Shown here piece by piece: positions 1 through 64,000 of a DNA stretch of 64,000 nucleotides (position 1 is the first letter of the stretch; each line of letters starts with the position of its first letter). Position numbers and translations under genes: made by a program. The notes under the pieces are model-generated. The model did not search any database. It was not told the DNA's origin and was given only the letters and a program-made list of their open reading frames with translations. Origin of the DNA: Artemia franciscana (lineage: Eukaryota; Arthropoda; Branchiopoda; Anostraca; Artemiidae); NCBI RefSeq assembly GCF_032884065.1, contig NC_088865.1, forward strand, positions 45,509,685 to 45,573,684, given 5' to 3'.

Positions 1-700
1 GAGTTTTAAAATTGTGTGTTCCAACTTCAACAACAGGTTTAGAAGGAATATTAAGAAAAGAAATGATTTGGAATGACACAATAAAGCCATTTGAAAAGTA
101 TTGGTAGGTTTTGTTATGGAAAAAGTCGAAAAATAATTTTAGGAGTGAAAACAGATGTGTGCTCCAACTTTTTAAATGGGCTTAGGAGGAAAATTAAGAA
201 GAGAAAGTGTTGAAATGAAAAATATTGCTTGGTGTCAGAGTATGCAGAAAGTCGAAAAGTAATGTTGGGAATAAAAAAAAGTGGAATGACACAATAAAGC
301 CATTAGAAAAGTATTGTTTAGTGTTGTTATGCATGAAGTCGAAAAATAACTTTAGGAGTGAAAAGATGTGTAGTTCAACTTGAAAAATGGGCTTAGGAGG
401 AATATTAGGAATAGAACTTTTCCTGGGATGATACAATAAACCCTTTTGAAAAGTATTGCATGGTGTTGGGGTATGCATACGGTCATAATTTAATTATGGG
501 AGAAAAAAGGATATGCACTCAAAATTGAAAAAAAAAAATGTTTAAGCGGAATATTAAGAAACAAACTTGTTCTGAAATAAATTAAAAAAAAAAAACATTG
601 AAAAGTATTGCTTAGCTTTAGGGCATGTATAAAGTCGAAGTGTATTGATAGGAGCAAAAAAAGATGTGTGCTCTAACTTACAAAAACGGGTTGGGGATGA
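1..700. repeat. Diverged tandem repeat, unit about 145 bp
   Basis: The phrases 'gtgtgctccaactt', 'gacacaataaagcc', 'gaaaagtattg' and 'aaagtcgaaaaat' recur in the same order about every 140-155 bp (near 15, 154, 365, 509 and 664), with one longer interval. At least four degenerate units are visible and the array runs off the left edge. Open frames here arise from the repeat and are not genes. Confidence 0.75.
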
Positions 701-714
701 ATAATAAGAGTTTT

Positions 715-880
715 ATAAAGAGTTTTACTGTTTTATAAAGTAGAATTGAAAGAAAGAGTCAAACTTTTGCGTAAAGAGCGGGACGTTGAGGAAGCAATAG
801 CCCCTTCCATACAGTTTTAAGTTTTAATGTCGCTCCTTACTTTCAGTTAAAAAAACCTGTTTTTTTTTTATTTAATAATC
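715..880. repeat. Palindromic core, right arm only, diverged
   Basis: Matches the right half of the core repeat: a GCGTAAAGAGCG-type block, then GTTTTAATGTCGCTCCTTAC, then poly-T. The left arm is absent. Confidence 0.7.
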
Positions 881-2530
881 AGGAAAGATTAAGGTTTTCA
901 AATTTTCCAAGATGTTATAAGAGTTTCAAAAACTATAAAACTTGGAGGATTAAAAGGGGATGAGTAAAAGTTTGCTCTCTTGTCAACCTCAGTAAGTAAA
1001 TCAACACCGTAACCTTCTTTAAACGGTCGGATAATGGTTTTTAGATCAGTGCTAAGTTGGGAATCCGCTCACTTGTGAACTATTTAAAATCAACCACTAA
1101 ATTCTATAAACTAAGTATAATGCTGTGGTTTTGTGTTCCTAGTCCTAGAACCTTGCTGGAACCTTTATATGTATCTGAAGCTCCATATAGCTTCTGAAGC
1201 TGTTTTATTATAAAGCTTTATCTGAAGCTTGTGTTTTCAATTAAATAAAGATTGTTATATATTTGTTGGTATTGTTTTGCTAATATTATTTTTAAGTTTT
1301 TGATTATTTGCGTGTGCAAAGATAGTTCTTGCAAAGCCTTATAAAAGCTAATCTCATTGTCCCAAGAATCCAAATATTTTTAGTAATTCCAACCTGTTAA
1401 AATAGACCAAAATATCACGTCTTCTGCTTGAGAAAATTCAAATAGTTGTATGAGCTTTCAGATGAGTTTTGTTTTTTTTTGTCGAGAAAAATGCAGAGCA
1501 GGAACCGATTGAAACTGGACAGCGAAACGATCTTTCGAGGACTGGAAAAGGTATGATTACGTTAAATTTTGGCATACCGTTTGTTCCACGCTGTTACTAG
1601 ATATTACCAATTTCCTTTTCAAATACTAGAATGTTCGTTTAGTAAAAAGAAGATACCGGTACTTTAGATGATAATACTCAAGAAGTACATATAACGGTCT
1701 TAGTGTGCACACCTCATATGTTTAAAAATGACAGTTTTTCAGGACAAGAAAGGAAACTCATTACGCTACTTCTTCTGTCGGTTTTAAATAAAATGGCACA
1801 AATATGGTGGTGCTTCTCAAAATACTTTTGAAAAACATTTGCTTAGATAATTAATACATACAAGGAATAGGTCAATTAATTGCGTATTTTACAAGGTATG
1901 TGTACAAGACATCAGTCAAACTTCTCTTCATAAAACAAATGTGCAATTTATTCCTTTTGAATAAGAAGGAATTACGTAAGTACCTGAAATAAGCCACTTA
2001 CACCACTTGGAGGTTAGTTCTAGTGTAATAACTCAGGAATCAAAAGTAAAATACATCGCTTGCCTGAAACCATTTTGCCTGGTCTTTGAATTATAACTTC
2101 TGAGACAGGTTAGGCCTGGGCAAAGCGTTTTGAATCGCAAAATGCAAAACATCACTAAACTACCAGGAACTATACAAATGGTGAACGGAATGTGTTGACT
2201 AAATTTAAAACATGATCTCGTGTCAAACCTCCTACAGAATTCAGGTTTTGCAATTTTTGTTTTAATGCGTTTTTCAATTCAAATATAATTGATTTTATTG
2301 ATAGAAAAAAAAAATACGGAGAAGCCGATATCTTTTGGTTTTTTTTTTCTTCTAAAAACACCTCAAGTCTAACGCCTAATATCTCATAATGTGGAGAACA
2401 TGCGTCAAAGTTTTGTTTACTAAAAACTCATAGCTTTGTTTTATTTTTTAATTTCCTTGGCCTTCACGCAATTATGCAAAGTGTCTTGAGAGACTTGTCA
2501 AATCTGCCTAAGGGTTTGAATGTAAAATTT
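881..2530. other. AT-rich DNA without recognised features
   Basis: No conserved reading frame was seen on either strand. A short 'atctgaagct' motif recurs near 1170-1235 and an AATAAA follows at about 1246. This could be an old transcript 3' end, but nothing supports a gene. Confidence 0.5.
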
Positions 2531-2537
2531 TCAGGAA

Positions 2538-3520
2538 ATGTTGAGGGTAGAAGGTGAACTGAATCACAACACATCGTCTACATGCAGTTTGTCTAAAGGA
2601 AGCATGAGCAATATCTTACGACAGGTTTGTTGTGTGAAATTTAAACTTAGAGGGCTCGTTGTGGGGGATATTGAACTAACCAAAAGACAATATTTACATT
2701 CTAATACTACTGCCTCTGCTCATACTACTTCTACTACTATTGTAAGTACTATTACTACTGCTGCTACAGATACTATTATTAATTCTACTACTGCAACTGC
2801 TACTGCTGCTAATATTATTGTTGCTACTGTACTACTGCTAGTAAAGCTAAGCCAACCACTATTGATTCTACTGCTACTACTACTATTACTAATGTTGCTA
2901 CTACTGTTGCTACTGGGGAAAAATTATTAAGGCCAATAAATCTGGGAAAACTGAAACAGTATTGAACTAAATCAAAACACACTATTCGCATACAAGTTGT
3001 CAAGAGGGTGTATCAGTAATGCTTCAGGAACGGTATATGTTTTTAAGCTGAAACTTTCAGCGTGTATTAAGGGGTATATTGAAGAAAAACAAAGGTGCTA
3101 TGCGCATACTACTATTAATACTACTTTTGCTACTAAGACTAATGCTACTACGCAAGCTAAGGGTAATAAGGAGAAGCCTGTAAGGAATATTTTGGCGGAT
3201 CTTGAACTAAATCAAAACGATCTATAAGCATGTATATTGTCAGCAGACTGACAGAAAAATATCTCAAGAACAGATTACATATTCAGTTGGACGTTTTGGG
3301 TAAACTGTGGAGGATTGTTAACTATCCAAAAGAAACTATGTATATAATATTAAGGCTACTACTGCGATAGCTGTATCTAATGACGCTAAGGGTATTAAGG
3401 TGAAACTCTTAGGGAACGTCTAGGGATTGTTTCAAATTAAACGAATGAAACTATATGCATGAAGGTTTTCAAAAGGGTATGTATGCAATATCTTGGCCAG
3501 CGCAGCGCTATTATAGATGG
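2538..3520. repeat. Long-period tandem repeat with ACT/ATT-rich trinucleotide blocks
   Basis: Units starting 'gaactaaatcaaaac'-like are seen near 2555, 2962, 3203 and 3435, each followed by a 'tatcagtaatgc/gcaatatctt' phrase and then a run of ACT, GCT and ATT triplets (longest 2700-2930). Units differ in length because the triplet block expands. The Thr/Leu-rich open frame at 2538-2930 is a product of the triplets. Confidence 0.65.
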
Positions 3521-3559
3521 CAATAACTTTGAAACTTCTATAGGAATTAGTCTAAAAGG

Positions 3560-3790
3560 TAAAATAAAGTTCCTGGGAGTCAACATTGATTGGAAGGTAG
3601 GCAGCCCTCTTTCCAACTCTATTTTTTAAACAAAACCTTTCAATATTTTGAGCTAGCCATTTTATTCAGCATAGCTAAATGGTTTAGTAACAATGTCTCT
3701 AAGGTTCTAAGTGTGTCAACCCCCCACAGTTATGCAATTCTTCCATTATGCTTTAAAACTAAATTTTCTTTGAAAAATTAATTTTATGGC
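3560..3790. repeat. Dispersed repeat fragment (similar to 11760-11950)
   Basis: Both places share an 'agccattttattcagcatag'-like phrase, a 'caacccccacagttatgcaatt' type phrase, and then 'cattatgctttaaaac'. It resembles a distant relative of the fold-back arm. Confidence 0.5.
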
Positions 3791-3900
3791 ACTGTATGTA
3801 TATATTTTCCAATAAGACAGAGAAATAGAGTTTGACTCGGTTATTTATTGTAAGTCCTGTTCGTTTTTGGTTTCAATTATTTATTGTTGGTGGTCTGTCG

Positions 3901-4000
3901 NNNNNNNNNNNNNNNNNNNNNNNNNNNNNNNNNNNNNNNNNNNNNNNNNNNNNNNNNNNNNNNNNNNNNNNNNNNNNNNNNNNNNNNNNNNNNNNNNNNN
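3901..4000. other. Assembly gap (100 N)
   Basis: Exactly 100 undetermined bases; the round number suggests a placeholder of unknown true length. Confidence 0.99.
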
Positions 4001-4289
4001 TAGAAATTAAATAGACAATCAATGCAAACAAACATACAATAGATACTAATATAAATGAGTAAATAAATCTTAAAAGTATTGAAACTTAAATTCATTATGC
4101 AAATTAAGCTTGAAACAAACAAAATCAATACAAACAGGAGTTCGGGTATCGCCTCCTTCTATCTCTGTAAAATTCTAAAACATATTGCGTCGTTGGAGCT
4201 GTACTGAAAACGAATGATAATACAAATATTTTCTTCTGTACTTAATATTGAAAATAAACATTAAAATTACAGTAAAATTTTGAACTAAT

Positions 4290-4770
4290 GAGCTTTAAGT
4301 TTGGCTAGTTCAAAATTCACCTCAACATGCCTTGAAAGTATCTTATTGACAATCTTAGCCTCAATAGTATAGGTCATAGTAGTTTTAGTTTAGTTTAAAA
4401 TCCCCAAAATATTCCCTAAAGCTTTCACTCTAATACCCGTAGCTTCAATAGACGTAGTCGTCTTAGCAGTAGCAATAGCAGAAACAGTGATAACATGCAC
4501 ACTGAATCCTTTTGGTAAGATCAAAATTCCCCTAAGCATGTCCTGGAAGTTTCGACTTAATACTCTAAGCCGACAACCTGTAAACATATATTTTGTTTTA
4601 ATTTAGTGCAAACTTCCCTCTAAAAACTTCCTGAAACTTTAACCTTAACGCTATTATCCTTAGTAGTGGCATTAGTATTGGTAGTAGTAATTTACACATG
4701 GTGCCTTTAATTAGTTCAAAATCCACCTCAACACTACCCTACAAGTTTCAACTTAATACTTTAAGCGTTA
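4290..4770. repeat. Tandem repeat, unit about 205 bp
   Basis: A phrase like 'agttcaaaatccacctcaac' followed by 'aagtttcaacttaatact' begins near 4308, 4518 and 4714, giving about two and a half units. Looks related, in opposite orientation, to the repeat at 2538-3520. Confidence 0.6.
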
Positions 4771-5055
4771 CTGAGATTTTAAAGGTTTTAGGCTATTTTT
4801 CCGCAGCTGCATAAATTTGTTTTCGAAATAACATTTTACGCTAAAAACTTATTGAGACAATAGCTATCGGTCCTAAATGAAGTAGAAGTATATTTTTTTT
4901 CCACTGGCTAGTTTTTTTTTAATATTTCCTTCGAATAGACTTAATTTCAATCCTGCCATTAATTTTCACTCAAAGAGGTTTAGTATTCTAAGAAAAAAAA
5001 ATGGCAACTGTTGGGTTAAGACAAGTCTAAAAAAGAAGACACCAATATTCTTAAG
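4765..5055. repeat. Third copy of an arm of the large inverted repeat
   Basis: Aligns in the same orientation with 9440-9735. Shared landmarks are 'aaaggttttaggctattttt', 'tttcgaaataacatt', 'ggcaactgttgggtt' and 'gaagacaccaatattct' next to 'gagcgggagggt'. It is more diverged than the two arms are from each other. Confidence 0.75.
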
Positions 5056-5059
5056 AGCG

Positions 5060-6490
5060 GGAGGGTTTGCAAGCACTATCTCAGGAACTGTTTAGATTAT
5101 TAAGTTATTCAGTTATTATAGCTGGTTAGATTAATATGTAATTTATGTTCGTTTTGGGATTTATTTATTTATTTATTTTATTGTCATTTTTAGTTGAAAC
5201 TTTTCACTTTAATTGTTGGCAAAGAACTTCATTTTCATTCAGAATATATAACTGGTGATACGGCTTCCAAACAATATCTAACTTAATAAGGATTATTTGG
5301 TTTTTAGGTTGTTGCTAGCCCAATTTACCTGCAGAGTAGCTTTGGCAGTTCTCATTGCACGGACTCTGCTAAGAAAATCAGAGACAGCTCGTACTGTGTT
5401 GGAAATGTGTGAATCAATGGTGGCAAGATGTTTTGTTTCATTAACAAGTCGGTTTTTTTGAATATATACTTTTAAATAAATATACTAAATTTACTATCTA
5501 GTGTGAAATTAATCTTTGTTTGGTATATTTTGATTTTTGCATATAAATGTTGTGTTCTTTTTCTCAATATAATTCATCTTCATTTTTAGTGATTTGTTTT
5601 CTCAGATATCTATTTGTGTTGATGAAAAAATTCTGACGCTATTGTTTTTACTTACTGGAAAACAAATTGAGTTTTTACTCTATTTCTATACTCTCATATA
5701 GGTCTTTTTTGTGTTCTTTTTTTTTTTGCAATTTCTCATTTTTTTAGAACTTTAATTTTCTCTATTTCTACACGTTATTTTTGTCTCAGGCTGTCCAAAA
5801 TTGTCCCTATATAAAAGAAAGTTTGTCTCTAAACAAATACTTAAGCCAAATTTCAATCACTTGTTGATAAAATCGAATTGCTTATGACTACAGAGGCAAT
5901 TCTGCATCATCTACGCAATATCAAAAGTTATTCTAACTTAAACATTAAAAAGTATTTTTTGTAAACCAACAAACCAGAGTGAAGATATAGAGCAGATTTT
6001 TTTTTTGTTAGGAATAGTGGATAGTTATTATTAGTGGATTTACTATTATAGTTATTATTATTATTGTTATATATTGTTATTATTATTATTGTTATATTAT
6101 TATTATTATTTTTTTGTTATATTATTATTATTATTATTATTGTTATATTATTGTTATATATTATTGTTATTATTATAGTTATTATTATTAGTGGATTGCT
6201 AGGGATAGTTAGGGATAGTGGCTATGTGTCGGCTACTGGCAGCTATGTGTCGGTCTTGCAGCTTACCAGGTCTTGCAGATTTTAGACTGATTTTAGTTAC
6301 AGATTTCCAGTCTTCAGTCAATCACTGACTAAGCTCAAAGCTAGATGCTCTGGACAATTTTTGAATTGCAGCGTGATTGAGCTAAGGCTACGTTAATTTG
6401 CCCCTAAAACTAATACAGTTAAATTTTTTCTGATGTTTCTGATGGCTAGGATTCTATATGATGGTTAGGTTTCTATAACAATTCGATTCT
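5060..6490. other. AT-rich DNA with an ATT/GTTATATT microsatellite
   Basis: No gene recognised. Positions 6010-6195 are an imperfect TTA/GTTATATT repeat. The hydrophobic open frame across it (6064-6285) is low-complexity. The remainder has no matches in the window that I could see. Confidence 0.55.
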
Positions 6491-6494
6491 ATGT

Positions 6495-7645
6495 GCATCA
6501 CTGAGTGATTTCCCCAACAAAAAACTTACTGAACAGTTGCGAAACTACCTACTCAACTGCAGCGTTTTGGATTTATAATCGTCGTGTAATCACATAGAGA
6601 TGTCAAATTTCCCTACCATAAAATCAATTGGGAACAAGTAAAAGCTAGACAAAACAGCAGATTTAAGCTTGGAACAAAAATACATTTCACAGAGGTGCCA
6701 TAGCATTCATTGAGTAATGTCGTTTAAAGTAGCTATTAGGGTACCCTCCCGCTCTTCAGAATATTGGTGTCTTTTTTCTTAGACTTGTCTCAACCCAACA
6801 GCTGCCATTTTTTCTTCTTAGAATACAAAACTTCTTTGAATGAAAATCAATAGCAGGCTTGAATTCAAGTCTAACGGAAGGAAATTTTATAAAAAAAATA
6901 GTAGGTGGGAAAAAATCATAGCTGTACTTGATAAGCAAATGGTAGGTATTTTCTCAATAGGTCTTTAGCGTAGAATGTTATTTCGAAAAGAAGTTTATGA
7001 GGCTGCAGAAAAATAGCCTAAAACCTTCAAAATTTTACGTCCCCTCCCTTCACTATATGAAGATTTCTTATGCAAAAGTGGAGTTTTTCTGTAAAAAAAA
7101 ACTACATTTCATTTAAATATTTTGTTTAGCTAATTACAGATATATAAATCTCCTTCCAAGTAAATCCTCCTTCCAAGTAATACAGCTCTTATTTTACTGC
7201 CTGTGCAAAAAAATAATTTTCCTTATTTTTCAAGCTAAAGGACTGTTTCCTTAATAGGTTTTTCTGCCCTGAGGACCTTAATGGTGTAGTTTTGTGTCAA
7301 TCCAACGCAGTTTGTTTAAGGATTTCCGGCTATTTATTGAAATTTCCACAAGTTTCTTTTAAAAATAACACATAGTAGAAAGGTTAACCAGGATATTACC
7401 ATTGATGAATCAGCTACAAACGTCAATTTTTCTCACTAGCTAGACTTTCTTAAAACGTCTTTTTTAAATTTTGGTTACTATAGACTGAGGTTCATCCTTT
7501 AGTAGGTTGCAGCTTACGCTGCAACCATTGTAAACTTTTTTGTCTTAAACGTATATTATTTTCTCCTGAGACACTTTGTATCGAAGGGATAGTTGCAGAG
7601 ACCTTGGAGGGTATTAATGCAATTAGACAGTGAAAATTCAATTCT
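6495..7645. repeat. Left arm of large inverted repeat
   Basis: Reverse complement of about 8650-9979. Matching landmarks run from the outer 'actgagtgatttccccaaca' to the inner 'tattaatgcaattagacagtg'. The arm passes 'taccctcccgctcttcag' and a short palindrome, 'ggttgcagcttacgctgcaacc' type, near 7503-7526. The short open frames inside are not genes. Confidence 0.85.
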
Positions 7646-8649
7646 GATTTCAAAAAGTTAAAACTGGTTTAAAAGCAGCCAGGCTCCTCCCCCGTTCTTT
7701 TATTATTCCCCCGCTGCAGAATCTTTAAAGACATTCTCCAAAAATTGTGAAGTAGCCACATTGTTTGAAACAGTCAAGAAGTTTGATAAACATGACTCCT
7801 GTAATGGCATTGCGCCAAGAAACCCAGAGGGAGGGTCATAGATAATTTGTTTTGTCAATTGCTTGTGCGCGGGTTTTATCATACGTAGCGCAATATTGAT
7901 GACCAAGTGAAACTAAAGTAGACACAATGGTTATTTTTTTTTTTTTTTTTTACCAAGAGAAGTAGCGGTTGCAAAAACTTTGGAAAAGATTCAACCTATT
8001 TGAAATTAAAAGTTTTAGTGCCTTTTTCTACAGTTAGAAGGGACGGGAGGGCTAACAGTCCTCTTCCTTGCACCTTCCCCCCACCAAAGACATCCAGTCA
8101 AATTTTTGACACAGTCATCTGGTTCGGCATAGTTGAAAGGTTAAGTAACCATCAATTCCCAAAACGTATCTAATCGAAATTTTGGGATAGCCATTTTGTT
8201 CAGTGTTGTTGAAAGGTCTAGTAATTATGTCTTTGACAACCCCCATACTCTCTCAAGACGAGACCCTTATTTGCACCTAACTGAAAAAATGGCTATGGAT
8301 TGTCAGTTTAGTATGCATATACTGATATATATCCCTTAAAGTTTTAATAATATTTGATTTATTACAGATAAAAAGTGAAAATATTTTAAACGTATTTTGT
8401 TTACTTAAATCATACTATAAATAACCAATTCAGACTCAAAACGAGCAAAAATTCAAATGACTAGGGCTGACAACCCCCATGCTTTCTCAAGACCAGAATA
8501 CAGTTTGCACTTTACTGAAAACACAACATATTAAAAAAAATTCACTTTGTTTTTAATAATTTTCACTGTCTAATTACAAGACCAGAACACAGTTTGCACT
8601 TTAGGCCTACTGAAAACACAACATATTAAAAAAAATTCACTTTGATTTT
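7646..8649. repeat. Spacer of the large inverted repeat, with partial tandem copies
   Basis: Contains a segment shared with 10690-11640. A phrase 'gaccagaacacagtttgcac' followed by 'actgaaaacacaacatatta' occurs near 8480 and 8580 and again near 8750, so it is locally triplicated across the spacer and arm border. Confidence 0.7.
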
Positions 8650-9979
8650 AATAATTTTCACTGTCTAATTACATGAACACCCTCCAAGGTCTCTGCAACT
8701 ATCCTTTCGATACAAAGTGTATTGTATCGAAGAACACCTTTCTCAAGACCAGAACACAGTTTGAACTTTACTGAAAACACAACATATTAAAAAAAATTCA
8801 CTTTGTTTTTAATAATTTTCACTGTCTAATTACATGAACACCCTCCAAGGTCTCTGCAACTATCCCTTCGATACAAAGTGTCTCAGGAGAAAATAATATA
8901 CGTTTAAGACAAAAAAGTTTACAATGCAACCATTGTAAACTTTTACAATGGTTACAGCGTAAGCTGCAACCTACTAAAGGATGAACCTCAGTCTATAGTA
9001 ACCAAAATTTAAAAAACACGTTTTAAGAAAGTCTAGCTAGTGAGAAAAATTGACGTTTGTAGCTGATTCATCAATGGTAATATCCTGGTTAACCTTTCTA
9101 CTATGTGTTATTTTTAAAAGAAACTTGTGGAAATTTCGATAAATGGCCAGAAATCCTTAAACAAACTGCGTTGGATTGACACAAAACTACACCATTAAGG
9201 TCCTCAGGGCGAAAAACCCTATTAAGGAAACAGTCCTTTGGCTGGAAAATAAGGAAAATGACTTTTTTTGCACAGGTAAGAAAATAAAAGTTGTATTACT
9301 ACTTGAAGGAGGATTTACTTGGAAGGAGATTTATATATCTGTAATTAGCTAAACAAAATATTTAAATGAAATGTAGTTTTTTCAGAAAAACTCCACTTTT
9401 GCATAAGAAATCCTGTTATAGTGAAGGAAGGGGAGGTAACATTTTAAAGGTTTTAGGCTATTTTTCTGCAGTCCCGTAAATTGCTTTTCGAAATAACATT
9501 ATACTCTAAAGACCTATTGAGAAAATACCTACCATTCGCTTATCAAGTACAGCTATGATTTTTTCCCACCAACTAATTTTTTTTTAGAATATTTCCTTTC
9601 AATAGGCTTGAAGTCAAGCCTGCTATTGATTTTCATTCAAAGAAGTTTTGTATTCTAAGAAGAAAAAATGGCAGCTGTTGGGTTGAGACAAGTCTGAGAA
9701 AAAAGACACCAATATTCTGAAGAGCGGGAGGGTACCCTAATAGCTACTTTAAAAGACATTACTCAATGAATGCTATGGAACCTCTGTGAAATATGTTTTT
9801 GTTCCAAGCTTAAATCTGCTGTTAGGTCTAGCTTTTATTTGTTCCCAATTGATTTTATGGTAGGGAAATTTGACTTCTCCATGTGATTACAAGACGATTA
9901 TAAATCCAAAACGCCACAGTCAAGTAGGGTAGTTTCGCAACTGTTCAGTAAGCTTTTTGTTGAGGAAATCACTTAGTGA
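8650..9979. repeat. Right arm of large inverted repeat
   Basis: Mirror of 6495-7645, including the palindromic 'gcagcgtaagctgcaacc' type tip near 8950, the 'ctagctagtgagaaaaatt' phrase and 'gagcgggagggtaccctaat' at 9724. It ends at 'aatcacttagtgat', directly abutting a fold-back copy that starts at 9980. Confidence 0.85.
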
Positions 9980-10385
9980 TCAAACAGTTCGTGGTAACAA
10001 ACTGTAGTAAGGAGCGACCCGGCTCAATAGTAACCGAAACTCTAAAAAATGGAATTTTGATACCAATAGTTACATCAAAAGAATTGCATTTTAATGCTGA
10101 TTTTAAATATATAAGTTTCATCTGGATCAGTTATACCCATCAAAAGTTACGAGCCTGAGAAAATTTGCCTCATTTTAGAAAATAGGGGGAAACACCCCCT
10201 AAAAGTCATATAATCTTAAGGAAAATCACACCATCAGATTCAGCGTATCAGAGAATCCTATTATAGAAGTTTCAAGCTCCTATCTACAAAAATGTAGAAT
10301 TTCGCATTTTTTGCCAGAAGACAGATCACAGATGCGTGTTTATTTGTTTTTTTTTGTTGTTGTTGTTTTTGTTTTTTTTTTCCCA
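9980..10385 (+). repeat. Fold-back family, left-arm fragment
   Basis: Starts with the hairpin tip (CAAACAGTTCGTGGTAACAA…), then 'aaggagcgacccggctcaat'. It runs for about 400 bp to the T-rich tract before 'cccaggggt' and is then interrupted by the repeat at 10414. Confidence 0.85.
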
Positions 10386-10413
10386 GGGGTAGAAAGATTA
10401 ATTTTTTTTCCCA

Positions 10414-10972
10414 CATAGTAGAAATATTAACCAGAATATTACCAATAATGAATCAGCAACAAACGTTAATTTTTCTCACTAGCTAGACTTTCTTAAAACG
10501 TTTTTTTTTTTTTAATTTTGGTTACTATAGACTGAGGTTCATCCTTTAGTAGGTTGCAGCTTACGCTGCAACCATTGTAATCTTTGTTGTCTTAAACGTA
10601 TATTATTTTCTCCTGAGACACTTTGTATCGAAGGAATAGTTGCAGAGACCTTGGAGGGTATTAATGCAATTAGACAGTGAAAATTCAATTCTCATTTCAA
10701 AAAGTTTAAAGTGGTTGAAAAGCAGCCAGTCTCCTCCCCCGTTCTTTTATTATTCCCCCGCTGCAGAATCTCTAAAGACATTTTCCAAAAATTGTGGGGT
10801 AGCCACATTGTTTGAAACAGTCAAGAAGTTCGATAAACATGCCTCCTGATAATGGCACTGCGCCAAGAAACCCAGAAGGAAGGTCATAGATAATTTGTTT
10901 TGTCAATTGCTTGTGCGCGGGCTTTATCATATGTAGCGCAATATTGATGACCAAGTGAAACCGAAGTAGACA

Positions 10973-11039
<67 letters not shown>

Positions 11040-11640
11040 CAAGACATTTCATAAAGAAGTAGCGGTTGCAGAAACTTTGGAAAAGATTCAACCTATTCGA
11101 AATTAAAAGTTTTAGTGCCATTTTCAACAGTTAGAAAGGACTGGAGGGCCAACAGTCCTCCTCCTTGTACCTACCCCCCACCAAATACATCCAATCATAT
11201 TTTTGACACAGTCATCTGGTTCGGCATAGTTTAAGGTTTCAGTAGCCATCAATTCCCAAACTAATCAAATTTTGGGATACCCATTTTGTCCAGTGTTGTT
11301 GAAAGGTCTAGTAATTATGTCTTTGACAACCCCCATACCCTCTCAAGACGAGACCCTTATTTGCACCTAACTGAAAAAATGGCTATGGATTGTCAGTTTA
11401 GTATACATATACTGATATATATTCCTTAAAGTTTTAATAATATTTCTGTTATTGAAGTTAAAAAGTGAAAATCCTTTAAACGTATTTTGTTTACTTAAAT
11501 CATACAATAAATAACCAATTCAGACTCAAAACGAGCAAAAATTCAAATGAGTAGGGCTGACAACCCCCATGCATTCTCAAGACCAGAACACAGTTTGCAT
11601 TTTACTGAAAACAAAACATATTAAAAAATTTTCACTTTGT
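10414..11640. repeat. Direct copy of 7367-8560
   Basis: Collinear with 7367-8560: 'gaatcagc.acaaacgt', 'ctcactagctagactttctt', the 'ggttgcagcttacgctgcaacc' type palindrome (about 10551-10574), the 'cgctgcagaatctctaaag' phrase and 'cccccataccctctcaagac'. A tract of about 60 T (10976-11037) replaces the shorter T run of the first copy. Open frames, including the poly-lysine one, are spurious. Confidence 0.85.
10976..11037. repeat. Poly-T tract, about 60 nt
   Basis: Uninterrupted T run. Its exact length is likely uncertain from sequencing. Confidence 0.97.
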
Positions 11641-12260
11641 TTTACTTTTTGTAAATGTTCTTACTAGATTTATCAAGGGAGAAGTTTTCCCCCTTGTACT
11701 CCAATTACAGCGCGAATGTCTGATGCCCCTTTAAGAGTAACAACAGATTGAAGGCAAGAAGCCCTTCTCTCAAACCCAATCATTTTCCAAGCGCATCCAG
11801 TCAAAAAAAAAAAGACAACCATTTTGTCCAGCACAGTAAAACGGTCCAGCAACTATATCTTTAGGGATGTCAGCCCTCACAACTATGCAATTGGCCCATT
11901 ATACTTTAAAACCAAATATTATTCTAAAAGTAGATCAAAACACATTTTGTTAAATGGTTGCCAATAGACACCTCACCCATATATAAAAACGACTGGGGTT
12001 ATTAAGTTGAAACTTTTGGGAATACTACTATTACTACTTCTGTTCTCAATGTGTCCCCTGGAAAGGTTAGACGATCGCACGTTCTTACGATTCAGGTAAA
12101 TAAAAAGTGCATAAATATATCCAGGTTGTCAGAGAGCATAGATGAAATCCTTTGGGAATGGCATTAAATTTTATTTCTCACATCAACTTTAGAAGCTATA
12201 AAATCAAATTAAAAAATAGTATTTGTGTCATGATTAAAAATTGTTCAAAAAGTTTCTCCA
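11641..12260. repeat. Dispersed repeats; 12000-12260 recurs at 62010-62250
   Basis: Positions 12000-12260 and 62010-62250 share 'ttaagttgaaacttt', 'ccaggttgtca.ag', and the exact 'aaaagtttctccaacatgca' with 'aatagcaa'. Positions 11760-11950 match 3560-3790. No gene seen. Confidence 0.65.
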
Positions 12261-12484
12261 ACATGCAAATAGCAACCCATCTAACCAGGCGGTTCTAATG
12301 TAATACTTCTTATTTTGATCTGACGCTATTCTTAGGAAATATGGGCTATTGTATTTCTTAGTATTAGATGTGATGTCTCTTACCAGAATGCAAGCTACCA
12401 CTGCAGTCCGGATATACAACTATATCTACATACTTTTTATAATGTTAAAAGTCCTATTTTGATCATCGTTTGCAAGATGATTTG

Positions 12485-13158
12485 CTATTACGTAATATTT
12501 TATGTTCGTTGTAAGTTTTAATGCTACTCATTACTTCCAATTGAAAAAAAATATTTATTTTCTCATTGTTTTTTTTTTTTTTAACAGAATGGTTATCTCA
12601 AAGTTTTGATTCACTGCCTTTTGGGAGAAAGTGTGCGTGGGAGAGGGCCTAGGTGCCCTCCGATTTTTAATCACTTAAAAACGGCATTAGAGCTTTCAAT
12701 TTCCGTCAAAATGGACCCTCTTGGGATATTCTAGGACAACTGGGTCGATACGATCACCTCTGGAAAGAAAACAAAAAAAAACAAACAGAAAAAGCAAATA
12801 AACATCTGTGATCTGTTTTCTGACAAAAAAAATAAAAAGTTCCACATTTATGCTGATAAGCTTGAAACTTTTACAATAGGGTTCTCTGATACGCTTAATT
12901 CGATGGTGTGATTTTCGTCAGTATTCTACGACTTTTAGGGGATTTTTATCCCTATTTTCTAAAATAAGAAAAAATTTTCTCAGGCTCTTAACTTTTGTTG
13001 GGTATGACTAAACTTCATGAAACTTATATATTTAAAATCAGCATTAAAATGCAATTCTTTTCATGTAACTATTGGTATCAAAACTTTGTTTTTAGAGTTT
13101 CGGTTACTATTGAGCCAGGTTGCTCCTTACTACACTTCGTTACCACGAACTGTTTGAT
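12485..13158 (-). repeat. Fold-back family, reverse half with intact tip
   Basis: Reads inward-to-outward in reverse orientation: 'taatgctactcattacttcc', 'gtgcgtgggagagggcctag', 'ggtcgatacgatcacctctg', then 'cggttactattgagccaggt', ending in the hairpin tip 'gttaccacgaactgtttga'. The core is missing. Confidence 0.85.
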
Positions 13159-13369
13159 AGAGAAAAATATAATATATTAGTGTGAATAGGTATTTCATAT
13201 TGAAATAATGTCATGTACATTATCAGAAAGTATTAATATTGTAATGAAAAATAGTTACACTTTCTACTAGATATACCTTTCTCTTACAATCATACGCTTG
13301 TAGAATACTCGTTAAGTCATTTGATTTCTTGCTCCATTCATCTTATTTTTTTTTTAATATTCAGTTGTT

Positions 13370-13560
13370 GTTTTTTTTTAAGTAGAGTTGTGAGAAAGAG
13401 TCAAGCTTTAGCGTAAAGAGCAAGGCATTGAGTAGAAAACAACCCCTTTCATACATGGAATTATTTCTGCATTATTTCTGTTATTAATAATGGAATTAAT
13501 AAGTTTTAATGTCGCTCCTTACTTGCAGTTAAAAAATTTGTTTATTTTTTCATTTAATCA
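13370..13560. repeat. Palindromic core fragment
   Basis: Right arm of the core: 'gagtcaagctttagcgtaaa', 'cccctttcatacatgg', then 'taatgtcgctccttacttgc'. An internal duplication of about 40 bp ('ttatttctg.attat') interrupts it. Confidence 0.75.
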
Positions 13561-13589
13561 TGCGAAGGGACAAACCATGATTAAAAAAA

Positions 13590-13661
13590 AAAAAATCCAA
13601 GCTGGAATCGCATGATAATCTAAGTTGAAGTCCAGCAATGTACTAATTGAGCCAAACCTCT
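13590..13661 (-). ncRNA. tRNA-like / SINE-head sequence (decayed)
   Basis: On the minus strand TGGCTCAATTAG (RC of 13643-13654) fits a pol III A-box. About 45 nt on, GATTCC resembles a worn B-box, and a T run like a pol III terminator follows (RC of the A run at 13583-13595). The acceptor stem does not pair, so this is a tRNA-derived relic and not a working tRNA. Confidence 0.35.
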
Positions 13662-13699
13662 AATAATGTAATTAAATATATTGGTGTTTGTATGAATTT

Positions 13700-14275
13700 A
13701 ACTACGTAGCTTATTAAGGAGGCCTGGAGGAGGATCATATATAAAGTTTCTTGCACACCACCATTTAAGGATTTTGGACCATAATTTTTACAATGATACC
13801 GTTTTATTTTTCCAAGATTTTCCACTTAAGAAGTGGTACCAAAAGTTGTTACTTTCAGTATTATATCTCACTTAAGAATAGTAAAATTGATAAGAAGCAT
13901 GTAGATATTGACAAAAGTTTTCAAGAGAGCCATTAAACATCACTCTAAAAAGTTTTGGTAGCCCACTAGCCCCAGCTTTTCAACCTGAGACATGGCACTA
14001 AAATTGCTGTTTTTAGTCCCATTTGAAATTTTTAGATGGTAGAATTTATAGAAAGAACGTAGATATGAACAATATTTTTATATTATCGGTCAAAAATCTA
14101 TCCAAGACGTTCTGGTAGCCCGCTAGCCCCACCCCTTAAGATATGGCATAAAAAGTGCCTTTTTCTTCCCGTATGACACTTGAAGATGGCAAAATTTATA
14201 TAAGCCTCGTATATATGAGAAATAAGTTTTGAATGAGCTCTTAAAGATTTCTGTATGATGTTCTAGTAATTCCAC
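13700..14275. repeat. Tandem repeat, unit about 150 bp, related to 15320-15490
   Basis: Phrases 'gcaccaaaagtgctgttttt' (15440) and relatives 'gtaccaaaagttgtt', 'ggcactaaaattgctgtttt' and 'ggcataaaaagtgcctttt' recur near 13835, 13990 and 14145. Each is followed by 'tggtag/aatttata'. 'tggtagcccgctagcccca' recurs within. Confidence 0.6.
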
Positions 14276-14639
14276 TAGGCGTGGAGAAAAGAAGAAATAA
14301 AAAGACCATTTTAACGTTTTTCAACTTTTAGTTACTACAGGCTTTCTTCCGCTCTTCCTTTACTAGGCATTTTTAATTCCTTTTTCTTGCCTAATTTTTC
14401 TCTCGCTCGTTACTTTTCGTGGCTAATTTTGAAAAATTTATTAATTTTATTTATTTGTAATCGCGCTAAAAAGGATATTCTTTTGACATGTTTATTGTTA
14501 ACACAATTTTGTTTTAAACCAAATTTCGGTTACCATAAACACAAGTCATTCTGGCTACGACTCTGACGAAACTTTTGGTGAGTATCACGTAAACGGACAC
14601 AAGATACAACCAAAAAAACGTCAAATGAAATACAGAATC
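14276..14639. other. Non-coding AT-rich DNA
   Basis: A 'ctcgttacttttcgtgg' phrase recurs near 28970. An open frame on the minus strand (14514-14744) has no recognisable domain. Confidence 0.45.
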
Positions 14640-15230
14640 AGTATCTTTATTTTTATGCCCTAGGTCAGCCATAACATAAGAGAAAAGAAGGGACGCAAAA
14701 CGGATTGATTTTATAACAGATATGGTAAAATTTTGTAAATGCATAAATTAACAGCTGGCTAGTAAAAGGAAACGAGTTAAAAAAAATATTATGAAAAAAA
14801 TATATTATTATCCAAATATGAAAAATTACAATCTTAAAAAATATATAAAAAAATATTATCCAACCCATATTATGTTCCTCGTTTTCACTTACATTTACAG
14901 ATTCTCGAGAAAAAGAAAATAATCTACTTTTTAGTCCTTTCTGTAAGGTAGTTTAAAAACTATGTTTATAATTTTTCACTTTTTGGTCATCTTTCAGACG
15001 AAAATATCTTTAGTATTTGGTAAGATTAAATGAAAAAACGAAATCTTTTTCACTTAAAGCAAGGAGCAACATTAAAACTCAAAACGAACAGAAATTATTC
15101 CGTAAATAAAGGGTTGCCCCCTCCTAAATACCTTACTCTTTACGCTAAGGGTGTCAGCACTTTAAAAAAAGCTCCTTATTCTAATTAAACGGCTCCTGTG
15201 TTTCAGTTGCAATTCTTAAAAAAAAAAGGT
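14640..15230. repeat. Dispersed repeat, copy at 29450-30095
   Basis: Shared landmarks with 29450-30095: 'gaaaagaagggacgcaaaac', 'tttttgtaaatgca', 'gaaacgagtta', 'ctcgttttcacttacattta', 'cagattctcgagaaaaa'. Both continue into a diverged core left arm ('tttcacttaaagcaagga'). Confidence 0.75.
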
Positions 15231-15490
15231 TTTTTGTTGAAAAGTGTTTGGTTAGTAATTTGTTTTCGCAATGATCTTTAACTTTTAAGATGAATAGACG
15301 ATTTATGAAACCTGTGAAGAGGGTCTGGGAGGGGCATATACCTGGGGGGCTCTTAAAATCCTCCAGTTTTTAAGGGCTTTTGACCATAATTTTTGCAAAG
15401 GGACCATTTTCTATTTCTAAACTCTTCAAATTGGGAAATGGCACCAAAAGTGCTGTTTTTAGTACTTTATGGCACTTATGGATGGTAAAA

Positions 15491-15822
15491 TCAAACAGTT
15501 CGTGGTAACGAACTGTAGTAAGGAGTGACCCGGCTCAGTAGCAAAAGAAACTCTAAAAAATAGAATTTTGATACCAATAGTAACTTCAAAAGAATTGCAT
15601 TTTTATGCTGATTTTAAATATATAAGTTTCATCAAGATTAGTTTTACCCATCAAAAGTTACGAGCCTGAGAAAATTTGCCTCATTTATGAAAATAGGGGG
15701 AAAACACCCCCTAAACGTCATACGATCTTAACGAAAATCACACCATCAGATTCAGCGTATCAGAGAACCGTATTCTAGAAGTTTCAAGTCTCTATCTACA
15801 AAAATGTGGAATTTCTGGTTTT
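15491..15822 (+). repeat. Fold-back family, truncated left arm
   Basis: Hairpin tip at 15495-15516 and about 330 bp of arm. It is cut by a second copy starting at 15823 inside it, so one element inserted into another of the same family or the tip was duplicated. Confidence 0.88.
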
Positions 15823-17500
15823 TCAAACAGTTCGTGGTAACGAACTGTAGTAAGGAGCGACCCGGCTCAATAGTAACCAAAACTCTAAAGAATTGAATTT
15901 TGATATCAATAGCTACATCAAAAGAATCGCATTTTAATGCTGATTTTAAATATATAAGTTTCATCAAGTTTAGTCCTACCCATCAAAAGTTACGAGCCTG
16001 AGAAAATTTGCCTTATTTATGAAAATAGGGGGAAACACCCCCTAAAAGTCGTAGGATCTTAACGAAAATGACACCATCAGATTCAGCGTATCAGAGAACC
16101 CTACTGTAGAAGTTTCAAGCTCCTATCTACAAAAATGTGGAATTTTGTATTTTTTGCCAGAAGACAAATCACGGGTGCGTGTTTATTTGTTTGTTTTTTT
16201 GTTTTTTTTTTTTTTTTTTTCCCAGGGGTCATCGTATCGACAAAGTGGTCCTACAATGTCGCAAGAGGGCTCATTCTAACGGAAATGAAAAGTTCTAGTG
16301 CCCTTTTTAAGTGACCAAAAAATTTGGAGGGCATCTAGGCCCCCTCCCACGCTCATTTTTTTCCCAAAGTCAACGGATCAAAATTTTGAGATAGCCATTT
16401 TGTTCAGCATAGTCGAAAACCATAATAACTATGTCTTTGGGGATGACTTACTCCCCCACAATCCCTGGGGGAGGGGCTGCAAGTTACAAACTTTGACCAG
16501 TGTTTACATATAGTAATGGTTATTGGGAAGTGTACAGACGTTTTCAGGGGGATTTTATTTTATTTGGGGGTGGGGCCGAGGAGAGGGGGCTATGTTGGAG
16601 GATCTTTCCTTGGAGGAATCTGTCATGGGGGAAGAAAAATTCAATGAAAAGGGCGCAGGATTCTCTAGCATTACTATAAGAAAACAATGAAAAATAAACA
16701 TGAAAACGTTTTTTCAAATGAAAGGAAGAAGTAGCATTGAAACTTAAAACGAACAGAGATTATTACGCATATGAGGGGTTCTAAAAATACTTTAGCATAA
16801 AGAGCGAGGTATTTAGGAGGAGATAAGTACCTTGCTCTTTATGCTAAAGTATTTTTAGTAATTTCAACTATTTATTCTACGGTCTTTCTGATTCAGGGGT
16901 CATTCTTAAAGAATTGGGACAAAACTTACGATTTAGTGTAAAGAGCGAGGTATTAACGAGGGTACAAACCCCCTCGTATACATAATAAAAAAATAAGGTT
17001 ATGAAAGTTTGTTACGTAAGTTAATTCTTAAGTTACGCATATTTTTTACTAATAAAAACGTTCGTTAAAATTAAAAGTTCTAGTTGCCTTTTTAAGTAAC
17101 CGAAAATTACAGGGCAACTAGGCCTCCTTCCTCACCCCTTATTTCTCAAAATCATCTGATCAAAACTAAGAGAAAGCCATTTAGCCAAAGAAGGAATTAA
17201 TATGCAAATTTCATTTTAATAATTTATGTGCGGAGAGCCAAAACCAAACATGCATTAATTCAAAAACGTCCAGAAATTAAATAAAAAAAAACTAATTTTT
17301 TTAGCTGAAAGTAAGGAGCGACATTAAAACTTAAAACGAACAGAAATTACTCCGTATATGAAATGGGTTGTCCCCTCCACAATCCCTCGCTCTTTACGCT
17401 AAAGTTTGACTTTTTGCCACAATTCTACTTTTTAAAACAATTAAAAGCTTTATCAGTAAAGACATCAGGAGGGCCTCTTCATCCAAGGCCTTCTTTGCCT
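15823..17500 (+). repeat. Fold-back family, long left arm plus half a core
   Basis: Begins with the hairpin tip and 'aaggagcgacccggctcaat', then runs through the whole arm: 'ccaggggtcatcgtatcgac', 'ggagggcatctaggcccc', 'gtgtacagacgttttcaggg', 'acgtaagttaattcttaagt', 'gtgcggagagccaaaacc'. It ends in the left arm and spacer of the palindromic core at about 17440. A right arm is missing. It contains the 31-bp hairpin at 16781-16858. Confidence 0.9.
16781..16858. repeat. Hairpin, 31-bp stem, 16-nt loop
   Basis: Arm 16781-16811 and arm 16828-16858 are complementary at every position except one, which is G-T and can pair as G-U in RNA. It lies inside the fold-back arm. The homologous hairpin at 36970-37047 has two changed positions. 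Confidence 0.9.
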
Positions 17501-18021
17501 CATTCTTAGTTTATTCATGGAATTAATAAATGAAGGGAAATGCATATGGTTTAATTCATAGCTTCTTTTGTTATATATAGTACTCAGTGTTTGGTTGCTG
17601 TGCTTATTTTTTTGCACTTATGGACACTTTTATTTACTTTACAAGTGAGATATTAGATTTCCAATTTAGTTAAAAAAAAGGATATGCCTATCCATCCATT
17701 TGGCTACTTCTAAATAACATTTTTTTTTTCGTAGACCAACCCGAGTTTTCTCTTTTAAGCTTCCCTTACTATTTGTTTGTTTTAGACGGAGTATTAATCT
17801 CAGCGGAGCTCCTCTCCGTGGAGGGGCCTCCAAAGTTAAGCCCAATTTCTACCTTATTCTTATTTGCTTCAGACAAGATAATCCAATATTTATTCAGCCC
17901 TCTTAAGGGATCTCAGTATTGACGCCATCATTCTTTATAGCGTTGTCTCGTTGACAGAACTTTGTAAACATTACCAAGTGAAGCGAACCTAGAATTTCGG
18001 CCTCATTAACTTACTACTTAC
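17501..18021. other. RhoGEF intron or 3' sequence without recognised features
   Basis: Immediately downstream (leftward) of the GTAAGT donor of the DH exon. A short hairpin ('ctccgtggag' region, about 17808-17830) is visible. No further DH exon found. Confidence 0.5.
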
Positions 18022-18207
18022 CCTTCTAAGAAAACATTGACTAATCATTTGGGGATCTTCTATGAAATGTTCCAAATCGGGTAAGAAGATATTGCTATGG
18101 AAATCATGTATTTGCTCCAAGTTCCCGAATAAAACTTCCTCTTTTCCTAACAACGTTAGAGGAATTTTTTGCTGATTTTCTAGGCTGATCAGTTCGTCCT
18201 TGTATCC
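18022..18207 (-). CDS. Dbl-family RhoGEF, next DH-domain exon
   Basis: A 186-nt exon (62 codons, phase 0-0) with acceptor ttctttttag just right of 18207 and donor GTAAGT (RC of 18016-18021). It reads GYKDELISLENQQKIPLTLL, then GKEEVLFGNLEQIHDFHSNI, and ends DPQMISQCFLRR. The segments VLFGNLEQIHDFH, FLPDLE and CFL are the second conserved region of DH domains. Joined to the exon ending at 20125 (…SEIGVILR) it gives an uninterrupted DH reading, which confirms both borders. It is short and broken by no stop. In known DH domains the next segment resembles 'Y..YC.N.P'; no matching exon was found between 1 and 18000, so the gene continues beyond the left edge or was missed in repeats. Confidence 0.9.
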
Positions 18208-18354
18208 CTAAAAAGAATTCAGTTACCTTTCAAACATTATTAACTAATTTCGGAGACCACACTGCTTACGTATGACGAAACGAGAAAACGAAGAAAATCA
18301 CAGGTATATTTAGAAACAAAAAAGAAAACAGTAATGACTATCATTAAATCTTTA

Positions 18355-18687
18355 CAGTAAGATTCTCTGGTATACTGAATCTGATGGTGCAATTTTCATT
18401 AAGATTCCATGGTTTTTCGGGGGTATCTCTCCCTTTTTCAAAAATCGCTCAAATTTTTTCAGGCAATCTGCTTTTGACGAGTTTTAAGCTTAATGGATTT
18501 TAAGTTTAATTCATTAAGCTTAATCAATTTTGTGTATTTAGAATCAGCATAACTAGAAAACTCTTTTGATGTATCTTTTGAAAAACTCTTTTGATGGAAT
18601 TTTTTTCAAAATTTCATTGTTAAGAGCTTTGGTTACTATTGGGCCAAGACGTTCCCCACTTACAGTTCATTACCATGAACTGTTGGA
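18355..18687 (-). repeat. Fold-back family, reverse outer end
   Basis: Runs from 'gattctctggtatactgaat' through 'ggttactattgggccaag' to a worn tip 'cattaccatgaactgtt'. More diverged than other copies. Confidence 0.8.
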
Positions 18688-19049
18688 TATTGGTTAGTTA
18701 TGTACCCATAATCCCATTAAGCAAATACATCCTGTGCCAGTGTCCCCAAACGATGATAAAAATAGCTTACTTAGAGAGTTGTTAACATAACTCACTTTAT
18801 TCTAGAGTCCAAAGAGGATCCTCGTTAACGTTAATGTACTTCCACATTTGTACAAATAGGATAGAATCTCTGGAGGATGCTTGTAACTTCAGTCCTGTAG
18901 ATTGGATGATTACTTTGACCATTTAAAAGGATATTATAGAGTATATAGACAACAGGGCATTACAAGAAGTCATTGTCTTAAGACTGGTTTAACGGAAAAA
19001 TCAGCCAAGCTTTGAATTTGAGGGAAATTATACTTCCCTGAGTTTATTA

Positions 19050-19290
19050 AATAAAAAAAACAAGTTTTTTTTACTGAAAGCAAGGAGCGACATTAAAACT
19101 TAAAACGAACAGAAGTTATTCCATATGAAAGGGACTGTCCCCTCCTCAACGCCCCGCTCTTTAGGCTGTAGTTTTTTCTTATTTCAAAAATTAGAGTTTT
19201 GAGAAAGAGTCAAAATTTAGTGGAAAGAGCGGGGCGTTGAGGAGGGCACGGTCCCTTTCATATAAGGAATAATTTAAATTTGCTTATAAT
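19050..19290. repeat. Palindromic core copy, both arms
   Basis: Left arm 'aaggagcgacattaaaactt' to 'caacgccccgctcttta'; right arm 'aaagagcggggcgttgagga' to 'ccctttcatataagg'. The outer right arm is lost. Confidence 0.85.
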
Positions 19291-19559
19291 TAAATTTAGC
19301 TAATAATGATTTAAATTTGTATTTCAAAATTGCCTTGACTGAGTAGGATCTAAGACTGAAACGAAAACAAAACAGCGTAAAAAATAGTACAATTCAAAAT
19401 TTTTTTGTTGTTAAATGGCTTAGTAATTATTACCAAAGAACCAATCAGGCCGTATATAGGCGGAGTTATTTGTTTTACCAGAAACCACATTTCCAGCTTG
19501 AGTATAGATCTTGTCGTTCAACATTAGCTAATTTTTAAAAACGGTATGAGTATTTTTCT

Positions 19560-19870
19560 CTCCAGGAATAAAAATACTGTGATTACTACTACTAATACTA
19601 CTAATAATTTAACACAACATTAATCTGGCTGAACCAAACACAGCCACATATACTTCTCTTCCATCCCAATCTTTTCCAAACTTCATTCTCTACCACCTCC
19701 CATGCAGTCCAGCTTGTTTTTCAATAATTTCTTACAACCTCATTCCACTATATTTTGAGACAATCTACTTTTCCTTGGGCCCCGAATGGATGACTAAAGA
19801 GCAAAATCTGTGACAGTTTATTATTATCCATAAATGCGGCCTAGCCACCTTATCATTTCTCCTATTATAG
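19560..19870 (-). pseudogene. LINE (non-LTR retrotransposon) 3'-end remnant
   Basis: On the minus strand pieces such as 'MRWLGRIYG', 'GPKEK' and 'KRLGWKRSICGCVWFSQI' resemble the C-terminal tail of LINE reverse transcriptase proteins. They also resemble the remnant at 54857-55156 ('LNRLGWTRSVRSCVGLRWLG'). Stops and frame changes break it, and the fragments are short. Confidence 0.5.
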
Positions 19871-19889
19871 GTCTAAAAAGCAGGTGTAA

Positions 19890-20082
19890 GATTACTTTTT
19901 GATATATAAGGCTACTGTTTTTATAGGGAAAAGAAGATTGCTTAAAATATTGTTGTATGTATGCAAGTTTTTGTTTTCTATTTTATTTTGTTTGTGCTGC
20001 TGAACTATTGTTACAAGCAGTGTTTTGTCTGTTGCCACAACCTGTGGATTTTTTTGCAATAAATATCTATCTATCTATGCGT
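19890..20082 (+). mobile_element. Possible LINE 3' tail ending in ATCT repeats
   Basis: Ends with a short AATAAA-containing stretch followed by four ATCT units (20059-20079). Tandem 3' tails of this type are common in RTE-like LINEs. No coding part is seen. Confidence 0.35.
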
Positions 20083-20124
20083 TCAGTAAAAAAAGCATTA
20101 CTCTAATTTTGAATAATAAATTAC

Positions 20125-20436
20125 CCTCAAGATGACTCCAATTTCAGAAACATAAATTCTTTCAGTTTCGAGAAGTTCTGTCAGTATATGACCTCGTTTC
20201 ACTTTCAAGGCTTCAGTATCGGTGTTTGTTAAAGAGTCAACAGAGCTGGTCATTTCTTGACGTGATGCACTTCGCAGTCGGGGTCGTATTAGTTCTTGAG
20301 GTTTGACAGCATTTACAGGAACTGCAGGCTCTGGTGTTACAGGTTGAATAGGTTTAGGAGGTCGTGAAATTATTTTCTTAAGGGAGGATCGTCTTCGAGA
20401 GCACATGACTTGGACATCTTCGACTCGCTTTAAAAC
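20125..20436 (-). CDS. Dbl-family RhoGEF, exon with linker and start of the DH domain
   Basis: A 312-nt exon (104 codons, phase 0-0) read leftward. It lies between the acceptor tctctttag (AG at 20438-20437) and a GTAATT donor (RC of 20119-20124). It opens VLKRVEDVQVMCSRRRSSLK, then a basic, proline- and serine-rich linker, then KRGHILTELLETERIYVSEI, which is the first helix (CR1) of a Dbl-homology domain. DH domains catalyse GDP-GTP exchange on Rho GTPases at membranes and the cytoskeleton. The wording of CR1 is closest, from memory, to MCF2/MCF2L (Dbl/Dbs) and puratrophin-type proteins. Upstream exons (CRAL-TRIO or spectrin repeats in those families) were not found. An in-frame ATG inside the exon is probably not the start, because coding-like sequence precedes it up to the acceptor. 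Confidence 0.88.
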
Positions 20437-20449
20437 CTAAAGAGAACCC

Positions 20450-20955
20450 CAAAATTAAAACTTCGTAAAAAAGATAAAAATAAAACACAAAAACTCATGC
20501 TCTAATAATCAAGGGTACTTAATAGTCATAGGCCTACCAACAAATTGTTGTTGAGGAATATCAAGTTCAAACTCGTAAATATGGAGATCTTTCGACCCTT
20601 CTTACTTCTAAAGATTCAATTGCCAAAATTTTCTTGTGTTAATCATACAATTTATCATATTTTATATATTTTCCTGAATTTGTCCCTGCCCCTTGCAGGG
20701 TCATTTCTGCATGTTTCATGAGTTTTAATCTAGTTGGCTGTTGACCAAAATAAGCAAGAGATTCATATCCAAGCTGTTGGGTTAAGGCTTCTAATTGGTG
20801 TCTTACAAAATTTACTGGTCATGATAGGCAACTCCAAACTTTGAAGAAATTCTACGAAACTTGACCTCAGTAATAGTAATCACGATTACTGAAGGACAAA
20901 ATAAATGACGAAAATTCTAATTATAGTAGTAATATAATAGTTTAGTAACTAGATA
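20450..20955. other. RhoGEF upstream intron, no recognised feature
   Basis: Adjoins the acceptor of the exon starting 20436. I searched the minus strand for a preceding exon and found none. Confidence 0.5.
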
Positions 20956-20959
20956 TAGC

Positions 20960-22555
20960 ATTGCTATAATCAATAAACTTTGGTAATTTTCCAGTAACAA
21001 AATAGAATGGGATAGTGCTTTACCAAAAGATTCTATCTTCGGTAAAAAGGTGATAATCTTGCATTTTTATGGTTTATTTGTTTAGTCTTAGTTAATATTT
21101 AGGGCCATTGGGTAATTTTTGAAAAAATTTTTGGATTATTCCTTGGGTAATCAGCTGGGGTAATTTTCAAACGGTAAAATATAGTGGGCTGGTGAATTTC
21201 TAAAGATGTTGTCTTGCGTAAAGACGTGGGAATTATGAAGGCATGCAGTTAATTTTGTTCGGTTTTGGGTAGTTTTTGTGACAATTGGCATCTGTTTGGT
21301 TATTTTCTTAGGTAATTCCTTGGGTTATCAACTTGGGTAATTTCTCAACAATAAAATAAAACGAGCTAGTGTTTTCTCAAAAGATATTAGTTTTACCAAA
21401 TATGCAGAAATAATGAAATCCTATGATTTATGCTATCCCGTCTATGGGAGTCTTTAGAATAATTGGGTAGTTTTTGGTAATTTCCTTGTGTAATGTATTG
21501 GAATTTCAGCTTGTGTAATTTTTTGACAATGGAATAGAGCGTGCAATTATTTTCCCAAATGATACTACCTTTGGTATAGATACAAGAATCACGAAGTCAT
21601 ACGATTTACTTTATCCTGTCTTGGATAAACTTTAGGGTGTTTGGATAATTTTTTGCAGTTTCTTGGGTAATAAACTTTGGCAGCTTTCCAACAACAAAAT
21701 AAAATGGGCTAGCATTTTTCCAAAAGATGTTTTTTTTAGTAAAATGTAGAAATTAAGAATTTATATGATTTATTTATGTATGATTTATTTTTATGTATCG
21801 CAGTCAACTTAGACAATTTTTCAAAAATAAAACAAAATGGGCCAGGGTTTTTCCAAAATATCCTATCTTTAGTTAATGTGCCATAATTTTGAAGTCATAG
21901 GATTTAATTTGTCAGATTTTTGCTGGTTTTCAGGACTATTGGGTTGTGTAATTTCCTTTGGTAATTGCCTGGGTAATCAACTTGGGTTATTTCCTAACAA
22001 TGAAATAAATAGGCTATTGGTTTGTCAAGAGATAGTATCTTTAGTAAAGATACAGGAATCCTGAAGCGATGTGATTTACTGTATTCGGTTTTGGGTGGTT
22101 CTTCTGACAATTGTGTAGTCTTGGGTAATGTCCTTAGGTTTTTTTTCGGTAATCAAATTCGGTAATTTTTCAACAATGCAATAGATTATGCAAATTTTTT
22201 TTAAAGATGATATATTTGGTAAAGATGTGGGAATCATACGGCTTGTTTTATCCGTTCTTGGGTAGTCCTTAGGATAATTGGCTAATTTCGATAATTTTCT
22301 TGGGTAGTCAACTTGAGCAGTTTTCCAACAATGAAATATGAAAAATAATGTGCTATTTTTTTCCGAAGAGATGATACCTTTCGTGAAGATACGAGAATAG
22401 CAAAGTCATAAGATTTATTTATCCGGTCTTAGGTAGTTTTTAGGATAATCGTAAAATTTTTGACAATGCTCTTGGGTAATTTCTTGGGTAATCAACTTAG
22501 GTAATTTTACATGAACGAGACATAACGGGCTATTGCTTATCCTAAAGATACCATA
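20960..22555. repeat. Satellite-like tandem array, unit about 170-180 bp, about 10 copies
   Basis: A phrase like 'aatcaacttgggtaatttt' followed by 'caacaatgaaataaa' and 'gggcta' recurs near 20968, 21150, 21328, 21508, 21665, 21800, 21968, 22150, 22308 and 22490. Between these, 'aagatg…tatctttggtaaagat' and 'ggtagtttttaggataattgg' recur in order. Units are well diverged. A fold-back element begins abruptly at its end. Open frames inside are not genes. Confidence 0.88.
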
Positions 22556-24205
22556 TCAAACAGTTCGTGATAACGAACTGTAGTAAGCAGCGACCCGGCT
22601 CAATAGTAACCGAAACTCTAAAAATGGAATTTTGATACAAATAGTTACATCAAAAGAATTGCATTTTAATGTTGATTTTAAAAATATAAGTTTCATCAAG
22701 TTTAATCTTACCCATCAAAAGTTGAGAGCCTGAGAAATTTTGTCTTATTTTAGAAAATAAAAGGAAAGACCCCCTAAAAGTCAAAAAATCTTAACGAAAA
22801 TCACACCATGAGATTTAGCGTATCAGAAAACCCTACTGTAGAAGTTTCAAGCTCCTATCTACAAAAATGTGGAATTTTGTATTTTTTGCCAGAAGACAGA
22901 TCACGGATGCGTTTTTATTTGTTTTTGTTTTTTCTTTTCCCCAGGGGTGATTGTATCGAACCAGTGGTCCTAGAATGTCATAAGAGGTCTCATTCTAACG
23001 CAAATTAAATGTTCTAATGCCCTTTTTAATTGACCAAAAAATTGGGGGCACTTAAGCCCCCTCCCACGCTAATTTTTTCCCAAAGTTACTGAATCAAAAT
23101 TTTGAGATAGCCATTTTGTCCAGCAAGGTCGAAAAACCTAATAATTATGTCTTTGGAGACGACTGTCTCCCTTACGGTCCCCAGGGGAGGGACTGCAAGT
23201 CACAAGCTTTGGCCATACTTTGGCCATTCAAGTAATTTTTATTGGGACATGCACATACGATTTAAGGGGGACTTTTTCACGTTAAAAGGGGGTTGGGAGA
23301 GGCGGTTACATGGGAGGATTGTTCCATGGAGGAATTTATCATGAGGGAAGGAAATTTACATGAAGGGGCCGCAGGATTTTCTAGCATTATTAAAAGAACA
23401 ATGAGAAAATAAATAAAAAAAGAATTTGTGGTGGAAGTAAGGATCAGCATTAAAACCTAAAACGAACAGAAATTATTTACAGTATTTTTAGTAATTTCGA
23501 CTATTTATTCTACGGCGTTTGTGATTCAGGGGTAATTCTTAAAGAATTGAGACCAAGTTGAATCTTAAGTTTAAAGAGCGAGGTATTGATGAGGGGGAGA
23601 ACCCCCTCATATACGTAATAAAAATATACAATCATAGAATTTCGTTACGTAAATTAATTCGTAAGTTACGTATATTTATTACTAATAAAAACCTTAGCAA
23701 AAAAATGAAAAGTTCTAGTTGTCTTTTTAAGTAGCCTAAAATTGGAGTGCAAATAGGCCTCCTCCCCCACTTTTTTTTTACCAAAATCATCCGATCAAAA
23801 CTATGAAAAAGCCATTTAGCCAAAAGAATAAAAATAATGTGCAAATTTCGTTTTAATTATTCATGTGCGGTGAGCCAAAATCAAAACACGCATTAATTCA
23901 AAAACTTTCAGAAATTAAATGAAAAAAACACGTTTTTTAACTGCAAGTAAGGAGCAAAATTAAAACTTAAAACGAACAGAAATTATTCCGTCTATGAAAG
24001 GGGTTGTCCCCTCCTCAACGCCTCTCTCTTTACGCTAAAGTTTTTTAATTTAAAAAAAGTAGAGTTATGAGAACGAGTCAAACTTTAGCGTAAAGAGCAA
24101 GGCATTGAGGAGGGAACAACCCCTTTCATAAATGGAATAATTTCTGTTCGTTTTAAGTTTTAATTTTGCTCCTTACTTGCAGTTAAAAAACGTGTTTTTT
24201 TTCAT
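22556..24205 (+). repeat. Fold-back family, left arm plus complete palindromic core
   Basis: Hairpin tip (CAGTTCGT gata ACGAACTG) at 22561, a full arm to about 23925, and a complete core at 23930-24205 ('aaggagcaaaattaaaactt' … 'ttaattttgctccttacttg'). The right arm is replaced by another left-arm copy starting at 24206. Confidence 0.9.
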
Positions 24206-25530
24206 TTAATTTTTGCCAGAAGACAAATCACGGATGTTTGTTTGTTTGTTTTTGTTGTTGTTTTTTTCCCAGGGGTGATCGTATCGACTCAGTGGTCCTA
24301 GAATGTTGCAAAAAGTTCTATTATAACGGAAATTAAAAGTTTTAGTGCCCTTCTTAAGTGACCAAAATTGGAGGGCACCTAGGCCCCCTCCCACGCTCAT
24401 TTTTTCCCAAAGTCACCAGATCAAAATTCTGAGATAGCCATTTTATTCACCATAGTCGAAAAATCTAATAACTATGTCTTTTTATAACTATGCCTAATAA
24501 CTACGACTTACTCCCCCGCAGTCCCGGTGGGAGGGGCTGCAAGTTATAAACTTTGACCTGTGTTTACATATAGTAATGGTTACTGGGAGGTGTTCAGACG
24601 CTTATAGGGGGATTTTTTTGGGGGGAGGGGTATTTAGGAGGTTCTTTCCACGGAGGAACTTCTCATGGGGAAGAGACTTTCAATGGAGGGGGCGCAGGAT
24701 CTTCTAGCATCATTTAAAAAAACAATGAAATGATAAATATGAAAAGTTTTTTCTACTGAAAGTGAGGAGCAGCATTAAAACTTAAAACAAACAGAAATTA
24801 TTATGCATATGAGGGGGTTACCTCCTCTTGATACCTAGCTCTTTACGCTAAAATATTTTTAGTAATTTCAACTATTTATTCTTCGACCTTTGTGATTCAG
24901 GGGTCATTCTTAAGGAATTGGGACAAAATTTAAGCTTTAGTGTAAAGAGCGAGGTATCGACGAGGGGTGAGCCCCCTCATATACGCAATAAAAACATACG
25001 AATATAGAAGCTCGCTACGTAAGTTAATTTGTAAGTTACGTATATTTTTTACTTATGAAAACGTTTGTAAAAAATTAAAAGTTATAGTTGCCTTTTTAAG
25101 AAATCAAAAATTTAGAGGGCAACTAGGCCTCCTCTCTCGCTCCTTTTTTCTCAAAATCTTCCGATTAAAACTATGAAAAAGCCATTTAGCCAAAAAAATT
25201 AATATGCAAATATCGTTTTAATTATTTATGTGCGGAGAGCCAAGATCAAAACATGCATTAATTCAAAAGCATCCAGAAATTAAACAAGATAAAACAAGTT
25301 TTTTAATTGAAAGTAAGGAGCGACATTAAAACTTAAAACGAACAGAAATTACTCCGTATATGAAAGGGGTTTTTTTTTCCTCAGCGCCCCGCTCTATACG
25401 CTAAAGTTTTTTACTGTTTTAAAATGTGGAGTTAACAGAAGGAGTCAAACTATGTATAACTACTTTTACATAAAGGACATAAAGGAGTTAACAGAAGGAG
25501 TCAAACTATGTGTAGTATAACTACTTTTAT
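24206..25530 (+). repeat. Fold-back family, second partial left arm and half core
   Basis: Begins mid-arm at 'tgccagaagacaaatcacgg', continues through 'gtgttcagacgcttataggg' to a core left arm (25295-25400), then breaks. A tail duplication of about 55 bp ('gagttaacagaaggagtcaa') lies at 25428 and 25484. Confidence 0.88.
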
Positions 25531-26448
25531 CTATCCAGTAGATAATTGATAATGTAATATATATTGGTGCATTTATCTATCAGTAAAACTTAAAATTTTC
25601 CTATAAGAAAATTGCTAAGGATACACTTTTGAGATGTAAGATTTTTAACTCTAATCTGGGGCATATCCAGGATTTTCTTCTTTTTTTCTCCTTGTGTTTT
25701 ACGAAAAAGATCTTTAGAAAACACATCACAATTTATTATATTATATAATTTCTTAGTTTTTCTCAGGTCGGACAAAAATTTTGGGGGAAGGGGGATCAAA
25801 CCCAATACCATCCTCCTAGTTACGGCCTTAAATCAATTGCTAATTTTTTCTTTCAAATATAATTATTTGTTAAATAGAAGCACCATAAGTGTATAAAGAG
25901 GGAAAGTCAGACTTAGACCAGTTATTCTAATTTTCAAATTAATCGCACAAAACTAATTTTGCCGTCCAAAGGTTGTTCAATAGAGCCAAATAAATATATT
26001 CATTCTATAAATAATTGGAATTAATTACAATATGCTGCATAGAAAGTAGGATTTGTCTATCCTTGTCAGGAGATGCACGTTAATAAGATGATATATAGCT
26101 AAACTTGGAAATACTGAACACGGTTCTTCACCAAAACAGAATAGAAAATATACAAATTTTAAAAGCTCATTAGAAATACAGATATGGAACAAGAATATGC
26201 CAGGCAGTCCATTTGTTGTTGCTATGACACCACTGCTCGCAGAATATATTAAGGTTTGATTTGACATAATCTATGGTGTATTGAAGCAGTGACGTACGAC
26301 CCGCTGGGTAGAAATGTTAGAATCAAGTATCAAAATTCGTTATACTTTTCGGCAAAGGTGATTTACCTTATAACTTCAAGGATTTACCTTACAACTACAA
26401 AAATTCTATGTTTTAGAAAACAGTAATAAAATAAGCTTGAAAGAGAAC
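25531..26448. other. Presumed FAR 5' flank
   Basis: No transposon family from the rest of the window is recognised here. A 21-bp tandem duplication ('gatttaccttataacttcaa') lies at 26360-26400, just upstream of the FAR start. Promoter elements could not be identified with confidence. Confidence 0.4.
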
Positions 26449-26640
26449 ATGGCATCTGAAATTGTCAATTTTTATCGTGATCGATCTGTTTTTATTACTG
26501 GAGGTACTGGATTTTTTGGAAAGATTTTGATTGAAAAACTACTTCGGAGCTGTCCAGGACTGAAAAATATATATGTTTTGATACGCCCGAAAGCAGGACA
26601 AGACCCTAAGAATAGATTACAGGATTTATTGTCAGCAGTA
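26449..26640 (+). CDS. Fatty acyl-CoA reductase (FAR), coding exon 1
   Basis: Encodes the first 64 residues of a FAR, the membrane-associated enzyme that reduces fatty acyl-CoA to fatty alcohol with NADPH (wax, cuticular lipid, pheromone precursors). The reading starts [20 protein letters not shown]. The Rossmann nucleotide-binding motif TGGTGFFGK is at residues 17-25, followed by the family segments [10 protein letters not shown] and IYVLIRPK (about 28-48). The ATG at 26449 was chosen because its context (AACATGG) is good and the N-terminus then has typical FAR length; the frame stays open a little upstream. The exon ends after codon GTA at a strong donor (gtaagt, 26641), phase 0, and joins exon 2 in frame. 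A TTTTAG at 26411-26416 could be an acceptor for a 5' UTR intron. The identity is secure; which FAR paralogue it is cannot be told. Confidence 0.93.
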
Positions 26641-26764
26641 GTAAGTACTTGCTAACCTTTATCGGCTAAGGTGATTCAAAAGGCGATATATTACATACGC
26701 ATAATATTTGCCCCAGAAGATTGGAATAACTGAACATTTTTTCACTGTAACTAAGGACAAGTTC

Positions 26765-26768
<4 letters not shown>

Positions 26769-26844
<76 letters not shown>
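26769..26844. repeat. TA dinucleotide repeat, about 76 nt
   Basis: Uninterrupted TA run about 130 nt after the FAR exon 1 donor. Open frames reading 'IYIY' come from it. Confidence 0.97.
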
Positions 26845-26849
<5 letters not shown>

Positions 26850-27480
26850 CTCTTTTAGCCATTACATCTAAGATACGCTAAAAATAACTCGACACCAAAG
26901 GCCCAGTTTCTCAAATATTTCCCAGGTTGAGAAAACAATATAAAATATTAAAGAAATACTTCTATATAGCACGATAGTCAAATAAGGCAAAAAATAACAG
27001 ACTCTACCGATCGATAACCTCTGCTTAGTTTGAGGCTCTTGACCACACATTCATTTCAGATATTGCCAAACTGTGGCGCATGTCTAGAACATGGTATATT
27101 GGATGATTACCTGTGTTGCAGGGCATCCTTACCTACCTGCGCATCAGGGACGTAAGTAAGGGGGGGTTCGTTGACCCATCCTCCTCAAAATGCTAAATTT
27201 TAATGAATTTATATGCTCGTTTTTCAAAATTAGCAAATATTTCATTTTTGTTGTCCCCCCCCCTAAAAATATTCTTGTGTACATACCAGTTCTCTATTGA
27301 TCCTCATTTAGTTTGAGGTAATTAATAGGTACTGTAGTCTACCCATCGCAAATGTATAATACTAAATAAACATTACGGCGAAAGTGAATTAATAGCAGAG
27401 GGGTTATTCACTCAACAAAGCAGGATCACTGCTATTGCACATAGCGAGAATAATTAGTAGGTTTTGTGATAAGGTTTGAA
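26845..27480. other. Intronic DNA without recognised features
   Basis: Within FAR intron 1. It includes a C-run at 27257-27264. No exon signature seen on either strand. Confidence 0.45.
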
Positions 27481-27489
27481 CCTATACTG

Positions 27490-27880
27490 TGTTGAATAAA
27501 AAAAAAGGTGTTATTTTTAGAGACAAGCTTAAGTTGAAAAGGAGCAGACATCATTCTGTATATAAGGGAGATGGTGTCCACTCCTCATTAACCCTCCATT
27601 TTTAGGCTATTATTTGACTTTTTTTGCCAATGCCTTAAGAATGAATGATCAAACGTTTTCCGTGGAGTAGTTTCCCCCGGGTGATTTCACTAGGGTAGAA
27701 TTTCTTGCGGGGGAAATTTTTCAAATACTTTAAAATTTGAAATACGGTCCATATTAAAACGCGAGAGGGACATTTCCGCAGAGGGAGGGTACTATTCTCC
27801 GGGGAGTGGGGCTTATGGAGGGAATTTTTGATGGAGGAATTTTACAGAGGATAATTTTAATTGAATTTACTTTCTTTTGA
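27490..27880. repeat. Very diverged fold-back/core relative
   Basis: 'aaaggagcagacatcattctg' followed by 'tcctcattaaccctccattttta' resembles a worn core left arm. The G-rich 'cgggggaaatttttc' segments resemble, in reverse, the C-rich stretch at 30180-30540. Confidence 0.4.
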
Positions 27881-27917
27881 GATAACAGCAACCCATGACG
27901 TTAATTAGAAGGTAGCT

Positions 27918-27919
<2 letters not shown>

Positions 27920-27969
<50 letters not shown>
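27920..27969. repeat. Poly-T tract, about 50 nt
   Basis: Uninterrupted T run in FAR intron 1. Confidence 0.97.
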
Positions 27970-28219
27970 CAGAAAAAAGTCACCTGGCCATAGCAACAAA
28001 GAAAATATTAAAAAAAAGTATAAATTTATAAACATCTTATTACAAAGAATAGATTTTTATAAAAACTATCCTACAGTGTCCTGTAATTTTCAGTGTGTCC
28101 CGAAATTATACTGATTAGTCTCTCCAGCTGCTTAACAGAATCGTACAAACTTAATGCCTACCTCGCACTGAAAATAGTTTTTGCATTATTAAGAGATCCA
28201 AACTCCCTTTTGTGTCCAC

Positions 28220-28500
28220 GTCGCACGTTGAGTCGGAATATATTATTATAAAAGAAGGGATATCGGAGGTTCAATTCCCACCCAACAGCGATAGGAAGGA
28301 CCTCTCACAAAAAGTTGTAAAATACCTTCCACCCTCTCCCAATGGCTGGTGTGCATTATGTATTATGTATAACCATTAGTAATACTGTATATAGTGTCTA
28401 CATACTAGTCCTTCAGTTTATGTGGACTGTGTAAGCGTTTGAAATTGAATGTGGCAACGTATGCAATACGCCCACTGAATCCAGAAATGATTTTATTTGT
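28220..28500 (+). mobile_element. Possible tRNA-derived SINE remnant
   Basis: Carries a B-box-like GGTTCAATTCC at 28269-28279, followed by a conserved-looking body ('gataggaaggacctctcaca'). A convincing A-box is not visible, so the call is weak. Confidence 0.3.
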
Positions 28501-28979
28501 TTTCAATAGTCCCATGTTGATTTGCTATCTCACAATTTTTGCTTGTTCTGGCTAAATCTTCTGCTTTGCGACACTAAATTCCTGAAGTCAGAACTTTGCC
28601 TTGGTTAAATCTGAAATTTTTAGCTTAATTATATACCTTGTCATTAATTGTAAACTGACAGCTAATCTTGAAATTTTCACTTGATAGCATTTTGTCCCTT
28701 TACGCCAAGACTGAGCCCTTTTCCAATATTCTATTGCCACCACTTTATTTTGATCATTCATGAGAAAACAAAGACAAACAAAGGAATACCCACCATTAAG
28801 TTTTTAAGAAAAAACGATAATTTTTGTGTCTTCGCAAAGAGGAGCTTGTAATTGACGTAAATAAGCCCTTAAACATGCATAGTATTATGCTACAATTTTC
28901 TTCAAGGATGGGTTTTAGGGTTTTAGGATGTGTTTTATACCTTTCTCTTGTCTAATTTTTCACTTACTCGTTCCTTTTC
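28501..28979. other. Intronic AT-rich DNA, nothing recognised
   Basis: No exon, no match to the fold-back families except a 'cttactcgttccttttcgtgg' phrase near 28962 shared with 14405. Confidence 0.45.
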
Positions 28980-28984
28980 GTGGA

Positions 28985-29212
28985 TTAAATAAAAAAAACA
29001 AGTTTTTTTTTAAATGCAAGTAAGGAGCGGCATTAAAACTTAAAACGAACAGAAATTATTCCGTATATAAAAAGGGTTGACTTCTCCTCAACGCCCCGCT
29101 CTTTGCGCTAAAGTTTGACTCTTTTTCACAACTCTACTTCTTAAAACAATAAAAAAAAACTTTAGCCTAAACAGCGAGGCGTTGAGGAGGGGTCAACCCC
29201 TTTTAAACAATA
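28985..29212. repeat. Palindromic core copy
   Basis: A good left arm ('aaggagcggcattaaaactt' to 'tttgcgctaaagtttgact'), the spacer, and the start of the right arm ('cgaggcgttgaggaggggt'). The outer right arm is truncated. Confidence 0.87.
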
Positions 29213-29449
29213 AAATTAAACAATAAAAGAAAGCAGAGAGAGCGATAGTAGGCGCAAGGTGTCCAGACATTGATGCATGGTGTGTGAAATGATGGCAACT
29301 CCTGATCTAAGCCTCATGAATAATGTAATATTACACATTTCAAATTACTTAGTTAAACTCGGTGTGGCACCAGAACAACATCTAATAAATGTACAATTTT
29401 TTCAGCTTGTGTTCACAATGGACAAAAAAGTAGAAATTTTTTTCTAGAA

Positions 29450-30095
29450 AATCTGTGAATATAAGTGAAAAGAAGGGACGCAAAACGGAATGGTTATGCA
29501 TAACATGAAACAACAGGGATATCAAATTTTTGTAAATGCAAAAAAAAAAAAAAAAAAAAAAAAAAGCCAGCTAGTCAAAGGAAACGAGTTATAAAGATCA
29601 AGTTATGGAAAGTCCAACCCATTTTATACTCCTCGTTTTCACTTACATTTACAGATTCTCGAGAAAAACAAATTTAATTTTCAGTACTTTTTGAAAGATA
29701 GTTAATTTTCCATGTTTGTAATTTTTGACTTTCCAGTCTTCTCTAACACGAAAAAATCTTTATTCTTCTGTAAGATTGAGTAAGAAAAGCAGGGTTTTTT
29801 TCACTTAAAGCAAGGACGAACATTAAAACTCAAAACAAGTAGAAACTATTCCGTAATGAAGGGTTGCTCCCTTCTAAATACCTTACTTTTTACACTAAAG
29901 CTGTTAGTACTTTTAAAAAAGCTTCTTATTGTAATTAAACAGTCCCTGTATTTAAGTTGCGGTTTTTATATAAATTGCGACTAACAGTAAAACCTTAGCG
30001 TAAAGAGTTAGGTATTAAGGAGGGGGCAAACCTTCATATACAGAATAATTTCTGTTAGTTTTGAGTTTTAATGTTGGTCCTTACTATTAATAAAA
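29450..30095. repeat. Dispersed repeat (copy of 14640-15230) with diverged core
   Basis: Matches 14640-15230 up to about 29990, then a diverged core right arm ('aaagagttaggtattaagga' … 'taatgttggtccttact'). It includes an A run at 29540-29565. Confidence 0.75.
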
Positions 30096-30099
30096 AGAA

Positions 30100-31206
30100 A
30101 AACTTGTTTTGGTATTCAATTTCTGATCGTTTTTTAAAGAATGCATATAAATCTGCCTCACCTTCCATGAAATATAGCCCCTCCCTCTCAAGAGAAATTC
30201 CTTGGATATTTTATCCAACATAAAGTAAATTCCCTCCATACAGTTGCATCCCCGCTGAAATTTCCCCCTCTCTGTATTTTTGTGCAGACGATTCAGCCAG
30301 AAAATTCACGTGACCATACTTTCATTTGAAAAAGACAATAAACTCTAATCGGTGTCTCGATCACTCCGGAAATGCCCCTTTCGTGGAATTTTCTTGCCGG
30401 AAATCAAAACACGTGGAAAACTGCCCCGAATATCTCCTCTGGAACATCTCTACGCGCAGAATTGAGTTCCCTATTGGAATTCCCTATTGAATCCCTCTTA
30501 TGCATAAATTCCCCCCCCACGAAATATGATTTTATAATTCCCCAAAAAAATATTATACATAAACAACGGGCGGCCTTTATAGCTTGCAGGCCTCTCCCCA
30601 AGGACTTTTGGGGGTCATTTTACTCCTAAAATCATGGATTTTTAATATTTCATCTATAATTAATAAAAATTACTATTTCAAAATTTTTATCAGATAACTT
30701 TGGGAAAAATGGGCGGGGGAGGGGGGCCAGTTACCTTCCAATATTTTTTGTCACTTAAAAAGAGTGCTAGAACTTTTAATTTTCGTTCAAGTGTACCCTA
30801 TCACAATCTTCTAGGACCCTTAAATATGATCACCCCTAGGGGAAAAAAACAAAACAAAGATAAGTAAACACGCATACAATCTTTAGTAAAAACAGCAAAA
30901 TTCCACATTTTTGTATATGGACACGTAAGCTTCTACAGTATGGTTCCCTTGTACAATAGATCTGATGGTTTGATTTGCATTAAGATTCCTTGAATTTTAG
31001 GGGGCATTTCCCCCTATTTTGAAAATCTGGCAATTTTTTCAGGCTCGTAACTTTTGATATGTAACACTAAACTTAATGTATCTATATTTGGAATCAGCAT
31101 AATAAGCTGAGGTATTTCTTGATATCAAAATTCGGTTTTTTAGAGTTTCGGTTACTATTGAACCGAGTCGCTTCTTACTTACAGTTCGTTACCAAGAAAC
31201 TATTGA
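30100..31206 (-). repeat. Fold-back family, diverged reverse half with tip
   Basis: From 'tttctgatcgttttttaaag' through C-rich arm sequence, 'ggcgggggaggggggccag', 'aaatatgatcacccctaggg' and 'cggttactattgaaccgagt' to the worn tip 'cagttcgttaccaagaaact'. The pair of overlapping open frames at 30372-30629 and 30404-30601 is arm sequence, not a gene. Confidence 0.78.
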
Positions 31207-31499
31207 CAAAAATCTGATAAAACTTTCACACCTGAGCTGCTACGGCCAAAGGCAAGCCTTCCTACCGCTGTACTATCAAGTATTCTATAAGAGTTATTAT
31301 TAATTGAGGGGAGGGGGTATGTTCCATTATTCCCCCTTCTTCGCAAATGCACACAGATACAATTAGCGATACAATTCTAACTGTTACAATTGTAACAAAC
31401 TGATGTCATATACCCAATTTATGATGTGGTACTTAATCACTCTTAGTATTAATCAAGAAAGAGAAAATGATACACAAACCTGTTTCAATTTTTGTATTT

Positions 31500-31605
31500 A
31501 AAAAAAATCCAGTTTGGCTTGAACCGCAGGTCGTGGCATAATAACACCCGGGACTTCAGCTGGATTCTACTAATGTCCGAGTCAAACTAGACATATAAGG
31601 CATCT
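31500..31605 (-). ncRNA. Possible tRNA-derived relic
   Basis: The minus strand has a B-box-like GCGGTTCAAGCC. About 50 nt upstream is a partial A-box-like 'ccagctgaagtcc'. The cloverleaf cannot be drawn convincingly. Confidence 0.25.
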
Positions 31606-31789
31606 TCTGCCGGCTATCTTTGATAGCCATCAACACCATCGTTAGCTGACAGAATTGTTCCTTTTTTTGATCCCATATGTCCTCGTATGATGGATTTATT
31701 GAGACGAGTTTGCAAAAAACAATAGCTTTTTAATGAACCATTAAGTTTATCTCTATAATCCTGCAATAGCCTGTTAGTCCTGGCGGAAA

Positions 31790-32520
31790 AAAGAGAGATG
31801 CATCTTCAAACAAAAAAAAGCAATGTTTCCTGTTTTTCAAGATAGGGGCTCAAAACTTCTGGTTTTGGAATCTTGACTATGGAAAATTAACTGGATATCT
31901 TGGAATTCGCGTGTACCGTCAATTTGGCCCTTTTCGAGGCCGAATGTTTTGTGGCACAAAACGATAGAAAATGAGACTTTGCTCTGACGCAATCTCTTTT
32001 GTTTCTATAAATGGATCTAGATAATGTGATATGGTTAAAGCAAGTCCTGTCCCAATATCGTACGGGCACTGGCTAGGTGCGATCATCCTTAGGAAAAATG
32101 AGAAAACGAGAGACACATCAGGGCTTTCAATACAAAAAATCGTAGTTTCCCTGTTTTTCAAAGGCTGAAAACTTTTGGTTTCAGGGTTTTATACTATGGA
32201 AATTACGAATGGTTATGTTATGTCCGGGTAATTTGGCTCAGATGGGGCAAAAACTGAAGTTTTGTAGCGAAACATGGATGAAATAAGTACTTTGCTCTAA
32301 TGCGATCTCTTTTGTTTCTTTAAAAGTGTTCTAGATATTGTGATTTCTATTTAAATGAGCCCTGCTCTTATGTTCTACGACCACTGATTTGATGTGATAT
32401 CCTCTGATGAAAAAAAAACGGATAAAAGGAGGTACGTCACAGCCCTCCATGCAAAAAAATGTTGTTTGTTTGCGGTCCAAGGTGAGGTTTCGATGGTGGT
32501 AATAAAATGGCACACAATTC
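31790..32520. repeat. Tandem repeat, unit about 317 bp, just over two copies
   Basis: Units begin near 31792, 32109 and 32427. Each carries 'gttt.cctgtttttcaa' or a relative, then 'tttgctct.a.gc.atctctt' with 'ttgtttct.ta.a', then 'tgat.tgatatcctctgatga'-like ends. Open frames on the minus strand are shared by the copies but have no domain. Confidence 0.75.
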
Positions 32521-32759
32521 TTTTCTGTCGTCATTCCTGAGGTCATTTCTGAGATCTGTCATCATTGCTTCGAAACTACTTTATCTAAAATCCTAGAGTT
32601 TTTGCTTTATGTTTTTTCCGGTTTGTTAAACCTGTAGTACGAATACTTATAAAGTTAATTTTTTTTATAAAGTTACATAACCTATATAAATATTTTCGTC
32701 ACCTTTAGATATAAAGTTTTTCTCAACAGACAATTTTTAGACGTGTTTTCAAACTTTTC

Positions 32760-33165
32760 GTTACTATGGCCTGGAGTTCACTCTTTACTACGTTAAAACT
32801 CGTTATAACCATAACGAGTAGAGAGGCTACCATAACCATAACGATGGTTACAGCTATTGCTGCAACCATCGTTATGAAATCAGTTAAGTGAGAGAGTGAG
32901 TACGAGAGGGAGGGGCGAAGAGGGGGAATAATATAGAGAGGGAAAATAGTTCGAATATTAATGACGTATGAATAATTTTGTCAAAAAACATGTCAAAGTT
33001 TAATCGAAAATTATATGTCCGCTTGAATCTTTCATATACAAAATATAGAATGCATGTAGAGAGGCCACCATAACGATGGTACCATAACCATAACAAGTAG
33101 AGAGGCTACCATAACCATAACGATGGTTACAACTATTGCTGCAATCATCGTTATTAAATCACGCT
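32760..33165. repeat. Duplicated short palindrome ('ataacgatggtt' family)
   Basis: A 12-bp perfect inverted repeat ATAACGATGGTT / AACCATCGTTAT flanks an AGCTATTGCTGC-type centre at about 32839-32877. It is repeated at about 33117-33154, with 'ccataaccataacgagtaga' phrases around both. It follows 'ctatggcctggagttcactc', so it resembles the tip of the 'ggttgcagct' inverted-repeat family. Confidence 0.75.
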
Positions 33166-33980
33166 TGGTAGTTGAATATAAACCAGCTAATCAAATTGGG
33201 CGTGGGATTTCAATACTGGCACTATCGTGTGCAATTTTGTTTCATTGGCTGGTTCAACTTGTTTGGCTGTGGTTTAAGCCAAATTCCAGTTTTCGTCGAG
33301 TCATGTCTATGCTATTGAAAAGTCGGTGACCTAAAGAGGAAGAGGTGGCGATTGGGGTTTGAAATCTCCTTCCTGGACTTTGAATAGGTGTCACTAATTT
33401 TTATTTCTGAGCTCACCAACTTTCTAGGATAGTCGCAAAATTCTAGACTAGAGTTTTATCTACATTACCTCTATGAATAAAACTTTCCAAAGCCCGGAAA
33501 GGTGATTTCAAATATTCATCCCCACGACTTCCTTCCTATGTTACTAACTCTTCAGTAGTTTGGAAATGTTTATACAAAAAATTAAATTTGGCTCTTCCCT
33601 GAGCAGTTGAAAAGGGAGACCCTTTGAAACCCTTTGAAAAGGGAGAGCTTGGTTACCCTTGAATTACTTTCGACCCTTAAAGGGACACTAAAACTTTCAA
33701 TTTCGATTTGAACTAACTCCCTTCCAAATTTCTACAACTAATCCTCCACACAAAGTGGCTAGAGAATTTTTTGCTGTTTGTCAGGCCCAGTTTCTGGAAG
33801 AGAAATATTTCTTATATTTTTCTTCTGCATTGTGGTCCCTTTAGGCCCATTTCTAGATATCCTACCCACTCATATTTTTTTTTACCCAGAAAACGTTCCC
33901 TGAAAGTTTCCATCTAATCGCACGCTCAACATCTAACAAGCTCCTCGTTTTTCTTTATCGAACCTATTTGTATTGAATGC
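33166..33980. other. Intronic DNA, weak similarity to 38400-38900
   Basis: 'ccttaaagggacactaaaac' (33676) and 'aaaaagggcattcaacctttc' (38500) are alike, with similar flanks. The open frame at 33123-33329 has no recognisable domain. Confidence 0.4.
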
Positions 33981-33989
33981 TTTTAAGTT

Positions 33990-34860
33990 TTTTCAACTGA
34001 AAATAAGGAGCAATATTGAAACTTAGAACGGATGCTAATTATTAAGAATATGAGGGGGTTCACTCCCTCGTCAATACCTCTCTTTCTGAACTAAAGTTCG
34101 ATTTTTGTTCCAATTCTTTAAAAGTGACCCCTGGATCACTGAGGCCGTCTAGTTAGAATAAATAACTTTTTTGAAAGTACTAAAAGAAAATTAGTGTAAA
34201 GAGGGAGGCATTGACGAAGGAACGAACCCCCTCATATACGTATTAATTTCCGTTTGTTTTAAGTTTTAATGTGGTTCCTTACTTTAAGTTGAAAAAAATA
34301 TTTTTATTTTTAATTTAATTTCTGATCGTTTTTTTAATAATGCTGAGATCCGGCACCTCTTCATGGAAATGTTTTTTTCCTATTAAAAAAATTCTACCAT
34401 GAAAAGGTTCTCACGCGCAACCCCCTCCCCCACCCCACCAGAAAAAAACCCTTAAAACATTTTTATACTTCCCAATAGCCAATACTATATGTAAGTAAAG
34501 GGTGAAGTTCATAAAATGCCAGCCCTTTCCCTGGGACTATGGGGGATTAAGTCATCTTCAAAGACATATTTATTAGATTTTTCGACTATGCCAAAGAAAA
34601 TAGTTATCTCAAAATTTTTATCGGATGGCTTTGAGAAAAAAAAGTGTGGTAGGGGGCCTAGTTGCCCTCCAGTTTTCTGGTCACTTAGAAAGGGCACTAC
34701 AACTTTTTTTGTTCAAATGAGCCCTCTCAAAATATTCTAGGGCCACTGGGTCAATACGATCACCCCTGGGGAATAACCAACAGAATAACAATACAAAACA
34801 AACCAATAAACACATGCATCCGTGATCGTTCTTCTGGAAAAAATACGATATTCAACCTTT
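33990..34860 (-). repeat. Fold-back family, diverged core and reverse half
   Basis: Core 33990-34300 ('aaggagcaatattgaaactt' … 'taatgtggttccttacttta'), then a reverse arm ('ccctgggactatgggggatt', 'gtcaatacgatcacccctgg'). It is cut at 34861 by a new forward copy. Confidence 0.85.
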
Positions 34861-35700
34861 TCAAACAGTTCGTGGTAACGAACTGTAGTAAGGAGCGATC
34901 CGGCTCAATAGTAACCAAAACTCTAAAAAATTGAATTTTGATATCAATAGCTACATCAAAAGAATCGCATTTTAATGCTGATTTTAAATATATAAGTTTC
35001 ATCAAGTTTAGTCTTAGCCATCAAAAGTTACGAGCCTGAGAAAATTTGCCTTATTTAGGAAAATAGAAGGAAACACCCCCTAAAAGTCGTAGGATTTTAA
35101 CAAAAATGACACTATCAGATTCAGCGTATCAGAGAACCCTACTGTAGAATTTTCAAGCTCCTATCTACAAAAATGTGGAATTTTGCATTTTTTGCCAGAA
35201 GTCAAATCACGGGTGCGTGTTTATTTGTTTGTTTTTTTTTGTTTTTTTTTCCCAGGGGTCATCGCATCGACCAAGTGGTCCTAGAATGTCGCAAGAGGGC
35301 TCATTCTAACGGAAATGAAAAGTTCTAGTGCCCTTTTTAAGTGACCAAAAAAATTGGAGGGTATCTAGGCCCCCTCCCACGCACATTGTTTTCCCAAAGT
35401 CAACAAATCAAAATTTTGAGATAGCCATTTTGTTTAGCATAGTCGAAAATCATAATAACTATGTTTTTGGGGATGACTTACTCCCCCACAGTCCCTGGGG
35501 GAGGGGTTGCAAGTTACAAACTTCAACCAGTGTTTACATATAATAATGGTTATTGGGAAGTGTACAGACGTTTTCAGGGGGATTTTTTTGGTTTTGGGGG
35601 TAGGGTTGAGGGAGGGGGCTATGTGGGAGGATCTTTCCTTGGAGAAATATGCCATGGGAGAAAAAAATTCAATGAAAAGGGCGCAGGACGAATCTGGTCA
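34861..35700 (+). repeat. Fold-back family, truncated left arm
   Basis: Perfect tip hairpin at 34864-34887 and about 830 bp of arm, closely similar to 15823-16670. It ends at 'aaaagggcgcagga' before unrelated sequence. The overlapping open frames are arm sequence shared by other copies. Confidence 0.9.
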
Positions 35701-36022
35701 CGTTAGAAAAAAACGTCAAATTAAGAGCTTAATATACAATGCTGGGTGTTCGGAGCCTCTCTATTATGGAGTATAAATTGAAAATAACACAACTATAAGA
35801 TCGATAAAACATATATACCACAACCATAACTCAACTAACGAAAGAACTGCTAAGAGATAACACAACTATAAAGCAAAAACAGGTGAAAACTAACGGGAAA
35901 ATAAACGAACTAAGAGGTGGAAGGGGCCCAGAGAAAAAATATAATCCTTTTTCAATTTTGAGCCTAACTTCCGCAAAGGAGTAATAATGTCAGAAGCCCG
36001 GAAATACCGAATTATTTTCTTT
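35701..36022. other. Non-repetitive intronic segment
   Basis: No match elsewhere in the window was noticed. A phrase like 'actaacgaaagaactgcta' precedes A-rich sequence. No coding signature. Confidence 0.4.
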
Positions 36023-38060
36023 TCAAACAGTTCGTGGTAAGGAACTGTAGTAAGGGGCGACCCGGCTCAATAGTAAACGAAACTCTAAAAAACGGAATTT
36101 TGATGCTAAAAGATACATCGAAAGAATCGAATTTTTACGCTGATTCTAAATATATAAGTTTCAATTAATTTAGTCTTTGTCATCAAAAGTTACGAGCCTG
36201 AAAATTTTGCCCTATTTTGGAAAAAAGGAGGAAACATCCCCTAAAAGTCATAGAATCTTAACGAAAATCACACTATCGCATTCGGTATATCAGAGAACTC
36301 TATAGCAAAAATTTCAAGCTCCTATCTAAAAAATGTGGAATTTTGTATTTTTTGCCAGAAGACAAATCACGGGTGCGTGTTTATTTGTTTGTTTGTTTGT
36401 TTTTTTTCCCAGGGGTCATCTTATCGACCAAGTGGTCCTAGAATGTCGCGAGAGGGCTCATTCTAACGGAAATGGAAAGTTCTAGTGCTCTTTTTAAGTG
36501 ACCAAAAAAATTGGAGGGCAAATAGGCCCCCTCCCATGCTCATTTTTTTCCAAAAGTCAACAGATTAAAATTTTAAGATAGCCATTTTGTTCAGCATAGT
36601 CGAAAACCATAATAACTATGTCTTTGGAAATGACTTACTCCCCCACAATCCCTGAGGGAGGAGCTGCAAGTTACAAATTTTGACCAGTGTTTACATATAG
36701 TAATGGTTATTGGGAAGTGTACAGACGTTTTCATGGGGATTTTTTGGTTTGGGGGGTGGGGTTGATGGGAGAGGGCTTTGTGGGAGGATCTTTCCTTTGA
36801 GGAATATGTCATGGGGGAAGAAAAATTCAATAAAAAGGGCGCAGGATTTTCTAGCATTACTATAAAAAAAAACAATGAAAAAATAAACATGAAAACGCTT
36901 TTTCAAACGAAAGTAAGAAATAGCATTGAAATTTAAAACGAACAGAGATTATTACGCATATGAGGGGTTCTAAAAATACTTTAGCATAAAGAGTGAGGTA
37001 TTTAGGAGGAGATAAATACCTCGCTCTTTATGCTAAAATATTTTTAGTGATTTCAACTATTTATTCTACTGCCTTTTTGATTCAGGGGTCATTCTTAAAG
37101 AATTGGGACAAAACTTACGATTTAGTGTAAAGAGCGAGGTATTAACGAGGGTACAAACCCCCTCGTACACATAATAAAAATATTAGAATATAAAAGTTTG
37201 TTACGTAAGTTAATTCTTAAGTTACGTATATTTTTTACTAATAAAAACGTTCGTTGAATATTAAAAGTTCTAGTAGCCTTTTTAAGTAACCGAAAAATTG
37301 GAGGGCAGCTAGGCCTCCTTCCCCACCCCTTATTTCTCAAAATCGTCTGGTCAAAACTAAGAGAAAGCCATTTAGCCAAAAAAAAAATTACTATACTAAT
37401 TTCATTTCAATAATTTATGTGCGGAGAGCCAAAATCAAACATGCATTAATTCAAAAACGTTCAGAAATTAAATAAAAAAAACTAGTTTTTTTAGCTGAAA
37501 GTAAGGAGCGACATTAAAACTTAAAATGAACAGAAATTACTCCGTATATGAAATGGGTTGTCCCTTCCGCAGTCCCACGCTCTTTACGCTAAAGTTTTTA
37601 ATTGTTTTAAAAAGTAGAATTGTGGCAAAGAGTCAAACTTTAGCGTAAAGAGAGAGGGACTGCGGAGGGGACAACCCATTTCATATACGGAGTAATTTCT
37701 GTTCGTTTTAAGTTTTAATGTCGCTCCTTACTTTCAGTTAAAAAAACTAGTTTTTTTTATTTAATTACAGATAGGAACAGGGTTCTTTGACACGCTGAAT
37801 CTGATGTTGTGATTTTCATTAAGAATCTGTGAATTTAAGGGGTTGTTTCCCCCTTTGTTGAAAATAAGGTAAATTTTCTCATGCTCGTAACTTTTGATGA
37901 GTAAGACTGAATTCGATGAAACTTAGAAGCTTAGATATGTTTGAAATCAGCATAAAAATATTATTCTTTTGACGTATCTATATTCCGTTTTTTAGAGTTT
38001 CAGCTACTATGGAGCCAGATCACTCATATTCTTACAGCTCGTTACCACGAACTGTTTGAT
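36023..38060. repeat. Near-complete fold-back element, both tips
   Basis: Tip 'cagttcgtggtaaggaactg' at 36028, full left arm to about 37460, complete core 37468-37766, then a shortened right arm (only the outermost ~290 bp) ending at the tip 'gttaccacgaactgtttgat'. The asymmetry shows a deletion of about 1 kb in the right arm. It contains the hairpin 36970-37047. Confidence 0.9.
37468..37766. repeat. Palindromic core, intact
   Basis: Arms of about 130 bp are near-perfect reverse complements around a 'ttgttttaaaaagtagaatt' spacer; almost identical to 63396-63694. Centre of the 36023-38060 element. Confidence 0.92.
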
Positions 38061-38258
38061 ACAGGCTGGAAATCTGATAATTTTTTTCAGGCTTGTAGCT
38101 CATTGGCGGGCAACTTTAAACTGAATGGCTTTATATATTTACCAATCACCATAAAATGGTAATTCGTTTTACGTATATTTGTTATTAAAACTCTTTTTTG
38201 GAGTTTTGGTTACTATTAGCAAGAGCTGCTCCTTAATTACGTTACCACGAACTGCTTG
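38061..38258 (-). repeat. Fold-back family, old reverse end
   Basis: Diverged copy: 'tttcaggcttgtagctcatt' … 'ttttggttactattagcaag', then the tip 'gttaccacgaactgcttgg'. Confidence 0.7.
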
Positions 38259-38639
38259 GTGTTATATCATAACACCATTGGTATGATGTGACATAAATAT
38301 GGATATGACGCTAATCGGTGCCTTGTCTTTAAAATGTCAATGGCTACCGGGAGGCATACTCATTAGACCATGTGAAAATTTCAAACAAAATAATTATCTG
38401 AAAATGTTGATCAATTATCAAAGTGGTTCCAGGGTGAGTGGGGGAAGACAGTAGAAGAGGATGCGAGCGAGAGATTTATAGCCCTTAAGTCACTTTTGGT
38501 CCTTAAAAAGGGCATTCAACCTTTCAAGTTCCAATGGAATGAGCCCCTTTACGATTTTTACAGACACACTTTCCATAAAAATTAGCCGGGACAATAAGTT
38601 GTTTAGCCTTTTCTGGCTGCTTATGGCTACTTTATTGTA

Positions 38640-38765
38640 GAAGTAACTGCTTTGACAAAAAAGTATTTAATGACAAAACGTCTTGACAAGAAGACCGTGA
38701 TGAAAAAATGCATTGACAGAAAAAGGCCTTGAAGAGAAAGAGAATTGACAAAAAAAGTCTAGACC
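38640..38765. repeat. Short tandem repeat, unit about 20-22 bp
   Basis: 'ttgacaaaaaagtnntt'-like units recur about six times (for example 'cttgacaagaagaccgtgat', 'cattgacagaaaaaggcctt'). Confidence 0.65.
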
Positions 38766-40075
38766 TTAAGATCCTTAAAAAGGGCAATAGAACTTTCAAC
38801 CGAATTCCTGTGGCCACCCCTTCCATAAAAAGTGGACATGGGAAAGTTTTGTTGCATTTTTATACCCTTTCTTGTGTGCTGTTTCGAGAGAATCCATAGT
38901 TTTTTCTATTCTGCGATCCCCTTGGTCCAAATAAGGATATGACTTCCGGACCGATCTAAAAAAAATTTGGGTCCCATTTTTAGAGGGAGTGCCTTTGATC
39001 CGTTTTTGTGTACATCAAGTTCCTTTTAGCTCAAATACTAAAAGGTTTAATTTTCAAACTGATCTGGGACAATTTTTGTTTTGCCCAAATCAAGGCCATG
39101 AGTGCTGGCTGTCAAAAATAGGACGGGGAGGTGAGGCTTTTCTAACTAAAAAATTGAAGTTTTTTCTTCAACTTCAAAAGACAATTCAGCCATCCACAAT
39201 CAAAATTCAAAAAAATGAATAAATTCAAACTCTTGAAGGGGTCAACAATCTAGCAGGCAACCACCTTTTCTCTTAACCCCGCTCTCTATTGGCACCCTCA
39301 ATTCAAGCCCCCCGCCCAACCCTCTCTCCCACAACAGAATTTTAACCTTTCTGACCCAGAGACCATTTTTTGTCAGTTTTGTTGCCGATCCCACAGCCAA
39401 GGTCAAATCAGCCCCCCTTTTTCTATTATAAAACTTATTTCTAAACAATTGGTCACTTCCATTACTTGCCACCCCTGCTCTAAGCGCTGTTGGGATTATG
39501 CAATGCCCAGAGGTATTGCATTATTTTTAGACTTTCCAACTATTTTGAACAAGATAGTTATCTTAAAATTTTGATCAGAAGTCTTGGGAGGCTACAGGAG
39601 CCAGGTAGCAAACAGGTTAGCTGGAAGGTGGTTTGTTGCTCTCAAGTCCCATTACTTGCGATTTTTTTTTACCTTTCTTTACATGTTAATAGGCTTGGAA
39701 AAAACAACAACAAACAAATAAATGACTCTGATTGATTTTGTGGTATCAAAACACCAGTGATTAGCATAGTTGTCACTGAAAACAAGTTTAACTCGTGTCT
39801 GGCTTATATTCGCGGAAGTTGGTTATTTATGTTTGCCGTGACAACTCTTTCGTCCTTATTGCGTAAACATCTGGAAAGATTTTGCATAAGATTCCTTAGA
39901 GCTACTTTTGTGTGCATTGACATTTTGCTGCAAAAAGTGGAGTTGCAAGAAATCTACCTCGTGGCGAGATGTGACAAAGCAACGCTCTAATGTTGCCTTG
40001 GTAGAGAGTCAAAAACCTTCAAGATCGTATTTTTCATTTATTTTTACTCCTAGCCACTCTGTGCGGAAGAAAGGA
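38766..40075. other. Intronic DNA, part related to 45040-48700 units
   Basis: 39780-39990 ('cgcggaagttggttatttat', 'tttgctgcaaaaagtggagt') resembles the approximately 550-bp units described at 45040-48700. The remaining open frames, on both strands, overlap each other and lack domains. Confidence 0.45.
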
Positions 40076-43000
40076 GTAAGGAGCGACCCGGCTCAATAGT
40101 AGCCAAAACTCTAAAAAATGGAATTTTAATGCCAATAGTTAAATCAAAAGAATCGCATTTTAATGCTGATTTTAAATACAAAAGTTTCATCAAGATCGGT
40201 TATACCCATCAAAAGTTAAGATCCTGACAAAATTTGCCTCATTTTAGAAAATAGGGGGGAACACCCCTAAAAGTCATACAAAAGTCAATGAAATTCCGCA
40301 TTTTCTGCCAGAAGACAGATCACGGATGTGTATTTATTTATTTGTTTGTTTGTTTGTTTTTCCCAGGGGTGATCGTATCGACTGAGTGGTCCTAAAATGC
40401 CGTGAGAGGGCTCATTCTAACGGAAATTAAAAGTTCTAGAGCCCTTTTTAAGTGACCAAAAAATTGGAGGGCACCTAGGCTCCTTCCTACGCTCATTTTT
40501 TCCCAAAAGTCACCGGATCAAAATTCTGAGATAGCCATTTCATTCACTATAATCGAAAAACCTAATAACTGTGTCTCAAGGGACGACTTACTCCCCCGCA
40601 GTCCCCGTGGGAGGGGCTGCAAGTTACAAACTTTGACCTGTGTTTACATATAGTAATGGTTACTGGGAAGCGTACAGACGTTTTCAGGGGGATTTCTTTT
40701 GATTTAGGGGGGGGGGAGATTTGAGGGGGGGGGGGGGTGTTATGTGGGGGGATATTTCCATGGAAGGACTTCTCATGGGAGAAGAATTTCAATGAAGGGG
40801 GCGCAGAATTTTCTAGTATTATCTGAAAAACAATGAAATAATAAATATGAAAAGTTTTTTCCACTGAAAGTAAGGAGCAGCATCAAAACTTAAAATGAAC
40901 AAAAATTATTACGCATATTAGGGGTTTACCTCCTCGTTATACCTCGCTCTTTACGCTTAAGTATTTTTAAGTAATTTCAACTATTTATTCTACGGCCTTT
41001 GTAATTCAGAGATCATTCTTAAGGAATTGGGACAAAATTTAAGTTTTAATGTAAAGAGCGAGGTATCGACGAGGGTTGAGCCCTCTCATATACGCAATAA
41101 AAACATACGAATATAGAGGTTCGTTATGTAAGTTAATTCGTAAGTTACGTATATTTTTTACCAATGAAAACGCTTGTAAAAAATTAAAAGTTCTAGTTGC
41201 CTTTTTAAGTGATCAAAAAATTGGAGGGCAACTAGGCCTCCTCCCTCGCTCCCTTTTTCTCAAAATCTTCCGATTAATTGCAATTAATTAATATGCACGT
41301 TTCGTTTTAATTAGTTATGTGCGGAGAGCCAAGATCAAAACATACATTAATTCAAAAACGTCCAGAAATTAAATAAAAAAAAAAGTTTTTTTAAATGAAA
41401 GTAAGGAGCAACATTAAAACTTAAAACGAACAGAAATTACTCCGTATATGAAAGGGGCTTTTCCTCCTCAATGCCCCGCTTACTGTTTTAATAAGCAGAC
41501 TTAAGAGTCAAACTTTAGCGTAAAGAGCGAGGCGTCGAGGAGGAAAAGCCCCTTTCATATACAGAGTAATTTCTGTTCGTTTTAAGTTTTAATGTTGCTC
41601 CTTACTTTCATTTAAAAAAAAACTTGTTTTTTTTTAAATCTGAGACTAAATAGAGGTAAATTAATGGAAATTAAAAGTTTTTTCTTAACTGCAAGTAAGG
41701 AGCGACATTAAAACGAACAGATATTATGCCGTATATGAAAGGGGTTGTCCCCTCCAGAAACACCCCGCTCTTTACGCTAAAGTTTGACTTTTTGTCACAA
41801 CTCTACTTTTTAAAACAATAAAAAAACTTTAGCGTGAAGAGCGAGGCGTTGCGGAAAGGACAACCCCTTTCATATACGGAATAATATCTGTTCGTTTTAA
41901 GTTTTAATGTCGCTCCATACTTGCAGTTAAAAAAAGTTATGTTTTTCATTTAATTTCTGAACGTTTTAGAATAATGCATGTTTTGATTTTGGCTCGCCGC
42001 GCGTGAATAATTAAAACCAAATTTACATATTTATTTTTTTTGCTAAATGGCCTTCTCATAGTTTTGATCGGATGATTTTGATAAGAAAAGGGGTGGCGGA
42101 GGAGGCCTAGTTGCCCTCCAATTTTTGGCTACTTAAAAATGCAAATAGGTTTATTTATTTTTTGCACGAATGTTTTCGTTAGTAATAAACATACGTACCT
42201 TACGAATTAACTTACGTAATGAACTTCTATATTTGTGTATCTTAATTACATATATGAAGGGGTTTTCCCCCTCTTCAATACCTCGCTCTTTACACTAAAG
42301 CTTGAATTTTATCCCAAATCCCTAAGAATGACTCCTGAATCACAAAGGTCGTAGAATAAATAGTTGAAATTACTAAAAATACTTTAGCGTAAAGAGCAAG
42401 GTATTGTCGAGGAGACGAACGCCCTTATATAAGTAATATTTATGTTCGTTTTAATTTTTAATGCTACTCATTACTTCCAGGTGAATTTTTATTTATTTAC
42501 TTTATTTTCTCATTGTTTTTTTTTAATAATACTAGAAAATCCTTCGCCCCCTTCAATAAAATTCCCTTCCCTCATGATAAATTCCTCCGTGGAAAGATAA
42601 TCCCACGTACCCCCTCCCTCCGACTCACCCCCACCCCAATACGAGAAATTCCCCCTGAAAACGTCTGTACACTTCATAATAACCATTATTATATGTAAGC
42701 ACTGGTCAAAGTTTCTAACTTGCAGCTCCTCCCAGGGGGACAGTGGGGAAGTACGTCGTCCCCAGAGACATAGTTTTTATCTTTTTTCACTATGCTGAAC
42801 AAAGTAGCTATCTCAAAATTTTAATCCGTTGACTTTGTGATAAAAATGAGCGTCGGAGAGGGCCTAAGTGCCCTCCAATTTTTCAATCACTTAAAAAAAG
42901 GGCACTAGAAATTTTAATTATCGTTAGAATGAGCCCTCTAGCAGCATTCTAAGACCACTGGGTCAATACAATTACCCCTGGGAAAAAAAAATAATAATAA

Positions 43001-43270
43001 TAATAAAAAGAAACACGCACCCGTGATCGGTCTTCTGGCAAAGAATAAGAATTTCCACATTTTTTAGTTAGGAGCTTCTAACTTTTATAGTGGGGTTATC
43101 TGATTCGCTGAATACGATGGTGTGATTTTTGTTAAGATCTTATGACTTTTAGAGGGCGTTTCCCCCTATTTTCAGAAATAGGGCAAATTTTTTTCAGGCT
43201 CGTATCTTTTGATGGGTATGACTAAATTGGATGAAACTTACATGTTTAAATCTACATAAATTATACAATT
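40076..43270. repeat. Giant fold-back with two tandem cores
   Basis: Left arm 40076-41360 in forward orientation (starting inside the tip at 'aaggagcgacccggctcaat'), core 1 at 41360-41640, core 2 at 41685-41960, right arm 41961-43270 in reverse orientation. Hallmarks appear twice in mirror order: 'gtgtacagacgttttcaggg'/'aaacgtctgtacac', 'ggagggcacctaggc'/'gcctaagtgccctcc', 'gtgatcgtatcgact'/'gtcaatacaattacccc'. The outer hairpin tips are lost on both sides. Confidence 0.92.
40700..40765. repeat. G-rich tract (possible quadruplex) in fold-back arm
   Basis: Runs of 10 and about 13 G separated by AGATTTGA, then further G runs after 'tgttatg'. Other copies have only short G runs here. Confidence 0.7.
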
Positions 43271-43880
43271 CTTTTGACTTATAATTTTTTCTTCTTTGTC
43301 ATTTGTCAATACTGCTTCTAGACCTCTCTGTCTTTAACAGTTCACAGAACTGTAGGGTTCTCTGATATGATGTATCTAATAAAGGGATTTTCAATAGGTT
43401 CGATTGCTTTTTTGGGAGTGTTTCCTCATTTTTTAAAAATCAGGCAAATTTTCTCAGATTTTTGGTTTTGGGTGGGTAACAATAAACTAAACAATAAAAA
43501 ACAATAAGCAATAAACTTCTAGCCCTATCTGTCTTTAATCTACTTCCAGCCCTTTCTGTCAGGTATTACGGCTTTATTTTCAGACAATTTAGAAAACTTT
43601 TTAAGTTTTCAAAGCTGTCAATATTTTCAGCCTGTCAATACCTGTCAGTGCTGCTTCTAGCCCTTTCTGTCTTTAACAGTTCGCCGAACTGATGTAATTT
43701 TATTTCAGCTAATTTAATTAAATTTATTAAATCAAATATAAATTTAATAACTAAAATATAATTAACAATTAATAATTATTAATAATTAATAATCAATAAT
43801 TAAAATATAAATTTAATTTTAATTTATTAAAATAAATTAAATATTAACAAAATTAAATTTATAATTACTTGCACTATCAT
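43271..43880. repeat. Short tandem phrases and AATTAAT-rich DNA
   Basis: 'cttctagccctttctgtctt' phrases recur near 43315, 43505, 43545 and 43655, two of them followed by an 'aacagttc…gaactg' mini-palindrome. 43700-43870 is almost pure A/T with AATTAAT motifs. Confidence 0.6.
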
Positions 43881-44540
43881 ATACTTTATCGTTTTGTTAA
43901 CAAGAGACCTAAGTCAAACAGACCGCCTTTTAAACCAGAGAACACGGCTATACACAAAATAAAATCATATTCAATATTTTTTATGCCAGCTTCTTCGTGC
44001 TTTTGTGCTCTGATAATTACAAGGCGACGTAAAATATTTCAGTAAAAGTGGTCAGTAATATGTCTCCTGCTTAAATCTGGGAGCAAAACAAAGCTCTCCC
44101 CCTGGTGAATCTTAAAACAGCTCTCATGACACCGCCTTTTTCCATTTCCTACTTAATAACACTCTCCCCCACCCCTGACCAACAAAAACACCCGATGACT
44201 TCCCTTTGTAATGGCTGGATATACAATTATAAACCACTCTACATAGTCTTGTGAAGCCTCAAATGAACTAACTTAGTTAAATGAAGGTTTAGCATAAATG
44301 TCTATATTGAACTAAATTTTGGGTAGACAGCATGCATAATTAGGAATGAATATGCCAATAGGTGGTAATATGGCTTCTGGAACTGGGAAGCTAAGGAGAT
44401 GGTTTTTTGACAGTTTTGGATCCGTTTGCTGTCTTGAATTTTCGCGTGATATCATTTTGACGATATCGTTGTTTTTGCCACAGATCGGGAAAAATAACCA
44501 CTCCAATGGGATTGGAAGAAAGAAATGATAAAAAAGCAAT
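43881..44540. other. Intronic DNA without recognised features
   Basis: Two open frames face each other over 44312-44539 (plus strand begins MNMPIGGNMASG). Neither matches a family I know, and no splice context supports an exon. Confidence 0.4.
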
Positions 44541-45010
44541 CTCTTTTATTATTTAAAAATTCACAAAACTTGCATTTCTGTTCGAATGAGTCCTCTCAAG
44601 ATAGACTGGGATCATACATTCTAGGTTTGATATCCTAGATCTTCCAGAATATATAGATATTCTAGATATTCTAGGTTTCATACGACCATCCCTGGTATAA
44701 AAAAAAATGAAAACAATTAGCGAACAAATAAGCACTCACCCGGGATAAATCATCTTTATGAAAAAAATATGCATATTTTGATATTTTATTTCATTTTTTT
44801 ATTTTTTTTTTACTTTGGCGTAAAACCTATGTAAAGGGTTCTCTGTTATGCTGAATTTAATGGTTGAATTTTCATCAAGACCTCTTCTGTTTTTGGGTGC
44901 TTATCTTTCTTTTTTGAAAATTGTGTGAATTTTCTCAGACACTTAACTTTTGATGGATAACTTTAAATATGGTAAATTTACATATCAATAATTACTAAAA
45001 CAATGATATT
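44541..45010 (-). repeat. Fold-back family, old reverse fragment
   Basis: Diverged: 'gttcgaatgagtcctctcaa', 'catacgaccatccctggta', 'agggttctctgttatgctga', 'acttttgatggataactt'. The tip is missing. Confidence 0.65.
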
Positions 45011-45019
45011 CTTTCAATT

Positions 45020-45887
45020 TTTACATTACTATCAAGAGGAGCACGGGTCGATCCCTACAAATTTGATTTGGCTCTTCTTTGCCATAGATACCCAGAAGTT
45101 GATTATCTCTGCTTGCCAGAACAAATTTTGAATCATTTTTTACTCCACAAAACAATTTCTTAATGCTGTGTGTATAGTGACCTCTCGCTGCAAAAACGGA
45201 AATCATAAAGAAATTTCCCCGTGGTAGGTCAATCTTATGCAAAGATCTCTACTACCAGTACATCGCATCCATTAGTTAAAACTATCAATTTGATACAGAC
45301 GATGTCCGAAACAGTGGCGTTACATTTAAGCCAGTACTGGGTTAATTTGCTGCTTAGGATAACTTTTGTCTTTGAGACGGCTGAGACTCGCAAAATGAAT
45401 TTAAGGTATCGCATCCTCTTAAGGCTATGGTATTGCTGGTAAATTATCTAGAATGTAAATAGAGTTGATTCCTTCTTAGTGAAAAATATTACTGATTAAG
45501 GGTCCTCACAGGACCCCTAAGTCAGGCAGAGGCCTTCTACCTCTGTCTGATATCCTCAAAAAATAATTCTGGTTAAAATTCGTACAAAACTCCAGTTGAA
45601 AAGCAGTAAGTTATGAGCCATGGTAACAATGCCGTCGGAATCTTAGACGTAAAAGTAATCAACTTTGGCAATAAGCCACCTAGGATGTAAAGAGTCGCCG
45701 ACCCCTTGGATTGAAAAATACTACTGATAAAGAGTCAGAGGTACTCTACCTATTTCTCATATTTTCCAAAAATGGTTTTATTTTAAATCCGTTCTAAACT
45801 ACAGTTTATAAATCAAAAAACTACAGTCAAAAGCATCAAAAACTGATATTGATAATAGATAATAAAAGATATAAATTTTTTCAACAC
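45020..45887. repeat. Unit related to 47860-48130 and 48420-48600
   Basis: 'gttgattatctctgcttgcc' and 'gacctctcgctgcaaaaacg' at 45098-45200 correspond to 48450 and 48530, and more weakly to 47890. The spacing suggests units of about 550 bp. Two phrases on decreasing pairing ('gggtcctcacaggaccc') form a small palindrome at 45500. Confidence 0.55.
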
Positions 45888-46284
45888 TTTTTTTTATTTT
45901 TGGCTCCTATGGGCCTTGGTTCGTTCTTTACTAGGTTGCAGCTACCACCAGTGGCGTAACTTCGTCAAAATCCTTGAGAGTGGGGCAAAGTGAAGACTGA
46001 AAAATGAGCCATGTAGTAACAAAAAAATGTTTTGGAGGACGTTAGACGTGGAGCCTCTTGTGACTCTTAATACGAAGTATTTTTCATTGAGGAGAGACCA
46101 GAACTATTTGCATTCAATACGATTTGTCCCCAATATGCCTGAACTGTTCTGCATGATTGCAGAACATGAATACATGAAACATGAAAATACATCAAACATG
46201 ACAATACATCTATCTATATATATAAAAAATAAGTTGTATGTGTGTTATGTCTGTCTGTCTGTCTGTCCGCATATGACGTCTGAA

Positions 46285-46793
46285 TTATTTCATCGTATAC
46301 CAATTCAAAAACGAATGTATTCAAGCCCGAAGTAGCTGAGTTGGTAACGCGTTATGTTCCAGGTTCTAGGTCCTAGAGGTTGCAGGTTTGAACCTTGGCT
46401 AGGTAAAAACTACAAAAAAAAACTAAAAAGAAAAAACTGAAAACTAAAAAAAAACTAAAAAAACTAAAAAACCTAAAAAAAGGTAAAAACTACAAAAAAA
46501 TAAAAAGAAACAAAAACTAAAAACTAATAAAAAAAACTAAAAAAGCAAAAAAACTAAAATAAACTAAAAAAGAAAAAAGGAAAAAAACTGAAAAATGAAG
46601 GAGAAAAACAAAACTAAAAAAAAATAAAAATAAAAAAAATAAAAAGGTAAAAACTACAAAAAAACTAAAAAGGAAAAAAAAAAATTAAAAAAAACTAAAA
46701 AAAAGGTAAAAACCAAAAAAAAAACTAAAAAGAAAAAAAGGGGAAAAACACAAAAATTTATTTCATCATATACCAATTCAAAAACGAATGTAT
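46285..46793 (+). mobile_element. tRNA-derived SINE with long A-rich tail, flanked by 36-bp direct repeats
   Basis: Within the Helitron, 46324-46407 has an A-box TAGCTGAGTTGG (46333-46344) and a B-box-like GGTTTGAACC (46386-46395). It is followed by 46405-46757, nearly all A with scattered CT and G ('aaaactaaaaa' units). The same 36-bp sequence starting 'ttatttcatc' lies at 46285-46320 and 46758-46793, differing at one base. This fits a target-site duplication, though it is longer than usual. Confidence 0.65.
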
Positions 46794-46796
46794 ATA

Positions 46797-47020
46797 CAGA
46801 CCGGGAAACCAGGACACAAATGACGACCGGGACACCGGGACACAGAGAATATAAATCACGACTGGGACACTCAAAGAGAAATTACAGACTGGGACACCGG
46901 GACACAAATGACGACCGGGACACAGGGAATATAAATGACGACCGGGACACAGGGACACAACTACAACGGGACGCCAGGGGGCACAGGGGGATATATAAAT
47001 GCCGACGGCGACACTGGGAA
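46797..47020. repeat. Minisatellite 'gaccgggacac…aaatgac'
   Basis: Units of roughly 20-45 bp built from 'accgggacaccgggacaca' and 'tataaatgacgaccggga'. A further short block occurs at 47245-47285. It lies in the Helitron between the SINE and the helicase relic. Confidence 0.85.
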
Positions 47021-47203
47021 TGGTCGATTAGCAATCACTATCAACAAAGCTCAAGGGCAATCATTAGAATCATGAGGTATAGATCTGAATACGGATTGTT
47101 TTCCCATGGACAATTATATGTTGCATGTTCAAGAGTCGGTAAACCTGACAATCTATTTATATGCACAGACAATGGGACAGCGAAGAATGTTGTATATTCC
47201 TAA
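47020..47203 (+). pseudogene. Helitron helicase C-terminal relic
   Basis: Reads RLAITINKAQGQSLES, then a TGA stop, then GIDLNTDC. A shift of one base follows in the T-run at about 47098, then FSHGQLYVACSRVGKPDN, and a TAA at 47201. These are the last motifs of the Pif1-like helicase (SF1B) in the Rep/helicase protein of Helitrons, which drives rolling-circle movement. Only about 60 codons remain, joined directly to the minisatellite, so the coding part was almost wholly deleted. It cannot make an active protein. Confidence 0.88.
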
Positions 47204-47859
47204 GTTTTACGTAGTTAAAAACATATATATCTATCTATATTCACAGGTGGGACACAAGGACACAGCTACAATGGCGCGTAACTAATATGGTGCGTAACGA
47301 CTTACGCGCGGGGGGGGGCTGGGGGGGCGATGCGCCACCATCAACTAGGTGTTGGGGTGGTGCGAAGCGCCACCCCAAAAGCTAGTTATAAAATAAATTT
47401 ATCTTCCTTACAAGATTTCAAAAGTTGTTTTAAAGATAGTCACCTTCAAAAGACTGAACATGTTTTTCTCCCATTCATGTCTCACCCCTTTTTTGGGGCT
47501 ATCTTTTTCGGTATTTCAAGTTACTTGCGCGGAGTCCTGACTACAAACACTTTTTATCAAAACCTTTGTCCCCTTCCTAAAAAATGGACAAAGAATTTAC
47601 TTTCTGTGTACTATTTACTATGTGGTGTCAATATATTACCATGTTTGATGTATTTTCATGTTTCATGTATTCATGTTCTGCATTCATGCAGAACAGTTCA
47701 TGCATATTGGGGACAAATCATATTGAATGCAAACAGGTCTGTGGAAAAACCACAGAATTATGAGCAACACCGTATCTAGGGGAGAGTGGTTGACTCCCCT
47801 AAAATATATAATTTGAAGAACTGATTTGAATAATTGCAGCAGATGACGGGATTTGCCTC

Positions 47860-48700
47860 AAGTCTGGCTTACATTTGCGGAAGTTAATTGTTGACATTAG
47901 CCAAAACAATATTTGCGTCATTTGAAGTTCCCATTAAAATTTCTGTAGTGTGTTTTTAGTGGCTTTTTCTGCAAAAACTGAAGTCCTAAAGAATGCACCT
48001 GGCAGTGAATCAATGCTACGTAAAAACTTCAACTAAAAAGCGAGTGCATCGATCAGTTAAGATATTCAATAAGATAAAGACGATGTCTCCAAGGGATCAA
48101 TTTAAAATACGTGAAGAATGTTTGATTTCAGATATCACCGATTTATTCATGCTTTCGCGACTTTTGGGGCTGTTAAGGTATTTTGGTAATTTGTTCCGCC
48201 AATAATTGGCTACTTATTAACTTCGGTCTTGGATTAACTTAAACTGAAACCATATTTTGGGGACCTTAGACAGGGTTAGAGGACTTTGTGATTCTTGATG
48301 TACAGTATTCTCCATCACGAAGGGATCATATATATTTACTTCCAGTATGATTGACCTCCAATAGCCAAAAAATTTTTGAAATACTAGCAATTTGCATGGT
48401 TACAACTGACGACAGGTTTGGCTAATATTTGGCTTTGAAACGCGGAAGTGAATTACCTCTGTTTGCCAGAACAATTTTTGCGTCATTTTACAACCCACAT
48501 TGAAATTCCTTTGATTTTATACGTGTATTAAGTGACCTTTTTTTTCCAAGAATTGATATCATGAAAATTTAGTTCGTGAAGATTAAGTCACGCTAAAAGC
48601 TCAATTAGTAACTTGGTCCGCCAACAACAACAAAAAAATCACAATTCGACATAGACGAGACACCGAAGGGGTCATCTCTATCATGGTTGAAGTAGTATCC
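47860..48700. repeat. Two units of a repeat of about 550 bp
   Basis: 'ttgcggaagttaattgttga' (47875) and 'cgcggaagtgaattacctct' (48440) head similar units. Both continue 'caa.atttgcgtcatttt…cccattaaaattt' and 'tgacctttttt…caagaattgatatcatgaa'. 48260-48390 resembles 46020-46150. Confidence 0.65.
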
Positions 48701-49036
48701 AAGGCTGCAATTTTCTCTGGTACATAGGGGAAACTGCTAAAACCGCAAGCCGTTTAACCCCCACCCCCTTCTGAAATTTATTACATTCAAAAATGTTGTC
48801 AAAACTAAGAACTTACATAATTCAACCATCCACAGAAACAAATCAATTTTCTTTAGTCTACCTTTTCCTTTATGGTGCTACATGGTTCATTTTTCATTGT
48901 CATTTTCCCTTGACTTGGAGAAATTGGCTCCAATTTCGTCCCCTCCCCAAGGATTTTGACGAAATTACGCCGCTGGTGGTAGCTGCAACCTAGTAAACAA
49001 ACCAAGGCCAAAAGCAGACAAAATTAAAAAAAAAAG

Positions 49037-50250
49037 TTTTTGAGGTGAATCAGATGCATTTTTATTCGCTACTTACTTACTATGCTACTTTTTCCATTAT
49101 TCGCTACTTACAGCTAGCGAATCCACGAATCAACAGCTAGTGCGTCCACTAGTTAATTGTCCCAGAGGACTAGATATCTGAAGTTGTCGAGAAATTATGG
49201 TTTGAGCGTGAAATTTGACTAAACAAAATGTGAAATTTTCTTCTCTTTAGTCACTGACTTCATCAATCAAAGTGAGGGCCGTCACTGGAAAATCCCAACG
49301 CGATCAAGTTACTCAAATGATAACACATTTCAGCTAATATTTCGCGTTTTCTGAGAAGCTACGCTAGAATATTCATTGGGCCTGAACATTCCTGAACTTA
49401 AAAAATCAATTTCTGCTCTGTTTAATCGAAAAAACAAAATAAAAATTTATAATAATGGAAGTCTTATCAAAACTGAATATTCTTATCTCTAGCACAAAAC
49501 GGGAGAACTTAAATGGTTTTTCTAAGATTTATGGGAAAGAGGCATTCGGCTTTTAGTGTTTTGCTGTTTATTCAGATCTCTTACCCAAATTCTACAAATA
49601 ATGGTGAGGCCGCTCAGTCAACTCGAAATAGTTTGGCAACACAAACTAAAAACTTTATAATGGGTGAGATAGGGTGGTCTTTTAAGGGACTGCATTGCCT
49701 TAAAGTATTTCTTTATACAACTTTTTGAATCGTATTCGATTATTTATCGACTGTAGTCTTAGGCTTGTTTTCGTCGAAAAAATTTGAATAGAAGTAAAAG
49801 ACATGGTGAACTTTATTATCTAGAAGTATTTTTTATTCTGAAAAATTCAATAAGTGTGGAACTGACAAGAGAGGACCCTTTGGCTGAAAAAAATAAAGTA
49901 ACATAAGTATTTTTAAGGCACCTGCCTGTGATTAATTTGAGAGATAAACCCTCTCCCTTTTCTCCTAAATTGACCACTTTGTTACAATACTAGCTAGCTA
50001 GAAGAAGCTAAGCTAAACTAGAAGAAGCTAGTTAAGAACTACTAGCGGATTTGCGGTAAGCCAACGAAAAATTTACCAGGGCCATCTTTCAAACAGTTCT
50101 TTTAACTGATTTTCTGTTTTTGCTATGACGGTGAACTGCATATTATCAGCAAATAAGGATGAAATTTTCCTTGTTACAGCCTCGTATACTTATGAATGCT
50201 TGAGTAGACCTTAATCAAGATCGGACATTCCATTATTCATATAATTTATG
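49037..50250. other. Intronic DNA without recognised features
   Basis: Contains a short 'agaagaagctaagctaaact' repeat near 50000-50040 and an open frame at 49513-49728 without a domain. Nothing else identified. Confidence 0.45.
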
Positions 50251-50254
50251 TAAG

Positions 50255-51873
50255 CAAATTGAATAAAAAAACAAGTTCTTTAACTGCAAGTAATGAGCGA
50301 CATTAGAACTTAAAATGAACAGAAATTACTCTGTATGAAAGGGGTTGTCCCTCCACAACGCCTCGCTCTTCACGCTAAAGTTTGACTCTGTCACAACTGC
50401 ACTTTTTAAAACAATAAAAAAAAAATAGTGTCAAGAACGAGGCGTTGCGGAGGGACGACCCCTTTCATACGGAGTAATTTCTGTTTGTTTTAAGTTTTAA
50501 TGTCGCTCCTTACTTGCAGTTAAAAAAAACTGGTTTTGTTTTATTTAGTTTCTGAACGTTTTTGAATTAACACATGTTTTGATTTTGGCTAAACACACAT
50601 GAATTTTTTGCTAAATGGCTTTCTCATAGTTTTCATTGGATGATTTTGATAAGAAAGAGGTGGAGGAGGGGGCCTAGTTACCCTCCAATTTTTTGCTAAT
50701 TAAAAATGCAACTAGATTTTTTTTATTTTTTGTACTAATGTTTTGGTTAGTAATAAACATACGTACCTTACGAATTAATTTACGTAACAAAAATCTATAT
50801 TTGTGTATTTTTATTACGTTTGTGAGGGGGTTTGTCCCCTTTTCAACACTTCGCTCTTTACACTAAAGCTTGAATTTTATACCAAATCTCAAAGAATGAC
50901 CCCTGACTCACAAAGGCCGTAGAACAAATAGTTGAAATTACTAAAAATACTTTAGCATAAAGAGCAAGGTATTGTAGAAAAGACGAACCCCCTTATAAAC
51001 GTAATATTTTGTGTTCGTTTTAACTATTAATGCTACTCATTACTTCCAGGAGAAAAAAAATTTAGTTTCCCATTTTTTTAAATAATGCTAGAAAATCCTG
51101 CATCCCCTTCATGGAAATTCTCTTCTCTCATGATTAATTCCTCACGGAAAGATCTTCCCACGTAACCCCCTCTTACCCCAACATGAAAAACTCCCCCTGA
51201 AAACGTCTGTACACTCCATAGTGACCATTACTATATGTAAACAATGGTCAAAGTTTGTAACTTGCAGCCCCTCCCCCGGGGAATGTGGGGGATTAAGTCG
51301 TCCTTAAAGACATAATTATTAGGTTCTCAACTAAGTTGAACAGAATGGCTATCTCAAAATTTTAATCCGGTGACTTTGGGGAAAAATGTGCGTTGGAGGG
51401 GGCCTAGATGCCCTCCTGTTTTTGGGTCACCTAAAAAGAACACTAAAACTTTTAATTTACGCTAGAATGAGCCCTCTGGCAACATTCTAGTACCACTGGA
51501 TCAATACAATCACCCCTGAAAAAAAAAATTAATAAAATAAAAAAAACAAAATAAACACACATCCGTAATCTGGCTTCTGGCAAAAAATACAAAATTCCAC
51601 ATTTTTTGTGATAGGAGCTTGAAAGATTAGCAGTGGGGTTCTCTGATACGCTTAATCTGATGGAGTAATTTTCAGTATTTCCCCCTATTTTCTATAATAA
51701 AGCAAATTTTCTCAGGCTCGTAGCTTTTGATGGGTTGTACTAAACTTAATGAAACTTATATATCTAATATCAGCATTAAAATCTAATTCTTTTGATGTAA
51801 CTATTGGCATCAAAATTCTGTTTTTGGAGTTTCGGTTACTATTGAGCCGGGTCGCTCCTTACTACAGTTCGTT
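50255..51873 (-). repeat. Fold-back family: core plus reverse half
   Basis: Core 50255-50545, then reverse arm: 'ttttggctaaacacacatga', 'agttaccctccaattttttg', 'aaaacgtctgtacactccat', 'cagcccctcccccggggaat', 'cggttactattgagccgggt'. It ends in a broken tip 'ctacagttcgtt'. No left arm is present. Confidence 0.9.
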
Positions 51874-52670
51874 CTTCCAAGCGTGAAACTAACACCAATC
51901 ATCTTAAATAAATAAATGAAGCTCAAAATGAACAGAAATCACAATAAATAACGGAGTTATATTCAAAACAAGCAAAAATTACCATTAGTAGGGTTGACAA
52001 CCCCCATACCTTCTCAAGACCAGAACATAATTTGTGCTTTACTGAAAAAAAAAAAAATGACCGTGGAATGTCAATTTTTATACGTATACTGACATTTAAT
52101 ATTAAAAGGCTTAATTTTTATTATTAAACTCAAAGTGAAAATACTTTTTATGTGTTGTGTTTTCAATAAGGTTATATAAACTGTGTTTAAATAAGGTTTT
52201 AAATTCAGAAAATAAATGTATCAAAATTCTGATTGGATGTTTGTTTTGTGAAATGATGGGCACAGGGGGTGGGGTGGTGTTGACGTCAAATCACTATTGA
52301 ATCTTAAAAAGAGCACTATATAGTACTACCAATGCAAAAAAGTGATTTTTCTTGTTTTTAAGGGAGGAGCACTTTAATTTCCCTCGAAAGATTTTCGACC
52401 ATGCTTGCTCCAACGGTGCCCTTTTCGATTTGATCTGACGCTATTTTCGATGGGTTTCAGGCTTTTTTTTAGACATTACCACGAATTTCTTTTTCCAATA
52501 AACTTTTACTTTTCAGACGAACCGAAATAATAATTACCATTTCAGAATTTGTGTCAGGTGGCACATTTTTCACTAAGTAATTTTTTTCTAAATACGTTTT
52601 TTCACTTTTGGTCACTATAGACTGTGACTCGCTCTTTACTAGGTTGCAGCTACCGTTGTAACCATCAAAG
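51874..52670. repeat. Fragments of the 'ggttgcagct' family and of the 62.3-kb repeat
   Basis: 'caagcgtgaaactaacacca' matches 62430; 'cccccataccttctcaagac' matches 8480 and 11560; the tip 'tttactaggttgcagctacc' is at 52636-52655. FAR exon 2 begins about 260 bp further on. Confidence 0.7.
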
Positions 52671-52913
52671 TCTCTTTATTATCAATTTTACTACCATAAA
52701 CAAGATTCAGTTCCAAATCATCAGTAATGAAATATATATAAGAAAAAACTCTAAAAGATTGTTTACCTACCGATATTGTTGAGGTATAAAGAATCAGTGG
52801 AAACACTATCTTTTCTGACGCCTCTTTTATTATGTTGCACTGGAAGCCGTTGTCTATTATCGACACATCAATTAATAGAGAATTATTTAACTCAAAAATC
52901 ATATGTTTTTCAG

Positions 52914-53162
52914 GCGTTTGACAATATTCGACAAAACCATCCAGAATTTTTCAGCAAAGTTATTCCAGTTTCTGGAGATATTTCCAGAGATGAGCTTGGA
53001 ATATCTCCCCAAGATTTGCAGATGATGTCTGAGACCGTATCGATTGCCTTTCATTCTGCTGCGATAGTACGTTTTGATGAACCGTTGAAGAGTGCCATTG
53101 AGCTGAATGTTAAAGGAGTGAAACGAATGCTTTCTGTTTGTAAGAAGCTGGAAAATCTGGAG
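52914..53162 (+). CDS. Fatty acyl-CoA reductase (FAR), coding exon 2
   Basis: A 249-nt exon (83 codons, phase 0 at both ends) between an acceptor with a T-rich tract (tgtttttcag, ending 52913) and a GTACGG donor at 53163. It continues the FAR Rossmann domain as residues 65-147. AFDNIRQNHPEFFSKVIPVS matches the family segment before the GD(L/I)S motif. Next come GDISRDELGISPQD and the hallmark FHSAAIVRFDEPL (about 110-122), then ELNVKGVKRMLSVCKKL. It joins exon 1 (LLSAV) and exon 3 (VLVHVSTAY) without a frame break. Because it is a multiple of three and phase 0-0, skipping it would keep the frame but remove part of the fold. The open frame to its left is intron and not coding. Confidence 0.93.
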
Positions 53163-53559
53163 GTACGGAAGCTTATGATATTCATGTCGTTACTGTAACT
53201 AGGCAGGTCTCCAATCTTAATGAATTTTTGGTTAGTAAATTTGCAGATCAGATAGACCTTCTTAGGAGCAAGCAAACATGTAATTGGGAGTGATTAAACT
53301 TCCGCATGGCCAACTTCAACATTTAAAAAAAGTTGGAATGGTTGTAGATAAGAAAACTCTCCTTCCGGAGACCTGGATTGTAAATCCACAGTCTGGATTG
53401 TGAATATGCCGTTCCACTAACAGCATATAATATGGGTCTAATGTCAGTCCGAAGTATGAAGATACCGTAAGACAGACAAAACAACCTCACTCCTAAATGA
53501 ACTGACACTGACTCAATGACTTAATGCCTACTTATAAGTATCTGCCCGCCCACAGAGGC

Positions 53560-53665
53560 CTTACTCGTTTGCTTTAGTTTCTTATTCTTTCTGTTTTGTG
53601 TAGTGTTTGTTTTGTTTCTTTTATTGATGCTCCGCTTTGATTTTTTTAGCGGGTCAAAAATGAAT
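53560..53665 (+). mobile_element. Possible LINE 3' tail ending in TTA repeats
   Basis: A T-rich stretch, 'agcgggtcaaaaatgaatta', then TTA repeats. Such 3' tails are typical of arthropod LINEs. No coding part is attached. Confidence 0.35.
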
Positions 53666-54856
53666 TATTATTATTAATGGCAGATTTGTGTCTCACTAGT
53701 TCTATTTTTTCATGACTCTTAGGTGAGACATAAGTAATCCAAATCAGACTAGGCACAACCAAAAGTTCCTTGCAAGGTATCAGTAGCTCGTGATAGATGG
53801 TTCTGTGATCTTTGATCTTAATCCTGAAAATGGATCTCACTTACAATCGGGGTCACAGGTACGTAATCTTTATTATGAATTCTAAAGCCTTGGCTCAGAA
53901 TAAAATCGAGGATTTGGGTTATGGTCATTGCCTGGTGTTGGTCTTGGATTGGAGATTTATAATTTTTCTGTTCTAATTTGTTTACAATTTGACAATTCAT
54001 GTTTAAAAATCGCTTTTTTAAGCTTTTGTGCTCTACTGATATTTTGAAACTTATTTCAAGAATCTGGTTTGTCAGTGGAAAAGGCCCAAGGTATTGTATT
54101 ATTCCCTCTCACATTAAACGTAATAAGGGGGACTACCATTTCGTTATATTTTGGTTAATAAAATTTTGGGATAAATTTTGTGGAAACATCGCAATAGATG
54201 ATAGGTGACAGGCTAAATCCTTAAAGACTGACTCTTCAAATACATATGAAAAAAAGTGTACCAATTGCTGCTTTATAGTTTCAAATTAATCAAGGTCCGA
54301 TTTCTTATAGTCGAGTCCAAGAAACTTTGTGATAGAATGTGATCTAAATCATGTTTTTTCGACCCCCTTGTGGTTCGAAGACTTTAGCTTGCACGGTTTA
54401 TCTATTTACTTGAACTCTCGTTAAGTAAAAAGGAAAAATCACAGCATGCCCAAAAGAGATAGAAAGACACTAGATGCTAATAAACCAGTTTAAAGTGGAC
54501 CAAGGACCATGGTAAAATTAAGAGTTAGTACTGAAATTTCCTCTAATGATCAGATCAAGCCACATACATAAAACGCAACAAATACCTAAATAATAAATAA
54601 ACAAATTAACTCCTAAGGAAATAGGGTGAAATGGTTGGCATTTAGATCCCTGTGTTCTCAAAATTCACAAGGCTTAATCTCAGAGTTTACAAGATACCTT
54701 TGGTATCCAAATACTTAATCAAAACGAATCAGTTGGTAATAAACATGATATTTTGCCAGAAAGACCTCAATTTCCTTGTCTCAGTTAGGTATTTTACATA
54801 CCAGTTTTTTTGCTGTTTAAGCAATTTAATATAAACTTATCCTTATATGAAAATCT
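53666..54856. other. FAR intron 2, nothing certain
   Basis: Two minus-strand open frames (53646-53840, 53818-54000) overlap and could be a worn retroelement, but I recognise no motif. No splice-flanked exon seen. Confidence 0.35.
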
Positions 54857-55640
54857 TCAATTTTTCCACATACTACAACTACTACTAATAATAATTGACG
54901 CAGCACCAAGCCACCTGAGGCCAACACAGCTACGCACGCTCCTCGTCCAACCTAATCTATTCAAGGTCTCCCTCTTTGCACCTTCCCAGGAAGTTCCCAT
55001 TTCGTTTAAATCTTTATTTATGACATCCTCCCACCCCAGACGAGGACGACCTGCTTTCCATGTAGCCTGAGCTGGTTGGCCAAAAAGGACAATCTTCAGA
55101 AATACGTCATCCTTCATCCGCAGAACATAGTCTAGCCATCTCAACCTTTCTTTCATTATAGCCCTAGAAAGTGGGATTGAACCACATTTTTGTACAATCT
55201 ACTGTTTGAAGTACGGTCAGTCAGCCGGGTACCAAAAACAATCCGTAGGCAACTTTTTCTGGAAAACATCTAGTAAATTTTCGTCCGCTTTTCGGAGCAC
55301 CAATGCTTCAGAGCCATATTGGACCATTGTCATCACTGTTACTTCCAATATTCTAATCTTGGTTTGCAGATTTATCTTCCTATTCTTCCAAACCTTTTTT
55401 TAACTGTGAAAAAACACCCTGAGCCTTAGCTATTCCACTTTTAACATCTTCACTGCTCCCACCGTCTTTACTAATAATACTACCAAGGTAAGTGAAGCTG
55501 TCCACCTGATAAATTTTTCCACACAAGTATAGGGTCATTGCTATTCCGACGTACATAAAAATGACGACGTCAGGTACATAAATATTTTTCTTAAAATTAA
55601 GGCTCTTAACAAATTTTCTCAAACTTCTGACCTATCTAAA
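54857..55640 (-). pseudogene. LINE reverse-transcriptase C-terminal remnant
   Basis: Read leftward from about 55600. VDSFTYLGSIISKDGGSSED is the LINE signature 'F.YLG..I..DG'. KINLQTKIRI and VQYGSEAL correspond to 'L..YG.E.W'. Then come LLDVFQKKLP and, after a frame change, MKERLRWLDYVLRM, GRPRLGWEDVI and DLNEMGTSWEGAK. These are the thumb and C-terminal segments of RTE/Jockey-like non-LTR elements. Frame changes near 55170-55260 break it. It is opposite in direction to the FAR transcript, in its intron 2. Confidence 0.88.
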
Positions 55641-56455
55641 TCGTTTTTTTCTTATGCTAGAACATCCCAGGATGTTAATTTTCCCAAAAAAATATGGAAC
55701 TGTTTTCGAGAAAAAATACATACATACATACATACACAATTATTGATGGTTTATAAAAATAGTATGGTGTTCTTGCATATTATGTGCAGTTTGTATATTA
55801 TATTTTTGTGCATTATTGTTCTTCTGTATTCGCAAATTCATATATATTATTTTATTTCTGTATGTGACACGTGTATAAATATATCCTACCAAATTAGTCA
55901 GCTTCGCCAGTATTCATCTAGGGAAAAGCCGGCTGTGTTGGCTTTTCCCCACTTGGCTTTGGGTATGCACATTGTGGACACTGATTTTGGTCAATTATAT
56001 TATAAAAATTCTCAATAGCGGTTTTAAAGATATTTTAGTTTCTACATTATTTGAATTTCTGCCAGTTTTAATTTCGATTTTTTGTGCTTAAGTTTTGAAT
56101 TTTTTCAATTTACTCTCCACTTCTCTGGGGATAACATAAATTCCCTTCCCTGAAAAAATTAAATGGCTCATTTAAAGCTATATTTTTCTTTTTTAGAAAT
56201 CGAAAAATAGAAAAGACATAGATACCAATAATTTTCAATTTAAAATTACTTAGAAATTTAGTAATTTTTTTCTGCGATATAGCAAATATTTGATAACAGA
56301 GGTGTTAGAGAGACGCGGCAAAATTATCTATTCGTAGCGCTAATAATTAAAGACAATACAATTCTAAACAATACAATTCAAGACAGCGCTTTACTTCAAT
56401 TTGACTTACCCCAGTGAGTCATAGCTGCACCTCATTTATATGTTTTTCAGGTATA
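55641..56455. other. FAR intron 2, AT-rich
   Basis: Includes a CATA/TACA microsatellite at 55711-55735. No gene seen. Confidence 0.45.
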
Positions 56456-56457
56456 TA

Positions 56458-56634
<177 letters not shown>

Positions 56635-56687
56635 TAAAGTTTGCACATGGTACTTTCCAGTTATACTTAAATGGAAAATCGTTTCAG

Positions 56688-56833
56688 GTTTTGGTGCATG
56701 TTTCAACCGCTTATGTAAATTCTACGCGAACAGAGCTGGACGAAACCATTTATAGACCTCTGTGTGATGTTGATAATTTAATATCCACACTTGATTGGCT
56801 CGATGACCAGGCCGCAAATTCTATTACAAAAAG
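56688..56833 (+). CDS. Fatty acyl-CoA reductase (FAR), coding exon 3
   Basis: Starts after gtttcag (56681-56687) with [14 protein letters not shown], the conserved FAR/extended-SDR segment whose STAY contains the serine/threonine that assists catalysis. It continues [10 protein letters not shown] and ends near [13 protein letters not shown], where FAR proteins normally run into the PNTYTFTK active-site region. The proposed end is AAAAG|GTTGAT at 56833/56834, phase 2, which is a weak donor. The frame reads on to a stop at 56984 with unrelated residues, so the exon must end near here. The exon carrying the YxxxK catalytic motif was not found before 64000. The acceptor lies only 57 nt after a 170-nt TA repeat. 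The start is secure; the exact 3' border is tentative. Confidence 0.85.
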
Positions 56834-56984
56834 GTTGATTATTCCTCTTTTCTCTCATGTTGACAGCTCGTATTTTTATTTTTGGTTAATATTTGATGTT
56901 CCCTGTTCCCTATTAGTTTCCCTATTAGTTTCCCTGTTCCCTATTAGTGCCGAAACACTGATATCAAGTTTCTATGGAACTTAA

Positions 56985-57730
56985 ATAAAAACGCATGACA
57001 TGCCTCTAGAGTAGTCACGATTAGTGTTGATTTGTAGCTCTTCAAAAATTTACCCAGTGCAACATATACCACTGTATCCAAAACAAAAGGGCGTATTGTG
57101 CTCTAAATAGGATAAAACTTTCGAATACATTGCGATGTAGGCCTCTTTGAGCATAAATGGGTACAGGAGCAGAAAAACAGGAACGGAAGAAAGGTCGGAT
57201 AAAGGGTTAGACGGGTAGAAGGAAGATTAAAAAAGTGAGACTAAAGGTGAAAAATGGTGGGCAACTACGATGGGCTTCCTATATGCCCACGGCTTAGCCA
57301 GATTTCAACTTTCGACAAAATACAAATTATTTTGGATAGAACTTGGGATCAGTGAGCTTTTTCTAAATAAGCCAAACAGACCAGACAAAGTCCTGTGCAT
57401 TAATGCAGAATAGCATAAGAAAAATGAAGGCAAGAAGGCAGGACCTGAGCCACAAGAAGACTTTTGACCAGTTCGTTTTTACATTGATTTTTTTTATCAG
57501 TGGAAATTTCTAGCATAGTAGTTAATGTGTCTCCAATCGACAAGTAGAATCCGTTAACAATTTGAACATACTGATACAATGTTTTTCTCTAGCCACGGGT
57601 GTATTTATCTAATGCCACAGGATTAAAGATATAGACTTAATATGATCTTATACGGATTTTAGAAATAGCAATTTCAGTAATCCAACATTTGTTTTTTTTA
57701 TCTTTATTCTGATGTAATTAATTTTTCAGT
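56985..57730. other. FAR intron 3, nothing recognised
   Basis: I looked for the next FAR exon (PNTYTFTK-like) here and did not find it. A purine-rich stretch is at 57170-57260. Confidence 0.45.
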
Positions 57731-57735
57731 TCTTT

Positions 57736-57870
<135 letters not shown>

Positions 57871-58199
57871 TATAAATGTACATAATGTTGAGTTTTTATC
57901 TTGTAATCATGTACATTTAAACATTTAAATATTTTTATGCATCATGTCTAGCCCACTAACGTCATTTAAGAAGATTAATAATAACTGACTTAAAGATTCG
58001 CTCGTTGAAAAATCGTGCATAACGCTTTCAAGAAGATAGATAATGCTTTTTCTTCTTTATTAATCCAAGTACGTTCTAAAAAGCACGTTCTCATAGATGC
58101 TTTGCTCGACTTCCAGTTCTAATGAATATAAAACAAGTATTTCTCGTGAAAACTGGTCCAGACTGGCAGTCAAGCTTGGGCTAAGTTTAGATAGAAAAT

Positions 58200-60315
58200 T
58201 GAACAGTTCGTAGTAACGAACTGTGGTAGCGACTTGGCTCAATAGTAACCGAAACTCCAAAAAAACAGAATTTTGATACCAACATATGCGTCAAAAGAAT
58301 TGAATTTTTATGCTTATTTTAAAATTTTACCATCAAAAGTGACGAGCCTGAGAAAATTTGCCTTATTTTCGACAAAAGGGATAAACATCCCCTAAAAGTC
58401 ATAGAATCTTAATTAAAATTACACCATCACATTCAGTGTATCAGAGAACCCTACTGTAGAAGTTTCAAGCTCCTATGTGCAAAAATGTGGAATTTTGCAT
58501 AAGTGTTTATTTGTTTTTTTCCCAGGGGTGATCGTATCGACCCAGTGGTCCTAGAATGTCGTGAGAGGGCTTATTCTAACGGAAATCAAAAGTTCTAGTG
58601 CCCTTTTTCAGTAGCCAAAAATTGGAGGGTAACTAGACCCCCTCCCACGCTCACTATTTCCCAAAATCACCGGATCAAAATCCCAGAGTCCCCGGGGGAA
58701 GGGCTGCAAGTTATGAGCTTCGCCCATTGTTAACATATAGTATTGGTTATTGACGAACTATAATGACATTTTCAAGGTGTATGATTTTGGTGGTGGGAGG
58801 GGGGTTGGAGATTACATGAAAGTATCTTTCCATTGAGAAATTTATCATGGGGGAATATATATTTTATGAAGAGGGCGCTGGATTTTCCAGCATTATTTAA
58901 AACAACAATGAGAAATTAGATAAAAAACAAGTTTTTTCAACTGAAATTAAGGAGCAACATTCAAGAAATTATTACATATATGAGGGGTTCATCCCCTCCT
59001 CAATACATCGCTCTTTACTCTAAAGTATTTTCGGTAAATTCAAATGAGCTATTTATTCTAATTAAACGGCCTTTGTGGTTTAGGGATCATTCTTAAAGAA
59101 TCGGAGCAAAATCCAAACTTTAGTATAAAGAGCGAAATATTGACGAGGGGACAAATCCCCTCATATACTTAATAAAAATATACGAATATAGAAGTTCGTT
59201 AATTAAGTTAATTTGTAAGCTAAGTATATTTATTACTAATAAAAACGTTCGTAAATAAATTAAAAGTTAGTGGCCTTTTTAAGTAAACAAAAAATAGGAG
59301 GGCAACTAGGTCTCATCGCTCGCCCCGACAAGGGTCGTTTAATTACAATAATAAGCTGTTTTTAGAAGTTCAAAAAAATCTTAGCGTAAAGAGCGAGGTA
59401 TTGAGGATGGGGATACCCCCCTCATATTCGTAATAATTTCTGTTCGTTTGAATTGTTAATGCTGCTCCTTACTTTCAGTTGAAAAACTTGTTTTTATATT
59501 TAATTTCTAATCATTTTTAAAATAATGCTGGGAAATCCAGCTCCGCCTCCATTGAACACCTTTTTCCCCACAAAAGATCCTTTCGAATTCCTCCGTGGAA
59601 AGATCCTTCTATGTAGCCCCCACCCCCACTCTAAAAATATCTGTATATTTCCCAGCAGCCGATACCATATGTAAACAATAGGCAAAGATCATAGCTTGTA
59701 CCGCTTCCTCTGGGGGCTATGACGGGTCAACTCATCTTCAAAGACATAGTTATTAGATTTTTGACTGTGCTGAACAAAATGGTCATAATAAAATTTTGAT
59801 CGGAAGAATCTGAGGAAATAATGGGTGTGGGAAGGAGGATAGCTGCCATTCAATATATTCGGTTACTTAAAAATGACACCAGAAATGTCTATACCCGATG
59901 AAATGGACCCTCTCCCAATTATCTAGGATAACTGGTTCAATACGATCACGCCTGGAAAAAAAAAACAAAACAAATAAACACATTTGTGAGCTTACTTCTG
60001 ACAAAACTCTTATATAGGAGTTTGAAACCACTACAGTAAAGTTCTCTGATATGCTGAATCTAATGGCGTGATTTTCATTAAGATCACTTGATTTTTGGGG
60101 GGGATTTCCCCTCTTTTTCAAAATTTTGGAAAATTTACTCAGGCTCGTAACTTTTCATGTTTAATTTAAACTTGATAAATTAATATTTTCTGAATAAGCA
60201 TCGAAATTTAATTCTGTAGATATATCTATTGTTACCAAGACTCTGTTTCTTAGAGTTTCGGTTACTATTGAGCCGCATCGCTTCTTACTTACAGTTCGTT
60301 ACCACAAACTGTTTG
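58200..60315. repeat. Complete fold-back element, both tips
   Basis: Tip 'cagttcgtagtaacgaactg' at 58203; left arm to about 59320; shortened core 59330-59490; right arm 59490-60250 in reverse order; final tip 'cagttcgttaccacaaactg'. Total about 2.1 kb. It contains no reading frame of a transposase, so it can only be moved by another element's enzyme. Confidence 0.92.
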
Positions 60316-62009
60316 ACCATATTGTTCCATCCTTTCAGTTTAAAAACAGGTTTTTAATATTTAATTTCTGACCCTCTTCATTCGTGCTAGGAAATGCCAC
60401 TATACCAATAGTGATTAATATACAAGCTTAAATTGTAAGAAATATGCTTTAATATAACTTTAAATGAAGATCGTATAAGACATAATATGATCTCTGGAAA
60501 TCCGGTTATTTCTCTCTGCACAAGAGTGAACTTCAGGCTATGAAAAAAAAATTCTAAAGCTAGTCTATAGTCCTAATACTATCAAGATGGCTTTACTTCG
60601 AACTTGTAAACAAACTAATCATGATATGACCTTATCAGAACCAAAACAAGAGCCAGGCATTGAACTAAGCCATCACGCAGAAGTGATACCAAATTAAACG
60701 AGAAAACAATAAAAATAAAGCAAGAATCCTAAAATGGATTCATGCTTTATCTTAAAATAGATTACTCCTTAAAATGATTGATGATATTTTTATTCTGTGA
60801 AGTGTCCTTAATTGGTTTGCTTTTACTGTGCCAAAACTCCTATATTTTTTTTGTTCAGTAAAGAGCTAATTTTCTATAATCCCTCCGCGGGGGAGTATTT
60901 TCTGTGCTTTTTTGGGAGGGGGTATTTTCGGGTTTTTTTCCGGGGAGGAGGGGGGGTTAAACACCAAGGAACTTAGAAATCAGCATAAAAAACCAACAAT
61001 GTGACATTTGTCGTCAAAATTCTTTATTTATGTTAAAATTTACTTTAATTTTAGCTCCTGTTTGTTTTAAGTTTCAATGTTACCCCTTATATAGGTTTAA
61101 TTTTAGATACTTGTATGATAAACCCCCTACCACTCAAGTTGTTTATTCATTGACGCATTACAGAACCGGCTTTTTCGTTTGTTTCTCTCAGCTTAGCGTG
61201 AGACAAGACAAAAAGATGTGACAAAATAGATGGAAAATATATAATTTGCGCCATTTGTTTGCACATTAGGGGGGGAATTATTTGGAAAGTGTCAAGTTAG
61301 AAAACAGCTCTTACTATATAATATGCAGAATAATTGTACCTAACACATCAGACATGCAGACCCGCTATACTTTACCCCCCCCCCCCCTAAGGTGCAAATA
61401 TGTATCCCAAAATTGTTTCTAAAGTGTTATATTTTTGTCTTAAGTTGGTAAATTTTATTAGGATTGTCCGTCAGAGAAACACATTAGAAGAACATTAGGT
61501 AGGGGATATGTCATATAAGTACCAGCTTTTTTCTATTTAATTTACCTATCTGGAAATTGCAGTCAATATTTGTTTTTGTTTTTTAATATTATTAATGGGT
61601 TACAGGGATTTTTGTCTTAATGAAGAATTACTACTGCTATTTGCAGGTCACACGTATTCACTATTTATTTATTTTTAATTTGGAAACAACTTTGAAGTTT
61701 TGCCACAATATCACCAATAATCAAAAGGGTATTATATCAAAATATAATATCACAAAATCACAATAATCAATATCCCAATATCAAAAGCTCTGAAAAAGGC
61801 TTGATTTACTACGTGGATCCAATCTCAACTTGAGCCTGAAAACACAGCTAAAACCAATTTCAGCTCCCACATTTTCGCAAAGAAATTCATTTTTGTTTTC
61901 TTTCCCAAAAATTCCCCGAATCTTGAAGACTTGTCACCAGAAACTCCCCGATTTCTTAAGACTTGTCCCCGAATTTTAAGATTATAGAGTGGAAGCCCTG
62001 ACTGAGGGT
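60316..62009. other. AT-rich DNA without recognised features
   Basis: Holds G runs at about 60945-60957 and a C run at 61375-61388. No FAR exon or transposon family was identified. Confidence 0.45.
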
Positions 62010-62250
62010 ATCAAGTTGAAACTTTCAGGGCTACTGCTATTAATATTTCTGTTTTTATATTTTGAATAAATTAAAAGAGTCTAAGCGTGTCCAGGTTGTC
62101 ATGGAGTAAAGAAAGGTTGTTTAGAGAATAATATTAAGTTTTATTTTTTAGGTCAACTTGAAGTGATATAAAGTCGAATTAAACAATACTATTTGTGTTC
62201 AGATTAAAAACTGTTGAAAAAGTTTCTCCAACATGCAAATAGCAAGTCAA
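62010..62250. repeat. Copy of the 12000-12260 repeat
   Basis: Same order of landmarks as 12000-12260 and the same end, 'agtttctccaacatgcaaat'. Confidence 0.75.
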
Positions 62251-62319
62251 ACTTTATTTTTATAGATAAAAACGAAAAAAGTATAAATTTTTTTCTATGA
62301 AAAGATTATCTAAATAAAA

Positions 62320-62850
62320 AACGAACAGAAATTAATCTAAAAAAAAATTCCACACGACAAGTTTTTCAAAGAAAAGTGAAGAACTCCATTAAGCCAAAAA
62401 TAAGCAGAAATAAATTCAAATAATCTTCCAAGCGTAAAACTACCATAAATCACCATCAATAAATAAATGAAAGCCAAAACGAACAGAAAATATAATAAAT
62501 AAACAAGTCAAGACTATCTAAATAAAAAACGAACATAAATTAATTTAGAAAAATTTTCCAAGGAGCAAGTTTTTTAAAGAAAAGTAAAGAGCTCCATTAA
62601 GCCAAAAATTAGCAGAAATAAATTCAAATGATCTTCCAAGGAAAAACTACCGCAAATTACCATCAATAAATAAATTAAACCAAAAAAAAAACAACAGAAA
62701 TTACAGTAAATAACCGAGTTATTCTCAAAACGATCAAAAATTAACACGAGTAGTAATGACAACCCTCGTACCCACTTAAGACCAGAACATATTTTGCACT
62801 TTACTGAAGAAAAAAACAACAGCAAATGGCCGTAGATTGTCTGTTAAATA
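62320..62850. repeat. Tandem duplication, unit about 200 bp, plus shared tail
   Basis: 'aagaaaagtgaagaactcca' at 62371 and 'aagaaaagtaaagagctcca' at 62577 head equal units that include 'ttaagccaaaaat' and 'aagcagaaataaattcaaa'. The tail (62710-62810) matches 51960-52060 and 11510-11620. Confidence 0.75.
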
Positions 62851-63395
62851 TACATATTTGTTCTTTAAAGTTTTGATAATTTTTTATTTATTAAAGAAAA
62901 AGGTGAAACATTCAAAATGTATTTTGTATCTTGAGAAACGCGCAATTTGAGGTTTAAGGCACCTGGACCCCTATCAAAAAATATATAAACCTCTGTACTC
63001 CTACAAAAATTGGCCTTTAACTATTTATTCCTACATAATCGTTAGTGTGGTTTTCATGTAGCCTGCGCTCAATTTAACAATGACAGTTTTGTCTGGACTG
63101 AACATTTATTGGGACGAATATACTGCTGCGCAGGAGTATGCCTTTGGGACTAGGGGCCAATATAAACAGCTCTTATATAGTTCTAACCCGAATAGTTGCC
63201 TTCAAACTTCAGCTCTATAGTATTTTGACCCTGACGGGTCAAAGATAATATCTTCGCAATATGATTGGGATTTGGCAGTAATGGATATTCCATTTTTGTT
63301 GCTATCTCTCTCGTTACTTAGAAAGGGCTCTAGGACTTTGATCTTCTGATGAAATTATCCTTTTGCTAATATTGTACAGCCCATTTCTTAATAAA
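62851..63395. other. Non-coding DNA, nothing recognised
   Basis: No repeat family match apart from the approach to the core at 63396. No exon seen. Confidence 0.45.
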
Positions 63396-63694
63396 ATTAA
63401 ATAAAAAAAACTAGTTTTTTTAACTGAAAGTAAGGAGCGACATTAAAACTTAAAACGAACAGAAATTACTCCGTATATGAAATGGGTTGTCCCCTCCGCA
63501 GTCCCTCGCTCTTTACGCTAAAGTTTTTAATTGTTTTAAAAAGTAGAATTGTGGCAAAGAGTCAAACTTTAGCGTAAAGAGCGAGGGACTGCGGAGGGGA
63601 CAACCCATTTCATATACGGAGTAATTTCTGTTCGTTTTAAGTTTTAATGTCGCTCCTTACTTTCAGTTAAAAAAACTAGTTTTTTTTATTTAAT
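63396..63694. repeat. Palindromic core, perfect 131-bp inverted repeat
   Basis: Arm 63396-63526 and arm 63564-63694 are exact reverse complements as far as I could check base by base, with a 37-nt spacer. Almost identical to 37468-37766, so this is the least decayed subfamily here. Confidence 0.95.
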
Positions 63695-64000
63695 TTCTGA
63701 ACGTTTTTGAATTAATGCATGTTTGATTTTGGCTCTCCGCACATAAATTATTGAAATGAAATTAGTATATTAATTTTTTTTTGGCTAAAACGTCTGTACA
63801 CTTCCCAATAACCATTACTATATGTAAACACTGGTCAAAGTTTGTAACTTGCAGCCCCTCCCCCAGGAATTGTGGGGGAGTAAGTCATTCCCAAAGACAT
63901 AACTATTATGGTTTTCGACTATGCGGAACAAAATGTCTATCTTAAAATTTTAATCTGTTGACTTTTGGAAAAAAATTAGCGTGGGAGGGGGCCTATTTGC
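63695..64000 (-). repeat. Fold-back family, reverse arm running off the window
   Basis: 'ttctgaacgtttttgaatta', 'tttggctctccgcacataaa', then a jump (deletion at about 63786) to 'aaaacgtctgtacacttccc' and 'cagcccctcccccaggaatt'. The element continues beyond 64000. Confidence 0.9.

Follow-up and report, generated by a model that had tools for sequence, protein, structure and literature searches.

A hairpin-tipped repeat family of Artemia franciscana is most likely a one-directional mobile element of the rolling-circle (Helitron) kind and not a symmetrical fold-back element. The window analyzed was a stretch of 64,000 nt (GCF_032884065.1, NC_088865.1:45,509,685-45,573,684, forward strand). The repeat unit was asymmetric and about 1.75 kb long (consensus 1746 bp), with a hairpin at its 5' end and a palindrome of about 300 bp at its 3' end. 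When a window copy was aligned to 20 genomic loci, the unit ran in one direction, from the tip to the palindrome end, and the flanks were unrelated. An earlier sequence-only reading had proposed a high-copy family. The hairpin tip had 29,141 exact copies across the A. franciscana genome, where the family has tens of thousands of copies. That reading also held that no copy encodes a transposase, and none of the six ORFs tested (94-106 aa, within or overlapping copies) had a Pfam match. Rfam gave no match in the 64-kb window, and no viral contig matched the 35-nt tip exactly. The family is probably a HINE-like transposon of the Helitron2/Helentron type, which moves by the rolling-circle route, carries no coding sequence and is non-autonomous; its length is about 1746 bp. 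Template switching most likely keeps the arms of its 3' palindrome alike and flips the spacer. The earlier reading could name no superfamily. By its anatomy it can be placed with Helitron2/Helentron, whose terminal plan, as given in passages of PMC3627910, PMC4067079 and PMC5148889, combines hairpins at the 5' and 3' ends with an asymmetric subterminal inverted repeat and lacks a target-site duplication.

The anatomy was followed in a plus-strand composite at 34861-37764. It consisted of a 5' tip with consensus nt 1-829, a 334-bp filler (35689-36022), and a second 5' tip with a complete unit (36023-37764; consensus 1-1746, 90.2% identity), and it had one 3' end. At its outer tip, a host T preceded the 5' terminus TCAA (34861-34864), followed by the hairpin ACAGTTCGT ggta ACGAACTGT (34865-34886) and the 5' subterminal inverted repeat AGTAAGGAGCGAC, which read AGTAAGGAGCGAT in this copy (34887-34899). 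The 3'-terminal palindrome of about 300 bp (37465-37764) contained a 43-nt spacer in the 'flip' orientation (37595-37637), the 3' subterminal inverted repeat GTCGCTCCTTACT (37720-37732) and the 3' hairpin AAAAAAACTAGTTTTTTT(T) (37740-37758), and then came the terminus ATTTAA and a host T. The composite interrupts a minus-strand copy at a T|T site; the inner half of that copy lay at 34228-34840, and its outer half, with its tip (the reverse tip near 38060), lay at 37779-38059 (consensus 280-1). The tips at 34861, 36023 and 38059 are accounted for by this nested insertion.

Other plus-strand copies were located at 22556-24209 (consensus 1-937 and 1015-1746, both ends present), 15823-17462 (consensus 1-1633, without the final 113 bp) and 15491-15822 (consensus 1-332, with the 15823 copy interrupting it), and a 5' portion was located at 9980-10346 (consensus 1-367). 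Minus-strand 5' portions were found at 12583-13157 (consensus 1-573), 18346-18687 (two stretches within consensus 1-293), 30516-31206 (consensus to 720, mutated tip) and 38070-38258 (consensus 2-196, degraded tip). Two copies without hairpin tips stood tail to tail at 40075-41634 (plus strand, consensus 27-1740 with a middle gap) and 41663-43277 (minus strand, consensus 96-1743). A minus-strand copy at 50265-51873 covered consensus 17-1739. Diverged copies were present at 58199-59326 (plus strand, consensus 4-1310, gapped) and 59418-60316 (minus strand, consensus 1-951), and minus-strand pieces at 63397-64000 (consensus 1352-1746 and 500-713) belonged to a copy that leaves the window.

A hairpin search of the window allowing up to 3 mismatches gave 12 matches, versus none in 100 shuffles; one of the 12 was a palindromic echo of the 22556 tip. 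All seven forward tips and four of the six reverse tips listed earlier were recovered at this threshold, and the remaining two, at 31206 and 38258, were more degraded and were seen by alignment. The reverse tips were the 5' ends of minus-strand copies, some of them split by nested insertions. Of the plan proposed for all copies, the palindrome of about 300 bp held; it was the 3' end of the unit, not a central core with two tip-ended arms of 1-1.4 kb.

For border analysis, 70 tips and 66 3'-end matches were paired automatically, giving 46 pairs and 20 ends without a tip. We hand-picked 23 delimited copies and re-trimmed some of their 3' borders; the pairs left out looked by eye to be, for the most part, backward readings of the palindrome's inner arm, chance matches or truncated copies. 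Sixteen of the 23 went into the consensus. Of the 20 main loci, many (at least the first nine) had been picked for nearby plus and minus tips, so neighbour orientation was biased and was not used. The earlier reading put hairpin tips on the arms of a long inverted repeat, but all 23 copies began with a 5' tip and finished in a 3' end of another kind. Copy borders did coincide with the tips, as anticipated, lying at TCAA, 4 nt outside the hairpin. In the consensus, the 22-nt hairpin occupied nt 5-26 and the 13-nt subterminal inverted repeat nt 27-39; the inverted copy of this repeat was 32 nt from the 3' end, and the 3' hairpin AAAAAAACTWGTTTTTTT was 6-7 nt from it. Of the 23 rows, 22 were aligned, and all of these kept the 9 base pairs of the 5' hairpin, which is not independent evidence because the copies were found via the tip.

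The borders were (A/T)|TCAA-hairpin ... ATTTAA|T. The base 3' of the element was T in 22 of 23 copies (p = 4e-10 at an assumed base frequency of 0.33). The base 5' of it was A in 16, T in five and G in two (for A, p = 5e-4 at the same assumed frequency), so the target fitted neither the TT of Helentrons nor the TTTT|T/C of Helitron2. In a larger set, A preceded 33 of 47 tips, at least three of the 47 being inner tips of composites with one common flank. The flanks of young copies had been named as a place to look for target-site duplications. With the border as used, no copy of the 23 had 4, 5, 6, 7 or 8 bp common across the insertion; with an alternative border, in which the element ends in AAT, 5 bp were common in one of 23 (0.10 expected). 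A spanning match to an empty site was obtained for 11 of the 23 joined flanks. Six empty sites were judged clean and base-exact (L012, L013, L014 minus, L020 first, L028 plus and window 34861), and they joined across the unit from the tip to the palindrome end.

The borders, the asymmetry and the absence of a duplication are directly visible, as are, at several sites, composites that combine two 5' ends with a single 3' end. Two 5' tips and a common 334-bp filler (97-98%) were present in the window composite (34861-37764), at 1507-3810 of L009 and at 460-3484 of L027, with different outer flanks. L055, again with its own flanks, was a 96.7% match to this composite across 2.9 kb. These composites moved as units.

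The 3' palindrome ended exactly at the 3' border of the element, and its arms co-evolved. There were 128 complementary double-change cells versus a mean of 37 and a maximum of 50 in 500 shuffles, and slid controls gave 3-12. Among the arm-change types common to at least three copies, 16 were compensated and six mispaired; among private types, 20 were compensated and 93 mispaired. An older inner palindrome, used as an internal comparison, had no shared compensated types and 13 mispaired ones. The 43-nt spacer was found both ways round, with 10 of 23 copies in one orientation and 13 in the other. Genome-wide, the ratios were 3340:1196 in one spacer subfamily and 402:4763 in the other; the flip and flop search patterns used different gap ranges (105-130 and 130-155), as the place of the marker demands. 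The copy tree, in which composites were entered from the last tip onwards, forced at least three spacer inversions, versus a shuffled mean of 7.8.

Both the arm likeness and the occasional spacer inversion in amplifying lineages are most likely due to DNA-polymerase template switching between the arms, which part of PMC8604942 describes as a cause of both arm homogenisation and spacer inversion. The six mispaired types common to at least three copies count against this account. Alternatively, gene conversion or selection acting on the hairpin could make the arms alike. A selective explanation, in which only copies that fold the 3' hairpin transpose and changes are compensated singly, is conceivable, but we consider it somewhat unlikely. 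It would fit the palindrome stopping exactly at the 3' border, the shared changes being mostly compensated, and the G-U wobbles that made up 31 of 105 distinct single-side types. However, 17 of 45 compensated types were transversions, which need an unpaired intermediate, a one-base length change was mirrored in both arms of L019, L025 and L026, and selection cannot account for an inverted spacer.

Transposition may proceed as follows. A RepHel protein made elsewhere would nick the 5' end, at the A or T before TCAA and the hairpin. One strand would be unwound one way until the 3' end, made up of the subterminal repeat, the hairpin and ATTTAA, and would be joined into the target between A/T and T, leaving no duplication. 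Which enzyme acts, which way it unwinds and the passage through a single strand are inferred. A stronger version is that the 3' palindrome is a working part, the single strand folding at transposition and one arm serving as template for the other. The likeness of the arms and the orientation of the spacer would then be inherited traces of the rolling-circle intermediate that thousands of copies preserve; we regard this version as unlikely. The thousands of copies provide a natural record of arm homogenisation and spacer inversion within a single palindrome, and if the inversions arise at transposition, they are a footprint of its single-strand step.

With Helitron2, as described in passages of PMC3627910 and PMC5148889, the family shares a hairpin at either end, an asymmetric inverted repeat whose 3' copy directly precedes the 3' hairpin, and a T/TC start; non-autonomous Helitron-1N elements likewise show no duplication. 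It differs from Helitron2 as presented there in its end sequence, in its giant 3' palindrome with inverted spacers, and in that no autonomous element was found for it. Fusarium FoHeli1/2 start with TCAG, end with ATTTT and insert before T, between TNAT and T, and self-insertion was proposed as the source of FoHeli composites with several 5' termini (passages of PMC5148889). Duplications of 7-19 bp are mentioned for the non-autonomous Helitron2 elements CRe-1 to 3 of Chlamydomonas. HINE/DINE-1 elements are non-autonomous Helentrons, according to part of PMC4067079. Compared with the elements described there, the Artemia element keeps its 5' hairpin apart from the 13-nt repeat, targets (A/T)|T and carries a 3' palindrome of about 300 bp, against 5-10 bp. 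In the published passages, the 5' inverted repeat of Helitron2 and HINE families is 0-4 nt from the end; here the distance is 26 nt. The target is mostly A|T versus the reported TT of Helentrons, and the 3' terminus is TTAA, not CTRR. These last three departures weigh against the placement.

Another reading is that the family is a deviant canonical Helitron1, whose 3' end changed from CTRR to TTAA and which gained a 5' hairpin secondarily. We think this improbable. The element begins with 5'-TC and inserts mostly between A and T, and a canonical Helitron that ends in CTAG|T and has a 3' hairpin is very abundant in this genome, all of which would agree with such an origin. On the other hand, the element ends in ATTTAA|T and not in CTRR, canonical Helitron1 has no 5' hairpin, and a 5' hairpin with asymmetric inverted repeats is a Helitron2 feature in the published passages. 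When 20 canonical loci were compared with the family consensus, no match that we would count was obtained apart from simple repeats and fragments with E-values of 0.002 or weaker. The canonical Helitron (L049/L050) shares the rolling-circle class and the T after the 3' end. It differs in its CTAG|T end, its GC-rich 3' hairpin, its 1663-aa RepHel ORF and its position beside TA repeats, and by eye its 3' end was different, with no terminal sequence common to the two 3' ends.

Parvovirus-like rolling-hairpin replication, with the palindrome as a hairpin telomere copied and flipped every round, would also yield matching arms and spacers in both the flip and the flop orientation. It is very unlikely, since the spacer orientation was inherited by clades with three changes on the tree, the genome-wide ratios were far from 1:1, and a stricter recount of tips gave 52 normal and no flipped spacers in the 5' hairpin. 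A true fold-back DNA transposon, with long hairpin-ended terminal inverted repeats and moved by cut-and-paste by a DDE transposase, is extremely improbable: several opposed tips 2-6 kb apart and one long tail-to-tail palindrome at 40075-43277 suggested it, but the 23 copies stopped at the 3' palindrome with differing flanks and without a second tip or inverted repeats at both unit ends, clean empty sites joined tip to palindrome end without duplication, and the best example in the window was a nested insertion. Opposed tip pairs considered as elements had no consistent duplication and are now read as non-elements. The stretch at 40075-43277 was likewise rejected as one long palindrome, as each of its two separate copies has its own 3' palindrome. 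A seemingly unclassifiable fold-back repeat becomes a rolling-circle-type element with defined ends, and for annotation, nested or tail-to-tail copies of such elements can pass for long inverted-repeat transposons. ATon elements of Aedes aegypti are, in passages of PMC3422177, also non-autonomous, with AT insertion, no known transposase and some subterminal palindromes; unlike the Artemia family, they carry a terminal inverted repeat on either side, and they are described as quite small.

The family was not found in the titles and abstract openings searched, and its absence from print is claimed no further. One Artemia assembly paper gives, in one passage, 8.81% for Helitrons. An autonomous relative sharing the tips had been suggested as a check; an exact-end search of the genome, with four of the odd places it gave read further, found no RepHel gene with the family ends, which weighs against the placement. 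Genome-wide, nine exact tips ran into non-family letters and three exact 3' ends had non-family letters upstream. Among the nine odd tips, one was a deleted copy (L011 6498) and three went on into palindrome letters. Four (L051-L054) were read for 1.5 kb: L052 and L054 were ordinary family copies with a small rearrangement, and L051 and L053 ran into foreign DNA with no open frame above 87 aa within the 1.5 kb. The dominant canonical Helitron family (PF14214; 7435 first-look candidates, 150 scored) was rejected as the partner, its 3' end being different. A literature search pairing DUF6570 with Helitron found nothing. DUF6570 genes are present at low copy in the genome (47 matches), with open frames reaching 2701 aa; we take DUF6570 to go with Helitron helicases, which makes these genes partner candidates.

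One copy of the family (window 34861-38059) was aligned to 20 loci, and the repeat unit was defined from this alignment. Many copies began at the 5' hairpin tip and stopped where the 300-bp palindrome ends, the final bases being ...GTCGCTCCTTACTTTCAGTTAAAAAAACTWGTTTTTTTTATTTAA|T, followed by unrelated sequence. In total, 23 copies were delimited, and 16 of them (1627-1817 bp) gave a 1746-bp consensus, from which each copy diverged by 5-13%. A single assembly supplied all copies, and contig C1 all 20 main loci. The sequence-only reading had described a symmetrical fold-back plan. The copies were instead one-directional, from tip to palindrome end, and the fold-back look arises where copies are nested or have inverted neighbours and, in one case, from a pair lying tail to tail. 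A composite element on the plus strand (window 34861-37764) split a minus-strand copy into two halves (34228-34840 and 37779-38059).

The hairpin tips themselves were real. The 22-nt hairpin had 12 matches in the window and none in 100 shuffles. It matched all seven forward tips that had been listed and four of the six reverse tips; the other two reverse tips were degraded. As that reading had also held, copy borders went with the tips, with a sharp edge at TCAA, 4 nt beyond the hairpin. In the whole assembly (1,270,528,402 bases in 6468 contigs), the exact 22-mer occurred 14,565 + 14,576 times, and its reversed control did not occur.

From the outside inward, the 5' end consisted of TCAA, the hairpin with a 9-bp stem, and AGTAAGGAGCGAC. 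From the inside outward, the 3' end consisted of GTCGCTCCTTACT, TTCAGTT, an A7/T7-type hairpin, and ATTTAA. Helitron2 elements, as described in PMC3627910, carry a hairpin at each end, and their inverted repeats are short and asymmetric. HINEs are described in PMC4067079 with subterminal repeats of 12-15 bp, a 3' palindrome, and T-rich targets that are left unmodified. In the account in PMC5148889, FoHeli1/2 start with TCAG, end with ATTTT, and are inserted between TNAT and T; the same paper suggests a circular intermediate for one subgroup of Fusarium Helitrons.

Insertion sites were then read from the 23 copies. The base after the 3' end was T in 22, and the base before the 5' end was A in 16, T in five, and G in two. 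No target-site duplication of 4-8 bp was found in any of the 23 at the border used; an alternative border gave 5 shared bp in one copy (0.10 expected). Joined flanks had a spanning match in 11 of 23 cases, the matching sites being further copies of the repeat matched, some within the same locus, and not orthologous alleles. Six were clean and exact (L012, L013, the minus-strand copy of L014, the first copy of L020, the plus-strand copy of L028, and the window composite), and the remaining five were low-complexity or weak. The L013 match was window 55518-55328 (91.6% over 191 bp), and the empty site of the window composite closed between T and T. In anatomy, the family fits the Helitron2/Helentron group, and its targets depart from one of the published rules (TT or TTTT|T/C). 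No autonomous partner was found in the searches described below. We therefore conclude that the family works like this group and most likely belongs to it as a non-autonomous member.

The 3' palindrome (consensus 1449-1746) was an inverted repeat with arms 91.6% identical on either side of a 43-nt spacer; the 3' border of the element coincided with the outer end of the palindrome. The arms paired in 94.5% of cells (23 copies, 131 pairs). Two-sided complementary changes were found in 128 cells, against a shuffle mean of 37.3 (maximum 50 among 500) and 3-12 with slid partners. Because related copies have changes in common, the shuffle alone is no proof of arm co-evolution. Less open to this objection were the private double changes (nine vs 0.28 expected) and the way in which shared types (16 compensated, six mispaired) differed from private ones (20 and 93, respectively; p = 8e-7). 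The older inner palindrome (consensus 954-1030) had no shared compensated type and 13 mispaired ones. Of the compensated types, 28 were transitions and 17 were transversions. In L019, L025, and L026, both arms mirrored a length change of one base.

The spacer occurred in both orientations. Orientation was unambiguous in 10 copies one way and in 13 the other. Genome-wide, with the anchor placed outside the palindrome, counts were 3340 vs 1196 in one spacer subfamily and 402 vs 4763 in the other, with controls at 0; these are lower bounds because exact matches were counted. On a tree built from the non-palindromic part, orientation required three changes vs a shuffled mean of 7.8, and all three were forced by well-supported branches. 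Spacers have therefore been inverted more than once, though rarely, and their orientation is inherited; this argues against a flip at every round. In the small 5' hairpin, a flipped spacer was found 0 times, against 52 normal. In yeast, as reported in PMC8604942, template switching between inverted-repeat arms homogenises the arms and inverts spacers. We regard template switching as the likeliest cause of both arm homogenisation and spacer inversion here; it may act either in transposition or in ordinary replication.

Three loci contained the composite, in which two 5' tips (L027 has three) and a 334-bp filler precede a single 3' end; the outer flanks were different at each. A fourth locus (L055) aligned over 2.9 kb at 96.7% and had its own flanks, and its first tip and 3' terminus had diverged. 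A start at the outer 5' tip and a stop at the first 3' end are what rolling-circle read-through predicts, and the account in PMC5148889 proposes the same origin for composites of Fusarium elements. The filler (window 35689-36022) had 852 first-look candidate places genome-wide. Among 40 that were scored as matches to the filler alone, one was the window's own and 39 were at 98%, indicating that the filler sequence spread recently.

Internal repeats were also present. Consensus 452-569 was repeated at 1239-1354 and 837-947 at 1424-1533, and an inverted, decayed version of the 3' end occupied 865-947. These features suggest an older, shorter ancestor, to which a second 3' end, the one that works now, would have been added downstream. 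At three tips (C14:38776375, C20:34008999, and C212:79221), the matched letters had palindrome sequence directly after the common 13-nt repeat (...AGTAAGGAGCGACATTAAAA), as though recombination at the subterminal repeat gave rise to shortened elements.

For an autonomous relative, exact family ends beside non-family letters were searched genome-wide, giving nine places for 5' tips and three for 3' ends. Four of the nine odd tips were examined; two were ordinary copies, and two entered other DNA, with no open frame above 87 aa in 1.5 kb. The dominant RepHel family of the genome was rejected as partner, being a canonical Helitron with a different 3' end. Low-copy DUF6570 genes gave 47 matches (e.g. 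C4112:12028, C76:536697, and C6:2729223), five of them within open frames of 2446-2701 aa. We take these genes to be possible Helentron-type autonomous elements and hence candidate partners.

The canonical Helitron (L049 to 5891, L050, and genome-wide) was very abundant and young, with 99.9% identity between two copies across 5.6 kb. Its open frame of 1663 aa contained Helitron_like_N and PIF1 domains, its 3' end was CTAG|T after a GC-rich hairpin, and the element adjoined TA repeats. In L049, a minus-strand family copy ended directly beside it.

The family covered 19,863 of the 64,000 bases of the window (contig C3, 45509685-45573684), in which a 100-N run (3901-4000) is an assembly gap. Two stretches about 26 kb apart (26374-26652 and 52755-53195) are probably exons of a gene resembling fatty acyl-CoA reductase (Pfam NAD_binding_4), and many family copies lay between them, apparently intronic. 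A DBS-like guanine nucleotide exchange factor may have an exon at 20101-20436 (minus strand), where the Pfam score was just under the cut-off.
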